DNA of 64,000 nucleotides from Trichaptum fuscoviolaceum (lineage: Eukaryota; Basidiomycota; Agaricomycetes; Hymenochaetales; Trichaptaceae). The position numbers and the translations under genes were made by a program. The notes beneath the pieces are model-generated. The model was not told where the DNA came from. It ran no database searches and saw only the letters and a list, made by a program, of their open reading frames with translations. Position 1 is the stretch's first letter; the number at the start of each line of letters is the position of its first letter. Where the stretch lies: positions 4,419,040 through 4,483,039 of the forward strand of contig CAJSYZ010000009.1 in the NCBI GenBank assembly GCA_910574455.1, written 5' to 3'. This document shows positions 1-64,000 of the stretch, piece after piece.

Positions 1-477
1 CAAAAGGTATTCAACTTGATCTATCTCATCAAACGAGGCTAATACCATGAACTTGTGTTCAAGCGAGTGTGAGAAAATGCAGGTGGAGGTATGTATGGAA
101 CCTATATTAAGTGAATATTCTCGTAATGACAAAGAACAGTTGGGATGCTTCATTGCACACTTGAGCACTATCGAAGGCGACAAAGAAGAAATTAAAAAGG
201 CAGACTCGCTGCGGAATGGATTGCTTGATCCCATGCAATATCTGGAGAAGGCTTTCGATGCGACTACCAATGGTACGTGGTCCTATTTTGTAGGCGATGC
301 TACTGCATGAGTGCCGACGGTTTGTTAGGGAGACGGACTGCGATGGTCGAAGTTTGCCGGTCCTTCGATAGGCTTCAATACATCATTTGGGACTTTGCTA
401 AGGGCCAGCATCATAAAGACGCACTTTATCCTGACAAAGTCAATCAATGGATAAACATCACTTTCGTGAGTTCAGAG

Positions 478-959
478 TGTTAGAGTTATTCATTTTTATC
501 TTTCTTTATTATTATTATTTCTTCAGCTCACACATTTGAGATGCGCTCGAACGGACAGTCCGTACGTCATCCGTACACTTTCAAGCGCATATAGGAGAGT
601 GTGTCGGGTGATATGCGCGGACGGCGCATACATTTAGGAGTAGAGTGTCGGATATTCATTATCCGCACGTCTACATATTGGAGATGTCTCGGTACATGAC
701 GGGTATACCGAGACATATTATAGGAGACGTCTCGGTACATGACGAATGTTCCGAGACATATTGTTTTCTTTTCGTATATAACTTTGACTTCACGGGAAGG
801 TCGCTCCCTCAGTTCTTTTCCCCACGAACTGAGGTGAGCGACTAATCATTTTATTTTACCATTCAATAACTAACCACTTGTACTAGTGATTATCTTATTA
901 GGTACTTTACATGATTTAATTGAGTTCTTTTCCCCACGAACTGAGTGATTATCTTATTA
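478..959 (+). repeat. 5' LTR of copia element
   Basis: This 482-bp LTR matches 5385-5866 with no difference that I can see. It contains inverted stretches such as the repeated ATGTCTCGGTACATGACG / CCGAGACAT region (680-760) and two copies of a TTCTTTTCCCCACGAACTGAG word. Confidence 0.93.
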
Positions 960-981
960 GGTTATGAGCCTTGGCGCTCCC
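960..981 (+). other. Primer-binding site, initiator tRNA-Met half-molecule type
   Basis: GGTTATGAGCC starts immediately after the LTR. Its complement GGCTCATAACC is the anticodon-loop region of initiator tRNA-Met, with the CAT anticodon inside, not the tRNA 3' end. The next bases (TTGGCGCTCCC) are roughly complementary to the preceding part of the tRNA 5' half. Priming by a tRNA half-molecule is established for Drosophila copia and yeast Ty5. Confidence 0.75.
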
Positions 982-1064
982 TAGTCGAGTGCCGCACTAC
1001 GTTCTAAAGAACTCCGTCATATTGAAACCCGAAGTCATTTGGCGCATTTTATTCTTCGACGAAC

Positions 1065-4000
1065 ATGCCTCCTCGTCGACGAATTCCGGAGCCGGCAGAA
1101 GTACCTCTTCCTGTCGATCCATTAGGAGAGCCCGGAGATCGCGAACGGAGCGTATCGTCTGTATCCGGGGAATCAGAGAATCACTGGAAAATGGAAGAAA
1201 AGTACCGTCTATCAGAGGACAGCACGCATTATTACAACTGGAAAACGCTTGCCAACATTCTCCTGAACGCAACCAACCTCATCACCATTGTTAATGGATC
1301 CGAGCCATGTCCTGACACTTCCTTATCCTCGACTGAGGAGATCCGCGCGTGGAAACGACGAGATGGCCGAGCTATGGCACAACTTAGCTCTTTCGTATCC
1401 TTAGGGCTTCTAGGTCAGCTTGATATCTCGTCTGCGAGATCACTGTGGCTATCGATCGAAAACCGGTTTCAAATGAGCGGAACTGCTTCCATTATGTTGG
1501 CACATGATGAACTCACCTCAAAGCACATAGGACCGACGGAAACAATGTCCAAGCATATCGCAGAGCTTAGGAGACTTCGCACGGCCTATTTTAACGCGGG
1601 TGGAACTCTAACGGCCACCGAGTGGCGCATTATTATTGTCAAGTCTCTGAAACACCGTTGGGCGCAATTCCGACCTGTGTTAGTTCTTCTCGATGACGCA
1701 GAGAAGATTATCAACTACCTTACCATCGAAGCCCGAACACTCGAATCTTCGCAAACCATAGAGGAGGAAACTGCCATGTCTGCGAGCTCTACAAATCAGC
1801 GACGTCGTTACAATGGTCCACCTTGTACTCACTGCGGCCGTAAAAGTCACGGAGTGGACCACTGCTATGCCCCCGGCGGGAAACTCGAAAAACAAGCTCC
1901 TGCCTGGTATAAGCCACGCGCGAACATGCGGGGGAGTGATCAAAAGGCGAATACCGCCTCTGCACCAACGACATCCCCTTCTGAGACGGCCCGCATGGCA
2001 TACGTGACCAATTTTCCTAATCCGGGACCGCTTTTAGACTCCGGGGCAACATCACACATGGTTAACTCTAAAGCCAATCTAGGTTCCTATATCGAATTCG
2101 ATCAGCCGTTGCTAATTGGGTCCGCTAAATCCGGCACGTACCTTAGAAGCATGGGTCGTGGGATTCTGACTCTCCAGTTCAGCCAAGACAGTCGCATCCA
2201 GACACTTTCGTTATCTGACGTACTATACGTACCCGAGCTTGACACCGACCTGATTTCGGTATCTAAACTCGAGGATGCCGACATTCAATTGCATTTTCGG
2301 CAATCACGTTGTTTCCTTAATAAGGGAACCCAGGAACTCGGTTACGCGGAGCGATCAGGGTCTCTCTATTATTTGCGTGCCGAATACGTGCCACCTGAAG
2401 GCGCTTCCTTGGCGTCTGCGCAACAAGATCTCTCCCAAGGCCTGGATATATGGCATAGACGTTTCGGACACATGTCTGAAGCACGTATACGCTCTATGGT
2501 CAACCATGGGGCAATTACCGGTATTCAGATTACAGGCCCGCAGCCCACCGGAAAATGCGAAGCATGTATTTTAAGCAAACAATCCGCCCGGCCATCCCCA
2601 GCCAGGGATTCGAGGGCAGACCGCCCCTTTGGCATCATACATTCCGACATACTCTTCTTTGGGTCGACCTCCTTTGGCGGAGCAAAATACGGCCTCTCTT
2701 TTATAGACGAAGCCAGCGGATTTACCTGGGTATATGCTGTCAATGATAAAACGGCCGACACTATTTTAACCCATTTTCGTAACCTGGATACTTGGGTCGA
2801 AACCCAGTTTGCGACACGCATTCTTTCCTTACAGTCTGACAATGGCGGCGAATACGTCAACAAGTCTATGAGTGAATATCTAGCGTCCCGAGGTATTTCG
2901 CATCGCACCATTGCACCTCACCGACATGAAATGAATGGCATTGCCGAACGGCTCAACCGCACGGCAGGGGACGCCGTCCGCGCTATGCTCATTGCCGCGC
3001 ATTTGCCGAATGGTTACTGGGCCGAGGCTTACCACTGTTGGGCTTATCTACGTAATAGGTCCACTTTGTCTTTCTTGCCGGACGGCACGACGCCTTACGA
3101 AGTGATCTACGGGTCGAAACCAGACGTGGGACACTTACGGGTATTTGGATCCGTAGCATACACTCGTGTCCCCCCGGATACACGTCATAAGCTCGACCCT
3201 AAGTCCGAAAAAGGCACGCTCGTCGGCTACTATGATGATGCCGCGTACCGCATTATGCGTCCAGACAAGTCGATTATCAAATCGAAGGACGTCATATTCG
3301 ACGAAGGTCTAGGCAGTCGGACCCTGAATCCCACGCACACGGACACGGATCCTCCTGCCCCAGTGACAACTGACGTCAACCTCGAAGCCAATCTCGATCA
3401 GAATCTGACGCCACCACGCGTCGATCCCTTCCCGTCACGCGTGACATCCCCCGTAGCTGGCTCGCCACCTGCTCCTACTTCCATCCCCACTGTGCGCCGC
3501 TCGGCCAGACTTGACCCCACTGCGCGTACTCGCAATGGTAAAGGACAGGTGCTTGGTTCTAAGTACCTTACCGGTCCAATTAACGCGGCTAACGCCACGC
3601 CTTCCATCCGGACAATTGCCGGTATTCCCATCCCACGCAACTACATGGAGGCTTCGCGTTCGCCTCAAGCGTCCGACTGGATGAAAGCGGCCTCGTATGA
3701 GCTTGGCAAGCTCCTCCAGCATGATGTGTGGATCGAAGTCCCCAGACCTGTTGATACCCATGTCATTCAAGGCATGTGGGTGTTTAATATTAAAGAAAAA
3801 CCCGGCGCACCATTGGAATATCGCATGCGCTGGGTTGCCCGAGGGGATTCACAGATTGAGGGGGAGTTTGGTGAAATACATGCGGCTTCTGGCGATTATA
3901 CCGTTGCCCGCCTTATTTGTGCTTTATGCGCCGTCGAAGACGGCACCCTCTCGGTCAATGACATTTCCTCGGCTTATTTACACAGCCAACTCGATCTCGA

Positions 4001-5195
4001 TCGTCCTATTTACGTTGAGTATCCTACCGGGTTCTCCCCTTTAATTCCAGGGTCCGTTTGCCAGCTCAAGAAGGCGCTCTACGGTCTGAAACAAGGCGCA
4101 CGTGCTTGGCAGGATGAATTTCAATCCACAATGTCCTCGCGTGGCTTCGACACTCTGGTCACTGCTCCTTCTGCCTTCCGGCGCTCGGACGAACAGGGAG
4201 AGACTATTGCCGGTACTCACGTTGACGATATTGTTAGCATGCATATCACGGCCCCCCACTCTTCGCAATCCGAGCCTGAACGCTTCAAATCCGATCTGGG
4301 ATCGAAATATGAATTCAAAACACAAGACCTCTCGAAGAAGACGAAGCTACTCGGCTGGAATCTTGCCATATCACCAGAGCTTGTCAGAATTTCGGTTGAA
4401 AGCAAAATCCAGCGCATCGCGGAACGTTACGGGCTTCTAAACGCTAGACCTGCATCAACTCCAATGGCAATCGATGCCTTGAAAACATTTGCGAGCGATA
4501 AGTCGGAACCTATTACTGAATCCTTCTTTCCTTACCGCAAGGCTGTTGGCGAACTTATGTGGCTTGCCACGACTGCCCGTCCGGACATTGCGTTTTCAAC
4601 CCAGGTACTAGCCCGGTACCTCATTTCCCCCTCTAATTGTCATTGCATCGCCGTCAAACGTGTTATACGGTATCTATTATCTACTCAACACATCGGCCTC
4701 AATTATTCCAAATCATCCACCTCCTCGTCCCCTATCGGTTTTTGCGACGCTGACTGTGGGAGAGACCCCTCTGACCGACGCTCTGTCTCAGGATACGTCT
4801 TCACCCTCGCGAACGGCGCTATCGACTGGAAAGTCAAACGTCAATTAGTGGTCGCCCTCTCTACTGCTGAAGCTGAATACCTATCCGCTTCTCAAGCCAC
4901 ACGTGAATCTATCTGGCTCCGTAATTTCTTTTCTGAAATTGATCGTCCACTTGACGACTCAGCCGCACGCATATACACAGACAATCAAGCGACCATCAGT
5001 ATGTCTTTAAACCCGATTCAACACAACCGCACCAAACACATTGACATCCCTGTACACCACATTCGAGACGAAGTCAAAAAGGGCCGTGTCTCCTTCACCC
5101 ATATCCCTGGTTCAGATAACCCGGCCGATATTTTCACTAAACCTCTACCTCGCGACCTGCATTACAAGTGTATGCGCGCCATTGGTCTGTTCTAA
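1065..5195 (+). CDS. Copia gag-pol polyprotein (1,376 aa)
   Basis: A single ORF encodes all activities in copia order. It has a gag-like N-terminus, then a CCHC zinc knuckle at about residues 254-267 (CTHCGRKSHGVDHC). The aspartic protease has a DSG at about 325. The GAG-pre-integrase region (WHRRFGHMS) precedes the integrase core with D528, D592 and E628, an exact D-35-E spacing. Reverse transcriptase follows, with the THVDDIV box at about 1052-1058. RNase H is at the C-terminus, with ALSTAEAEYLSA, YTDNQA and KHIDIPVHHIRDEV motifs. The first ATG after the PBS (1065) opens the frame. No stop or frameshift is seen, so the protein could be active. It would copy the element RNA into cDNA and integrate it. 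Confidence 0.96.
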   Translation: MPPRRRIPEPAEVPLPVDPLGEPGDRERSVSSVSGESENHWKMEEKYRLSEDSTHYYNWKTLANILLNATNLITIVNGSEPCPDTSLSSTEEIRAWKRRDGRAMAQLSSFVSLGLLGQLDISSARSLWLSIENRFQMSGTASIMLAHDELTSKHIGPTETMSKHIAELRRLRTAYFNAGGTLTATEWRIIIVKSLKHRWAQFRPVLVLLDDAEKIINYLTIEARTLESSQTIEEETAMSASSTNQRRRYNGPPCTHCGRKSHGVDHCYAPGGKLEKQAPAWYKPRANMRGSDQKANTASAPTTSPSETARMAYVTNFPNPGPLLDSGATSHMVNSKANLGSYIEFDQPLLIGSAKSGTYLRSMGRGILTLQFSQDSRIQTLSLSDVLYVPELDTDLISVSKLEDADIQLHFRQSRCFLNKGTQELGYAERSGSLYYLRAEYVPPEGASLASAQQDLSQGLDIWHRRFGHMSEARIRSMVNHGAITGIQITGPQPTGKCEACILSKQSARPSPARDSRADRPFGIIHSDILFFGSTSFGGAKYGLSFIDEASGFTWVYAVNDKTADTILTHFRNLDTWVETQFATRILSLQSDNGGEYVNKSMSEYLASRGISHRTIAPHRHEMNGIAERLNRTAGDAVRAMLIAAHLPNGYWAEAYHCWAYLRNRSTLSFLPDGTTPYEVIYGSKPDVGHLRVFGSVAYTRVPPDTRHKLDPKSEKGTLVGYYDDAAYRIMRPDKSIIKSKDVIFDEGLGSRTLNPTHTDTDPPAPVTTDVNLEANLDQNLTPPRVDPFPSRVTSPVAGSPPAPTSIPTVRRSARLDPTARTRNGKGQVLGSKYLTGPINAANATPSIRTIAGIPIPRNYMEASRSPQASDWMKAASYELGKLLQHDVWIEVPRPVDTHVIQGMWVFNIKEKPGAPLEYRMRWVARGDSQIEGEFGEIHAASGDYTVARLICALCAVEDGTLSVNDISSAYLHSQLDLDRPIYVEYPTGFSPLIPGSVCQLKKALYGLKQGARAWQDEFQSTMSSRGFDTLVTAPSAFRRSDEQGETIAGTHVDDIVSMHITAPHSSQSEPERFKSDLGSKYEFKTQDLSKKTKLLGWNLAISPELVRISVESKIQRIAERYGLLNARPASTPMAIDALKTFASDKSEPITESFFPYRKAVGELMWLATTARPDIAFSTQVLARYLISPSNCHCIAVKRVIRYLLSTQHIGLNYSKSSTSSSPIGFCDADCGRDPSDRRSVSGYVFTLANGAIDWKVKRQLVVALSTAEAEYLSASQATRESIWLRNFFSEIDRPLDDSAARIYTDNQATISMSLNPIQHNRTKHIDIPVHHIRDEVKKGRVSFTHIPGSDNPADIFTKPLPRDLHYKCMRAIGLF

Positions 5196-5375
5196 ATTTT
5201 ATTTATTCGCTTCGCATATTTTCCATTCCCTCCACCTCTATCTATTTTTTTTACCCCTTTAAAAAATCCCTCCTACACAAAATTCATATAAATTCATTAA
5301 AAACCCTCCTACATAACATTCACAAAATCGATTTCTAAAAACACATTTTCTATCATTCTCAACACTGTGCTCGCT

Positions 5376-5384
5376 GAGGGGGAG
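5376..5384 (+). other. Polypurine tract of copia element
   Basis: GAGGGGGAG lies directly before the 3' LTR, the usual position for the plus-strand primer. Confidence 0.8.
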
Positions 5385-5866
5385 TGTTAGAGTTATTCAT
5401 TTTTATCTTTCTTTATTATTATTATTTCTTCAGCTCACACATTTGAGATGCGCTCGAACGGACAGTCCGTACGTCATCCGTACACTTTCAAGCGCATATA
5501 GGAGAGTGTGTCGGGTGATATGCGCGGACGGCGCATACATTTAGGAGTAGAGTGTCGGATATTCATTATCCGCACGTCTACATATTGGAGATGTCTCGGT
5601 ACATGACGGGTATACCGAGACATATTATAGGAGACGTCTCGGTACATGACGAATGTTCCGAGACATATTGTTTTCTTTTCGTATATAACTTTGACTTCAC
5701 GGGAAGGTCGCTCCCTCAGTTCTTTTCCCCACGAACTGAGGTGAGCGACTAATCATTTTATTTTACCATTCAATAACTAACCACTTGTACTAGTGATTAT
5801 CTTATTAGGTACTTTACATGATTTAATTGAGTTCTTTTCCCCACGAACTGAGTGATTATCTTATTA
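5385..5866 (+). repeat. 3' LTR of copia element
   Basis: This 482-bp LTR appears identical to the 5' LTR. It is followed at once by the second CAGAG target-site copy and the continuation of the host intron. Confidence 0.93.
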
Positions 5867-8800
5867 CAGAGTACCTATTGCATACGCGAAGGATTAATCC
5901 TTCTACGCAAAGAATGGATATCTTAAAATCGCCAGTAAGGATCAAATGCTATCATTCCGCAGCTTGATCACTAATGATGCGTGTTACAGACCTTGTACAA
6001 GGTTTTAAATTTGTTGAATGCTTGGAATTCATCCACGACTTCTTCTTCTCCGAGTTGGAAACGGTGATGAGCGGTGTCATCGAAGCACTGACAACATTCG
6101 AAGAGAAATGTAAGTAGTTTAGTGCGTGTGATACTCCGGCATTGGTTCCGCTCTCTAATGTTGGTTATCATTCTTGTTTGTAGCTGCGAATGAATGGTTA
6201 AGAATGGGCGACTTCGAAAGCCTTTATGAGAAATACATAAGTCGTGCATTCCGGCCCGAAGTGTTAGAAACAAGCTTGCACTTTTGGCCTGAAGCCGAGA
6301 TGACCTCAGGGTTTGTACAACATCTGACGACTCACAAGAAGTACGATGCACGTCTCCATCCCTTTCTAACCCAAAACTCACATTTGACAATTTTTTAGAT
6401 CGTGCAATCAAATGCACGAAGAGGTAAAGATGCACTTCTTGATACTGAGGACTACTGCTAACGACGACAGAAGCTGGAGCACCTCAAATCACACTACCTC
6501 ATTATAGGAGGCGACAAAATAGTTGTTGAAGCTTCACGATTACTTCAGGACACGCTGCTTGAACCCGTCAAATGGCTAGAACGAGCTATGACCGAAACGT
6601 CAGACAGTGCGTAGTCTTATATGATCAATGCAAAGACTTCAACAGCGTTATAGAGCGCCATGAAGCGATCAAAGCTGCGATAGTTTCCTTTGCGAAACTT
6701 CATTCTGTTCTCCATTCCTTTGAGAGAAGCCTTTACCATCAAAAACACGCATTTTATTTTCGCAAGGTCAAGAAATGGGTGGCTTGTGTTCGGGTGAGTT
6801 ATGAAGTTAAGCCTTTTCCAGTAACTCATACCACGCATGTGCAGGACGGACTTCCGAAGCTTCTAGGTATCGATTGATAACTACTCAATCAGAAATAATT
6901 CTCAAACTGATCTTTGTCAGTGAATTGTCATGATATCAATTGTTTCCTGACTTTCCTATGCGATGACTTTTTCCTCGGCTTGAACTCGACAATGGTTGGC
7001 GCGTGCGACTCACTGGAAGAGCAGAATATGATGGGAATCAAGATGGCAAAGGCTGACAGTGGATGTGTGGCTGAAGAGCTGATGTCTTTTGGAAAGGAGT
7101 GTAAGTTTGCCACTTGCTATTATCGCTCTAACTGACTCTATCACAAATCTAGCCTTACCGAAATTCCTTGTCGACCAGATGGAGAGGGACACAACACGGT
7201 ATATCAACTTGACAACAATTGCCACTTTCTTCTCCAGCGTGACTGCAACCACGCTCCAGTTCACGTACGTACCATCGGAGTCGGAACCGTCGAACTCCTT
7301 GAGAGGTGTAGTCAACCTCTTCTGGTTCTTGTCGCTAGTCTTTAGCGTATCGTCGGGGGTGAGTAGCTTGCTTGGCTTGACATGGAGGAAGTCTTCAATG
7401 TGTGTGAAATATTTCATCTATTATTCAGGAAATACTGATGGGCGTCGAAGATATGACTCTCGTGTTCCACCGAAATTGATTCGCATATGGTTCGACAAGG
7501 CACCCATGCTGTTCCTGATTATCGCGGCTGTCGCTTTCGTGATTGGCCTAAATATGTTTGCATACTTGTCTCTCCAAGTTCGTCATAATATTGAAGATTC
7601 AGAATACAGTCTAACGAGTAGCCAGCCACGATATGTCTCTTTCTCAACGACCATTCTCACCGGGATACACGGCGCGAGCTTATTGACCGTTACGGCTTGG
7701 TTTATATACCAACTTAAGCACGAGTCCATTTGGGCTGGTGGGGTCAGGACAGTCACGAAGTCAATGACCAAGATCGCAGGATGGATCAGTACAGGCGTGA
7801 AATGGATTTGGAAGATGGCTATGGCGGGCGTGAAATGGATCTGGAATATGGTTATGACGGGCGTGAAACTGGTAAAACGGTCCTACAAGAAGTACAAACA
7901 GAAATTGTTGCACTTGCAGCGCAATATCTATTGGTATACCCTTCTTCTGCTGCTATGCTAATCTCGAGCTGAAATTGGGATTTAAGGGCATTCCGAATGG
8001 ACAACCGCGTAGCACGTCTAAATTATGAAATTGGTAATGATGACTGGTACCGCGACTGGCCAGAACCGCACCTTCTTTCAAAAATCGTCCGGTGCTTCGC
8101 ATATCCGATCAAGAAGTGCTGGCTAGTAACAAAGAAGGCTCTTTACAACCTTGGACGTTTTCTCAGGAAGCATATAGGCATATCCTATCATAGAGGACAT
8201 ACAGACGGGGACGTTGAGTCTATGGGAGTGGAAGGCGAGGAAGAAGTCAAAGCGCGGGAGGAAACCTCTCCCGTCGCGAAATTGAAGAGCGAGTTTTCGT
8301 AAATCTCTGCGGAAGATGTTTAGTGATGATAATCGGGTGGAAGAAATCATGAGGGACATTGCATTCTGGGAGGATGGAAGGTAAGGACCACAAATAAGTA
8401 CCAAAGCAGCGCTCTAACCTTAACTGTCATACATAGCGAAGAAGATGCCGAGAAATATCTCAAGAAAGAACTTTGGGGTTATCCAGATCTGCTGAAAAAG
8501 TTCTTTGATGTCGTACGGCCAGCCTTGGTCATAGCGCGCGACAACGAAAAGGCCCAAGAAGCGAAGGAGGAACAGGAAAATCGAGAACGGAGGCACATCA
8601 ACATCAACGCCGATCCTCCACATCCGACTTCCGACAGCGGGGATCAAGACATGTATCGCGCTGTATCTGCCCCACGCCATGACGCTTTAGATTCCCCAGA
8701 CATCACGCCTGATTCTCCACATGTGACAGAAATGGAACCCCGTCAAGATAGCCAAACTGAGCCGGACGACCATCTTCTTCGACCTCCGTTGGCGGCGGTA

Positions 8801-8965
8801 GTGATCCCAGAGGAAGCAGAACCTAATGCTCGAGACGAAAATCCGCAAATGGATGCTCTCGGTGAAGACGAGAGAGCGCATTCGCATGCCGAGATCGAGA
8901 AACCTCCGTCTGCTTCAGAAGACTACCGTGAAGGATCACAGAGCAACAGAGAGTCGGGAGAGTGA

Positions 8966-11662
8966 TAATATAACTTAGTGAGGTACTATAGTTCTTGTGC
9001 GTACAGCTGGTCTGCACGACACAAACACGATGTGCACGGAGCATGGCCTCATTAGCCTTTCTCTCTTGTATAGTTTCTGTCATGCAATTAGTATTTGTTC
9101 TAATCCCGAGAAATACCAATGTACTTAGGAGTCTTTCGATCATAGTAAATACTAAAGGATTCCTATATTGCACACGGATATAATCGGTCCCCTATATAAA
9201 AGAGGTACAGATCGTACAAACAGCAGCAGCACCCTACTACAGCCAACCATACCTGCTTACGTAGACTGAAAAACCAACGCGCTGGAGAACGTCAATGCGC
9301 TCGCCAACTGGCGCGTACCGACGCCCTTTGATGTTCTCCGTGTTCCCGGCCAATTTCAATACGATGTTTAGTGCGCTGAGAATCTCCATCCCTCCGACTT
9401 GTCCGGCATACGAAGCTCACGCACGGCATGTGCACTCGTCAGTTTGGGGTTGGAGTTCAGGGTGGGCGCTAAGTAGCGAGGCTGGACCGTTATGCTAACG
9501 GGTGCGGGGCAAGTATGGGAGTGGGTCTGGGCCTTTATTACTGAAATTCCGAGAAACAATGGCTCTGAGTACTGTCAGCCAGATAGGATGGGGCATATCG
9601 TCATGTGCAAGTCGGATCTGACTTTCCTTTTCGTGCTCCCTACGCCAGTGGAATACTGACTGCGTTCGCCTTCACAGACAATTGGGGATACTCTTTTGCC
9701 ACCATTTTAACTTTCAGAAGAAACGCCACATATCAGACTTGCTCTGTGTAATAGGTCGACACGGAAGTTCTTCGAACAGCATAGTCTAATAATAGAGCAT
9801 GAGGAATCGATAAAGGTTAAGGCGATGGTGGTCGAGGAGCTTGACACCAGCTCGTCTGAACAGAACGAACGACCAGTGGTAAAGGCTGAACCAAATGAAA
9901 GTGGATACCGAAGTCAATTGCATGATGAGCTCCGACGTTGAAATTGCACTACTGTTTGTCCGTACAGGAGACGCGACGAAAATGGTAAGGAGCCATAATC
10001 ACGATCACGCAAATTAAGAAGAAGAGCGATAAGATGGTGTGAACGCGAGAGTCGCCAGACGGAAATGCTTGGGAAGTGCTTCCGGACGAAGCAGAGTTGT
10101 GTACAAGTAGAGGAGGGCTGGTGATATAGTGTCTCGAAGTTAGTCAACGGAGATAAGACGCTTGTAAGTAGTAAACGCACATCGATAGAATAATCCTTCC
10201 CAGACGGACTGACTTCAAATACCGTCGTGATTCTCCGATCTCATGCCGGCGATGACTGCAGATATGACGCACGCTTTCCGTTTGTTCCCTGCCAGTGGCG
10301 ATCATCGCCGATCCTCCGAATCCGCGGTCGATACTGTCCGATCGACAGATCGGAATCGAGCAAGAAAGTCGCTTTCACTTTAGCAACAACAGAAGAATAG
10401 AGAAGCTTTGAGCACCTTGGTGTCCGTAGCAGTCAGCCCCTCGGTGAGAAATTTGATCATGGCGGCATGCATGAAGACATTGTGCAAAGACACTGGCAGT
10501 CGCGGTATAGCGGTGGTTCACGTTCCCACGGTTTCAGGCACAATAGTACTCACCGACTCCTTGTTCCAGTCTTTGGTCGAGAAACCAGTTCTCGCGATTG
10601 CTCCAAAAACCGCATATCACCATTCAGAATTTATTCACTGACTTCCTACCCAATCTTACGACTCTGGTGCCCTGAGGTAGAGAGAAATGCTTGATTTCTA
10701 CGAGAGATAATGGCATGTGCCGCACTACAGTATAGGACAGTGGACTAATGTGCCACTAGGGGAATGTTCGTCGTCTTCGATCAGCAGCAACAGAGAGCCC
10801 AGCATAAACTCCGCCCAAGTATCGAACCCAGCCATCTTAGTATCCCTGCCCGCACCAGGGCCCTCCTTTCCTGACCAGACCAGACCGATCTAATTCAATG
10901 GACCCGCCAACTTCCTTCACCAGCCCGCTCCGCCACTCATGAAACCTCGCAAACGCTACCTCGTGTTCCGGCTTCTCTCCAACATCCAGCAAGGGAATAG
11001 TGCATAGAATGCAACTTGAAGGTCGAAGAGGGTTGCAGAGTAAAGGGGTCCGTGGGCGATGAGGGCTGGGTTCACCGACGGGATTCAATGCGCCGAGGTG
11101 CACATATAACGAGTGGCAATCCAGCCCCTGGACACCAGCGAGGGGCTGCTCAGAGGACAACGGTACGCATGCGCGAGGAGGTGAGAGATGTGTTGGGCGT
11201 GCGAGGTCGGGCCGTTCTTGAGAATATTGTAGAAGTGACTTGGGCAGAACGGCCAACAGGTCTCGGTTATGACTGCACGGCACGACCGGATAAGGACCGA
11301 TGCCTTACAAGAAGGGAACTTGGGTCACGAGAAAGAGGAGAAGGAGAAAGACGGAACGCCGAGTGATGTTGGATCTAGAAGAGAATGGCCGGGGCAGTGG
11401 ATCTTCATAGTCCTTCCGAGTCGATGCAGATTGGGCGCAAGAAGCGATCTACATACGAGCGTCACGCCCAGCCGTTCCTGCATCGCCGAACGCCGTTGAA
11501 CCCAGCTCAACTCCTCCGTCCCTCGCTGCAGCCTCTTTCCCCGCCATTGCTGTGCACACGTGTTTCAAGGAGAGGTATGGAGCCATGCGATTCAGATGGA
11601 AGAGGTGGGCGAGAAGGACAGAGGATGGGTAGACAATTGGAAGGCCTGTGTCCGCCTAAAAC
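8966..11662. other. Unit-1 spacer, no supported gene
   Basis: I see only short ORFs without recognisable features. A TATA-like TATATAAAAG at 9193-9202 precedes a 67-codon ORF (9295-9498) that I cannot support as a gene. About 10,200-10,370 resembles 18,540-18,710 and 32,750-32,900, so this is the diverged spacer of the tandem unit. Confidence 0.5.
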
Positions 11663-12440
11663 GTGTTTGGCCTGCTAGAAGCGGCTGCCTTGACCTTGAG
11701 CGTTATGGTGTTGAACATGCCCAATAGCTGCTCTTTGAGATGCGCGAGGAAGCCTTCGACAACCTCCTCCAGTGTCAAGCATCGTATATGCCAGGTGCTG
11801 CGTTGCGAGATCAGCAACGAGCACCATGGAGGTTGGGTTGAGCGCGGCGTACTTGTTGATGCACCTCTTCATTGTCCACTAGCGAAGGTGGCCGACAGCA
11901 GTGCACGCGCCGGCATCGTGGTCTTGAAGTCAACGCTCGAAGACCGACAAGACCTGTGGCATGCCAGTGACCGGCGTCAAGTATCCCGAGTGACGCACGA
12001 CGATAATACGGAGCACGATCGTCGCGTCACGACGCACACTCGACATCAACAAGCTGTACTTGATGAGGCTGCTGAACGTAAGGAAGATTTGTGCCAGCAG
12101 GAGTGAAGTTAAGAGCGTGTCGATGATGTGCAGCGCGAAACACAAAGATCTGTCTTCATGGGTATGGCTCCGACCGGTTGAGGAATGGTGTGTTGAGCAG
12201 AGCACAAACTCCTACATTCTTAGTCAGTACGAAACACCTCGAGATGACCGGGGCGACGTACCAAATTCAGCGACGTCTCGCAACATCTAGGACATGCCTC
12301 GCTCTCTGCTCACTGCCCACCGCACAGCATACCGCCATCTACGCCTGGAAATCCCGGATGTCATCCTTCTCCTCCATGTCGCTCTCAATGCCAAAAGCAA
12401 AGCTTGCCGCTCTCATAATCTTGCAAGAGGATCTCTAAGT
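11663..12440 (-). repeat. Unit-1 copy of a segment shared by all three spacers
   Basis: This stretch resembles 21,186-21,830 and 35,306-35,980, for example in the shared GGAAGATTTGT block and the following TTGAGAGCG-like region. On the - strand it reads as short helical-looking peptides with frame changes. In units 2 and 3 the matching segment lies just upstream of the Kap123-like pseudogene. Most of that pseudogene seems deleted in unit 1. Confidence 0.45.
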
Positions 12441-13270
12441 GTGTAATGTGCTCCTGGATTGCTTCTAACATGGCTAAGCAGAAGCGTTGAAACGTACAGC
12501 TAGACTGGCGTCGATTGTCACATCCGAGTCCGTGACCGTGACTTCAACTTGGCCGCCGATTGCCGGCCCGGGTCTGCACTCTTCCTTTGACGTAGGCCCA
12601 GATGAAAATTTGATTAACGCTCTCCGTTGCACGTTGATCATCGCCCCGGGCTGCTTCTCATTTAATGTCAAGCGACTAGTAGTGGCTATTATACGACAAG
12701 TCACAGGTCAGTCACAAGGATGAAAGAGAATGTAGGGATATTCAAACCCTGAAGTAAGAGCTGATTCATGACTTAAGTTGCGGGTCGTTCAACGCCGTGC
12801 GCTGCTGAGCCAAACTGGTGTCACCATTTATCGCCGATGGATCGCGATCTTCCGCCTCCCTTTATCAGCACAGGTGATTCACACCCTTTGCCTTCTGATT
12901 CTGTTACTACTATGACGCCCGTACGTCAGTTTTGGTTCTATCCGAGGGTCTATAGACGCGAGGCATAATCTGGCGATGTTTAGACCCCGAAGCACTATGG
13001 GTGCTCGATTACAGCAAGACTTTCACGTTTAAGATTCACAGAAGATGTAATGAGATCTAAGTGCGTGGACATTGCTTGACTTGGCAAGGTTTCGAACTCA
13101 TACCGAAGATTCGGATCAGCGCCGGAATTGATCCTTCTATTACTGCTGTCATACTCAACCCTGCCTCAGGCTTGTGTTGTACGCATGTTCTATATTAGAG
13201 TCCATTCTCATCAGCGAAGAAAACTCTCTTTCCTCCCACTTCTCACATCCTTCTGCTCGCAGTCGACGAT
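12441..13270. other. Upstream flank of copy B
   Basis: No gene is supported. The stretch is homologous to 22,000-22,034 plus 22,711-22,836 plus 24,179-24,718, and to 63,560-64,000. It probably contains the promoter of copy B, but I see no clear TATA box. Confidence 0.55.
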
Positions 13271-16200
13271 ATGTCTGGTGCGGCCTTTCTTACTGTGAGT
13301 TATGGCTCCTGCTGATAAACTTTCACAGATCCGGAAATAGGTTTGCAATAGTAGCTCGCGTCCAATGAGATATTGATGACGTCTAGGTGTCAATACGACG
13401 CAAGTGCCGAACGATATACTTCTCCGACTTGTGGACGCCACCGAGGAAATCCGCGACCTTCTTCGCCAGAAGGCAGGTCAAGGAAATGGTAAGATGCAAT
13501 TCCCCAAAGTTTCAACGCACGCTGATTTGTAACTCAGAGACAGCTCAGCAAATCGACCAATCTTTACAGCAAGACGAAGATTCACCAGAAGTAGCAGTCG
13601 CTTCTGAGTATCCACCCAACGATCATGCGGCAATCGTTGAGATCTACGATGACAGTCAGTAATGGTACATGTTATATGATGGCAACTGAATTAGCTCAAA
13701 TGCATACACAGACAATTGGCCAAGCGTCGAGAAGATTGCGGAATATAGAAAGAGATGTGCTAAGCACGAAAGGTATTCAACTCGATCTATCTCATCAAAT
13801 TGCGTCTAATACCATGAACTTCTTTTTATTCAAGCGAATGTAAGAAGATGCAGGTAGAGGTACTTATCCGGCCTTTATTTAACATCTATTCCTGGAGTAA
13901 CAAGGAATAGTTGGGATCCTTTATTGCGCACTTGGGCATTATCGACGGCGACAAAGAAGAAATTAAAATGGCAGGATCGCTGGGGAATGGATTGCTTGAT
14001 CCCGTGCAATATCTGGAAAAGGCTTTCGATGCGACTCCCGGTGGTAGGTGATCCTATTTTGCAGATAAGGCTATAGCTTGATTGCTGACGGTTTGTCAGG
14101 GAGACCGATTGCAATGGGCATAGTTCACCGGTCCTTCCGCAGGCTTGATGACTTCGTTTGTGATTTCGCTTGGAGCCTTCACCAGAAAGATGCAGTATAT
14201 CCAGATAAATTCAAACAATGGAGACGCGTCATTTTTGTGAGTTCAGAGTACCTGTGGCACATGCGAAGGATTGATCCTTCTACGCAAAGGATGGATGGAG
14301 CAAAATCTACGGCAAGGATCAAATGCTATCAATCCGCAGCTTGATCACTAATGATGCGTGGTACAGACCTCGAACATGTCGAATGTTTGAAATTCATCCA
14401 CGATATCTTCTTCTCCGAGTTGGAAATGGCAATGGGTGGCGTCGTCGAAGCACTGACAGCATTCGAAGAAAAGTGTAAGTAGTTGAGTGCTGTGAATCTC
14501 TGGTATTGTTTACGTTCTCTAATGGTGGCCATGTTGATTCTCACGTAGCTGCGAATGAATGGCTAGCGAGGCAGAACATAAAGGACTACGAAAGCTGGTG
14601 TGCGGAATACATAAAAACTGTCTTCCCATCCACGAATGGGATCGGAGAGCAGGGTGCTTGGCCAAAGTCTCATGAGTACGAGTACTTCGGAAAACGACTT
14701 GCAGAGCACAGAAGGTATGGCATCCCGTATACGTATCACTATCCGATCTGACATGCTCGTCTTTAGATTGTGTGAGGACATGCGGGTAGAGGTAAGTAAG
14801 TAGCTTCTGCAACTCAGATGTTGCTTTAACAACATTTCAGTTGGACCACCTTGCAACTCACTATATTATTATCGGAGGTGACAAGGTGGTCATTAAAGCA
14901 ACAAATATGCTCAAGAAGGAGCTACTCTCTCATGCTCAGTATCTTGAGAATGCCCTTCTTAGTCGACCGGGAGGTTGGTAATATGCCATGTGATGGGCGA
15001 GCAAGCTATAATATGCAGTTTTAATAGATTTTCGAACGGAAATGAGCAACATGATTCAAAGCCTTCTCTTCGCCGTCATTCGCTTTCAAAGCAGTCTCTA
15101 TCATCAAAAACACGCGTTTTACTTCCGAAAGGTCAAGCAATGGGTAACTTGTACATGGGTGAGTATCGCGTCTATGGTGGACATGTGACATTGACTCATT
15201 AACGCATAGATCGGAGCACACAGAATTTTGAGTATGCAAGAAGGAGACTTTCTATGATATCTGTATTTCTGACATTATCGCGGGTTTAGGTTTATTGCAA
15301 CGCGGAGAAGAGTTTCAATGCATGTCCTACGTGTGCAACACTTTCCTTTCCGAATTTGACCGCGCGATGATTGGTATGACGCAGTGGGAACTAGATAAAT
15401 CGGAAGAGAAGTCCTTCAGCGCAGTACCGGAAGAACTGAAGACGTTCGGAAAGGAGTGTAAGTAGCCTGGCATACATCATATTAATACTATCTCTGACTG
15501 CAAACTAGCCCTACCGAAATTCCTTGTTGACCAGATGGAGAGGGACACAACACGATATATCAACTTGACGACAATTGCTACCTTCTTCTCTAGTGTGACT
15601 GCGACAACGCTCCAGTTCACGTATGCACCGACGGACTCTGAACCGTCGAACTCCTTGAGAGGAGTAGTCAACCTCTTCTGGTTCTTGTCGCTAGTCTTCA
15701 GTGTATCGTCGGGTGTGAGTAGCCTGCTGGGTCTGACGTGGAGGAAGTCTTCGATGTGCGTGACCTTTTTCATCTATAATCTAGGCAATACTGATGAGTG
15801 TTGAAGATACGACTCTCGTGTTCCTCCAAAACTGATTCGCATGTGGTTTGACAAGGCACCCATGCTGTTCCTGATTATTGCGGCCGTCGCGTTTGTTCTT
15901 GGATTGAACCTGTTCGCCTACTTGTCTCTTCAGGTTCGTCATAACATTGAAGAATCAGAATATAGTCTAATGAATAGCCAGCCACGATATGTCTCTTTTT
16001 CAACGACCATTCTCACCGGAATACACGGAGCGTGCTTAATTGCCGTTACGGCTTGGTTTATATACCAACTCAAGCACGAGTCCATTTGGGCTGGCTGGGT
16101 CAGGGCGGTCATGAAGCCAATTACGACATTCATAGGATGGATCAGCACAGGCGTGAAATGGATTTGTAAGATGGTAAAGCGGCCCTACGAGAAGTACAAA

Positions 16201-17225
16201 CGGAACTTGCACCTGCGGCGCAATATCTTTTGGTATACCCTCCATCCGCTATGCCAAATTCGTGTTAACAATCCGGTGTAGGGCCTTCGGGATGGACAAC
16301 CGCGTAGCGGGGCTGAACCACGACATAGACTGGGAGCTGAACTGGCCAGGGCCGTATCTCCTTTCCAAGCTCATCCGCTGCATTGCATATCCGATCAAGA
16401 GATGCTGGCTGGCAACAAAGAAGGCTCTTTCCAACCTCAGTCACACTGTCCGGCCGCATATATGCGTTCCCTCTCATACAGAAGTCGCAGGAGACGACGT
16501 TGAGAGGGGAGAAAGTGGCAGACGAAAAGAAGAGGAAGCGCCAGAGAAAACGTCCTCGGAAACCACGGCCGGGAAAGCGAAGAACGAGTTTCGTGGATCT
16601 TTACAGAAGATCTTTAGTGACTCCGATTGCGTGAATGAAATCATACGGAGAATTGACTTATGGGAAGACGAGATGTAAGGACATCCATTTTCCGTAAATG
16701 ACAAGCCTACTAAATTGGATTAGCATTGATAATGACGAACGCTTTTTCAAACGGCAGTTCAAGAGTAGGCTCTGGGGCTACCCGGATCTTTTTGATATGA
16801 TGTGCAATGAAGTACGCCCCGCATTGGTTGAAGCACGCGAGAAGAGAAACCAGAAGGGGAAGGAAAAGGAGGAGGAGCAAACCATGTCAATGGGACATGC
16901 CGACAATGGTCCTACAGTACCTGAAGCCACGGGCCAAGACAAGCACGACACCGTTCCTGCCCCAGTCGAATCAAGCCAGATTGTTCCCCTTGATGACGAG
17001 GCAAATGGGACACAAATGGACACTCGACTGGATAGCCAAGGTCAGCCGGAGAACCATCCTCCCACTTTGGATGAGCACGCCTTGTTTACTGATTCGGGAA
17101 ACACAGAGGCGTTGGAATGTACCTCCGGAGATTCGATCCTGCAGTCGGAAAGAGGAGCGAGAGCTACTACACCTTTCGAGATTGAGGAAGTCCTGTCCAC
17201 ACTGGAGCAAGACCGAGGATCGTGA
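13271..17225 (+). CDS. Membrane-protein family, copy B (apparently readable, many exons)
   Basis: The first exon and start are unresolved. An ATG at 13271 is conserved in copy C but is not in frame with the next exon. Exons I could follow: one ending at 13488, 13537-13654, 13712-13772, 13835-13859, one from 13911, microexon 14290-14311 (GC donor), one ending with a GTAAGT donor near 14475, then the second half with microexon 15210-15231. The two TM-bearing exons are joined by a 51-nt intron (15756-15806), and later exons encode an acidic tail ending at 17225. The first half is an internal duplication: the pattern C..M.VE, then GDK, QYLE..., FRKVKQW or PDKVNQW, 22-nt microexon, helical exon occurs twice. 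Then come at least four hydrophobic segments. Function is unknown; the topology recalls large basidiomycete families of four-helix membrane proteins. No in-frame stop was found, unlike copies A and C. Confidence 0.7.
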
Positions 17226-19295
17226 ATAGCAAGGAAGAGACACGGAATATGTATAGTCAAGAATTTCGTAGTGAAGCTTTGAGATTCGCATGTATATGTT
17301 TGGTTTCCACAGAGTAAGTTGGACATAGTCGAATATAATTCTGTGATCGCTGTTAGTCTTTTCATATCTCCTGTTTAGTGAATCTTGATATGTATTTGCT
17401 CTTGCGATGATGAATGTTCAAACCTTTAGCTAATGTTCATCAGTAAAAAGGCTTCGGGATATCTTGCTCGAGTCGATCTCAAGCTGATGGCAGACCGCGA
17501 TAGATAAGGACTTGGTCGACACACCCACTGGCAGTCAGATCCAGATTTCTTCATAGAACCTACGATAAAAAACATATCCGGAAATACTTATTACATTGGT
17601 AGTTGCAGTTTCAGATAGATAACAGTAAATAAGATCATATACCAAAATATCAGAAATATTATGCGGTACGCGCCAAGAGGCCATGATATTGCATAGCATA
17701 GCATCACATGCCTCACGCAGGTAAGTGTTATCTAGGAAACCGAAAGGTCACCAGGCCCACCCCCACCAGAAAGCACGTACGCCATCGACTGTGAGCTTAA
17801 TACGGAGAGAATGACAGAAGTATGAGTACAGATCCTGGTGGAAGCTGAAGATGATGGAGAAGATGAATGAAGGGCGAGTCTAAAGAGGGTATGAGACGTA
17901 CCAGAATGCTCTGGGCGCGTGAGCGGACAATTCAGTGGCTTGATGAAGGCTTCCGTCCATACAGTGTTTTCCAGGACTCATCATTCTCTCTCTCCTCCCT
18001 GATACAAACAAGACGAGACTTCTAGCAGAATGTGCGTTGGCCTTGTCAAGGCCACATGCGCACAGGTTGACCTTCACAACGTCCGATGGAAACAGAGCTG
18101 CTAAGTGTGCGGCTTACTGAAGAGGTCAAGGATTGTGCAGATCGCCGCGCGGAACAATGACGGGGCTGTGGTATGACTCAAGCATGGACATGACCATTCG
18201 GATGATCAAATCAAGGAAGGGCTGATAAGCGACTACAGAGCCACATATGTAAGTAGACGTGAGGGAGTTGCGCAAGTCTGGAGGGTTTCAAAAGGTCATT
18301 CTCGTATGAGTCGCGGAGTGGTGGCAAAGCGAAATGGTAGTGAGATTTTGACCGTGATCGCGTGGAGCGTAAGGGCGGATAACACGAGTTTGGGGAGAAA
18401 CGGAATAACTATGAGATGATGTCATCGAGCGTGTCATGAATTAGGAGGGAGATGATGATTGAGCGCGGGAGTTTCTAGAGGGAGATGTGACAGATGAAGG
18501 TTGTCGAATTGTATACATCTTCAGGTTGTGTTGTAGGAACATTCCCAGACGGACCAGCCCAACCACCTTCAGGATTCTCCGATCTTGTGCCGGCGATGAC
18601 GCAGCAACTCCGCCCAGCCCCTGACAATCATCGCCCGACGCCGATCCTCGGAATGAGATGTTGTCCAATCGGCCCTATAGATCTCAATTGACCGAGAGAG
18701 AGTCACTGCGTCTGCGCTAAGTGATTGGTGACTAGACCCTTGTGTTGCAGTTCAGAGAACGACAATGGGCAATGACCGACGGACCGAAGAGTCTTCCCTT
18801 CCCTTCTATCCCTTCTCTCATGCTTATCTTCTTGTGCTTTTCGATGTTCTATCGACGATACAGTCCCATCCGTCTAGGTATGTGTTACTGCGAAGGGCGC
18901 GCACGCACGCGCAGAGGCTAACTTGTCGCTCAAAGGTGGAAGGCTCTCTATTGTAAACAGCGACTCGTGAAACTGCGAAGAAATAGGAAGAACGGAGATG
19001 AACGTGCCATTCTTTCGGATAGGCCCCCTTCACAGTGTCACCGCCCATCTCCCAGCACTCAGTTCACTTCTCGAAATCCTCAAGCCCTTCGACTGGCAGC
19101 TTGAAGACGGATATACTATGCGTCGCAGAGATGGCATCGTCAAGGATGAGTCACGCCCGCCTGCAGGCAAGACTAGGTTTTGGGAACGCAAAGGTGAGTC
19201 TCTGCCTGATAAGCCGTTGGAGAGGTGTCCGATTGAGCACAGGTTGCAGGCGTGAACGATCGAGAGCAGGCTCAGCAGAACAACAATCCATTGCC
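17226..19295. other. Unit-2 spacer, no supported gene
   Basis: It is homologous to 29,782-31,065 and 32,630-33,600. Shared markers include the CCTCACGCAGG word (17,710 and 30,317) and the CATTCCCAGACGGACCAGCC block (18,540 and 32,745). ORFs are short and not conserved as proteins. Confidence 0.5.
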
Positions 19296-21185
19296 TCATT
19301 CGGTCCGCGCTGGTAACAATTTGTTTTTATTCAACATATCTCCTATAAACAGATTGAAGGCAATAACGAACAGTCTTCTACAAATGTCTGTTAAGCCAAC
19401 TGTATGGATATTCGCAGAATTCTCCACCTTCATCGACCGCACATGCTGAATCAACTCTCCCTTGACCTCATCCTCAAACTGATCGGGTTCCGACGCGTCA
19501 AGGGCGTGCGCGAAGACCAATCGATATGACACACGGTGCGCTGCAGACGCTGTGGAACAAGGTGCGGAACACTGGCCTGTTCTCGAAGTAGTTATCCTTC
19601 AACAACAGAACACCGATGATCACAGGAAGGACCGGCCTGGTTCAGTGGGATCTTGAGAATCATGCGAGAGCCGGCGCCTACGACGTAGTCATGCGCGTTC
19701 AGCTTTACAGTGGGTGCCTCGCATGGGACCTCGAAGAATAAGCGAAGGCGGCGAGCAAGTGAGGGTATTGAAGTGAGAGACTGACTGTGCTCTGCTCTAC
19801 GAGGCCACCGACGGCGAAGGCAGCCTTGCTGTGGACTTCGGGCTCCTCGTTAGAAAGACCCTGGTAAATGAGCTCGAGAAGAGGCTGCGTCGAAGCCAAA
19901 ATTGCTCCGATGAACATTGATCGCTGAGTGAGCATTTCTTTCCCTAAGGACAGACTGTTAGCCTATGCAATACAAAGGTACAAGAGGAATGACGCACGCC
20001 GTATTTAGAGATAAGAGGGGATATGGTTTGGAAGGCTAGCGCGAAGTCAGCGCTGAGAACGGTGGTGGTGTCTGCTACGAGGTCACCAGCGAAAGACATC
20101 AACACAGAACTGTACTCTGCCTGATCCTCCATCGACTCATGGACCTGGACCTGGACCTGGCCCGGATCTTGACGACAAAGCGCCTTTTATTCAAGGATCA
20201 GGATAGCGATAATGCAGATCTCTTCGAGGTCTACAGAACGAAACTTAGAGGAAATCAAAATGTTAGGAATTTGCGAAGAATTTACGGCGTTCCAGGAACG
20301 CAGGACAAACAGTTTGAGGCAACGCAGTGAACAGCGACGATAGACCTAAATAGGGAGGTGGAAGTCAGTATCAGTCGCGGAAACATGCAGGTGTCGTCAT
20401 AATCAGAACAGAATCCATATTATGTCAAAGTGAGCTGAGTTAAATGAGCTCATAGTGGATGATCGTACGCGTAAGTAATACTCACTTGCCATCCTCGGTC
20501 TCATCCATGTCAAGTAGTGGCACCAGATCGAGCACGATGAGGCCGTACAGCGATCGCCAGTCCTGCGGGATGCCCAGTTTGTCGAAGGTCCTGATGACCT
20601 CCAGGATGCTCCCTGGCGCGTTCATTTATATGCCGTCGGAGTAAGGAAGGAGCTGGGAGAGGAGCTGGAGCACAGATGGCTTGATGTACGACAGGAAGTG
20701 TTGGCTTGTCGCGGCGAAGACGGTGCCGATGGCGTCTACGGCGATGGCTGAATTGACCTCAGAGAGATTGTCGGCGCTGATCGACCAAGTGCCGTCGAGT
20801 TGGCGTTCTCGTCGTCAAAATCGATAGCCGGAGTTAACTGGCTGATGCAGTGGGCGAACTCGTCTCCTAAAAAACTCGCTATGACGCCGAAGAAGAGGAA
20901 GGTGTAGTCCGGAGGCGTGCGTCCCCCGTCCTGATGGAAGGCCTGCGCCATCATATCTGCGAAGTGCGCGTGGAGTGCCTTTCTTCCTACACCGTTTGCG
21001 AATGTACCAGCTGCTTCCAATGCAGTGCTTCTCTGTTCCGTGTGTTTGCCGTCGCCAGAGGAAGGAAATACTTCAGCTTGTCCATCGGTACGAACGACGG
21101 CAGGAGGCAAAGAATGCGCGGTAGACCCATTCACGCCAGTGAAGACAGCCTTGGCATAGGGGGTGAAGGCTCTAGAGTTGCTTTA
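19296..21185 (-). pseudogene. Kap123/importin-4-like karyopherin pseudogene (unit 2)
   Basis: HEAT-repeat karyopherin fragments occur in the order of the family on the - strand. TFLFFGVIASFLGDEFAHC lies near 20,850-20,930. QHFLSYIKPSVLQLLSQLLP and LEVIRTFDKLGIPQDW lie near 20,500-20,700, broken by a TAA between them. Further fragments are AEYSSVLMSFAGDLV (near 20,100), PLLELIYQGLSNEEPEVHSK (near 19,860) and VFAHALDASEPDQFEDEVKG (near 19,500). Several frames are needed and there is an internal stop, so this is a pseudogene. Kap123-type importins carry ribosomal proteins and histones into the nucleus. The N-terminal part is not recognisable. Confidence 0.8.
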
Positions 21186-21880
21186 TGAGCAGCGCAAAGT
21201 AGCTCTTGTCTGCAGGAGCTCAAGCAGAACGTTGAGCAGCGCGTCGAGTGCAGTGCGTGCGTCGTGGAATCGGCATTGAGCACCATGATGACTGAGATGA
21301 GCGCAGCGTGCGTGCTGGTGCACTTGTTCAGAGCACGCCGGAATTGTAATCGCGAAGTCCGGACTCGATGAACGGAAGGCGACACTGTGCAGCATCCTCG
21401 CGCCGCCACGTGCATTTGGATATGTAATCAACATGACGTACTTGATGATGCTGCTGAGCGTCGGGAAGATTTGTACTGGCACAAGTGAAATTGAGAGCGG
21501 CCGAAGGTGCGTGGACTCGGCTCCGACCAGTTGACAGAGCGTCCTGTATTCTTCATCAGTACAAAACTCCTTGTGATGTTCAGAGCCACGCACCAGAATC
21601 TCCAACGTCTGGACGACATCAAAGACATGCCCTGCTCTCTGCTCACCACCGCCCTCTATGTCTGGAAATCCCGGATGTCCTCCTTCTCCAAGTCGCTCAA
21701 AATGCACGTCACCGACGGAGGCGCAAACCTTGCCGTTCTCTGGATCTTGCAGGAGGCTCTCGAAGCTCTGATGATGTTGTGCTGTGCTCCTGGATTCCTT
21801 CAGCGGAGATTTTAAGGTAAGAGGTACAGCTAGTGATGAGGAAAACTCAAGAATGCGAAATGAATTGAAGTCGTGTTAAT
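21186..21880. repeat. Unit-2 copy of the segment next to the Kap123 pseudogene
   Basis: It is close to 35,306-35,990, with more distant similarity to 11,663-12,440. - strand peptides such as VPVQIFPTLSSIIKY recur in diverged form. It may be the eroded N-terminal part of the karyopherin gene or of another helical-repeat gene; I cannot decide. Confidence 0.45.
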
Positions 21881-22185
21881 TGTCACACTGGCAGCGGCCT
21901 CAGGCTGCAGTGCCAGTGACATTCGTGACCGTGACTGCCCGGCCCGGGGTTCGGGAATTTGTCCGCTGATTCAAGTTGCCGGTCTGAACTCTTCCTCCGA
22001 CGTTCATCACAGGAGACTTGATTGACGCTCTCCGGAGGCGTACCAGCCAATCCAGTATTACCAAGTCCAGTAACTACTGCAAAGACGTGGGGTAAATCAG
22101 AGCAGTAATTATTCCACGTAGAAATAATACCCAAGTAATACAAAGTGGTAATACCAAATAGCGTGATAACAAATACAAAATATAA

Positions 22186-22280
22186 GTGAACGACACAAAC
22201 GTGACTCGAACTTTCGACTCCATAAAAGCCTAATCCGGAAACTAACTAATACGACATGTTAACCACTACACTAAGGGGGA
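22186..22280 (-). repeat. tRNA-like (SINE-type) sequence, left arm
   Basis: On the - strand a box-A-like TAGTGTAGTGGTTA is followed about 50 nt later by a box-B-like AGTTCGAGTC. The sequence ends GTCGTTCAC like its partner at 22,498-22,592. It does not fold as a good tRNA by eye, so it is read as tRNA-derived repeat and not a tRNA gene. Confidence 0.5.
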
Positions 22281-22310
22281 TTATATATATCCTCAACACT
22301 AAGCTTAACA

Positions 22311-22438
22311 ACCCTAACTACCTATCTACCCTAACCCTTACCCAAACCCTAACTCCTAACTATGGGGGGCAGAGCCCCCCAAACCCCCCACTAACCCTTA
22401 AATAACCCTAACAATAACCCTAACAATAACCCTAACTC
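22311..22438. repeat. Degenerate telomere-like CCCTAA repeats
   Basis: About ten CCCTAA/AACCCT units occur, interrupted by a GGGGGGC...GCCCCCC hairpin. TTAGGG is the usual fungal telomere repeat, but this copy is internal to a transposable element. Confidence 0.75.
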
Positions 22439-22497
22439 CTTGCGGGGCTGCGCCCCGTTGGGACAGTATATAATTACTAAGTGAGGCAAGGTAGTAT

Positions 22498-22592
22498 AAG
22501 CCTCAGTAGTCTAGTTGACTTGAGCGCGGCTTCTCTTTATGGTAATTCTTATTCTGACGCGGGTCGTGTGTTCGAATCTCGTTGTCGTTCAC
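22498..22592 (+). repeat. tRNA-like (SINE-type) sequence, right arm
   Basis: A box-A-like TAGTCTAGTTGACT and a box-B-like GTGTTCGAATCTC are about 50 nt apart, ending GTCGTTCAC. It is in inverted orientation to the left arm. Confidence 0.5.
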
Positions 22593-22838
22593 TTTTAATT
22601 ATTTATTATTGCTTCTCTAAGTTATTTCACGGAATATTTGCTGCGTAAAATTACTCCACGTCTTTGCAGTAGTTAGTGGCTCTGGTAAAACTGGAGCTGC
22701 TGGTACTGGTGCTCTCCGCTGCACGCTGACCAACTCACCCGACTGCTTCTCATATTATTTCAAGCCACTAAGTCGGTCACAAGGTCAGAACACTAGGCAA
22801 AGCTGGTGTAAATGAAAGAGAAGTAGGGATATCATATA

Positions 22839-24176
22839 CAGCCGGTTACAAAAAATGATCGTCACTCTGTCACATTGTGTCACACTTTCCGGACAGTTGT
22901 CTTTGCAAATTCGCATTATTGCATGAAAATACAATACAATAATTCTACAAACTATGCCATATGAGAGAGAAGCTACATGGCTATAGATTGAGAACACTAA
23001 TAAAAAATTAGTATCTAGTTGGACCTCCGTGTGATGCAATAACTGAAGTAACACGATCCGGCATTGAAGATATGAACCTGCTTATGTCATTGCCTGTAAT
23101 TCCTTCCCAAACCTCGAGACATGCTTTCTTCAAATCCACAATATTTGTTGGGACCCGGGGCAATGCCCTCAACCGTGTTTTGAAGAGGTACCATAGGTTT
23201 TCAAGAGGACTAAGGTCCGGTGATGAAGGTGGATGTGGGAAAGTTAAAACACCAGCTTTACAGAACCAGTTAATGGTTTTTTTCGCCGTATGGCAACGAG
23301 CATTGTCCTGCTGAAAGAGCATAAAGCTTCGTTTGCCCTTTAGCTTGTTGTAGAAATCCAAAAGAGGTCCATCCAAAACCTGATCTGCATAGCGGTCTGC
23401 TGTCATTCCACCTCCCTTCCCTCCTGGATAGTCAAGACAAATTAACGGGCCTCGGATTCCATCTGCTATGCATGCCCAGACCATAACCCTAACAGATGAC
23501 TGACTGAAGGTTGGTATTACACAATCTTCATCATATGCTTCATCTGCTGTGCGGGTGACGTAGATAGAGCCTTTATTGTCACCAATGTAGACATAGCATT
23601 CATCGGACCAGATGACATGTCGCCAATGAAATCGTGTCCAATGCTTGTACTGGCGAGCCCATCTCAGGCGCTTTAGTCTATGTTCTCGGCTGACATAGAA
23701 CTTGCGACGGGCCTTCCTCCGATGCAATCCGAACGAGGCTAGCTCAGTCCGGACGGTATTTGCATGTACATTGGGTATAGTCATTTGTCCAAGCCTTGCA
23801 AGCAGCATTCGTCGATTCTTTATTGCGTCAAACTTCAGGTGTCGTTTAGCGCGGTCCGATAGCTTCTTCTTTCGACCACGGCCGGGGCGATTGTGTGTAG
23901 TGCCGGATTTTAAATAACGTTGCCAGAGTGATTGGCAGGTGGTTCTTTTTTGCCCAAATAACCTAGCTGCTTCGGAGATTTTTTTACCGGCAAGTATAGC
24001 ACCAATGATTCTGTTCTTTAGAGGAGAGTCAAGCTCAGACCTTTGACTCTTTAGACGTGCCATAGTGGGGGGAGAAAGCAAGCTCGATGTCGAGCACTAC
24101 CTTGCACAAAGTGCATGTACTACATGAGGCATGTCACACGCGTCACAGGGTGACGATCATTTTTAGTAACCGGCTG
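22839..24176 (-). mobile_element. Intact Tc1/mariner-type transposon (1,338 bp)
   Basis: TA dinucleotides flank it (22837-22838 and 24177-24178). The terminal inverted repeats begin CAGCCGGTTAC and continue as nearly identical AAAAATGATCGTCAC with a few mismatches. The transposase ORF fills the interior on the - strand without a stop. It lies in the upstream flank of copy C. Confidence 0.95.
23008..24081 (-). CDS. Tc1-like transposase, DD34E (357 aa)
   Basis: N-terminal helix-turn-helix regions end in a basic stretch (RPGRGRKKK, about residues 65-73). The catalytic triad is D160 (IWSDECYV), D259 (FQQDNARCHTAK) and E294 (SPDLSPLENLW), with 34 residues between the last two. Length is typical of Tc1 transposases. 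The ATG at residue 7 (MARLKSQ) is an alternative start. It would cut and paste the surrounding element at TA sites. Confidence 0.95.
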   Translation of the reverse strand: MLSPPTMARLKSQRSELDSPLKNRIIGAILAGKKISEAARLFGQKRTTCQSLWQRYLKSGTTHNRPGRGRKKKLSDRAKRHLKFDAIKNRRMLLARLGQMTIPNVHANTVRTELASFGLHRRKARRKFYVSREHRLKRLRWARQYKHWTRFHWRHVIWSDECYVYIGDNKGSIYVTRTADEAYDEDCVIPTFSQSSVRVMVWACIADGIRGPLICLDYPGGKGGGMTADRYADQVLDGPLLDFYNKLKGKRSFMLFQQDNARCHTAKKTINWFCKAGVLTFPHPPSSPDLSPLENLWYLFKTRLRALPRVPTNIVDLKKACLEVWEGITGNDISRFISSMPDRVTSVIASHGGPTRY

Positions 24177-24718
24177 TAGATGGGTGTCGTTCACCGTGCG
24201 CTGCTGAGCCAAACTGGTGTCGCCCTTTGTCGCCGATGGATCGCGTTCTTCCGCCTCCCTTCATCACCGCACAATACGAGAGGTAATTGACTCCCTTTGC
24301 CTTCTGATTCTGCTACTTCATCATCGAGCCCACGCTTATGACGCCCCGTACATCAGTCTTGGCTCTATCCCGAGGGCCAGGAACACGTGGCATAGTCTGG
24401 TGATGGTGAAACCCAGAAGCACTATGGAAATCCTATTCGGACGTTGGTTGTGATGGAATGGCAAGGTTTCATGTTTAAGGTTCGCAAAAGATGTAATGAG
24501 AAGTACATACATCGACTTCAAGTTTGCAAGATATCCGACCTCTCAAAGTGCCGAAGATTCGGATCAGCGCTAGAAATAGACCTTCTATTACTGCTGTCAT
24601 CCGCAACCGTGACCCTGCCTTGCGTTGTACGCGTGTTCTATATTAGAGTCCTGTCCCACTAGCTACGACGATTCTCCTTTCTCCCACTTCTCACATCCTT
24701 CTGCTTGCAGTCGACGAT
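24177..24718. other. Upstream flank of copy C
   Basis: It is homologous to 12,790-13,270 and to 63,808-64,000; no gene. It presumably includes the copy C promoter. Confidence 0.5.
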
Positions 24719-27700
24719 ATGTCTGGTTCGTCCTTTCTTACTGCGAGTTATGGCTCCTGCTGACGAACTTTCGCAGATCCAGAAATAGGTTTGCAGTCAC
24801 CGGTAGCTCACAGCCAATGAGATATCGATGACGTCTAGGTGTCAATTCGACGCAAGTGCCGAACGACATCCTTCTCCGACTTGTGGGCGCCACCGAGGAA
24901 ATCCGCGACCTTCTTCGCCAGAAGGCAGGTCAAGGAAATGGTAAGATGCGATTCCCCAGAGCTTCAACGCACGCTGATTCTCAACTCAGAGACAGCTCAG
25001 CAAATCGACCAAGCTTTACAGCAAGACGAAGATTCACCAAAAGTAATGGTCGCTTCTCAGGATTCTCCCAACGATGAGACGGAGATCAACGATCACAGTA
25101 AGTAATTTTATATGTAAGATGATGGTTACTGTCTTGGCTCAGATATATAAACAGACAATTGGCCAAGCTTTGAGAAGATAGCGCAATATAGACTCAGATG
25201 TGCGAAGCACAAAAGGTATTCGAACTCGAACTATCTCATCAAACGAGCCTAGTAACATGAACTTCTATTCAAGCGAGTGTAAGAAGATGCAGGTGGAGGT
25301 ACGTACCAGCCCTTTATCGAGCAACTATCTGGAAGTGAGAAAGTATAGTTGGGATGCTTCGTTGCACACTTGGGAATTGTCGGGGGCGACAAAAAAGAGA
25401 TTGAAGAGGCAGACCCGCTGCGGAATGGATTGATTGATCCCATGCAATATCTGGAGAAGGCTTTCGATGCGACTACCGATGGTACGTGGTCCTATCTTGT
25501 AGGCGAAGCTATTGCATTATTGCCGACGGTTTGTTAGAGAGACCAACTGCGATGAACGAAGTTCAAAAGTCCTTCAGTGGGCTTATTGTCTTCGTTCGTT
25601 ACTTCGTTCGTTACTTCGCTTACAGCCCGCATCAGAAAGATGCAGTATATCCTGATAAAGTCGAACAATGGTGGAACATCACTCGTGTGAGTTCAGAGTA
25701 TCTACGGCATATGCGAGGGATTAATCCTTCTACGCAAAGGATGGATATCTCAAAATCCGCAGTAAGGATCAAATTCCATCAACCCGCAGCTTGATCTCTA
25801 ATGATGCGTGTTTCAGACTTCGTATATCATGGTAAATTTGTCGCATGCTTGGAATTCATCCACGACGTCTTCTTCTCGGAGTTGGAAATGGCGATGGGCG
25901 CCGTCATTGAAGCACTGACAACATTCGAAGAGAAATGTAAGTAGTTTAGTGCGTGTGATAGTCCTGTATTGATACAGTTCTCTAATGGTGGCCGTCTTGA
26001 TTATCACATAGCTGCGAGTGAATGGCTAGCGAGGCAGAAGATAAAGGACTACGAAAGCTGGTGTGCGGAATACATAAAGATTGTCTTCCCATACTCGAAT
26101 CGGATCAGAGAACAGGGCGGTTGGCCAGAGCCCCATGAGTACGAGTACTTCGGGAAACGACTCGCGGAGCACAGAAGGTATGGCATCCCGTATACGTATC
26201 ACTATCCGATCTGACATGCTCGTCTTTAGATTGTGTGAGGACATGCGGGTAGAGGTAAGTAAGTAGCTTCTGCAAATCAGATGTTGCTTTAACAACATTT
26301 CAGTTGGACCACCTTGCAACCCACTATATTATTATCGGAGGTGACAACGTGGTCATAAAAGCGACAAATATGCTCAAGGAGGAGCTACTCTCTCATGCTC
26401 AGTATCTTGAGTATGCCCTTCTTGTTCGACCACGAGGTTGGTAATATGCCATGTGATGGGCGAGCAAACTCTAATATGCAGTTTTAAAAGATTTCCGAAC
26501 GAAAATGAGTAACGTGATTCAAAGCCTGCTATTTGCTGTCATTCGCTTTCAAAGCAGTCTCTATCATCAAAAACACGCGTTTTACTTCCGAAAAGTCAAG
26601 CAATGGGTAACTTGTACATGGGTGAGTACCGCGTCTATGGTGGACATGTAACATTGATTCATCGACGCATAGATCGGAGCACACAGAATTTTGAGTATGC
26701 AAAAAGGAGATTGTCGGTGGTGACTGTATTTCTGACGGTATCGCTTCTCTAGGTTTGTTGCAACGCGGGGAAGAGTTTCAATGCATGTCTTACGTCTGCA
26801 ACACTTTCCTTTCCGAATTTGACCGCGCGATGATCGGTATGACGCAGTGGGAACTAGATAAATCGGAAGAGAAGTCCTTCAGCGCAGTACCGGAAGAACT
26901 GAAGACGTTCGGAAAGGAGTGTAAGCAGCTTAGCATGCATCATATTATACTATCTCTGACTGCAAACTAGCCCTACCGAAATTCCTTGTCGACCAAATGG
27001 AGAGGGACACAACACGATATATCAATTTGACAACAATTGCCACCTTCTTTTCTAGCGTGACGGCGACCACACTCCAGTTCACGTACGCGCCAACGGACTC
27101 GGAACCGTCGAACTCCTTGAGAGGAGTAGTCAATCTTTTCTGGTTCTTGTCGCTAGTCTTCAGTGTATCGTCGGGTGTGAGTAGCTTGCTGGGATTGACG
27201 TGGAGGAAGTCTTCGATGTGCGTGATATTTTTCATCTACAATCCAGGCAATACTGATAAGCGTTAAAGATACGACTCTCGTGTTCCTCCGAAATTGATTC
27301 GCATGTGGTTCAATAAGGCACCCATGCTGTTCCTGATTATCGCAGCTGTCGCTTTCGTCATTGGACTAAATATGTTTGCATACTTGTCTCTTCAGGTTCG
27401 TCATAACATTAAAGATTCAGAATACAGTCTAATATATAGCCAGCCACGATATGTCTCACTCTCAACGACCATTCTCACCGGAATGCACGGCGCGTGCTTA
27501 CTGACCGTTACGACTTGGTTTATATACCAACTTAAGCATGACTCAGTCTGGGCGAAGTGGATTGGAAAGGTATTACAGTGGATTAGAGGTCTCAGAGTTT
27601 GGATGTGGATCAGGAATGCTTGGGAGTTGATCGGGAAAGCCTGGAAGTGGATTAAAGGTCCAGAAATCTGGAGATGGGTTCGACACCCACGGCAACAATA

Positions 27701-29781
27701 CCGTGAAGATCTGCATCTGCAGCGCAACGTCTTCTGGTATTTCCGCCTTTTCGAGGTGACGCCCAGTTCAGGCTGACACTTTAGTGTAGGGCATTCGGGA
27801 TCGACAACCGCGTAGCGCAGTTAAACTGCCGCATAGACTGCGGCCTGACGAAAAGGCCGCCTACAAGTGCCGCCGCTGCCGCATGCAGCCGCCTACAAGT
27901 ATCGCCGCTGCCGCATGCATGACTGCAGACACGGAACCAATGATAAATAAGATAAAATACTGTAGAAATTAATGAAGTCATTGCATGTGCCACAGCTGTC
28001 CAAACTGCCGCATGCAGTGCCGCCTACCTGTCAAAACTGCCGCCTAACTGTCAAAAATGCCGCATGCAATCCCTGGCACAGCCACTGAAGTGCCGCATAC
28101 ACTACCGCATACAGGCTTTGAAGACTGCAGTCAAGCTGCATGCAGAGTTGCAACGGGGTCCCGAACCTTCCCAAAGCGTACTAGACTCAGGTACAAACAC
28201 AGCCATGCATTCAGTTTCCCACAGCCACTCATCAAATTGTAGATCTTGCATACGACAATATGATTACTTGCATAGCAGAAGTAGTTTAGATAATAGATAT
28301 AAAACAATCACAGTACTGTCTATTGTAATGTACTAATAAGATATAAAATAAATGATAATTAACTACAAGAAATAGAGACCAAAATGGCACATGTATAGAA
28401 GGTGTAGGAAGTCGATGAGAAGTCTTCGTAAAACTTGTCAATGCCCGTTACCCGGTTTTCGGTAATCCTTCAAGTTGTCCGCTTGTCCCCTCAGGCTGTT
28501 CTCGGACACCAAGTCACACAGTATATTTGTCCTGATTTTAACTTAACAACACTTAATATAATTCTTTCAACTAACTTAATACACCCAATGTTGACTTAAG
28601 TAAATTTTATGAGAATATATTTACTAAAGAGTGACCCAGACCATACTAGTAGTCTCGTGACATTTATTTGGTCTTAGGTAGATCTGAGATATTATCGGGG
28701 CTCTTGCCCCCGGTCACTTACGAGACCGTAGGCGGCACTTTGTACAATGACCGCCTACGCCTACTAGTACTGCATGCGGTCCTCTATAGAAAGTGCCGCC
28801 TACTGCATGCGGCAGCGGCGGTAGTACTTGTGCGGCTGCATGCGGCAGCGGCGGCACTTGGAGGCGGCCTTTTCGTACAGCCGCATAGACTGGGAGCGGG
28901 ACTGGCCAGGGCCGTATCTTCTTTCCCAGCTCATCCGCTGCAGTGTATGTCTGACCAAGAATTGCTGGCTGGCAACAAAAAAGGCTCTTTCGGATCTTAG
29001 TCATACTGTCTGGGCGCATATATGCGTGCCCTCTCATACAGGAGACGCAGGAGACGACATTGAGAGGGGAGAAAGTGGCAGACAAAAGGAAGCGGAAGCA
29101 CCAGAGGAAACTTCCTCGGAGACCCCTGCCGAGAAAGCGATGAGCGAGTTCCGTGAATCTTTGCGGAAGATCTTTAGTGACACCAATTGCGTGAATTTCA
29201 TCATGGAGAAAATTGACTTCTGGGAAGACGAGATGTAAGGACCTCCATTTCTGTAAATGACAAGCCTACTAAATTGAATTAGCATCGATGATGACGACGA
29301 CTTCAAACAGCGGTTCAAGAGTTTGTTCTGGGGCTACCCGGATCTCTTTGATACACTGTGCGGAGAGCTTCGCCCCGCATTGGTTAAAGCGCGCGAGAAG
29401 GAAGAGGAAGAGGAGGAAGAGGAAGATATGTCAATGGGACACGCCGACAATGGTCCTATAGTACCTGAAGCCACGGGCCAAGACAAGCACGGCACCACTC
29501 CTGTCCCAGCCCAATCAGGCCAGACTGTTCCCCTTGATGAAATGCCAGGATCATTGGATGTGACGCAGATAGATGCTCGGCCGGATAGCCAAGGTCAACT
29601 AGACAACCATCCTCCCACTCTGGATGACCACGTCTTGTTTATTGGTTCGGGAAACACAGACGCATTGGAGCCTACGTCTGGCGACTCGATCCCGCAGATG
29701 GAACCAGAAGCGAGAGCTACAACAACTAACGAGATCGAGGAAGTCCTGTCCACACTGGAGACCAAAGACGACGGATTGTGA
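24719..29781 (+). pseudogene. Membrane-protein family, copy C (disrupted by an insertion)
   Basis: Exon structure follows copy B, including 22-nt microexons at 25740-25761 and 26673-26694 (both with GT donors), the duplicated helical module, the TM exons (26,970-27,760) and the acidic tail ending at 29781. The exon starting near 27,789 is interrupted after 27,840 by a 1,043-bp element and resumes at 28,884. The insert carries stops in all frames, so the protein would be truncated after the membrane domain unless the insert is spliced out. The start exon is unresolved, as in copy B. Confidence 0.7.
27841..28883. mobile_element. MULE-like non-autonomous element with 9-bp TSD
   Basis: CATAGACTG is duplicated (27832-27840 and 28884-28892); copy B has one copy of this site. 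The terminal inverted repeats are about 52 bp with four mismatches and share ACGAAAAGGCCGCCT. GCTGCCGCATGCAGC-like words recur inside. There is no ORF of note. Nine-base duplications are characteristic of Mutator-like elements. Confidence 0.75.
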
Positions 29782-31065
29782 ATAGTGCAAAGCAAGGAGA
29801 GTTCGCGATAGAAATGTCAGAGGTTGTAGAACGGGTATGTATAGTGAAATTTTCCAGTGAAGTCTTGAGATTCACATGTATAGGATTCCTTTCCACTGAG
29901 TAAGCTGGACGTGTTCGTATAGAGTTCAGTGATTGCTGTTTTTCATTTCATATTTCTTGTTTAGTAAATTTTGCTATGTAGTCTACCTTTGCCGTTGCAA
30001 TAATGATGGAAGTTAAACCTTCAGCTTATGTGCACTAAGAAGCCTCAATCGCTTATTAACTTCGCAATATCTTGCTCAATATGACAGAGCAAGATTCTAT
30101 TGATATCAAGCTGACAGCAGACGACGATACATAGATGAGAGCATGATTTGAAGCACACACTGACAATAAGATCCAATCTCCCTATACATACAACCTACGT
30201 TAAAAGCATATCTGGAAAGAAATCGATAACAGTAAACAAGTTCATGTATAAGAGCATTAGTCATATCAAGAAGTACGCCCCATGAGCCACAATGTAGCAA
30301 TGAATAGTGTCACTTGCCTCACGCAGGCAAGCGTTCGCTAGGAAAGCGAAGCTTACCGGGCCCACCTAACCTGAAAGTATGTACGCATTGATATGTGAAC
30401 TTCATACTGAGAGAATGCGGAAAGTTCGATAACAGATCCGGGTGGAAGCTGAAGATATGGAGGAGATGAATGAAGGGCGAGTGTGAAATTGAGAAGTACC
30501 AAAATACTTGAGGTGCGTGAGCGGATAGTTCAGTGGCTTGACGAAGGATTCCGTTTGTACTGTGTTTTCTGAACCATCCTCCAAAGCTCATCGTCCTCTC
30601 TCTTCCCTGATACAAACAAGTGAAGACTTCCACCAGAAGGTTCGTCGGCCTTGTCAAGGTACACACGCTCACATTGTCCCTCACACGACGTCCAGTGGAA
30701 TTAGAGCTGCAGACGTGCGGCTTAATGATGAGGTATACTTGACCCATTGCACAGATCGCCGCACAGAACAGCAACGGGGCAGCGGTAGGAATCAAGCCTG
30801 GACGTGCCCATTCGGATAATCAAGTTAAGTAAGGGTTGATAAGCAACTACGGTGCAGAGAGGGTTTCGCAATACAGTAAGGAGACGCGAGGGAGATGTGC
30901 AATTTAAAGATTAAGAAAAGGTTGTTCTTGTACGAGTTGTGGAGCGGTGGCGAAGCGAAAAGGTAAAAAAAAGAAAAAAGATTTGGGTTGTGATCGAGCG
31001 GAGCGTAAGTACGGATAACGCGAGTTTGGGGAGGGATTATGTCATCAAGCATATCATGAGGTAGT
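29782..31065. other. Unit-3 spacer, first part
   Basis: It is homologous to 17,226-18,440; no gene supported. Confidence 0.5.
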
Positions 31066-32629
31066 ACACAACGATGCGCGGCACACATAGCCTGGAGGTT
31101 TTTACCACATATGGTATGGGTGAGTTGCACATGTGACTATCAGTCATGTGACATTTGGTAGCGAGAAAGCTACGTCGATGGTACCATCGTGGAGCCATAG
31201 GCCCTGGCAGCCACCTGGCCTGGTTCAGCTGGCTGCTTCATGGAAAAAAAGCTGACAGCCAGCTGACGCAAAAGATGACAGCTCTTACCATTAAACATGG
31301 TTGCTTTTGATGCATCAATTTTTTTTCCGGTTTCACAAAATGGGATTTAAAAAACAATATATATATTATTGCTAGAAAATACAAATATCTAATTATTATC
31401 TACACATCTGAGCAGCAAACATCGAAAAGAAAAGAAGATCAATAAAAAGCATCTCAGAGAAAGAAGACCACAGAACAGAGGGAGAAAGAGCATCCATCTT
31501 GCACAACAGAAAGCATACAGAATAAGCCCCAGAGAGATCACAAAGCAACACTCCAGAGCTTCTTTTGACCATTCACCAGTCCAGATGGTAACCGAGTTCA
31601 TTAGAGCCTTCAGAGGTAGAGCAGATAATTTGATGGGACATGATGAACAAGAATGCACGACATCTTGCTCCATCCGGAAAAGCGAGAACAGGCAGTACAG
31701 GAAGACAGCGGAGTCCTCAGCCTTCGTAAGGTGAAGACCGGGCCTTAGAGGAGAGTTGACGAGACAAAAAGCAGGTGAGCACTAGGTAAGCGGGAAGCAG
31801 AGTATGTGGAATGCGGAGAAATGTCCCGCAAGGACATGCAACGATGTTACAAACCAGCGGCAATAGGAGCAGCAGCACCATCAACTTCGATGTAGATGCA
31901 GCCACGCTGGTAGGTAGACAAGGGGACACAGAGCTCAAAGTCAAGTGTGAGAGAGGTGTTGCCAGTAAGCGGCGTCGATGGCAATCAGACGCTGCTTCAA
32001 CCATCGTCGTCGTTGAAGGGGAAAGGGTGAGACTTGAGAAGAAGAGGGGACAGTCGGTGGAGTTGAATCTTCCGACAACGGCTTTAACGAGCTGGCCTGC
32101 GCTGTCATTGTTGCGGACGTCGTTGGCAGAGAGTGAGGACAGAGGTGAGGGCCATTTTTTTGTCGTACGACTTGTATGTCAGTCACATGACTGGTTCTCT
32201 CAGGCTAGCTTAGGGCAGGTACCAATGGACTTAGAGATCATCAGACTCGGAGTCCTTCAGAGTTTCCTCACAAAAAGTAGTAAGTTTTTCTCACGAAAGA
32301 GAGCATGTGGCAGGAAAGTCTTGTCACGTCCACCGACGCACTTGGCTAACACTTGGATCCTATTTAGGTACTATGTGTATGTAAACAACCAGCAAACATG
32401 TGTCCGTGGGTCTGCCGCCAAGATGACCGTGTGATTTGGCAACAGGATCCCTGACCAAGTGTGGACCATGTAGAGGCCCTTTGAATTCTATCCTTCTTAC
32501 AACCCGCGTGCAACTTGGTGAAAAAATAATGGCAACTATATAGATATTTCCCATCAACCAAGTTTACTAATTTACTATCTACCCAGATTTAGCAACCAAG
32601 ACCTGGCCACCCTTTTTTGGGTTCGTGGT
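31066..32629. mobile_element. Unidentified 1.56-kb insertion present only in unit 3
   Basis: Sequence on both sides matches a continuous stretch of unit 2 (near 18,440). The ends show a short imperfect inverted repeat (TACACAACGA against TACACCACGA). No clear target duplication is visible. It holds a 207-codon ORF (31,811-32,434) that I do not recognise. Confidence 0.4.
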
Positions 32630-33599
32630 GTAGGAGGGAGAGGGATGATTGAGCGCGGGGATTTCCAGAGGGAGATGTGACAGATGAAGAGGGGGAAGGA
32701 TGGTCTTGTCGACTTGTATACATCTCCAGTCTCGTGTTGTAAGAACATTCCCAGACGGACCAGCCCAACTACCCGGACCTTGTGCCGGCCATGACGCACC
32801 CACTCCGCTCAGCCACTGACGATCATCGCCGATCCTCAGCAGTCGATGCCGTCCAATAGGCCTTCCGGATCTGGATGACCAAGAAAGAGTCAGTGCGTCT
32901 GCGCTAAGTGGTTGGTGACGGCACGCTTGTACCCCTGCAGTGAAGAGAACGGCATGACGGACCGTATAGTTTTCCCTTCCCTTCCACCCATTCCCTCCTG
33001 CTCATCATCTTGCGCTTTTGTCTTCTGTTGACAACACAGTCCAGCCCGGCTGGTTATGTGCTGCTCCACGAGGCGCGCGCACCTGCACAAAAGCTATGTA
33101 GCTTGTCTGTCAAAGGGCGAAGGTTGTCTGTTCCAAGTGATAAAACGTGGGGCTGGTGAGATAGAAGAAAGACGGAGATGAATGCATCGTACTTTCGAGT
33201 CGGAGCCTTCACAATGCCACTGCACATTCCCCAGCGCTCAATATAGTCATTGGTATCCTTAAGCCCCTCGGTTGTCAGCTTGAAGGCCGTTAAACTGCGC
33301 GTTGCCGCCGACTGACATCATCTGAAAGAGTTGGTGGACACAAAGGCGAGTCACTGTTCAACGAGGCGTCGTAGAAGAGTCGAGGGTGCAGGCGAAGACA
33401 AGCAAGACGATGATGGTGGCGCGCAAGCCATTGCCTCATTGGGTATGCACAACACAGCAAAGTATTTTTATTCTTATTTCCCAGAACAAAACAGAAAGCA
33501 ATCTTCCACAAATTATTGTAAGACCAGCTACCTGAAATCTCACAGACTTCTCCGCCTTTTAGGCCTGCACAATGAGGCTAAACTAGCTCTGCTCTAAAC
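32630..33599. other. Unit-3 spacer, second part
   Basis: It is homologous to 18,450-19,300; no gene supported. Confidence 0.5.
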
Positions 33600-35305
33600 T
33601 CATTTCCAAGCTGACTGGGAGCCGGCGAGTCAACGGCGTGCGCGAAAAACAACAGCAGTCCATCGAGATACGGAACGGTGGCACCCGGTGCGCTGCAAAG
33701 AGGCGAAACAAGGCGCAGAACACTGGTCTGTTCTCAGGGAAGTCATTCTTGAACAGCAGGATACCGAGGATCACAGGATGGGCCTACTCCAGTGGGATAG
33801 CCTACGTATTCTTGAGAATCATGCGAGAGACGGCACCTACGGTGTTCTCATGTGCGTTGAGCTTTGCAGTGGGTGCATTGGAACGGGCCTCAAAGACTGG
33901 GCGAAGGGTAGCGAGCAAGTGGTAAGAGATCGACCGTGTCTGCTCTATGAGGATACCGACGGCCATTCGGGCTCATCGTCAGAAAGATTCTGGTAGAAGA
34001 GCTTGAAGAGAGGCTGCGTCGAAGGCAAGGTTGATTCCTATGAACATCGATTGCTGAGTGAGCATCTTTCCCTAGGGACAGACTGTTGGCCTACGCTATA
34101 CAAAGGGACAAGAGGAATGACGTACTTTGAATTTTGAGATGAGAGGGGAGATGGTATGGAAGGCTAGCACAAAGTCGGCGCTGAGTACGGCGGTGAGGTC
34201 TACCACAAGGTGACTAGCGGAAGACATCAACACCGAGCCGTACTCTGCCTGGTCATCCATCGACTCATGGGCCTGGTCCGGGTCCGGATCTTGATCTTGG
34301 TGACTAAGCGCCTTTTGTTCCGGGATCTGAATAGCGATGTTGCAGAACTCTTTCAGGTCTACGGAACGAAACTTAGAGGAAGTCAAAATGTTAGAAATTT
34401 GCGAAGCACTTACTGCATTCAAAGAACGCAGGACAAACAGTTTGAGGCAACGCAGTGAACAGCGACGATAGACCTAAATAGGGAGGTGGAAGTCAGTATC
34501 AGTCGCGGAAACATGCAGGTGTCGTCATAATCAGAACAGAATCCATATTGTGTCAAAGTGAGCTGAGTTAAATGAGCTCATAGTGGATGATCGTACGCGT
34601 AAGTAATACTCACTTGCCATCCTCGGTCTCATCCATGTCAAGTAGTGGCACCAGATCGAGCACGATGAGGCCGTACAGCGATCGCCAGTCCTGCGGGATG
34701 CCCAGTTTGTCGAAGGTCCTGATGACCTCCAGGATGCTCCCTGGCGCGTTCATTTATATGCCGTCGGAGTAAGGAAGGAGCTGGGAGAGGAGCTGGAGCA
34801 CAGATGGCTTGATGTACGACAGGAAGTGTTGGCTTGTCGCGGCGAAGACGGTGCCGATGGCGTCTACGGCGATGGCTGAATTGACCTCAGAGAGATTGTC
34901 GGCGCTGATCGACCAAGTGCCGTCGAGTTGGCGTTCTCGTCGTCAAAATCGATAGCCGGAGTTAACTGGCTGATGCAGTGGGCGAACTCGTCTCCTAAAA
35001 AACTCGCTATGACGCCGAAGAAGAGGAAGGTGTAGTCCGGAGGCGTGCGTCCCCCGTCCTGATGGAAGGCCTGCGCCATCATATCTGCGAAGTGCGCGTG
35101 GAGTGCCTTTCTTCCTACACCGTTTGCGAATGTACCAGCTGCTTCCAATGCAGTGCTTCTCTGTTCCGTGTGTTTGCCGTCGCCAGAGGTCGAGGAAATA
35201 CTTCAGCTTGTCCATTGGTACGAACGACGGCAGGAGGCAAAGAATGCGCGGTAGACCCATTCACGCCAGTGAAGACAGCCTTAGCATTGGGGGTGAAGGC
35301 TCTAG
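33600..35305 (-). pseudogene. Kap123/importin-4-like karyopherin pseudogene (unit 3)
   Basis: It has the same karyopherin fragments as 19,296-21,185, including the same TAA between the QLLPYSDGI and LEVIRTF regions. About 34,430-35,190 is almost base-identical to 20,300-21,060, while the parts toward the 3' end of the pseudogene differ at many positions. The gene was therefore dead before the two units separated, or the dead sequence was copied between them. Confidence 0.78.
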
Positions 35306-36041
35306 AGTTGCTTTATGAGCAGTGCAAGGTAGCTCTTGACAACGTCTGCAGGAGCTCGAGCAGCACGGCAGCGCGTCGCGTGCAGTGCGTGCGTCGTGGA
35401 ATCGGCACTGAGCACCATGATGGATGAGATGAGCGCAGAGTGCGTGCTGGTGCGCTTATTCAGAGCACGCCGGCATCGTGGTCTTGAAGTCCGGACTCGA
35501 TGAGCGGCCAAGCAGCGTCGAGTATTCCGAGTGAGCGGTAAGGCGACACTGAGCAGCATCCTCGCGCCGCAACGTGCGCACTCGACATGCCGTACTTGAT
35601 GATGCTGCTGAGCGTCGGGAAGATTTGTACTGGCAGAAGTTAAATTGAGAGCGGTCAAAGGCTCGGCTCCGTCCAGTTGACAGAGCGTCCTGCATTCTTT
35701 ATCAGTACGAAACTCCTTGTGATGTTCAGAGCCACGCACCAGGATCATCAGCTTCTTGACGACATCAAAGACGCGCCCAGCTCTCTGCTCACTGCCCGCA
35801 ACCTACACTGCCCTCTATTCCTGGAAATCCCGGAGGTCCTCCTTCTCCAAGTCGCTCAAAATGCACGTCACCGACGGAGGCGCGAACCTTGCCGTTCTCT
35901 GGATCTTGCAGGAGGCTCTCGAAGCTCTGATGATGTTGTGATGTGCTCCTGGATTCCTTCAGCGGAGATTTAAAGGTAAGAGGTACAGCTAGTGAAATGA
36001 AAGTCGCGTTAATCGTCACACTGGCGCTGCCACATCCGTGA
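35306..36041. repeat. Unit-3 copy of the segment next to the Kap123 pseudogene
   Basis: It closely matches 21,186-21,940 up to the point where the 27.5-kb block begins. Confidence 0.6.
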
Positions 36042-36048
36042 CCGTGAC
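36042..36048. repeat. Target-site duplication, left copy (CCGTGAC)
   Basis: CCGTGAC is repeated at 63553-63559. Units 1 and 2 carry a single continuous GACCGTGACT at this site. Confidence 0.7.
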
Positions 36049-36049
36049 C

Positions 36050-36071
36050 CATCAGGGAAACTACTTTCTGC
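36050..36071 (+). repeat. Left terminal inverted repeat of the 27.5-kb block
   Basis: CATCAGGGAAACT followed by a 9-nt imperfect extension; 18 of 22 positions pair with 63531-63552. Confidence 0.7.
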
Positions 36072-36658
36072 TGAAAGTGACTTAAGTGTTACTTAAACGT
36101 CCTGAGAGACTGAAGTCTTAAATAAGGCAAGCTTTACTTATTCATGCATGTCCTCCCATTATTCAGGACAAGTTGGCTGAAATAAGTGCGGGCTGGCTTA
36201 AATAAGGAAAGATGGCTGAATCAGTGCTCTAAGTGTTTCAGGCATTCTGCACCCCAGTGCTCCAGTGTATCATCCTTTAATTACAGCAGTAGACAAGTGT
36301 TGTAAGACAAATTGCAGTGCTCAAGAGTCTAAGTGCATAAGAACGTTCCAAGTATTTCATTGCATCAGAAATATATAAGACAACATTATGTAGCTATCAG
36401 TGCCTCAGCGTTCAAGTACATCAGTCATTTACGCAAGACTAAGCATAGCAGTCGCTATCATGGGATCCGCCACGACATTATCCTGAACCTCTTCCGTGAC
36501 GGGCAGTGGCAGGCCACATTTCGCTGCCGTGCCTTTGTTTCTACTGCTACGCCAAAGAACATGCAGAATTGAAGACTGCTCTGCGAGTCGATGGTAATAT
36601 AATGTTGAGCGCACGGACAGAAACGAAAAGAAGAGGCTCACTAGTGATTGATTTGCCC
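36072..36658. other. Left subterminal region
   Basis: No gene. It has repeated ATAAGG, TTCAGGAC, TTTCAGGC and CAGTGCTC words, also found as reverse complements at 63,060-63,530. Confidence 0.5.
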
Positions 36659-39600
36659 TTAGAAGTCTACGCAGTCCGTAGCCGAATCCCATTTTGAAGC
36701 GTCGTCCTCCTCATGATCACCATCTCCACCTAAATCCTTGTCCTTGTCCTTGCCCTCGCCCTCGCCCTCGTCCTCGCCGTCGCCCTCGCCGTCGTCCTCG
36801 CCCTCGTCATCGCCCTCGCCCTCGCCGTCGTCCTCGCCGTCGTCCTCGCCCTCGCCGTCGTCATCGCCCTCGCCGTCGTCATCGCCCTCGCCGTCGTCAT
36901 CGCCCTCGCCGTCATCATCGCCCTTGCACTCAATCTTGTCAACTCCCTCGTCCCCGCTCTCACTCAGGTTGTCGTCACCCTCAGCATTAGCATGCTCGTC
37001 CTCTGCATCACCTTCCACCTCGCCTCTATACTCAGCCACCTCACGCTCTTCGCCCTTATCGTCGGTTCCGTCGGTTCCGTCTTCCCAATTATCAGCGTCT
37101 TCGTCATACGCTTTTTCGCAGGTCGAATCTGCATCTATAACGTCAAAATACAAGGAGAAGTCCCTGCCAGTGATACCCGATCCACAAGTTCGGTGTTCTT
37201 TCTCGTATCGATATCTGTACTGGCATCGTAAGCTAGGAGGCGGGATCGAACCTTTTCCCAGTTTGATTCAGTGAAGAAAGAGGGATTTGACAACAAGTTA
37301 ACATAGTCGTCCGTATGAGGTTGCCACAGAGCGCTAGTGAAATACCACTCAGCGCCGCCAAGTTCTTCTTTGATATTTTGCAACCGAGCCACCTGTTTAT
37401 CAATGGCAACCTTGACCTATCCATGGGAAGATCAGCGAATAAGGACAATATAAGTGCTGAAAAAAGTAGATACCGCTGTTGCCGCAAGGGCGAGGGCACC
37501 GATAGGCTTTCCTATGGTGTTTCTGTCCAGTATTTTATGCCGACCCATGGCCAAGACAATGTGTACGGACAACACTGAGACCACAAGGTCAGAGCAGAAC
37601 AGTCCTTGCTTCTGTAAATTAGGGTCAATGCATGGACACAAAATGCGACAATAAATACTCTTTTACTTACCCTCTCCATACTATACCAGCTTTCCCATAG
37701 AAACGGTTCGGCTTTCTTCTTGTCAACTAGCGACTGCAACGTCTTCACAATTGCTTCGTTTCGCATTGATTTTGATTGTTCGCCGCTGATAAAACTTGCA
37801 ACTGATTGCTCAGCTTTCTCAAAAAGTTTCTTGCGCCAGCTATCAGAGCATCTCTGGGCCACCTGAAATACAAGGATCGCATCTCAATTTGGTAAAGGTG
37901 ACTTGGAGATAAGTTAGATTGACTCAACTAGAGAACAGATATCGGCGAACTGAGTTTCGTAACTGAATTCCACAGAATCAAACACTTTCCCCCACAGTGA
38001 GCTGATGAGCTTATTGTCCGGAGTTTGCCATGGTGTGACGGACTTTCCAACTGCGCGAAATAGTGAAGGTAATAGAATATGAGTCCATCCTGCCTGAGTA
38101 CCGGGAGGGAGACACTGGTTCGTCGCCCTTTTCCTGCCTGGCACGCGAGATCCTTCCCTTCCTTCATTTTGATCCTTGTCCTCAAGTCCCACTGATGTCT
38201 GCATATAAGTAAATCAGCAAAATATGTCATAGAAATGAATTTGATTCGACAAACTGAGCTAGTAGTCCGAGAGACTTTGCGATGACCTTGATAAGCCCCA
38301 GTCACTAACACTTCGGGTCCGGGGGTGCAGGATGCTCTCGTCATTGCAAGGGACGGTGCTCGAGGTGCTAACGACATCTTTCGACCACCAGACTATTAGT
38401 AAGAAAAAAAGGTGAATGTCTACATTTAGAGTGTATCAATCGACTCTCACTTACTTCATTATCAGCCACCAGCGACTGCCTCTTGCGATTAGAGGTAGCG
38501 GATCCAAGCTCCGGCTGCAGCACGTCAGAAAGCTGTTATCCGTGGCAAGTGAACAGCTCGAAAAGAAGCACTTACTGTCATATCGGCCTCAGGCCGATAA
38601 GGAATGTCAGAGGGTTTCCTCTTCTTACTCAAGTCCTTTCCGCCTGATCAGATACGAACTTAAAATGCCGGTTACCATAGAATTGACGCTTACTGTGGCA
38701 CCGGCCTGTGTGTCCATGTCAGTCAACAATGACTTCTTGATCTTGACAGCCTTATTAGCCTATTGAGATGGTTTAAAATAAGTAAACATAAAATGAAGGA
38801 ATTCATTGCACGTGAAGGTAGAAGAATTACCACATTAACCTGAGAGTCGGTGTCTGGTGGCGACTTCCTCTTTCCGTTCTTTGTGACTGTGATGTCCTAT
38901 TCATATTCACACATTAGCGCTCAACTTGAAGTGAAGAAGGAAACGAATAGTTGCCACAGGAGAGCACCGGAAGTGAGCCTACAGTGCATCGACACTCACA
39001 CATACCTGTACACGGGGTTCCAAGGCTAGTGATTGCACCTTACAACCATAAATAAGGGGGGAACGAGAGAAGTTGAGATAAGATAGACTTACCGGTGCGC
39101 TAAGCTGCGAAATAGCAGTCCTCTTGTTTGCATCCTATCAAAATACCAATTCAGTAAGCAATGAAGGAAGGATGTACCATGAAGATCACTGTCTGGTACT
39201 CACCTGTCCACCTGGATTTATCTTGTTATTCTTATCCTCGAGTACGGGAAGGGATTACTCAGTAGATTGAAAAAATGTAGAATGATATGACATCGCTTAC
39301 CGTTGAAACCTGCGACCCGGAAAGAGTGTCACGCAATAACTTCCTTTTCTTCGAGTTGACGTTGCTGCTACCTCCATCCTGTTCATGAGACGGCAGTTGG
39401 CAGATAAACAATAACGAAGGAATATGAACAAACGGTCATGGAGCAACTGACATGAATCGAACAGTAATCAGTCGGACTCACACAAGCTTGAGCCGGCCTT
39501 GTTAGCCTCTTCGGATCACTTCCGCCCTATAAACAAGTTATTCAGACTGCATCTGCCATTCTAATGCTCCGTCAACTCACAACATTTGATTCCGAATCGA

Positions 39601-41027
39601 CAAGATGTGCCTTCTGTTGCACGCTGATTGTGCTATTTTTTACACCATGATAGCTTGTAAGGGTTATTGTTTCTCCTTCATCCTCCCAGGGACTTAAGTT
39701 TTCATCATCTGGCAATTCGACGGTGTGTCTGGTGCAGCTTTGCGTCAGCAAGGCTCATAATATAGTGGTAGCAAAGACAAGAGCGTCAATGTTGCAGGTG
39801 AAGGATTTCCAACTTGAAGTTGGGTCTCGGCCCGGGAGCGTCACGGTAGTAGTAGCCTGAGTAGGTAGTCGGGATGATGATGATCATACTAGTATGAGTT
39901 TAATAATTGAGTCTAAATCAAGCTTCTCACTCACCATTACATCGACTTGACAGTACCAGATACTGATTCAGACGCAATGCAAGATTCAAACCTCAAACTC
40001 ACAAATTGATCCTTTCTGAGTCTATCCCTGCCACTGGCACCTCAAGACCTCCACCCTCTTCACCAATGAAAGTGGAATCATCTGTGTTGCGAAGCGCCCT
40101 GACAGGGCGTTTTGTCTTGTCGTTCCGCCTTGACGTAGCGGGCGAGTCTATTATGTCCGTTTCTTCACCAGAAAGACTCTCGTTCGGTCCTGCAGGAGCG
40201 TGAAAGAATGCGTCGCTGGGAGTCACGGTGGCGGCAGACCTGGACATCTTTGCGGTCTGCACACGTGTGCGAAATGGAAGTTCACCTTTGGAATCTTCTT
40301 TCCTAGCCTTTTTTGCAGGCTCCCTGTTTGGCTCATCCATACTCGCTGCTTCGCATTAAGGTGAGTCACAGTGTTCAACCTCCAAGCTTTGAGATCATCT
40401 GAAAATGTATAGGCAATGTTACTCACGAATATCCAAGTCTTCGTTGTGTCCATCTTCACAACCCGATACGTCTTTAACATCGTTCTTCGAGTCTGTTTAT
40501 GCCAGTTCAAATGATCTGTGTCATCACTGATCTAAAGTTGAAGACTTACTGCTAGCTTCGCCTTTTGGCTTTCTACGTCCACGTTTGCCAGTGAGTTTGG
40601 GCACTGTTGAGCCCATCTGGGTGCGTGTCTCAAGAGCCTTTGACAAGTTGTTTTCAAGCTCTACGGTCTCTAGCATCGCTGCTTCTTGGTTCTCTGCTGC
40701 AGTCACCTTCTTGCGAACCTTGTCAGCTGCCTCTTGTTCTTTTGCTGCCCGTTTTTGCTCCGCAGCGAGTTTTTTCCTCTCTTTCGCAACCGCGACTTGC
40801 TGGGCCGCAGCTCTGCGGAAGGCTGCCCGCTCTTCCTTCTGCTTTTCCTTCTCTTCCTTCTCCTTCAATGCCTCATCCCGCCTCTCTGCCTGCCGTACTT
40901 TCCTTTTCTCTTTTTCTTCCTTCTCCCGCAATATCTCCTCCTGTGTTCGTCTTGTTCTGAGTTGTCCAACGACTGCTCTGGGGTGCTTTTCGCTGTTCTT
41001 AGCTCTTGTCTGTCTTTGAGTTGACAT
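36659..41027 (-). CDS. DUF6532-like nuclear protein, many exons
   Basis: Exon 1 (41027 to about 40550) starts MSTQRQTRAKNSEKHPR and encodes a long charged coiled coil (REKEEKEKRKVRQAERRDEA and following), opening with an RRTQEEI motif. A run of very short exons (about 30-110 nt) follows through 40,340-38,260, rich in K/R patches such as KKRKLLRD and KKRKPSD that look like nuclear localisation signals. The C-terminal globular part (38,200-37,200) reads LPSLFRAVGKSVTPW, then AQRCSDSWRKKLFEKA, then GALALAATAV. These resemble the basidiomycete DUF6532 domain, whose function is unknown. The last exon adds a D/E/G repeat tail (36,738-36,930). No stop was met in the exons I joined. It diverges from the transposase gene, the two starts being 278 bp apart. 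Confidence 0.55.
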
Positions 41028-41305
41028 TTTGTGCAGTGTTTTGAGACTTGTATGATGATAAGATGTGTCGAAGGTGCAAGTTCAAGATCAGGGAGGCGGG
41101 GGCGTCTATCTTAGACAAGTTGAAAATTTACGCCCACTACTACCGTGACTACTCTATGACTAATTTTAACTCAGGTTCAAGTTCACTGCCAGTGGCACTC
41201 CGAGTCCGAGTCACTGCCAGTGCTAGCAGCCTGCCAGTGCCAGTGAGGCTCAGCTGTGAGTCCCAATTGTCAACGTGTACTACTACTGAGGTTACATTCA
41301 AGTTG
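41028..41305. promoter_or_regulatory. Divergent intergenic region between the DUF6532-like gene and the transposase
   Basis: This 278-bp region must hold both promoters. It contains clustered palindromic words (CACTGCCAGTGGCACTCC, CCGAGTCCGAGTC, CTGCCAGTGCC) between 41,173 and 41,250. No TATA box is evident. Confidence 0.45.
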
Positions 41306-44300
41306 ATGCCAGCGACACGGAAAAAGCACGATCCCTTTCATTTTCCACCAACTATTCGATGCACCTTGCCCGGCTGTAGTAGGACGTTCAAGAGTCAATC
41401 TGGAAGAGCAAGACATGAATATTCAGCTCATCCGACGTCATTCTTGGCAAGTTCTTCTGCCTGTGGTCACGAATATGAATCGTCACCTATTCGACCCATA
41501 CGAGCTCCAAGTCCTCAACTTGGAGCTCTCCTGAGGTCGTCCGAACTTCCAACAGAGGGTCATTCTGAGAGCGGCTCTGACTCCTACGATTACGATATTT
41601 CCATGCTTACACAGGATATCTCGATGCTCAGTATAGGCCGAGACGAGCTGCTTCAAGATTTGGACAGACCTCATTCTCTGTCCCATTCTGTCACCGGAAG
41701 TGACAGTGGCCGTTCTGAAGACTTGGATTCCGACATTGGAGATTATAAGGAGAGTGAGGATAACTTGAAGGTGTATCACAGATACTTGAATGGTGCGCGC
41801 CAAATTAATTGTTCCCGGTTTACTGTAGCATTTTGACACCAAACATTGTGCAGCCACTCCATGCGATACAGAAGGGAACTTCTTAGAATATGAAGACTCA
41901 CCCGCTCCGCGAAACGAATCTGCGTCAAATGACTGGTTTCCCTATTCGTGTCGAGCAGATTTTGAGCTCGCAGATTTTCTCTATCGAGAAGAGCAAATGT
42001 CTGCTGGGAACATAACAAAGCTTCTGGGAATCATGAAGGCTTATCAGCTGATTCAGGCGGCGGAGAATGTAAAATCTTGCGGATGTTCCAAATTGGATGC
42101 GACAGAGCCTGACGATGACTTAGATCTGGGTTCAACTAGTACGCTACTCAATGGAGACGCACAAAAAATGTATAACGTCATTGATGCTACGAAAGTCGGT
42201 GATGTGTCTTGGAAATCCTTTAGTAACTTCTACACAGACGACAATGGCCAAAAGGTGACAAATGAGAACACCGAGTCATGGAAGAGGAAAGAATATGATG
42301 TTTGGTATCGGGATCCTTTGGAAGTGATCCGGAATTTGGTGGATAATCCAGCTTTGGAAGGCGAATTCGACTATGTCCCGTTTCGTGAGTATCAGCCGAA
42401 GGAGGACTCTGATGACAACAAAGAACGAGTCTTCAGAAACTACATGTCCGGAAACTTTGCTTGGGAACAGGCTGTAAGTCATGAATCATGCAGCATTCAA
42501 AGTTGGAAGAAGTGTATTGATAATCCTTGACTTAGAACAAAATCTTCGCCGAAGATAAAGCGGTCCATGGGTCTATGTTCGTTCCGGTCATCTTAGGGAG
42601 CGACAAGACAACAGTCTCCGTTGGAACTGGCAACAACGAATATTATCCGTTATATCTTTCAATAGGAAATGTATCTAACAAGGCCCGGCGGTCCCAAAAG
42701 CTGAATACAGTCCAGCTCGTAGCATTTCTAGCAATACCAAAGAGTGTGTGTCAAAAACTGAGCTATTCATTTGTGTTCAAGTTCTGATGCTTTGCAGCTG
42801 AACGGCAGTATGAAAAGTCAGATGACTTCCGTCGCTTTAGACATCAAATCTTTCATTTATCTATATCAAGAATCTTGAGTCCACTGAAGACAGCAATGTC
42901 CATAAACAATGAACAAACCATTCTCCGGTGCCCTGATGGTCACTTGCGTAGGTCAGTTCTCGGACTCGGCTCGTATATAGCCGATTATCCGGAACAGGTG
43001 AGTCTATGCGCAATATGCACTGGATGGTGCTGCAAGTAAGTATTGTCCTTTCCAAAAATCACATCCAACTCGAGTTAGAGAAAATGACTTACTGTGGCCA
43101 TATAGATGTACATCACCTCACAAGAATCTAGATAATCCGGAATTTGTTACAAATCCTCGAACAAAAGAGCTACACAAACGATTGATAGAACAGGTGGATG
43201 ACAACAGCATAAGTAGAGCAACGGTTCGAAAAGAGTATGGGTTCCACCAAGATATTGTGGTAAGTGTTCTAAACTCTCCATACAATGTGAGCTGACCACG
43301 ACTATGCTCCATAGCCCTTCACCAATGACTTTCCACGTGCAGATATATGCGATCTCATTTCTCCGGACCTACTGCACCAAATGATCAAAGGCGTATTTAA
43401 GGATCACCTTGTTGAGTGGATTTGCCAGAGCTTGACCACGACAGAGCTGGACGTTGTGGATAAAAGGTGCTGTTTTTTCACAAGTTGTTTAATGTGAATA
43501 CTGCTGCTAATCTCCGCGTAGAATCAGAGTTGCTGCTCCTTTTCCTGGACTTCGCAGATTTCCCGAAGGCCGAGGCTTCAAGCAATGGACAGGCAATGAT
43601 TCTAAGGCACTTATGAAAGTATATGACCTTTCTGTCTTGTTCGAGGCGGTGGTTTGCTGATATTTGATGCAACTTGCTTAGGTGTATCTTCCGGCTATTG
43701 TGGGCATTGCGCACGATGATATGATTCGCGCATTGAGTGCATTTCTTGACTTCTGTTACCTTGTGCGTCGGTACACGATTACAGTCTCAACTCTTGATCA
43801 AATCAAAGCCTCTTTGGATCACTTTCACCGTTATCGGCAAATATTCATAGCTAAAGGCATCCGGGATAACTTCTCACTTCCACGACAGCATGCCATGATC
43901 CACTATCCTACAATGATCCCTCTGTTCGCTGCACCGAGTGGTCTGTGTTCATCGATCACAGAGAATAAACACATTTACGCGGTGAAGGAAACATGGCGAC
44001 GCTCAAACAGAAATGATCCTTTGGGTCAGATGATCACAGCAAACCAACGTCTCAGTAAACTTATTGCATCGAGGGCAGACTTCAAGAGGCGTGGAATGCT
44101 GGAAAGTCCTCTGGCTGAGGCTTCATGGAGAGCTTTGCAAGATGTTCTGCGCAGGAATATGTCAGAGTCGGAGACAGATGACGCTCAGGCTGAGAGGACC
44201 CAAATTCGGAAGGAGCAGATGCACCATGATCATGATACACCCGTAGCTGGCGCAGCTGATGATACAGAGGACTTCTTCGATGACATTGTGGGCAATAATG

Positions 44301-45285
44301 AACTCAACGAAATTGCAGACCTGGAAGATCCCGAAAGCTTAGTGCATGGGCCTCAGCATCTTGCGGTTCATGACATACTACATGCTGAACGCCAGATGCG
44401 CTTGGGTGGCAGAAATGACCCTTTGAGCTTGATGTTAATGGCTTCGAAGTCACGTAAGTATTAGTACTTAGTAACCCATGCTTTTGGTGCTGCACATCTG
44501 ACTTCTTTGATATCATCCTTGCAGAGTCCAGTACGGTGTACCCTAAGCAACTTAACGCTCTTGCGGCGATAAAAGGCCATCCAGAGCTCCGAAAACTCCC
44601 ACAGCTCATTAAAGACTACTTATTCAACAAGTACGAGAAGCACAACTCCAACTTAAGGGGCTCCTCTGGCAGAGCCGAACCAGCAGTTGAATTGGACATA
44701 AGCAATGACTTTTCAATTTTCCATTCAGCCACCGCTTTCTTTGCCTTCCGTGGCGAATCGATCCCTATAGAACAAGCAATGAGGGAGGTGATCAGGTCCA
44801 ATCCCTCTTGGCGCGGAAAGGCAAGACGTGATGCAGTCCTTGTTCGAGTTAATACTCGCAAAAAGGGGTTTGCAGGAATGCGAGTTGCCCGAGTTATGCT
44901 TCTTTTCTCCTTTGCCGTTAGTAAATTGAAACGTCAGGAATGCGCTCTCGTCCAATTTTTCAAGCGTGTTGGAGACTCGCCTGACCAAAAAACAAGTATG
45001 TGGATTGTCGAGCCGGAATATGAGTTAGACACCTTTACCACCTGTCCTGGTGTGAAAGCCAGTGGCAGACGTCACTACTACCACCGTGACTGCAAGGCTC
45101 CGAAGCTATTTGTGATAGGTATAGGGGATATCTTTCGTTTGGCTCACCTCCTTGGGGTGCCAAAGGGTGATGAATGTCCTCCAAAGTCATTGACACCCGA
45201 GGAGTCCTTGGACTTTTATGATAGATTCTATGTTAACCGATTTGTAGACATGCACATGCACGAAACATTGTACGAAAGTAGATAA
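41306..45285 (+). CDS. Plavaka-type transposase (1,162 aa, nine exons, intact)
   Basis: Exons: 41306-41792, 41854-42473, 42536-42743, 42798-43035, 43106-43259, 43315-43466, 43522-43618, 43682-44453, 44525-45285; phases agree throughout. The N-terminus has a C2H2 finger (CTLPGCSRTFKS...H...H). The core shows the family landmarks in order: YRDPLEVIRNLVDNP, FDYVPFREY, MFVPVILGSDKTTVSVGTG, YIADYPEQ, APFPGLRRFP, LSAFLDFCYLVRR, LPRQHAMIHY, GLCSSITENKH and the C-terminal VDMHMHET. The D in GSDKT, the D in ADYPEQ and the E in ITENKH are candidate DDE residues; this assignment is inference. ATG 41306 is the first in frame upstream of the finger. It should act in the nucleus on the ends of its own element. 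Confidence 0.9.
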
Positions 45286-45865
45286 TGATAAAAACAAACT
45301 CTTCATTTAGCACACAAAGTACAGTAGGCACGATGGTTGGAATTCTCTGTACTACGATGTCCATTTTACTACTAGTACTAGTAGTACTTACTAGTAATAA
45401 GTAGACTCCGACTTGGAGTCGGAGTCGGAGTACACTCACTGGCAGGCTGGCACAACTTGAACTTAGACCTTCAAGCTAAATAAACTTTCTATTTTATTTA
45501 ATACAAGTAGTAATCAAGAAAACATTCACATCACAATACCAACGTTTTCAAACTATACCAATACTAGTACTACTAATCTGCGCTGCGCTCGCAGATTAGT
45601 AGTACAGCACAGAGGAGCTTGAAAAGGGAGTAAACTGATGAAAAATATCAGTACAACCCTTCAAGTTGACAAATTGAATAACCTTCTCATAAACATAAAT
45701 GAAATATTCGAATAGTAATAACTTGAACGGAATGTAGAATGAAAAAAAAGCCTCCGAGTCCTTATTGCGTACTAGTATAGTAGACATTTGCGACACAGTA
45801 CAAGCACAAAGTTATCCCACATGAGTGAGGGTCAATATCGTAGAAGCCGGACCTGCCTGAGCACC
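45286..45865. other. Convergent intergenic region with palindromic words
   Basis: It lies between the 3' ends of the transposase and the 607-aa gene. It is rich in ACTAGTAGTACT and GGAGTCGGAGTC words and A/T stretches. No gene. Confidence 0.55.
45567..45605. terminator. Perfect 16-bp hairpin between convergent genes
   Basis: Stem 45567-45582 pairs with 45590-45605 without mismatch around the loop CTGCGCT. It may be an extruded or RNA structure at the 3' ends of both genes; a terminator role is only a guess from position. Confidence 0.4.
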
Positions 45866-47820
45866 CTAGTTACTACCATCGCGAATGGGTCCCGAGCTGA
45901 TGTTCGAAGAGTCGTCTCCAAGAGGATTAAGGTTTTCGAGAAGCGCTAGTAAGATTTTGTAGTCTTCACAAAAAATTGATTCACTACCAACTGCTGTGGA
46001 GACGAAAGAATCCATCTCGCGCTCTGTCGAAAAAAGGTTCTCGCGGTTGAAGTCATAATCGTCATCGGATTGGTGAAGTTTCTGGACTAAGCCACGTAAA
46101 TCACCCTCGAGGACCTTGACAAGAGGGTTGCTGGCGACTACTCCCGCCCGTTCTTGTACTGTCGGTCGAACGTTGAGATGGAGGATTACGTGCATAAAGA
46201 GGTCGTCCGTAAGAATTAATAGACATTTCTTGATCAAATTGAATTTGTTCAGGAAGGTCTGGCGTTCTTTGCGTAGTTCATCCTCGAACTTCTGCCGGTG
46301 TACAGCATCCTCCATCTTGCCCACTTCACCAACAGTGTACAATTTGATGGATGGCTTTGTGGTATCCTGAACAGCATCCTCCTTCTCCACAGCGTCGATG
46401 ACGGAAACAAGCTTGACGAGGTCGCCTGAGCGTGCCAATCGGTGGCGTACATCCACCGCTGAACCGTGTAGAAATACAGCGGAGTAATCAACTTCTACCT
46501 TCATTTTCGGTGTTCGATCTGCCGATGCCGAACCTGCCAATGAGTCTGGGATGGAGACTTCCTGATGAACTTGTGCAATGAGGGCATCTAACAAAACCAA
46601 ACATTCCTTGCACACGTTGTACGACCATATAAGCAGAGGGACGAAGAACCTCAACGCTTGCACAGGACCCCCTATTACCACTGGCGAGTCATTAGGGTCA
46701 CGCCCGGAAGCCGTGCGCTGCACTGTCGACGTGGACGAGTCAAGGCCTGATGTGAACACTGGCAGCAAAAATTCCATGGCGTGCGGGTGAGAGTAGTTGT
46801 CATTGGTAGTAGAGTTTTGGATCGCCGTCGGAAGTCGAATCATTGCCTCGACCGTGACGCGTACTAGCATCATTAAGGTAAGAGGATTCGAAGAACTTGT
46901 TCTGAAAGCAGGAGAATATGGAATTCTGGTGTATCCACCTCCCATCCCCTTTTAAGCCAACTGGATAGAACACGTAGTGTGAGTGATAAAAGACCGTTAC
47001 GCGATCCAGAAATTTCGACCATCCGGTACCATTGATGAACCTAGTATAGTACTCTCGGCGTTCTCGCGATATGAACTCAGAACTTGGAAGGAGCTCCGCA
47101 AGCGCCAACACCACCATTAACCTTATATCGCCTACAGTGTTCCGAATAGCAAATTCAGCGGACGTCCACTGGCAATCACCGGAGAAGAAAGTCAGTACAA
47201 ATATTATCACGACTGGTACACTGCCAGTGGCAAGTCCGAGTTGTAATGAATTTATGACTTACGTTTGTAAGGTGCACATCATTCAAGTCGCCCATGTACT
47301 TGAGGAGATTAGTCAAGTTCCGTACTGCCCGGAAGTTTATCAACAACTGCCTTTTCTTGACTTTGTCTAGCTCCTCTTGGTAATCATGAAGGGCTTGTCT
47401 TGTCTGTTGGACCACTATCTTAAAGATGGCCACCGTGGAGAGAAGAAGTTTGTCATTCTGGGTCGCATAACGGCGATAAGAATTATGCCGTATCTCGTTA
47501 ACTATCTTCGTGGAGAGTGTGTCAATGGCCTGGATTCCGACGTTCGAGTTCTTAGCGAACACGTCAAGTCGTTTGAGGAGATCGCCTTCGACGAAGCCTG
47601 TAGAGCCGTGAAAGTCTAGAGAAAGTAGACGACCATCTGTCTTCAATTGAGTCTTGCGCTCGATGTTAGATGATTTGAGTTTCCTACCACTAAGAGGATC
47701 CGCCTCGTAACTTGAATACGAGTCGTCACTAGTAGTACTGCCAGTGTCCGAGTCTGTATCATGGTCATCCGGATCGCTGAAGTAGAGGTATGACATTTTC
47801 AGAGTCTTGTCAAAGAGCAA
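45866..47820 (-). CDS. Unknown protein of 607 aa (three exons)
   Basis: Exons 47820-47263, 47168-46939 and 46901-45866 join in frame with no stop. Intron 1 contains the words CCACTGGCAGTG and ACTCGGACTTG; intron 2 is only 37 nt with a GTGGAT donor. An alternative start is MSYLYFSDPD, eight codons downstream. The N-terminus is acidic and serine-rich (DPDDHDTDSDTGSTTSDDSY). The rest looks helical and soluble, with no signal peptide or membrane segment. I do not recognise a domain. It points away from the 1,043-aa gene across a 1.24-kb shared upstream region. Confidence 0.6.
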
Positions 47821-49060
47821 CTTGAATAGTGAAAGTGGGCTCGAGCTTTCAGCTCAGTGAGTACTTATACGGCAACAGGGGGATCACTAGCACACGCCGC
47901 TGTGGCCCCGTCGGTACTACTATGTAGTAACTTGAGTTGAAACCATACCCGCAGGCTGCCCAGTGGTCGCCAGCACTGGTGGCAGCAGTGCCACAGTGGC
48001 ACAGGACCCCAGCAACTTGAACTTGAACAAGTTCAAGTTGAAGCCCTAGTACTAGTACTGCCAGTGCCAGCCTTAGCCTGAGTACTATATACTCAGGCTA
48101 CTGCTCGGGCCGTGACACCGGCGCAGATGATCATGCCGGGCCTTCAAGTTCAAGTTGTCCGGATAATTGTTCTTTGAAAAGTTTGAGCTCAGGCTCTAGG
48201 CTTACTACTAGTAGTAGTAGTAGTACACTGGCATTCCAGATAGTATTTGAAGGAATCAAAATTTGAAAAATGTGAAGTAAATTTCCAGCTAAATCACCCC
48301 AAAAAGTGCGGAGGCCTGTTCAAGTTGCAAGTTTGGCTAACAATGCCCTATACTAGTAGTAGTATTCAAGTTGTTGCTGAATTCTTCTCTGAAAGACCGG
48401 GCGCCGATCCTGAACTTCGATTCTTTTTTCCGACCTAAGGCTTGTACCACTGCCAGTGGCAACTTCAAGTTCAACTTGAAGTTGACTCGGAGGCGGCAGA
48501 CCCCGGCAGTGGCCCGGCACAACTTAAAGGCCTGCCAAAGCTTTTATCGGATTTGGATAGTAACCATCCCCGGATCATGATGCAACCAACTTGAAGGCAT
48601 GGCCCGGGTACGGAGTCCGGATGAAAGGACTGCCAAAGGCCTGCCCGGCAGTCCGACTAAAATTGCGCTAAAAGTTCCCAGTCCCGCTCTTTTCCGAATT
48701 CTAGTACTACTAGTAGTAAGAGAATCCACAGTTCAAGTTGAAGTGTTTTGTCCGGATAAAACCCATCCATTCAAGAGTTTCCGGCAGGCCTAGCCTGAGT
48801 ATGATACTACTAGTAGTAGTAGTACTATTCGGACTCCTCGGGGTCCTAGCGCCACTCGGAACTTGAGGCTCCGACTTACTAATACTATCTGAGACAGCAT
48901 CATGATCAGTGATAAGCTGAGTTCAAATTGTAACAAGTACTACATAGTAGTACATACTACTACGCCAAGGCTGCGACCCTGACCCTGTGCCCATCGCCGT
49001 GTCACTCAGGCTCACTCACTGGCAGGCTGGCAGACTCCGAGTCTAACTGCACAATAAACA
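47821..49060. promoter_or_regulatory. Divergent 1.24-kb upstream region packed with palindromic words
   Basis: No gene supported. It holds a perfect 13-bp inverted repeat with 2-nt spacer at 48013-48040 (CAACTTGAACTTG / CAAGTTCAAGTTG) and many ACTAGTAGTAGT, CACTGCCAGTGGC and CTGAGTA-type words. It separates the divergent 607-aa and 1,043-aa genes, so it must contain their promoters. Confidence 0.5.
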
Positions 49061-52000
49061 ATGACAACTAGTCCTGCGGTAGACTTGCATGATGACAAGA
49101 CTCAGCCTCAGGCTAAGGCTAGCACAATCAAAGAAGCATTGCAGGCCTTCGGTGTGTAGTACTATACGGTTTAATAGTAATTCATCACTCACAGGCATGG
49201 TCATCACTGGCATCTTGAATGTTATTAAATAGGGCTCAAGCATCAATCAGTACTACTCAATGGACTGTCACCTGCCATAGAGATTGCAACGGAGTCCGAA
49301 ATAACCAGTCCGTATGGTATGTAGTATACTGCTTGATCGTTACAACCAGCAAAATACTCATGATCATTATGGTCAAATAGGGCGGATATTACTGCAAGAC
49401 AGTACTCCTGAAAGGGTGTCGCTTCGCCTTCCAAAGGAACACACCAAAGTTGTGCGAGCAGATGATATAGTATTAGAGTCACCAACGGATTCTGGAGGCA
49501 AAGCATTGTTGGACTCCACCAACACTTCACAGTCTTATTCCTCTGAAGTAGCAGATGAACTCGTGACGAAAGCAAAGTCATCATGGGAAAACTACCGTAG
49601 TCGAAGTGTTCCGCTTGCACAAGAAATTTTGCGCCAAATGTCGGAACTGCGTGTTGAAGCAGAACCGCTTGCGGGAATCGCGTTACGCCATCTGGAGGAA
49701 GACGTAGGGGACGCTACTTGGGAGGCGCGCGTGGGCCCGGGGAAAACTAATACCGTTTATGATCTGGGCCAAAAGATCAGGGCTGAAATGGCTGTCGACG
49801 CTCCTCAAGAGCATTTTTGGTCCTTGGAGTCGAAGCGCGGGGATGAGGCAGAGGCGGGAAGGTTAAAGTGGCAATCGCTGCAGAGAGATGTTGAAAACCT
49901 GATACGAGAACTCGACGAATGCCTGAAGTACAGCGTTTCCAAGTCGCGCATCGCCATCAAAGAGCTAAAAAAGGGCTTGACGGCAGACCTTCCAAACGAC
50001 CTCACCTCCGTGATCAAAAGTCTCAATGAAATCGCGAATGAGCTTCAGGAAGAGCAGCCGAACAGTACTCTCTATGTGAAGCTCAAATCGCTCAAGAGGA
50101 CTCTCCAAATCATTGACTTGAAAACGGAGATGGCCGACGGCGAGAATCATCGCTCTACCATCCAAGTGCAGCACATGTATGGTTTGGTAGTATCAGCGTT
50201 TGCTGAAGTAAGTTTGATGTTCAAGTTACTGCTCTGCGTCTTCATTCGTTTACATGATTCACATGGCACTGGCAGTTGGAGCATGCGGCCGCCGCCACCG
50301 CCATCCGCTCTCTGTGCGAGAATGCCAGAGATGACTTGTTCAAGGCGTTCCGGTACGCATATCCGGAACTAGATTCGTTCAAGATTGAGCCGGCCAGTAA
50401 AAAACCTGTCGCCGATACGGGTGTGAAACCATCCGCATTGTACAGAAAGGTTTCGACCTTGCACAAGTCCTTCATCTACCCACCGACTGAGAGACTAAGC
50501 CCGCCACTCAGCCTGAGGCCGGCACCGTCACGACTCAGCCTGAGGCCGGCTCACCCAACACGAACAAGTCAGCGAAGAAGAAGAAGGGGAAGAACCCGAA
50601 GAATAAACCCCCGAACACAGAACTTCGCGAAGCTGAGGCTACTGAGCCCAACACTCAGCCTAGTGGCGTTAAACGTAACGAGGACCCGACCATGTCGAAT
50701 AAAGGTCCTACTAGTGAGCTTACACAATATGCTCAGTCTGACAACCCCCCCGACTCGGACACGAAGCTTCCGAGTCCGCGATTCCATTACCAGAATTTGG
50801 TTGCAAAGAGTGAAGACTTGGAGACGCTGAAAGGAAATCTCCGTACCGAGTATGACGAAAACGCAGAGGAAGTGCCAGAGCTTGGGCAACTTGCAAACTA
50901 TGATCTCTTGGACGTGATGGGCATCAACACTATGTTCAAATCCTTCCTTCCGCGCTTTCACGGCGCACTCGAATTTAACTTCGCCCTCTTCCTGCTCTTA
51001 AAAGAGCAGGTCATCAAAATGGAGGAGAAGATACAAAACATCCTTAATACTGAGGATCAGCAATCTTTATGCGATATCTTCGATAACCCTAAGAACGAAA
51101 AATATAAGGAGATTCTATCTTGTGGCGTAATGCCAACGACGAAAGATGACAATTCAGAAGAAAGGAATAAATTCTTAAAGCATGTTCGAGTTAGCACCGA
51201 AGTAGATGGGTTTTCGGGGAAATCAGACTCTGCCTTCACTCTATCACTTGAAGACGAGGATTACGGCTTCAATGCGATGGCCTCGCTGGACTATATAGGT
51301 TCGGAGGAATTGCCAACACGTATGTATATCAACCAAGAAAGGCAGGCCAAGAAGGCAAGGGACAACTTGAAGGAGGCCGAGCCTGAGGAGGCCGAGGATG
51401 CGCATAAGGAAGCCGCAGAAGTCTTGAAGAAGCAGGACTTCAAGTCCCTCCCCATCGCACTCAAGCTACACAACTTCATTGGCGACTTGGTGACCTTTTG
51501 CGTTGAAAAGTTCGAAAGTCTGTCCGAAACGAAAGAGGTGACTATCGCTGGTCGTGTTGTCAACGTGGAGTATCTGAAAGAGCTGCAAATATGTGATCTT
51601 CCGTTAGGCTTGCATTCTCGACCCGGCTTCAAGAGAACGTCGAAGATTGCGAAACTTCTGGTCCACCTCAGACATCGGCGCAACATTCATCGTGAGCGAG
51701 CATCGTGTCTCCTTCGCGCAATACAGATTATTCTTTGCGACATACCCGGCGAAGTCGTCAAAGACGGTGAACCATTCCGCAATTTACTGAACCGATACCA
51801 ACATGGACGAGTTCGTCCCTTCGCTGCGCAAACGGTTTTAGCTCTTGTTTTACGTGCAGAGGCGAACTTAAATTATCCCATGGGTACGGACCGAATGAGG
51901 CATCTTGTGGCTCTGGCTCTGATACAGGCACCTGCCAAACTTTATGGCCGAGAGTTGGAAGATGTCCAGGAAACCCCGTCTTGGATTAAAGATTATATGC

Positions 52001-52449
52001 TCTCCGAAGAGGGGCCCTACTCCATGGTCAAGAAAGGACCTCAAGAAACCCTTGACATTAATGCTCTTCTTACCCTTCTGCACGTAGTCTGGGGTGTGCC
52101 ATTTACGCTCAAGGATCAAGAACCGGACAAAGTTGTAGATCGGCAAGTTGAATTGTCAAAGTCAGTTAAGGGCAAGGAGCGAGAACCGGGCAATGTCAAT
52201 GTCAAGTTTCTGTCTGATCTTACGAGTGCAATTGCAGATGCGAGTGCAGATGCGAGTGCAGATGCGAGTGCAGATGCGAGTGGAAGCGATGGAAACGGAA
52301 GCGACTCCGAGTCAGCGGCTCTACTACCTAAGCACCATCACTTGCTTCGACGAATAGCAACATCAGTATCACAGCTCATGGATAGCATCTGGGAGAGTTA
52401 TGTAAATTCTATGGAAAAGGTAGACATTTATACTTGGGATTTCCACTGA
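49061..52449 (+). CDS. Unknown protein of 1,043 aa (five exons)
   Basis: Exons: 49061-49151, 49233-49316, 49381-50207, 50276-50449, 50494-52449; phases agree and no stop occurs. The last intron (44 nt, GTTTCG donor) is the weakest call; it is needed to reach the TQPEAG frame. Introns contain ACTGGCAG and TACTATACG words. The protein is hydrophilic and largely helical. A lysine/proline-rich linker (KKKKGKNPKNKPP) at about residues 415-430 separates two halves. A short tandem DASADASADAS stretch is encoded by 12-bp repeats at 52,224-52,282. No known domain is recognised, and there is no signal peptide or clear membrane helix. Confidence 0.62.
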
Positions 52450-53018
52450 GCTTGCCTCGGATGTAGTAGTAGTACTGGGAGGACTCGGTACTCAAACTAT
52501 TTCTAACTGTTTTCTTTTCGTAGTATTACCTCATACCAGTGCATACCACTAGTATTCAAGTTGTGTCTTTGTATGTTTGTCTCCTGTTCTGTGTTCGTCG
52601 ACCTTATACTTGTGTTTTCTGTGCATCGGTATTCAAGTTGTTGTATGACTGTATGTAAATAAAAAACGATATGAATTGTTTACTAACTATTCCGAGTCGG
52701 ACTTGGACTCACTGGCACCAGTGATGCTCTAATTACTGCCCGATAAATTCACGACTGGCTCGAATCCGGGTCTACCAACCTGAAGACCGAACATCGTTAC
52801 GGGTCACTGTTCGGCAACTTGAACTTTTGAGCTGAACTTCAAGTTGAAGTCCCACGACTCGGTCTCAGGCTCTGACTCGGAAGTTCTTCCGACTCGGAGG
52901 TCAGCTTGAAGTCGGAAACTACTAGTACTAGTAAACTAAGCCTGAGGGGCGAAGGTCGGTCCGGCTACTACTACAACTGCTCTGCTCGACAACTATTAGG
53001 TATAATAATTTTAATGGA

Positions 53019-53237
53019 ATGACCGGTTGTTATTCTCGGGACGTTCTAGGTCAGAGGGAACTGGACGGCTTGACTTATGCTATTGCCTTCTGGCAGACGA
53101 CGGAGGAGCTGGAACAAATGGGCTTTGCGACCAACCTTGATTCAAAGACAGACACGCAACTTGGTAGTATTGTTTTCCCGACTCCGAGTCAGCAAGAGCC
53201 CGACGTGGACATCGCCGCTCGCCTTTTCCCAGACTGA
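53019..53237 (+). pseudogene. C-terminal fragment of a trypsin-like peptidase (copy 1)
   Basis: LDGLTYAIAFWQ...E...GF resembles LDGFTYGVPIWQ...E...GF just after the catalytic serine of the intact peptidase (near 58,450-58,530). The fragment has no catalytic residues of its own. Confidence 0.55.
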
Positions 53238-53833
53238 GCCCCTTCCTCAACTCCCCCACCATGCGCACAAACTCTCTCATCTCATCCTCTTGCACTACCT
53301 TGAGGCTTGTCATTTTCTTCAACCTTGGCGCTGTCTCCTTCACATACGACATCTTCCATGCGCTGCTCTCCTGCACTTTGTACTAAATTATGTCGTAACA
53401 GATCTGGGCGGAATGGGAGACAGAGGTCTGCACGAGCATGGCACAGGAGTTCAAGGCTGGTGAGTTTATTCTCCTTCTCAATCCTTTTACTTCACGTTAT
53501 TTACATACCATTTGATACAGAATCCTAGCTCACACCGTTTACAGCGCACGCAAGATGGTGCAATTCTGGAACACCGCCAGACAGCACCACCACCATTGCC
53601 ATCGCACTCCTGCTACTAGTAGTACCCAGCATCGACATGATGACTTCCCACGTGGGGTCTGACACTGGCATCACAGGCCCTCCGTCGTCACCACTGACAG
53701 CCATGGTCAGGTTGGAAACTAGAGACTTCCGGAGACACTTTCATTGTTGTGGGGACTGGTAAGTAGCCCTAGTAGTTATCCGCTATTGCAACAATAGCTC
53801 ATGACCCGATGAACACAACTACATGACTGGCTG

Positions 53834-54894
53834 ATGCTATGGTTGTTGAAGCGCTTAGAATGCCAGCACGCTTACGAGTTCGAGACGACAGCGCGCACCA
53901 TCTTGCCGGGCAAGTCTTCTTTCAGAGACAAGTCATTCGGAGATGAGGAGCTCAAAGGCTTCCAGTTTGCCTCACCAGACGACCATCAAATTCATATCTA
54001 TTTCGCTGATTCCATGGCTCATGGCGGGGATTTAAGAGATGCTCCTTGCCGACACAAGGGACTTCTTGCAATCAGAGAAGGTATGTACATAAAGTGCCAC
54101 ACATCGACTGAAAGTTTAACCTCTCTTTCTGAATCAGTGGTGCGCTGACCGTGGTAACCGCTCTCGTCGCGACAATTTCCTCTATCGTGTCCCTGGCTTG
54201 GGCAGATCATCGTTGATCCATGCCCTTGCTGGCGCGCTCATGCTCGACATTCTCGCCATCTCACGTTCCGCTCTTTGGATGAACGATGTGACGTTGTCGT
54301 CGCTTATGGGCCGTGTGCCTGCCCCGTGAATTGTCCTTCTCGAGGACCTTGACGCTGCATTCACTCGCTCAACTTCGCGCGACGGGTCCTCAACCTGTGT
54401 TCCTGGTGGTAAGAAGAAGAGCTCTTTGTTGTCCGACAACAAGGATAAGATGACGATGATGACGACAATGAAGAAATTGGCAAGAAGAAGAAAAGCAAGA
54501 AAATATGACACTCTATCCGACGTGAACACGCTCTCTCTTTCTGGCTTTCTTAATGCACTTGATGGTGTCGCCGCTGCTGTTGGCCGCTTCCTCGTCCCGT
54601 CGCAGCGACGAACCATCTTGAGCGTTTCGACCCCGCGCTCTCGCACCCCGGTGGTATGGATGTTTGGATCGAGTTCAAAAGCGCAAGCCCTAGGCAGGCT
54701 CAAGCGCTCTTCTGCGACTTCTTCCTGTACGCGGACGTCAAGAAGCCCGAGATCACCAAACGCGAAGGCGAGCTCGATGGGATCAGCCTCCCCACCCCAC
54801 CCCATCCTCTGGATCGATTTCGGAAATTCCGGTGTCGGTATTTGCGTCCGATGCCTCGAGTACCGCAACCTTGAGCTCGAGCTCATTGATTAGA
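53834..54894 (+). pseudogene. BCS1-like AAA+ ATPase pseudogene (copy 1)
   Basis: BCS1 landmarks appear in order but in different frames. They are RLECQHAYEFETTART and HQIHIYFADS (BCS1 N-terminal region), GLGRSSLIHALAGALMLD (Walker A, with the lysine changed to R), MGRVPAP then a stop and IVLLEDLDAAFTRSTSRD (Walker B), DVNTLSLSGFLNALDGVAAA, and after a frameshift HLERFDPALSHPGGMDVWIE. BCS1 is a mitochondrial inner-membrane translocase; basidiomycetes carry many related genes. Loss of the Walker A lysine, an internal stop and frameshifts make this non-functional. Confidence 0.85.
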
Positions 54895-54954
54895 GGTGCG
54901 TCAAACAGTCTACCTGACGTTGGCAAAGCAGCTCACGACGCAAATTGCGAATTC

Positions 54955-55809
54955 GAATGCCAGTGCCAGCCTGAGTGTTTTGGTGTCGTGGGAAATTACT
55001 CAAAAGGCCTAAGTTACAGGATATGTTGATTTTTTACAACAGAATGCACAGTGCATTCACCATTCTAACTTTGCAGAAAGCTTCTTTAGATGTCTTACTA
55101 TACATCATAAAATTATCAAGAGTATCTGATTAGTTGTTCAGAAGATATTACAGAAAGAATGTCAGATTCATGAATTAAAAGCAAATTTTGGCTTTATTTG
55201 GCATTTTTGAGGTACTCGGCACTTTCAAGAGCCATGCAGGCAATAACCAGTCATGAAACTCCTATAGTAGGACAAGTAGACATATAGCTATATGCTGCTA
55301 AATTTTGAAGCTTTATGGGTTTGAGATGAGAGTTTCCGGCAGCATATAAAGACGAAAATGATGCCAAATTTGGTAACCCCGAGAACACTGAAAGTCCTTG
55401 TTATCTTCTTACTTCAAGTTTGATTGAGAATTTCCTTTCTTTTTATACTATTATACGTAGAACAAAGATGCAGTTATACACACATATTTATAGAATTTTT
55501 GCTGCTATGGAAGTAATAAAACTCGAAAAACCAGAAATCAGGGGGGTGACAATCATCTTTAGTACTACTACTAGTAGTAACCGGCTGTACTAGTAGTAAC
55601 TTAGTAAGCCTGAGTAGTACTACTAGTACTAGTACTAGTAGTAGTAGTAAGCACTGCCGGTGCCATGGCACTGCCAGCCTGAGTGCCACTGGTTGAAGAC
55701 GACGCACTCAGTTTCCCACTGCATTCTTTCCCATTTCGTCCCAATAGTACTACCTATTCATCTTGAACTCGAAAGCACAACAGCAACGACTTCAACTTGA
55801 ATCAGCATC
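54955..55809. other. A/T-rich spacer with palindromic words
   Basis: No gene supported. From 55,560 on it is dense in ACTAGTAGT and GCACTGCC words. Confidence 0.55.
55546..55589. repeat. Relic Tc1-type terminus split by an ACTAGTAGT word
   Basis: GTGACAATCATCTTTAGTA, then 15 nt (CTACTACTAGTAGTA), then ACCGGCTGTA. Without the 15 nt this is the right end of the Tc1-like transposon at 24,151-24,178 with two differences. No partner terminus was found nearby. Confidence 0.65.
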
Positions 55810-58743
55810 ATGCTGGCATCATCCAAGCCATCGCGTAGAAATCTGATTCCGCGTGAGTCCTACAGCTTTCTACTACGTTCTCCTATACCGGCAGCAATGA
55901 TTAATGAGATATCCAGCTTTGCCAAGGGAAGGCTTTGATTTGATAGAATTGTCTCGGCAGATCACGGGCTTTCACCCATCCAACGAGGAAAATAGTATTC
56001 AATCTGCAAGGCAGAGACTAGAAGGTGTCATCGATGGCATATGGCCAGGTGAGTCCTACTTTCTCCTTCGCCGGTAGTCCTGCTTTGTTGACTACTTCTA
56101 CTCGTGGCAGAGAATCAGAGTCTGAGCGGATCAATAGTGCCTCATAGAACCCCTCGGATGCCAACAAACACTCACACTGGCATGTCGACTCGCGAAGTTG
56201 ACACTGTCCGACCTGGCAGTACTTCCCCAACTCAGGCGCCTACCGTCGTACAGGCTCACTGTACACTGGCACCAAATCGCGCCACACGAAGGGAAACTAT
56301 CTCGCCTTTAGAACAGGAGGAATATTACTATGGCCTGGAGGGGGCTCCTCGCCTGGTCGGGCGCACCGGCGGCGACTGGGAACGGACTAACATGCGGAAA
56401 TGCGTAGGGGTTGTGGGTGATCACCGCATTACTGAGTTCTGGGATGCAGACTTGTTCCCGAAAATATTGCCGATATTCAAGGCACTATATCTCGAGGGGC
56501 ACGGAAAGGCGAACCTATTTGAGGTTAACCGCGTTGGCCTCGAACGCCCTGCCAGTGTGGGCATTAGACACGAGTGGCCCGCTGAAAATGAGTGGCCCGT
56601 CGTTGTTATGATCGGAGTTGATACGGAGCCCAGTCTCCACCCTAAAGTGGGATGCTGGGCTGCGGAGAGGGTGAAGGACATACTATGGGAGCTCGCAATT
56701 TATGATGTCGAGGTCGAGATTAGGGAACGACTTATCAAACGGGCTTCCGGCGATAACACAGATGGCCCTGCTAATATGAAGCGTAACCGTACTCAGGCTG
56801 GTGACGATGACGTTCCTGAGGCTGTCGATGGCAATCACCACCTAAAGCGCCCTAGACCATCTTTCACTCCGTCTGCCCCCGGTCAGAGCATCAACGACCC
56901 TCATAGTGACTCTGACGCCGCTCACGGTGTTCAAGGCCAAGGCTGGCCTACAGGATCGAAAAATATCTCGTCCACTCCCGCCAGCCGCTCCCGCCTGATC
57001 CGAGCAAGCCCTATGGTTCTAGAGCCACGTATAATGGGCAACTATGAAGATCGCCATACCGCCAACACGTACTTACAGCGCCTTGCTGCGCCTTTCACCA
57101 CATGTGTTGGGATATGCCTTGGCATCACTGAGACCAGGGGCAAAACGCAGTATGACAGCTATTCAACCGGGTCACTGTTTGGGATTAAGATACAAAACGA
57201 GAAGCCCATCTTATATGCCCTCGGTTGTCGACATGGCACCATTCCATTTAATTTACAGTTCTATCTTCATCCGCAGCCTGAGGATTCTGAAAGCGACTTG
57301 GAGGATGCCAGCTTGAAGAAAGGCAAGAAATCCAATAAGAAGGGCAAGAAGGGCGTCAAAGGGAACAAGAAGGGCAACAAAACATCGAAAGGCGCTGGCA
57401 AGAACTATAAAATCACGGAAGCCTCTCACTACATCGACTACAAACATGACGAGAACTCGAATTATAAGGCCTATGTTTCGCTGTTCACGCAGAAGAAGCT
57501 GGCTGACCACTTACCAATGATGGAACGCGAGTTGGAAAATCAGAGGAAAGATTTCAATCTTCTCGTGGATAAGGAGATCATAAAAGATCGTAATGTAATG
57601 AAGATAGTCCAAAAGGAATGCGATGACGCGACAGCTTTCTTCAAGAAGGTCGAGGGATGCGAATCGAATGTCCAGTGTATGGAGCAGTTTGGATATGTCG
57701 AATTCTCTCCGGGAAGATTCAATCGGTTTAATGAGGAAGGTGACGCGAAGAAGCCGAGGACTAACAAGCACCCCTATGCATCGGACTGGGCGTTGATCAG
57801 GATTTGTGACGACCGTCTCCCATCTGACATGGATATTCTCTGCAACCAGCATCGGAAGGGGCAATTTTGGAATTATGCAGACTTGAGAAGGTATGAACCA
57901 AAGAGCATGTGTGGTTCAGCTGCTTTCGACGACATTCTGGAGTTCATGGGATGGAAGGAAGGCACTCAAGTACATGATGGTCTGGTGCATATCAAAGATT
58001 TCACGAAACCGCGCGACATCTACAGCCGTCTTTATCAAGAAGAAACGGACGAACAAGCGATTAAAGATAAGCAGCTCCATAGAGCACTAGCGAATGATGG
58101 CACAAAGGTCGTATCCTCGAAGCTTGAAACAAGACGGGTATATAAGTTTGGTTGGACAACTGGCCACACAGTGGGCGTTTATAACAATATCACTTCCTAC
58201 TGGGTCGATCTTACACTAGAATATGATGTCACAGTCTCCGGTGAAGGCAAACGTCGCAAAACCTGTGGAATCAAAGAAGGTGTAAAGGGCGTCGAGAGTT
58301 GCTGGCAGGCGGCCCTGCAATTTCCACCCGGCAAGCACTTCGGTGGTCCTAGCCGTATATTTGGAGACCAAGGTGATTCCGGAAGCTTGGTCATCGACCA
58401 GGATGCCAACGCACTTGGTACAATCACCTTTGTTACGACTTCGACCGAATGGCTACTCGATGGGTTCACTTACGGAGTCCCTATTTGGCAACAATTGTCG
58501 GAGATGCGCACCTCAGGCTTCGGTTACGGTGATATTCATTTCGGATTCGAATCACAAGAGGATGATGCAGTGATGTCGGAACTTGCGGAATATCATCCAC
58601 AGATTAAGGTAACTAGGGCTTACAAGGGCTCGAGTACATGGAAAGCGTGGTCTAATGAGGAGCACCACAAGGTTGAGCGAGAACGAAAAGCATTGGGACC
58701 GTTTAATTCACTTAGACCGCAGACTCGGAGTCAGACAAAGTAG
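55810..58743 (+). CDS. Trypsin-like serine peptidase domain protein (935 aa, three exons)
   Basis: Exons 55810-55852, 55917-56048 and 56111-58743 join in frame. The C-terminal half carries a chymotrypsin-fold triad: H433 in ALGCRHG, D617 in SDWALIRI and S815 in GDQGDSGSLV. VYKFGWTTGHTVG lies between D and S, a usual feature of PA-clan peptidases. A lysine/glycine-rich insert (KKGKKSNKKGKKGVKGNKKG, about residues 460-490) lies between H and D. The N-terminal half (YYYGLEGAPRLVGRTGG, then VVMIGVDTEPSLHP) resembles basidiomycete proteins that commonly precede such a peptidase. There is no signal peptide, so the protein is probably intracellular. Its substrate is unknown. It is framed by the two 2.47-kb repeats. 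Confidence 0.8.
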
Positions 58744-59291
58744 CCTGAGGACTCAGGCTTGTACTCATACTATTTCTAACTGTTTTCTTTTCGTAGTATT
58801 ACCTCATACCAGTGCATACCACTAGTATTCAAGTTGTGTCTTTGTATGTTTGTCTCCTGTTCTGTGTTCGTCGACCTTATACTTGTGTTTTCTGTGCATC
58901 GGTATTCAAGTTGTTGTATGACTGTATGTAAATAAAAAACGATATGAATTGTTTACTAACTATTCCGAGTCGGACTTGGACTCACTGGCACCAGTGATGC
59001 TCTAATTACTGCCCGATAAATTCACGACTGGCTCGAATCCGGGTCTACCAACCTGAAGACCGAACATCGTTACGGGTCACTGTTCGGCAACTTGAACTTT
59101 TGAGCTGAACTTCAAGTTGAAGTCCCACGACTCGGTCTCAGGCTCTGACTCGGAAGTTCTTCCGACTCGGAGGTCAGCTTGAAGTCGGAAACTACTAGTA
59201 CTAGTAAACTAAGCCTGAGGGGCGAAGGTCGGTCCGGCTACTACTACAACTGCTCTGCTCGACAACTATTAGGTATAATAATTTTAATGGA

Positions 59292-59510
59292 ATGACCGGT
59301 TGTTATTCTCGGGACGTTCTAGGTCAGAGGGAACTGGACGGCTTGACTTATGCTATTGCCTTCTGGCAGACGACGGAGGAGCTGGAACAAATGGGCTTTG
59401 CGACCAACCTTGATTCAAAGACAGACACGCAACTTGGTAGTATTGTTTTCCCGACTCCGAGTCAGCAAGAGCCCGACGTGGACATCGCCGCTCGCCTTTT
59501 CCCAGACTGA
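59292..59510 (+). pseudogene. C-terminal fragment of a trypsin-like peptidase (copy 2)
   Basis: Identical in translation to 53019-53237. It lies 550 bp downstream of the intact peptidase gene that it resembles. Confidence 0.55.
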
Positions 59511-60106
59511 GCCCCTTCCTCAACTCCCCCACCATGCGCACAAACTCTCTCATCTCATCCTCTTGCACTACCTTGAGGCTTGTCATTTTCTTCAACCTTG
59601 GCGCTGTCTCCTTCACATACGACATCTTCCATGCGCTGCTCTCCTGCACTTTGTACTAAATTATGTCGTAACAGATCTGGGCGGAATGGGAGACAGAGGT
59701 CTGCACGAGCATGGCACAGGAGTTCAAGGCTGGTGAGTTTATTCTCCTTCTCAATCCTTTTACTTCACGTTATTTACATACCATTTGATACAGAATCCTA
59801 GCTCACACCGTTTACAGCGCACGCAAGATGGTGCAATTCTGGAACACCGCCAGACAGCACCACCACCATTGCCATCGCACTCCTGCTACTAGTAGTACCC
59901 AGCATCGACATGATGACTTCCCACGTGGGGTCTGACACTGGCATCACAGGCCCTCCGTCGTCACCACTGACAGCCATGGTCAGGTTGGAAACTAGAGACT
60001 TCCGGAGACACTTTCATTGTTGTGGGGACTGGTAAGTAGCCCTAGTAGTTATCCGCTATTGCAACAATAGCTCATGACCCGATGAACACAACTACATGAC
60101 TGGCTG

Positions 60107-61166
60107 ATGCTATGGTTGTTGAAGCGCTTAGAATGCCAGCACGCTTACGAGTTCGAGACGACAGCGCGCACCATCTTGCCGGGCAAGTCTTCTTTCAGAG
60201 ACAAGTCATTCGGAGATGAGGAGCTCAAAGGCTTCCAGTTTGCCTCACCAGACGACCATCAAATTCATATCTATTTCGCTGATTCCATGGCTCATGGCGG
60301 GGATTTAAGAGATGCTCCTTGCCGACACAAGGGACTTCTTGCAATCAGAGAAGGTATGTACATAAAGTGCCACACATCGACTGAAAGTTTAACCTCTCTT
60401 TCTGAATCAGTGGTGCGCTGACCGTGGTAACCGCTCTCGTCGCGACAATTTCCTCTATCGTGTCCCTGGCTTGGGCAGATCATCGTTGATCCATGCCCTT
60501 GCTGGCGCGCTCATGCTCGACATTCTCGCCATCTCACGTTCCGCTCTTTGGATGAACGATGTGACGTTGTCGTCGCTTATGGGCCGTGTGCCTGCCCCGT
60601 GAATTGTCCTTCTCGAGGACCTTGACGCTGCATTCACTCGCTCAACTTCGCGCGACGGGTCCTCAACCTGTGTTCCTGGTGGTAAGAAGAAGAGCTCTTT
60701 GTTGTCCGACAACAAGGATAAGATGACGATGATGACGACAATGAAGAAATTGGCAAGAAGAAGAAAAGCAAGAAATATGACACTCTATCCGACGTGAACA
60801 CGCTCTCTCTTTCTGGCTTTCTTAATGCACTTGATGGTGTCGCCGCTGCTGTTGGCCGCTTCCTCGTCCCGTCGCAGCGACGAACCATCTTGAGCGTTTC
60901 GACCCCGCGCTCTCGCACCCCGGTGGTATGGATGTTTGGATCGAGTTCAAAAGCGCAAGCCCTAGGCAGGCTCAAGCGCTCTTCTGCGACTTCTTCCTGT
61001 ACGCGGACGTCAAGAAGCCCGAGATCACCAAACGCGAAGGCGAGCTCGATGGGATCAGCCTCCCCACCCCACCCCATCCTCTGGATCGATTTCGGAAATT
61101 CCGGTGTCGGTATTTGCGTCCGATGCCTCGAGTACCGCAACCTTGAGCTCGAGCTCATTGATGAGA
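60107..61166 (+). pseudogene. BCS1-like AAA+ ATPase pseudogene (copy 2)
   Basis: It has the same remnants and the same internal stop in the Walker B region as copy 1. One A is missing near 60,775, which restores a longer local frame, and a TAG near the end of copy 1 is GAG here. Confidence 0.85.
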
Positions 61167-61226
61167 GGTGCGTCAAACAGTCTACCTGACGTTGGCAAAG
61201 CAGCTCACGACGCAAATTGCGAATTC

Positions 61227-62043
61227 ATCAAACGGGAAAAAGTATTACTTCATCTTAGATATCGTTCAAGTAGTCATGTCCTATTCCTCGACAAACACCT
61301 CTGTGCCACCACCATTGCCGCCGAAACGGAGATCGCTCGGTTTCAATATGCAGAATAAGTCGATTATCGGCCAACAGCGCAATCCCCCCAGCTCTAAGGA
61401 CAAGAAACGCTCCTTCATTTAAACTACTTCTTCCATAGCGGATTGGGATGCATTGATCCCATTTCCCACATTGGCATGGTTCCGGTTTCGAGTTGTATCC
61501 AGGGATGACTGATTGTATGATGGCTTACTCGTGGCTTTGCCTTCTAGAGCTGATGGAACAGCTTCTTGTGCAGTGGGCTATGTCTTCCTGACTTCTTCGG
61601 AGTTAACCTGACTCACTTTCTTGTTTGTTTGTGCATAAAATGAAAAGAAGCCTCATAATCGAGTCATCTAGAAGAAATCCTTCTTATCTCCTGTCAGTTC
61701 AGCTTGAGGTTTATCCGAGCCATAGTATAATGCACTGATAGATTCCTCTCTTCTTTTCCCAGAAGAATAAGGCATCAGAAAAATGCGTGCAAGAGCTTTG
61801 TATAAATGTGAACTCGGAGTGGGTGTCGCCCCTCCCCGCCACCCACCCACCCATTCAACCCTTCGCCATGAACTTTTATCACATTCTGTTGGGGCTCCAC
61901 ATGCTCCTATTGATTGACCATGCTGTGCTTCGAGTACGCATCGCGCGAAGACTTCCTTGGACACAAAGGAGGATATCTAGGATGCAAAAAACTGTACTTA
62001 CTTTCTATTTCCTCTCAAAATCACTGCACTGACTTTTTGCCAG
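61227..62043. other. Spacer with possible 5' exon of the exonuclease gene
   Basis: It includes short ORFs (61,276-61,422; 61,914-62,000). The stretch ending near 62,000 before a GTACTT donor could be an upstream exon of the following gene, but I could not fix its frame. Confidence 0.35.
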
Positions 62044-62913
62044 CTTTACAAATGGACACAATATCTCCTCGACTACCTGGGGGTTCCGCCAACGCCTCTT
62101 CTTCAACTTCGCAGTTATACACTCAGACCTCTTGTTCCTGAAGTATGTCTGACCACCGCGACGATGGAGAATGCCGTAGACGTCATCTATGCTTCCTTGC
62201 CGGATGCCCCGGAACGACGCTTCGTTGCCCTCGACATTGAATGGGCGAGTAACGTACCAGGACTATATCGCGTGGACCTCATCCAACTCGCGGTTCAGCA
62301 ACATGTGTTCCTCCTCCGGACTCATCTACTTAATGCTCTTCCCCCAAGATTGGAACAATTATTAGGTGATGAAACTGTATGGAAAGTGTCAGCAGGAATC
62401 GCTGGTACGAGAGTCCCATTTCTTCTCTCATTATGCGGCATAACTGAACTAATTGGCAGGTGATGCAACTCGCATCAGGAATAAATTTGGCGTTCCTGTG
62501 ACCTCCTGCGTCGATTTGACAGATTGGGCGCGCCTCGTCTACCCCGATTTCTGGCCAAGAACGCCAACTTGGCTCCAGCTGCTTCTGAACCCCCGTCTCT
62601 GGTTCAAGTTTCCGCAACCGTTTATAAAGCTGGAGGAGATGGCGGGCAGACTCCTGCAGACAAACATCGAAAAAGATGTCTTGGTCACGATGAGCAATTG
62701 GGCCGAAGTTGAGCTGTCGGCTGCTCAAGTCCATTGTAAGTTATCCTTTTCAAGTTGTCACTCAGGCTGACCATCTTCTCACTTGCATCTGCTCTATTAG
62801 ATGCGGCAATCGACGCGCACAGCACGTTTGCTGTTGCTTCCGTCTTGAATCAAGATGCCTTGGCCTTACCGGAAACAGTAATCCATCACTTCCCAATGCT
62901 CGATATTGAGTAG
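62044..62913 (+). CDS. DEDDy 3'-5' exonuclease (RNase D/WRN-like), start uncertain
   Basis: Exons 62044-62404, 62460-62735 and 62801-62913 join in frame; a 5' exon is probably missing from this call. WTQYLLDYLGVPPTPL and SYTLRPLVPEVC precede the nuclease fold, as in related fungal proteins. FVALDIEWASN gives the first D and E, DLIQLAV the following strand, IAGDATRIRNKFG the second D region, and YAAIDAHSTFAV the final Y...D. This order marks the DEDDy group, which trims nucleic acids from 3' ends. The second intron contains CAAGTTG and CTCAGGCTGA words. The gene is the last one before the right terminus of the 27.5-kb block. Confidence 0.75.
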
Positions 62914-63530
62914 GCTGAGGCCCGTTTGAATAGTGCTAACGGTGTTATCTTGTTGAGTAAATTGTTGAGTGTATGCTCTTGTCTTCAAAAGTTGCCAGGA
63001 GCATCGTGATTGTATCTATTATTGAATTGCTTCTCGTTGAATGATCATTGTAGACTGAGGTTGTCAATGGTGTTTGCTGTCGCTTTCAAGATGTCATGAA
63101 GATGAAGGTAGCTTGAAATCTCAAAACAGAGGTTCAAGTTCACTTGAGTACAGTAGTGGTAGTAGTAAATCTCACTTGAGTCTGACTTGCCGCCTGATGT
63201 ACAGCTTCCCTCCTTACGCACTGATTTTGTCCTGAAACGCCGTTTTAAGGCCATCAGGCAGCCAGGCAACACTTCAGGCAGGCATGACAACGCTTCAACC
63301 CATTTAAGGAAGCTTCAGGACGCGCCAGCCGCCGTTAGCAATCTCTGATGTATTACACTTGAGCACTGAAATCCTGACTTGCATTCTGATGCACTGAGAG
63401 ACGGCTTGCATCCTGAAACACTCCTTATTTCAGTGAGATAAGGCAATCAGTGTATTTTCAGACGAAGTAGTGACCCTTCAGACAGGTGCCAGCCAAATCA
63501 GGACGCGTCAGGACGCGTCAGTCGCCGTAA
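62914..63530. other. Right subterminal region
   Basis: No gene. CCTGAAAC, TTCAGGCA, TCAGGACGCGTCAGGACGCG and CAGTGA-type words are repeated; reverse complements of several occur at 36,072-36,450. Confidence 0.5.
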
Positions 63531-63552
63531 GCAAAAGGAAGTTTCCCTGATG
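63531..63552 (-). repeat. Right terminal inverted repeat of the 27.5-kb block
   Basis: It ends AGTTTCCCTGATG, the reverse complement of the left end CATCAGGGAAACT. Confidence 0.7.
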
Positions 63553-63559
63553 CCGTGAC
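63553..63559. repeat. Target-site duplication, right copy (CCGTGAC)
   Basis: Same 7 bases as 36042-36048. An 8th base differs (C on the left, T here). Confidence 0.65.
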
Positions 63560-64000
63560 TGCACGGCCCGCCGGAATTTGGGAACTTGTCCGCCGATTCA
63601 AGTTCAGCCGGTTTGCACTCTTCCTCCGACGTTCATCACAGGCCCAGATGAAACTTTGATTGACGCTGACCATCGCCCCGGACTGCTGCTCATATATTGT
63701 CAAGCGACTAGTAATAGCTACTATACAACAAGTTGCGGGTTAGTCACAGGGATGAAAGAGAACGTAGGGATATTCAATCATCAGAAGTAAGAGCCAATTC
63801 ATGATTTAAGCTGGGGGTCGTTCAACGTGCGTTGCTGAGTCGAACTGGTGTCACCTTCATCGCTGATGGATCGCGATATTCCGCCTTCCTTCATCACCGC
63901 ACAATACGAGAGATGATTGACGCCCTTCGCCTTCTGATTCTGTTGCTTTTCAAGCCAACACTTGTGACGCTCGTACGTCCGAGGGTCTGGGACACGTGAC
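63560..64000. other. Upstream flank of a fourth array unit
   Basis: Homologous to 12,560-12,990 and to 24,185-24,370, which precede copies B and C by a few hundred bases. A fourth member of the membrane-protein family is therefore expected just beyond the window. Confidence 0.65.

Follow-up and report, generated by a model that had tools for sequence, protein, structure and literature searches.

Giant, modular PlavakaB-type DNA transposons and their variable slot gene in Trichaptum fuscoviolaceum

Borders and insertion site of the window element

The window, the whole 64,000-nucleotide stretch of Trichaptum fuscoviolaceum DNA analysed here, contains a whole giant PlavakaB-type DNA transposon of 27,503 bp (36050..63552, plus strand), delimited by its termini, a 2-bp target-site duplication and an empty site. 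The original prediction had placed its start at 36049; the element begins one base further in. Its left (36050..36072, plus strand) and right (63530..63552, minus strand) terminal inverted repeats agree perfectly over 13 bp and at 20 of 23 positions over 23 bp, mismatches being read by eye. The inverted termini that had been predicted are present: the element opens with CATCAGGGAAACT at 36050 and closes with the reverse complement of that word at 63540-63552, and the window has no further copy of it. Subterminal repeat zones occupy the outer 400 bp on the left (36050..36449, plus strand) and right (63153..63552, minus strand), with words such as CAGTGC, AAATAAG and CCTGA/TCAGG. The sharing of subterminal words, also foreseen, is reflected in 73 repeated 8-mers in the two 400-bp ends, against a mean of 13.8 and a maximum of 29 in 300 shuffles. 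Among 16 interior pieces of the element used as a control, one exceeds the ends (75) and the next reaches 44.

The element interrupts a unit of a tandem gene array, as originally proposed. A paralogous unit outside the element (about 21740..22110, plus strand) reads CGTGACCGTGACTGC across the insertion point and represents the empty site; another unit, at about 12300-12800, is likewise unbroken there. When the flanks of the element are joined minus one CC copy, CGTGACC runs directly into GTGACTGC. The 7-bp direct repeat that had been taken for a target-site duplication is not one, because the empty site already contains the CCGTGAC repeat; the flanks and the empty site together give a duplication of 2 bp, CC, at 36048..36049 and 63553..63554. 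PlavakaB elements are defined by 5′-CATCA..TGATG-3′ termini and a target duplication of 2 or 3 bp (PMC12730594). The block is a real, single DNA transposon, and its CATCA..TGATG termini, 2-bp duplication and Plavaka transposase domain assign it to PlavakaB.

Gene content of the window element

The Plavaka transposase gene (41306..45285, plus strand) consists of nine exons (41306-41770, 41829-42473, 42536-42743, 42798-43035, 43106-43259, 43315-43466, 43522-43618, 43682-44453 and 44525-45285) encoding 1163 aa with no internal stop, in agreement with the intact gene of the original prediction. Its product matches PF18759 with E 1.4e-116 over profile positions 4-325 of 325. Divergent from it lies a DUF6532-like gene region (36659..41027, minus strand), whose three predicted pieces (36659-38204, 38341-39003 and 39999-41027) probably form one gene. 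PF20149 (DUF6532) matches the first piece with E 0.0023, but its 18.3 bits fall under the 24-bit cut-off. A short-period repeat at 36740..36930, evident from self-BLAST and the list of open reading frames, codes for the acidic tract of this minus-strand gene.

The position directly right of the transposase, which we term the slot, is occupied in the window element by a gene in at least three reading-frame pieces (45866..47796, minus strand). It has the place and strand of the gene that varies at this position elsewhere in the family, and a profile match of 31-35 residues to other slot classes, with an hhalign probability of 30-37%, is no more than suggestive of homology to them. It is followed by a gene for a predicted 992-aa protein with no assigned family (49314..52449, plus strand); kinship of this protein to the slot genes is unsupported (probability 1.1%).

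A 2,467-bp duplication follows, with copies at 52488..54954 and 58761..61226 (both plus strand) that are 99.9% identical. As in the original prediction it is a putative BCS1-like remnant; neither of the two scanned window ORFs of the repeat has a BCS1 Pfam match. Between the copies is a serine-protease-like gene (55904..58743, plus strand; 925-aa model) with RHG, SDWALI and GDSGS motifs, which we take to be protease-like. The trypsin-like peptidase of the original prediction thus keeps its motifs but lacks Pfam, NCBIfam, PDB or fold support. Searched against 5.8 billion proteins, the 858-aa protease-like frame has no match to E 0.001 among the 7242 candidates scored; the PDB search with this frame was empty, a protease profile gave two weak chimera matches (E 0.064 and 1.5), and the predicted structure (pLDDT 29) is too poor for use. 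The predicted exonuclease was recovered as a gene with a 3′-5′ exonuclease domain (62164..62913, plus strand; 209-aa model; PF01612, E 5.9e-13). None of the Pfam matches obtained for the scanned proteins is to TET/JBP. Cargo differs elsewhere in the genome, where A-type elements carry a broken fragment of a GT5-domain gene; two such fragments gave an empty PDB search. Large size and cargo are also features of Starship elements driven by a tyrosine recombinase, a reading made scarcely credible by the Plavaka (DDE-type) transposase, conserved in all copies, by the inverted termini and 2-bp duplication, and by the Pfam matches of the scanned window ORFs (a part of all ORFs), which include no tyrosine recombinase captain domain.

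A family of giant elements

The 13-bp terminus occurs 495 times (259 + 236) in the 59-Mb T. fuscoviolaceum genome, whereas its reversed pattern, used as an own-genome control, is absent (0 + 0). Exact ends in this one genome number 165 left and 214 right. Pairing was assessed in the stretch covered by both end lists (C1 to C5:3.33 Mb), which includes 75 of the 100 left ends listed and 99 of the 100 right ends; one analysis of terminus places used 96 places on contigs 1-2 of 100 listed. An inward right-end partner lies within 130 kb of 71 of the 75 left ends and within 45 kb of 62, as against outward pairing within 45 kb for three of 75. The search for inverted termini 5-40 kb apart that the original prediction had proposed was therefore positive.

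One-to-one pairing gives 69 elements in the 26.5 Mb mapped, with sizes of 13.7-63 kb and a total of 2.02 Mb, about 7.6% of that sequence with nested insertions included. Most are about 17 to 60 kb long and no pair is below 13.7 kb. Certain sizes recur, with eight elements of 17.16-17.37 kb and nine of 20.04-20.19 kb. All eight elements read whole, the window element and seven others, have perfect 2-bp target duplications. Of the features placed in the mapped stretch, the 69 elements contain 45 of 55 slot-gene rows, 17 of 21 rows for the protease-like gene and, for the transposase, 45 of 54 typed places. Feature mapping drew on 97 of 102 slot rows (five second fragments excluded), on 50 of 58 rows for the protease-like gene and, for the transposase, on 123 typed places (at least 165 matches, with 123 of 834 candidates scored). 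Slot and protease counts come from the best candidates scored and are lower bounds. For the W cassette, a module described below, 22 of 49 rows were used, comprising 12 other full-length copies, six interrupted copies (one row each) and four rows of a 74% class; the row of the window copy was left out, as were second fragments and short matches. The left-end 28-mer had no match in viral contigs, a search from which records of the window's own genome were possibly excluded.

It could be argued that a pair of unrelated small insertions, or termini that match by chance, mimic one element, given that the 13-bp word alone is a weak anchor and that four of the 75 left ends have no partner within 130 kb; this is highly improbable and is ruled out by the genome counts, the predominance of inward pairing, a shortest pair of 13.7 kb, target duplications in eight of eight elements and the empty site in the array paralogue. 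The original prediction had named two such insertions as its refutation, but complete blocks of matching size are found repeatedly, and its view of the block as one cargo-bearing Plavaka-type element is upheld. The window element very probably belongs to a family of giant, modular PlavakaB transposons (CMCT clade) present in high copy number.

Modular build and the slot gene

The eight elements read whole have a 9.2-kb core in common and differ in their right parts. Some have the same core and right end with a different cassette between them. One such module, the 6.7-kb W cassette, is found at 19 dispersed, near-identical loci including the window's own, 13 of them full length. Judged by sequence comparison, the elements are modular, a shared core being followed by class-specific cassettes. 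The transposase, which carries a C2H2-like zinc finger, would bind the ends and subterminal repeats, perhaps assisted by the divergent DUF6532-like protein, and the whole unit would move by cut and paste. Cassettes could be swapped by recombination between co-resident copies. The window element, which looks autonomous, resembles a recombinant, in which a W-class element may have gained a protease segment via the flanking 2.47-kb repeat.

Proteins encoded at the slot are helical and fall into classes that share 20-45% identity with one another, apart from one pair at 71%. At least 102 slot-gene matches occur in the one genome, and 91 of the 102 have no internal stop. In 20 elements of the non-W classes a slot match lies 9.6-10.0 kb from the left end, while in several of the longest elements the gene is distant from its usual place. 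Of 20 copies fetched, most of them chosen from stop-free rows, 18 have an open frame of 428-465 aa. A protein database search with slot profile A1 returned two proteins among 7993 candidates scored; both are on contigs under 3 kb and resemble the e21 type by eye. Structure prediction for the slot protein (pLDDT 47) was too poor for use.

Alternatively, the block could be an ordinary, smaller Plavaka element swollen by gene debris and by transposons nested within it, its cargo having no function. Element e31 holds what we take to be a Gypsy-like LTR element and e27 presumably a hAT-like one, and the displaced slot genes of the longest elements and the broken GT5-domain fragment of the A-type elements fit this reading as well. 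It is nonetheless unlikely: elements of 17.2 and 20.05 kb are already the common ones, slot frames are mostly open, protease frames of 776-881 aa are found in five of five fetched relatives (one with a stop), and amino-acid changes in the class A slot and the window protease exceed the measured spectrum.

Selection on the transposase, slot and protease-like genes

Transposases of different element classes are 84-93% identical, and in seven comparisons with the window element their dN/dS is 0.18-0.21 (about 0.2); these sequence comparisons show purifying selection on the gene from one class to another. Among class A copies no constraint on the transposase is visible, with nonsynonymous (N) to synonymous (S) changes of 9 to 3 for e20a-e27 and 6 to 0 for e20b-e27.

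Class A slot genes have N 165 and S 24, a dN/dS of 2.0, with P 4e-4 under a uniform null and 3.5e-9 under a measured null, the substitution spectrum from the same elements. Minus the two most distant copies the counts are N 45.8 and S 3.2 (P 0.002 uniform, 2.5e-5 measured spectrum). The e20a-e20b pair has 18.8 N to 0.2 S in the slot and 3 to 3 in the transposase, with about 3.4 changes expected from the flanks, whereas the e27-e20b slot (5 to 0) does not contrast with the transposase (6 to 0). In a same-pair contrast, dN and dS are 0.011 and 0.018 for the transposase and 0.151 and 0.077 for the slot gene. Within the other multi-copy classes, slot dN/dS is 0.75 (e18), 0.95 (e31) and 0.73 (L037), and neither null reveals an excess (P 0.24 to 0.85); the e18 and e31 counts each exclude one frame-shifted copy, e17 and e31, respectively. 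For the protease-like gene, six comparisons, all against the window copy, give an amino-acid excess over the measured spectrum (P 1.7e-5 to 2.2e-3), and dN/dS among the five fetched relatives does not differ from 1. Sequences recur across these tests of selection, and the tests are not independent. Amino-acid changes exceed expectation in the class A slot and the window protease-like gene, and not within the three other slot classes.

It is quite possible, if short of an even prospect, that the slot has evolved fast from relaxed constraint only and that its classes reflect old subfamily divergence. The dN/dS of 0.73-0.95 in three of the four multi-copy classes is consistent with this explanation. 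The class A excess, the e20a-e20b contrast and the mostly open frames argue against it, as does a slot dS between classes of 1.4-1.6, a value near saturation and from poor alignments, compared with 0.34-0.37 for transposases of comparable class pairs. Alternatively, the slot and protease-like genes may be accessory factors in a conflict, most likely with host silencing or with other copies of the family, a tentative prediction that we regard as more doubtful than probable. Such a role would explain the discrete old classes, the mostly open frames and the partial excess of amino-acid change. The slot could then be a hypervariable recognition locus on a DDE transposon, each class carrying its own putative factor against host silencing or rival copies, selected at least in class A and shuffled by recombination; we offer this as a possible interpretation, well below the likely.

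Relation to known elements

The ends, the cargo and the enlargement each have precedents, and the original prediction of a new giant form holds only in part: the element is a cargo-bearing giant, but it belongs to a large family, and size and cargo alone are not new. PlavakaB as described in PMC12730594 has the same CATCA..TGATG termini, 2-bp duplication and Plavaka transposase, and some Plavaka families carry a TET/JBP gene as cargo (Kojima 2025, PMC12730594), whereas the family here is modular, mostly 17-60 kb, and has a slot gene and protease-like cargo. Relatives in the CMCT clade are likewise enlarged by extra genes, as in the En/Spm (CACTA) elements of Chondrus crispus; families of 16-20 kb with 4-5 ORFs are cited in a 2019 review (PMC6431247); the host is a red alga, and the passage on these families mentions no variable slot gene. 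Plavaka is abundant in the mushroom Marasmius oreades, whose TE library reaches about 42 kb, although the family of the 42-kb entry is unstated (PMC9674265) and cargo modules are not described in the portions consulted (PMC8290104, PMC9674265). Starships are likewise giant cargo-mobilising fungal elements (PMC12134995; Tremella cases, PMC13066641), but they have a tyrosine recombinase captain (PMC12134995) where this family has a Plavaka transposase. A candidate for how the slot gene might work is the VANC anti-silencing protein of VANDAL elements, a class-specific accessory protein in a silencing arms race (PMC5735166, PMC10398659); VANDALs are plant elements, and the likeness would be one of presumed function.

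PlavakaB ends, cargo in Plavaka elements and the enlargement of CACTA-type elements have thus been published before. What looks new is a giant family of modular build whose slot gene diversifies: no such Plavaka family was found in the literature searched, a scope outside which most subscription journals fall, and absence from print is not claimed. If the interpretation is true, mushrooms have a DDE-transposon equivalent of the giant, cargo-laden elements known above all as Starships, one with phage-like module exchange that occupies roughly 7.6% of the mapped 26.5 Mb. The slot gene would then offer a genetic handle on the silencing escape of large fungal transposons, and with at least 102 slot-gene matches in one genome the idea is directly testable with methylation and strain data.

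Ends, target site and family assignment

The giant PlavakaB-type element (36050–63552) begins with the 13-mer CATCAGGGAAACT and ends with its reverse complement at 63540–63552; these are the sole copies in the window, in agreement with the inverted termini originally predicted. Its flanks read GTGACC|CATCA on the left and TGATG|CCGTGAC on the right. Joined and with one CC copy removed, they align across the junction with a paralogous array unit at ~21740–22110 that is uninterrupted (CGTGACCGTGACTGC); a second uninterrupted unit lies at ~12300–12800. The target duplication is therefore CC, and the 7-bp direct repeat of the original prediction is a word that was already at the site before insertion. 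Perfect 2-bp duplications flank the window element (CC) and seven others (AT, TA, TA, TT, TT, GA and AT). Shared subterminal words are likewise found: in the outer 400 bp of both sides 73 8-mers are repeated, whereas shuffles average 13.8 (maximum 29 in 300 shuffles), with one of 16 interior pieces at 75 and the next highest at 44. For two further elements the outer ends contain 61 and 62, the shuffles at most 32 and 33, and the interior pieces at most 157 and 54. By analogy with the CMCT clade, the DDE transposase would bind the ends and subterminal repeats and move the element by cut-and-paste.

In its termini and duplication the element conforms to PlavakaB as defined in the accessible part of its description (Kojima 2025, PMC12730594), and all PlavakaB features examined (termini, duplication, transposase domain) are present. 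The proposal that a cargo-bearing giant Plavaka would be new stands in part. Cargo is already in print for Plavaka, as are enlarged elements of CACTA type and, in a mushroom TE library, entries of great length, in the portions of those sources available, so that cargo and large size have precedents; however, a literature search of partial coverage turned up no account of a Plavaka family that is giant and modular and has a diversifying slot gene, the variable gene right of the transposase.

The part of the window to the left of the element (1–36049) is a tandem array of related units, in which 12784–16076 matches 24186–27538 at 85% and 19527–21375 matches 33679–35507 at 89%. It also contains an LTR retrotransposon at 475–5866 (identical 485-bp LTRs, 1376-aa frame), presumably Copia-like, and a 351-aa minus-strand frame at 23008–24063 that we take to resemble a Tc1/mariner transposase.

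Copy number

The terminal 13-mer has 259 forward and 236 reverse occurrences in the 59.09-Mb genome, and its backward reading has 0. Matches number 165 for the 28-bp left end and 214 for a degenerate right end of the same length (controls 0). Pairing covered the 26.5 Mb common to both end lists. Here an inward right end lies within 130 kb of 71 of the 75 left ends and within 45 kb of 62, against 3 of 75 within 45 kb in the outward control, so that the proposed search for inverted termini in the same genome was positive. One-to-one pairing yields 69 elements of 13.7–63.4 kb, 2.02 Mb in sum or ~7.6% of this stretch, nested insertions counted in. Particular sizes recur (eight pairs of 17.16–17.37 kb and nine of 20.04–20.19 kb), and whole units thus appear to be copied.

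Conserved core

The left ~9.2 kb, comprising a minus-strand DUF6532-like gene and the transposase gene, is common to the window element and seven other elements read whole (83–99% in BLAST pieces), and is interrupted in one of them, e31. The transposase gene (41306–45285; nine exons, all introns GT-AG) encodes 1163 aa without internal stop and matches PF18759 (profile 4–325, E 1.4e-116), confirming the predicted intact Plavaka-type transposase. A protein search gave 2157 relatives at E ≤0.001 among the best 7992 candidates scored; the named relatives among the matches listed are 45–59% identical and belong, we assume, to mushroom-forming fungi. Between classes, transposase proteins are 84–93% identical over aligned codons. 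Because dN/dS is 0.18–0.21 for the seven other copies against the window gene, the sequences indicate purifying selection between classes. Copies e18 and e21 each contain a single stop codon. The few differences within class A give no sign of constraint, at 3 nonsynonymous (N)/3 synonymous (S) in 1139 codons for e20a–e20b, 9/3 for e20a–e27 and 6/0 for e20b–e27. For the DUF6532-like region, dN/dS of the predicted first exon is 0.22–0.41 in four comparisons, the fifth being 1 N/0 S.

The DUF6532 side of the e21 core (L019) is 85–99% identical to window 36050–41050 per 250-bp bin, although dS between the two transposases is 0.43. This points to exchange within the core as well as among cassettes.

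Modular right parts and cargo

The right parts of the eight elements differ. The window element matches e31 at 91–99% up to 45,323, just beyond the transposase stop, then has no match to ~55,615 except a repeat copy, followed by 97% identity to the end. Its 6.7-kb cassette (45800–52480) is found at 19 loci, itself included, 13 being full length (98–100%); interrupted copies are 96–100% identical. The protease segment lies between two copies of a 2.47-kb repeat (at 52488 and 58761), 99.9% identical to each other. Since e17, e18 and e31 each contain a single copy of this repeat, and a 22.1-kb W-class element (the class of the window element; contig C4:1794129–1816240) has no protease match, we infer an origin of the window element by recombination between two such elements.

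Frames related to the protease-like gene give at least 58 matches at ~50 places; 17 matches, counting that of the window, span residues 1–854 or more, one with a stop. The trypsin-like peptidase originally predicted is a putative, motif-based identity, for which searches of Pfam, NCBIfam and PDB as well as structure prediction provided no support. The exonuclease gene has dN/dS of 0.54–0.59.

A-type elements (L013–L015, L016–L018, L022–L024) amplify a host-like gene fragment containing a GT5 domain (PF08323, E 7.7e-7), which we take to be alpha-glucan-synthase-like. A neighbouring piece occurs nearly whole (residues 7–258, stop inside) at 21 places at 99–100%, and the fragment has many further, more distant relatives in the genome; it was therefore probably captured from the host. 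Nested insertions are found in e31 (L025–L028), an LTR retrotransposon, presumably Gypsy-like, and in e27 (L022–L024), a further element, presumably hAT-like.

The slot gene

Of all parts of these elements, the slot gene stands out as the most unusual. In elements other than that of the window it lies right of the transposase on the opposite strand, and its protein has the shared motifs FFxPxF, KRWLxI and LNxIxHxR and is predicted, with low confidence, to be mostly helical. A one-class query gave at least 102 matches (the best 102 of 216 candidates), either 88–100% or 27–33% identical with none between, and 91 of the 102 lack an internal stop. Inside paired elements lie 45 of the 55 mapped matches in range (W cassettes included). 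In 20 non-W-class elements the match is 9.6–10.0 kb from the left end, and its strand is opposite to the transposase in 35 of 36 non-W cases. Representatives of the classes (grouping threshold 75% identity) share 20–45% identity, apart from one pair at 71%. Among 20 further copies of our choosing, mostly stop-free, 18 have open frames of 428–465 aa, while the other two measure 311 and 297 aa. The window slot gene occupies the same place; hhalign against other classes (probability 30–37%, 31–35 residues) is no more than suggestive of kinship.

Selection on accessory genes

In the e20a–e20b pair the slot gene has 18.8 N/0.2 S in 439 codons, against the 3/3 of the transposase; e27–e20b shows no such contrast (transposase 6/0, slot 5/0). 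For a further element pair, dN and dS are 0.011 and 0.018 in the transposase and 0.151 and 0.077 in the slot gene. The 11 class A slot copies together give N 165, S 24 and dN/dS 2.0 (P 4e-4), and N 45.8, S 3.2 (P 0.002) without the two most distant. There is no excess in classes e18, e31 and L037 (four copies each, frame-shifted e17 and e31 omitted), whose dN/dS is 0.75, 0.95 and 0.73. When the null is the substitution spectrum of the elements themselves, measured in regions other than slot gene and transposase (expected nonsynonymous share 0.69), P is 3.5e-9 for class A, 1.6e-4 for e18 and L037 together, and 0.24–0.54 for e18, e31 and L037 each alone. Five slot pairs that we selected give P of 1e-3, 8e-7, 1e-5, 2e-5 and 0.04.

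Our preferred reading, held tentatively, is that the accessory genes could encode factors in conflict with host silencing or rival copies; the VANC proteins of VANDAL elements offer an analogue, as far as the available portions of the sources describe them (PMC5735166, PMC10398659). As a rival, relaxed constraint on the slot gene carries roughly as much weight, because three of the four classes are without excess.

The window protease compared with six relatives gives P of 1.7e-5 to 2.2e-3 under the measured spectrum and dN/dS of 1.5–2.6 (P 0.006–0.12) under a uniform model, all six including the window copy and so amounting to close to one comparison. Among five of the relatives themselves dN/dS is not different from 1. 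In the measured spectrum CpG transitions have a rate roughly five times that of other C-to-T changes, an excess that would fit cytosine methylation of the elements.
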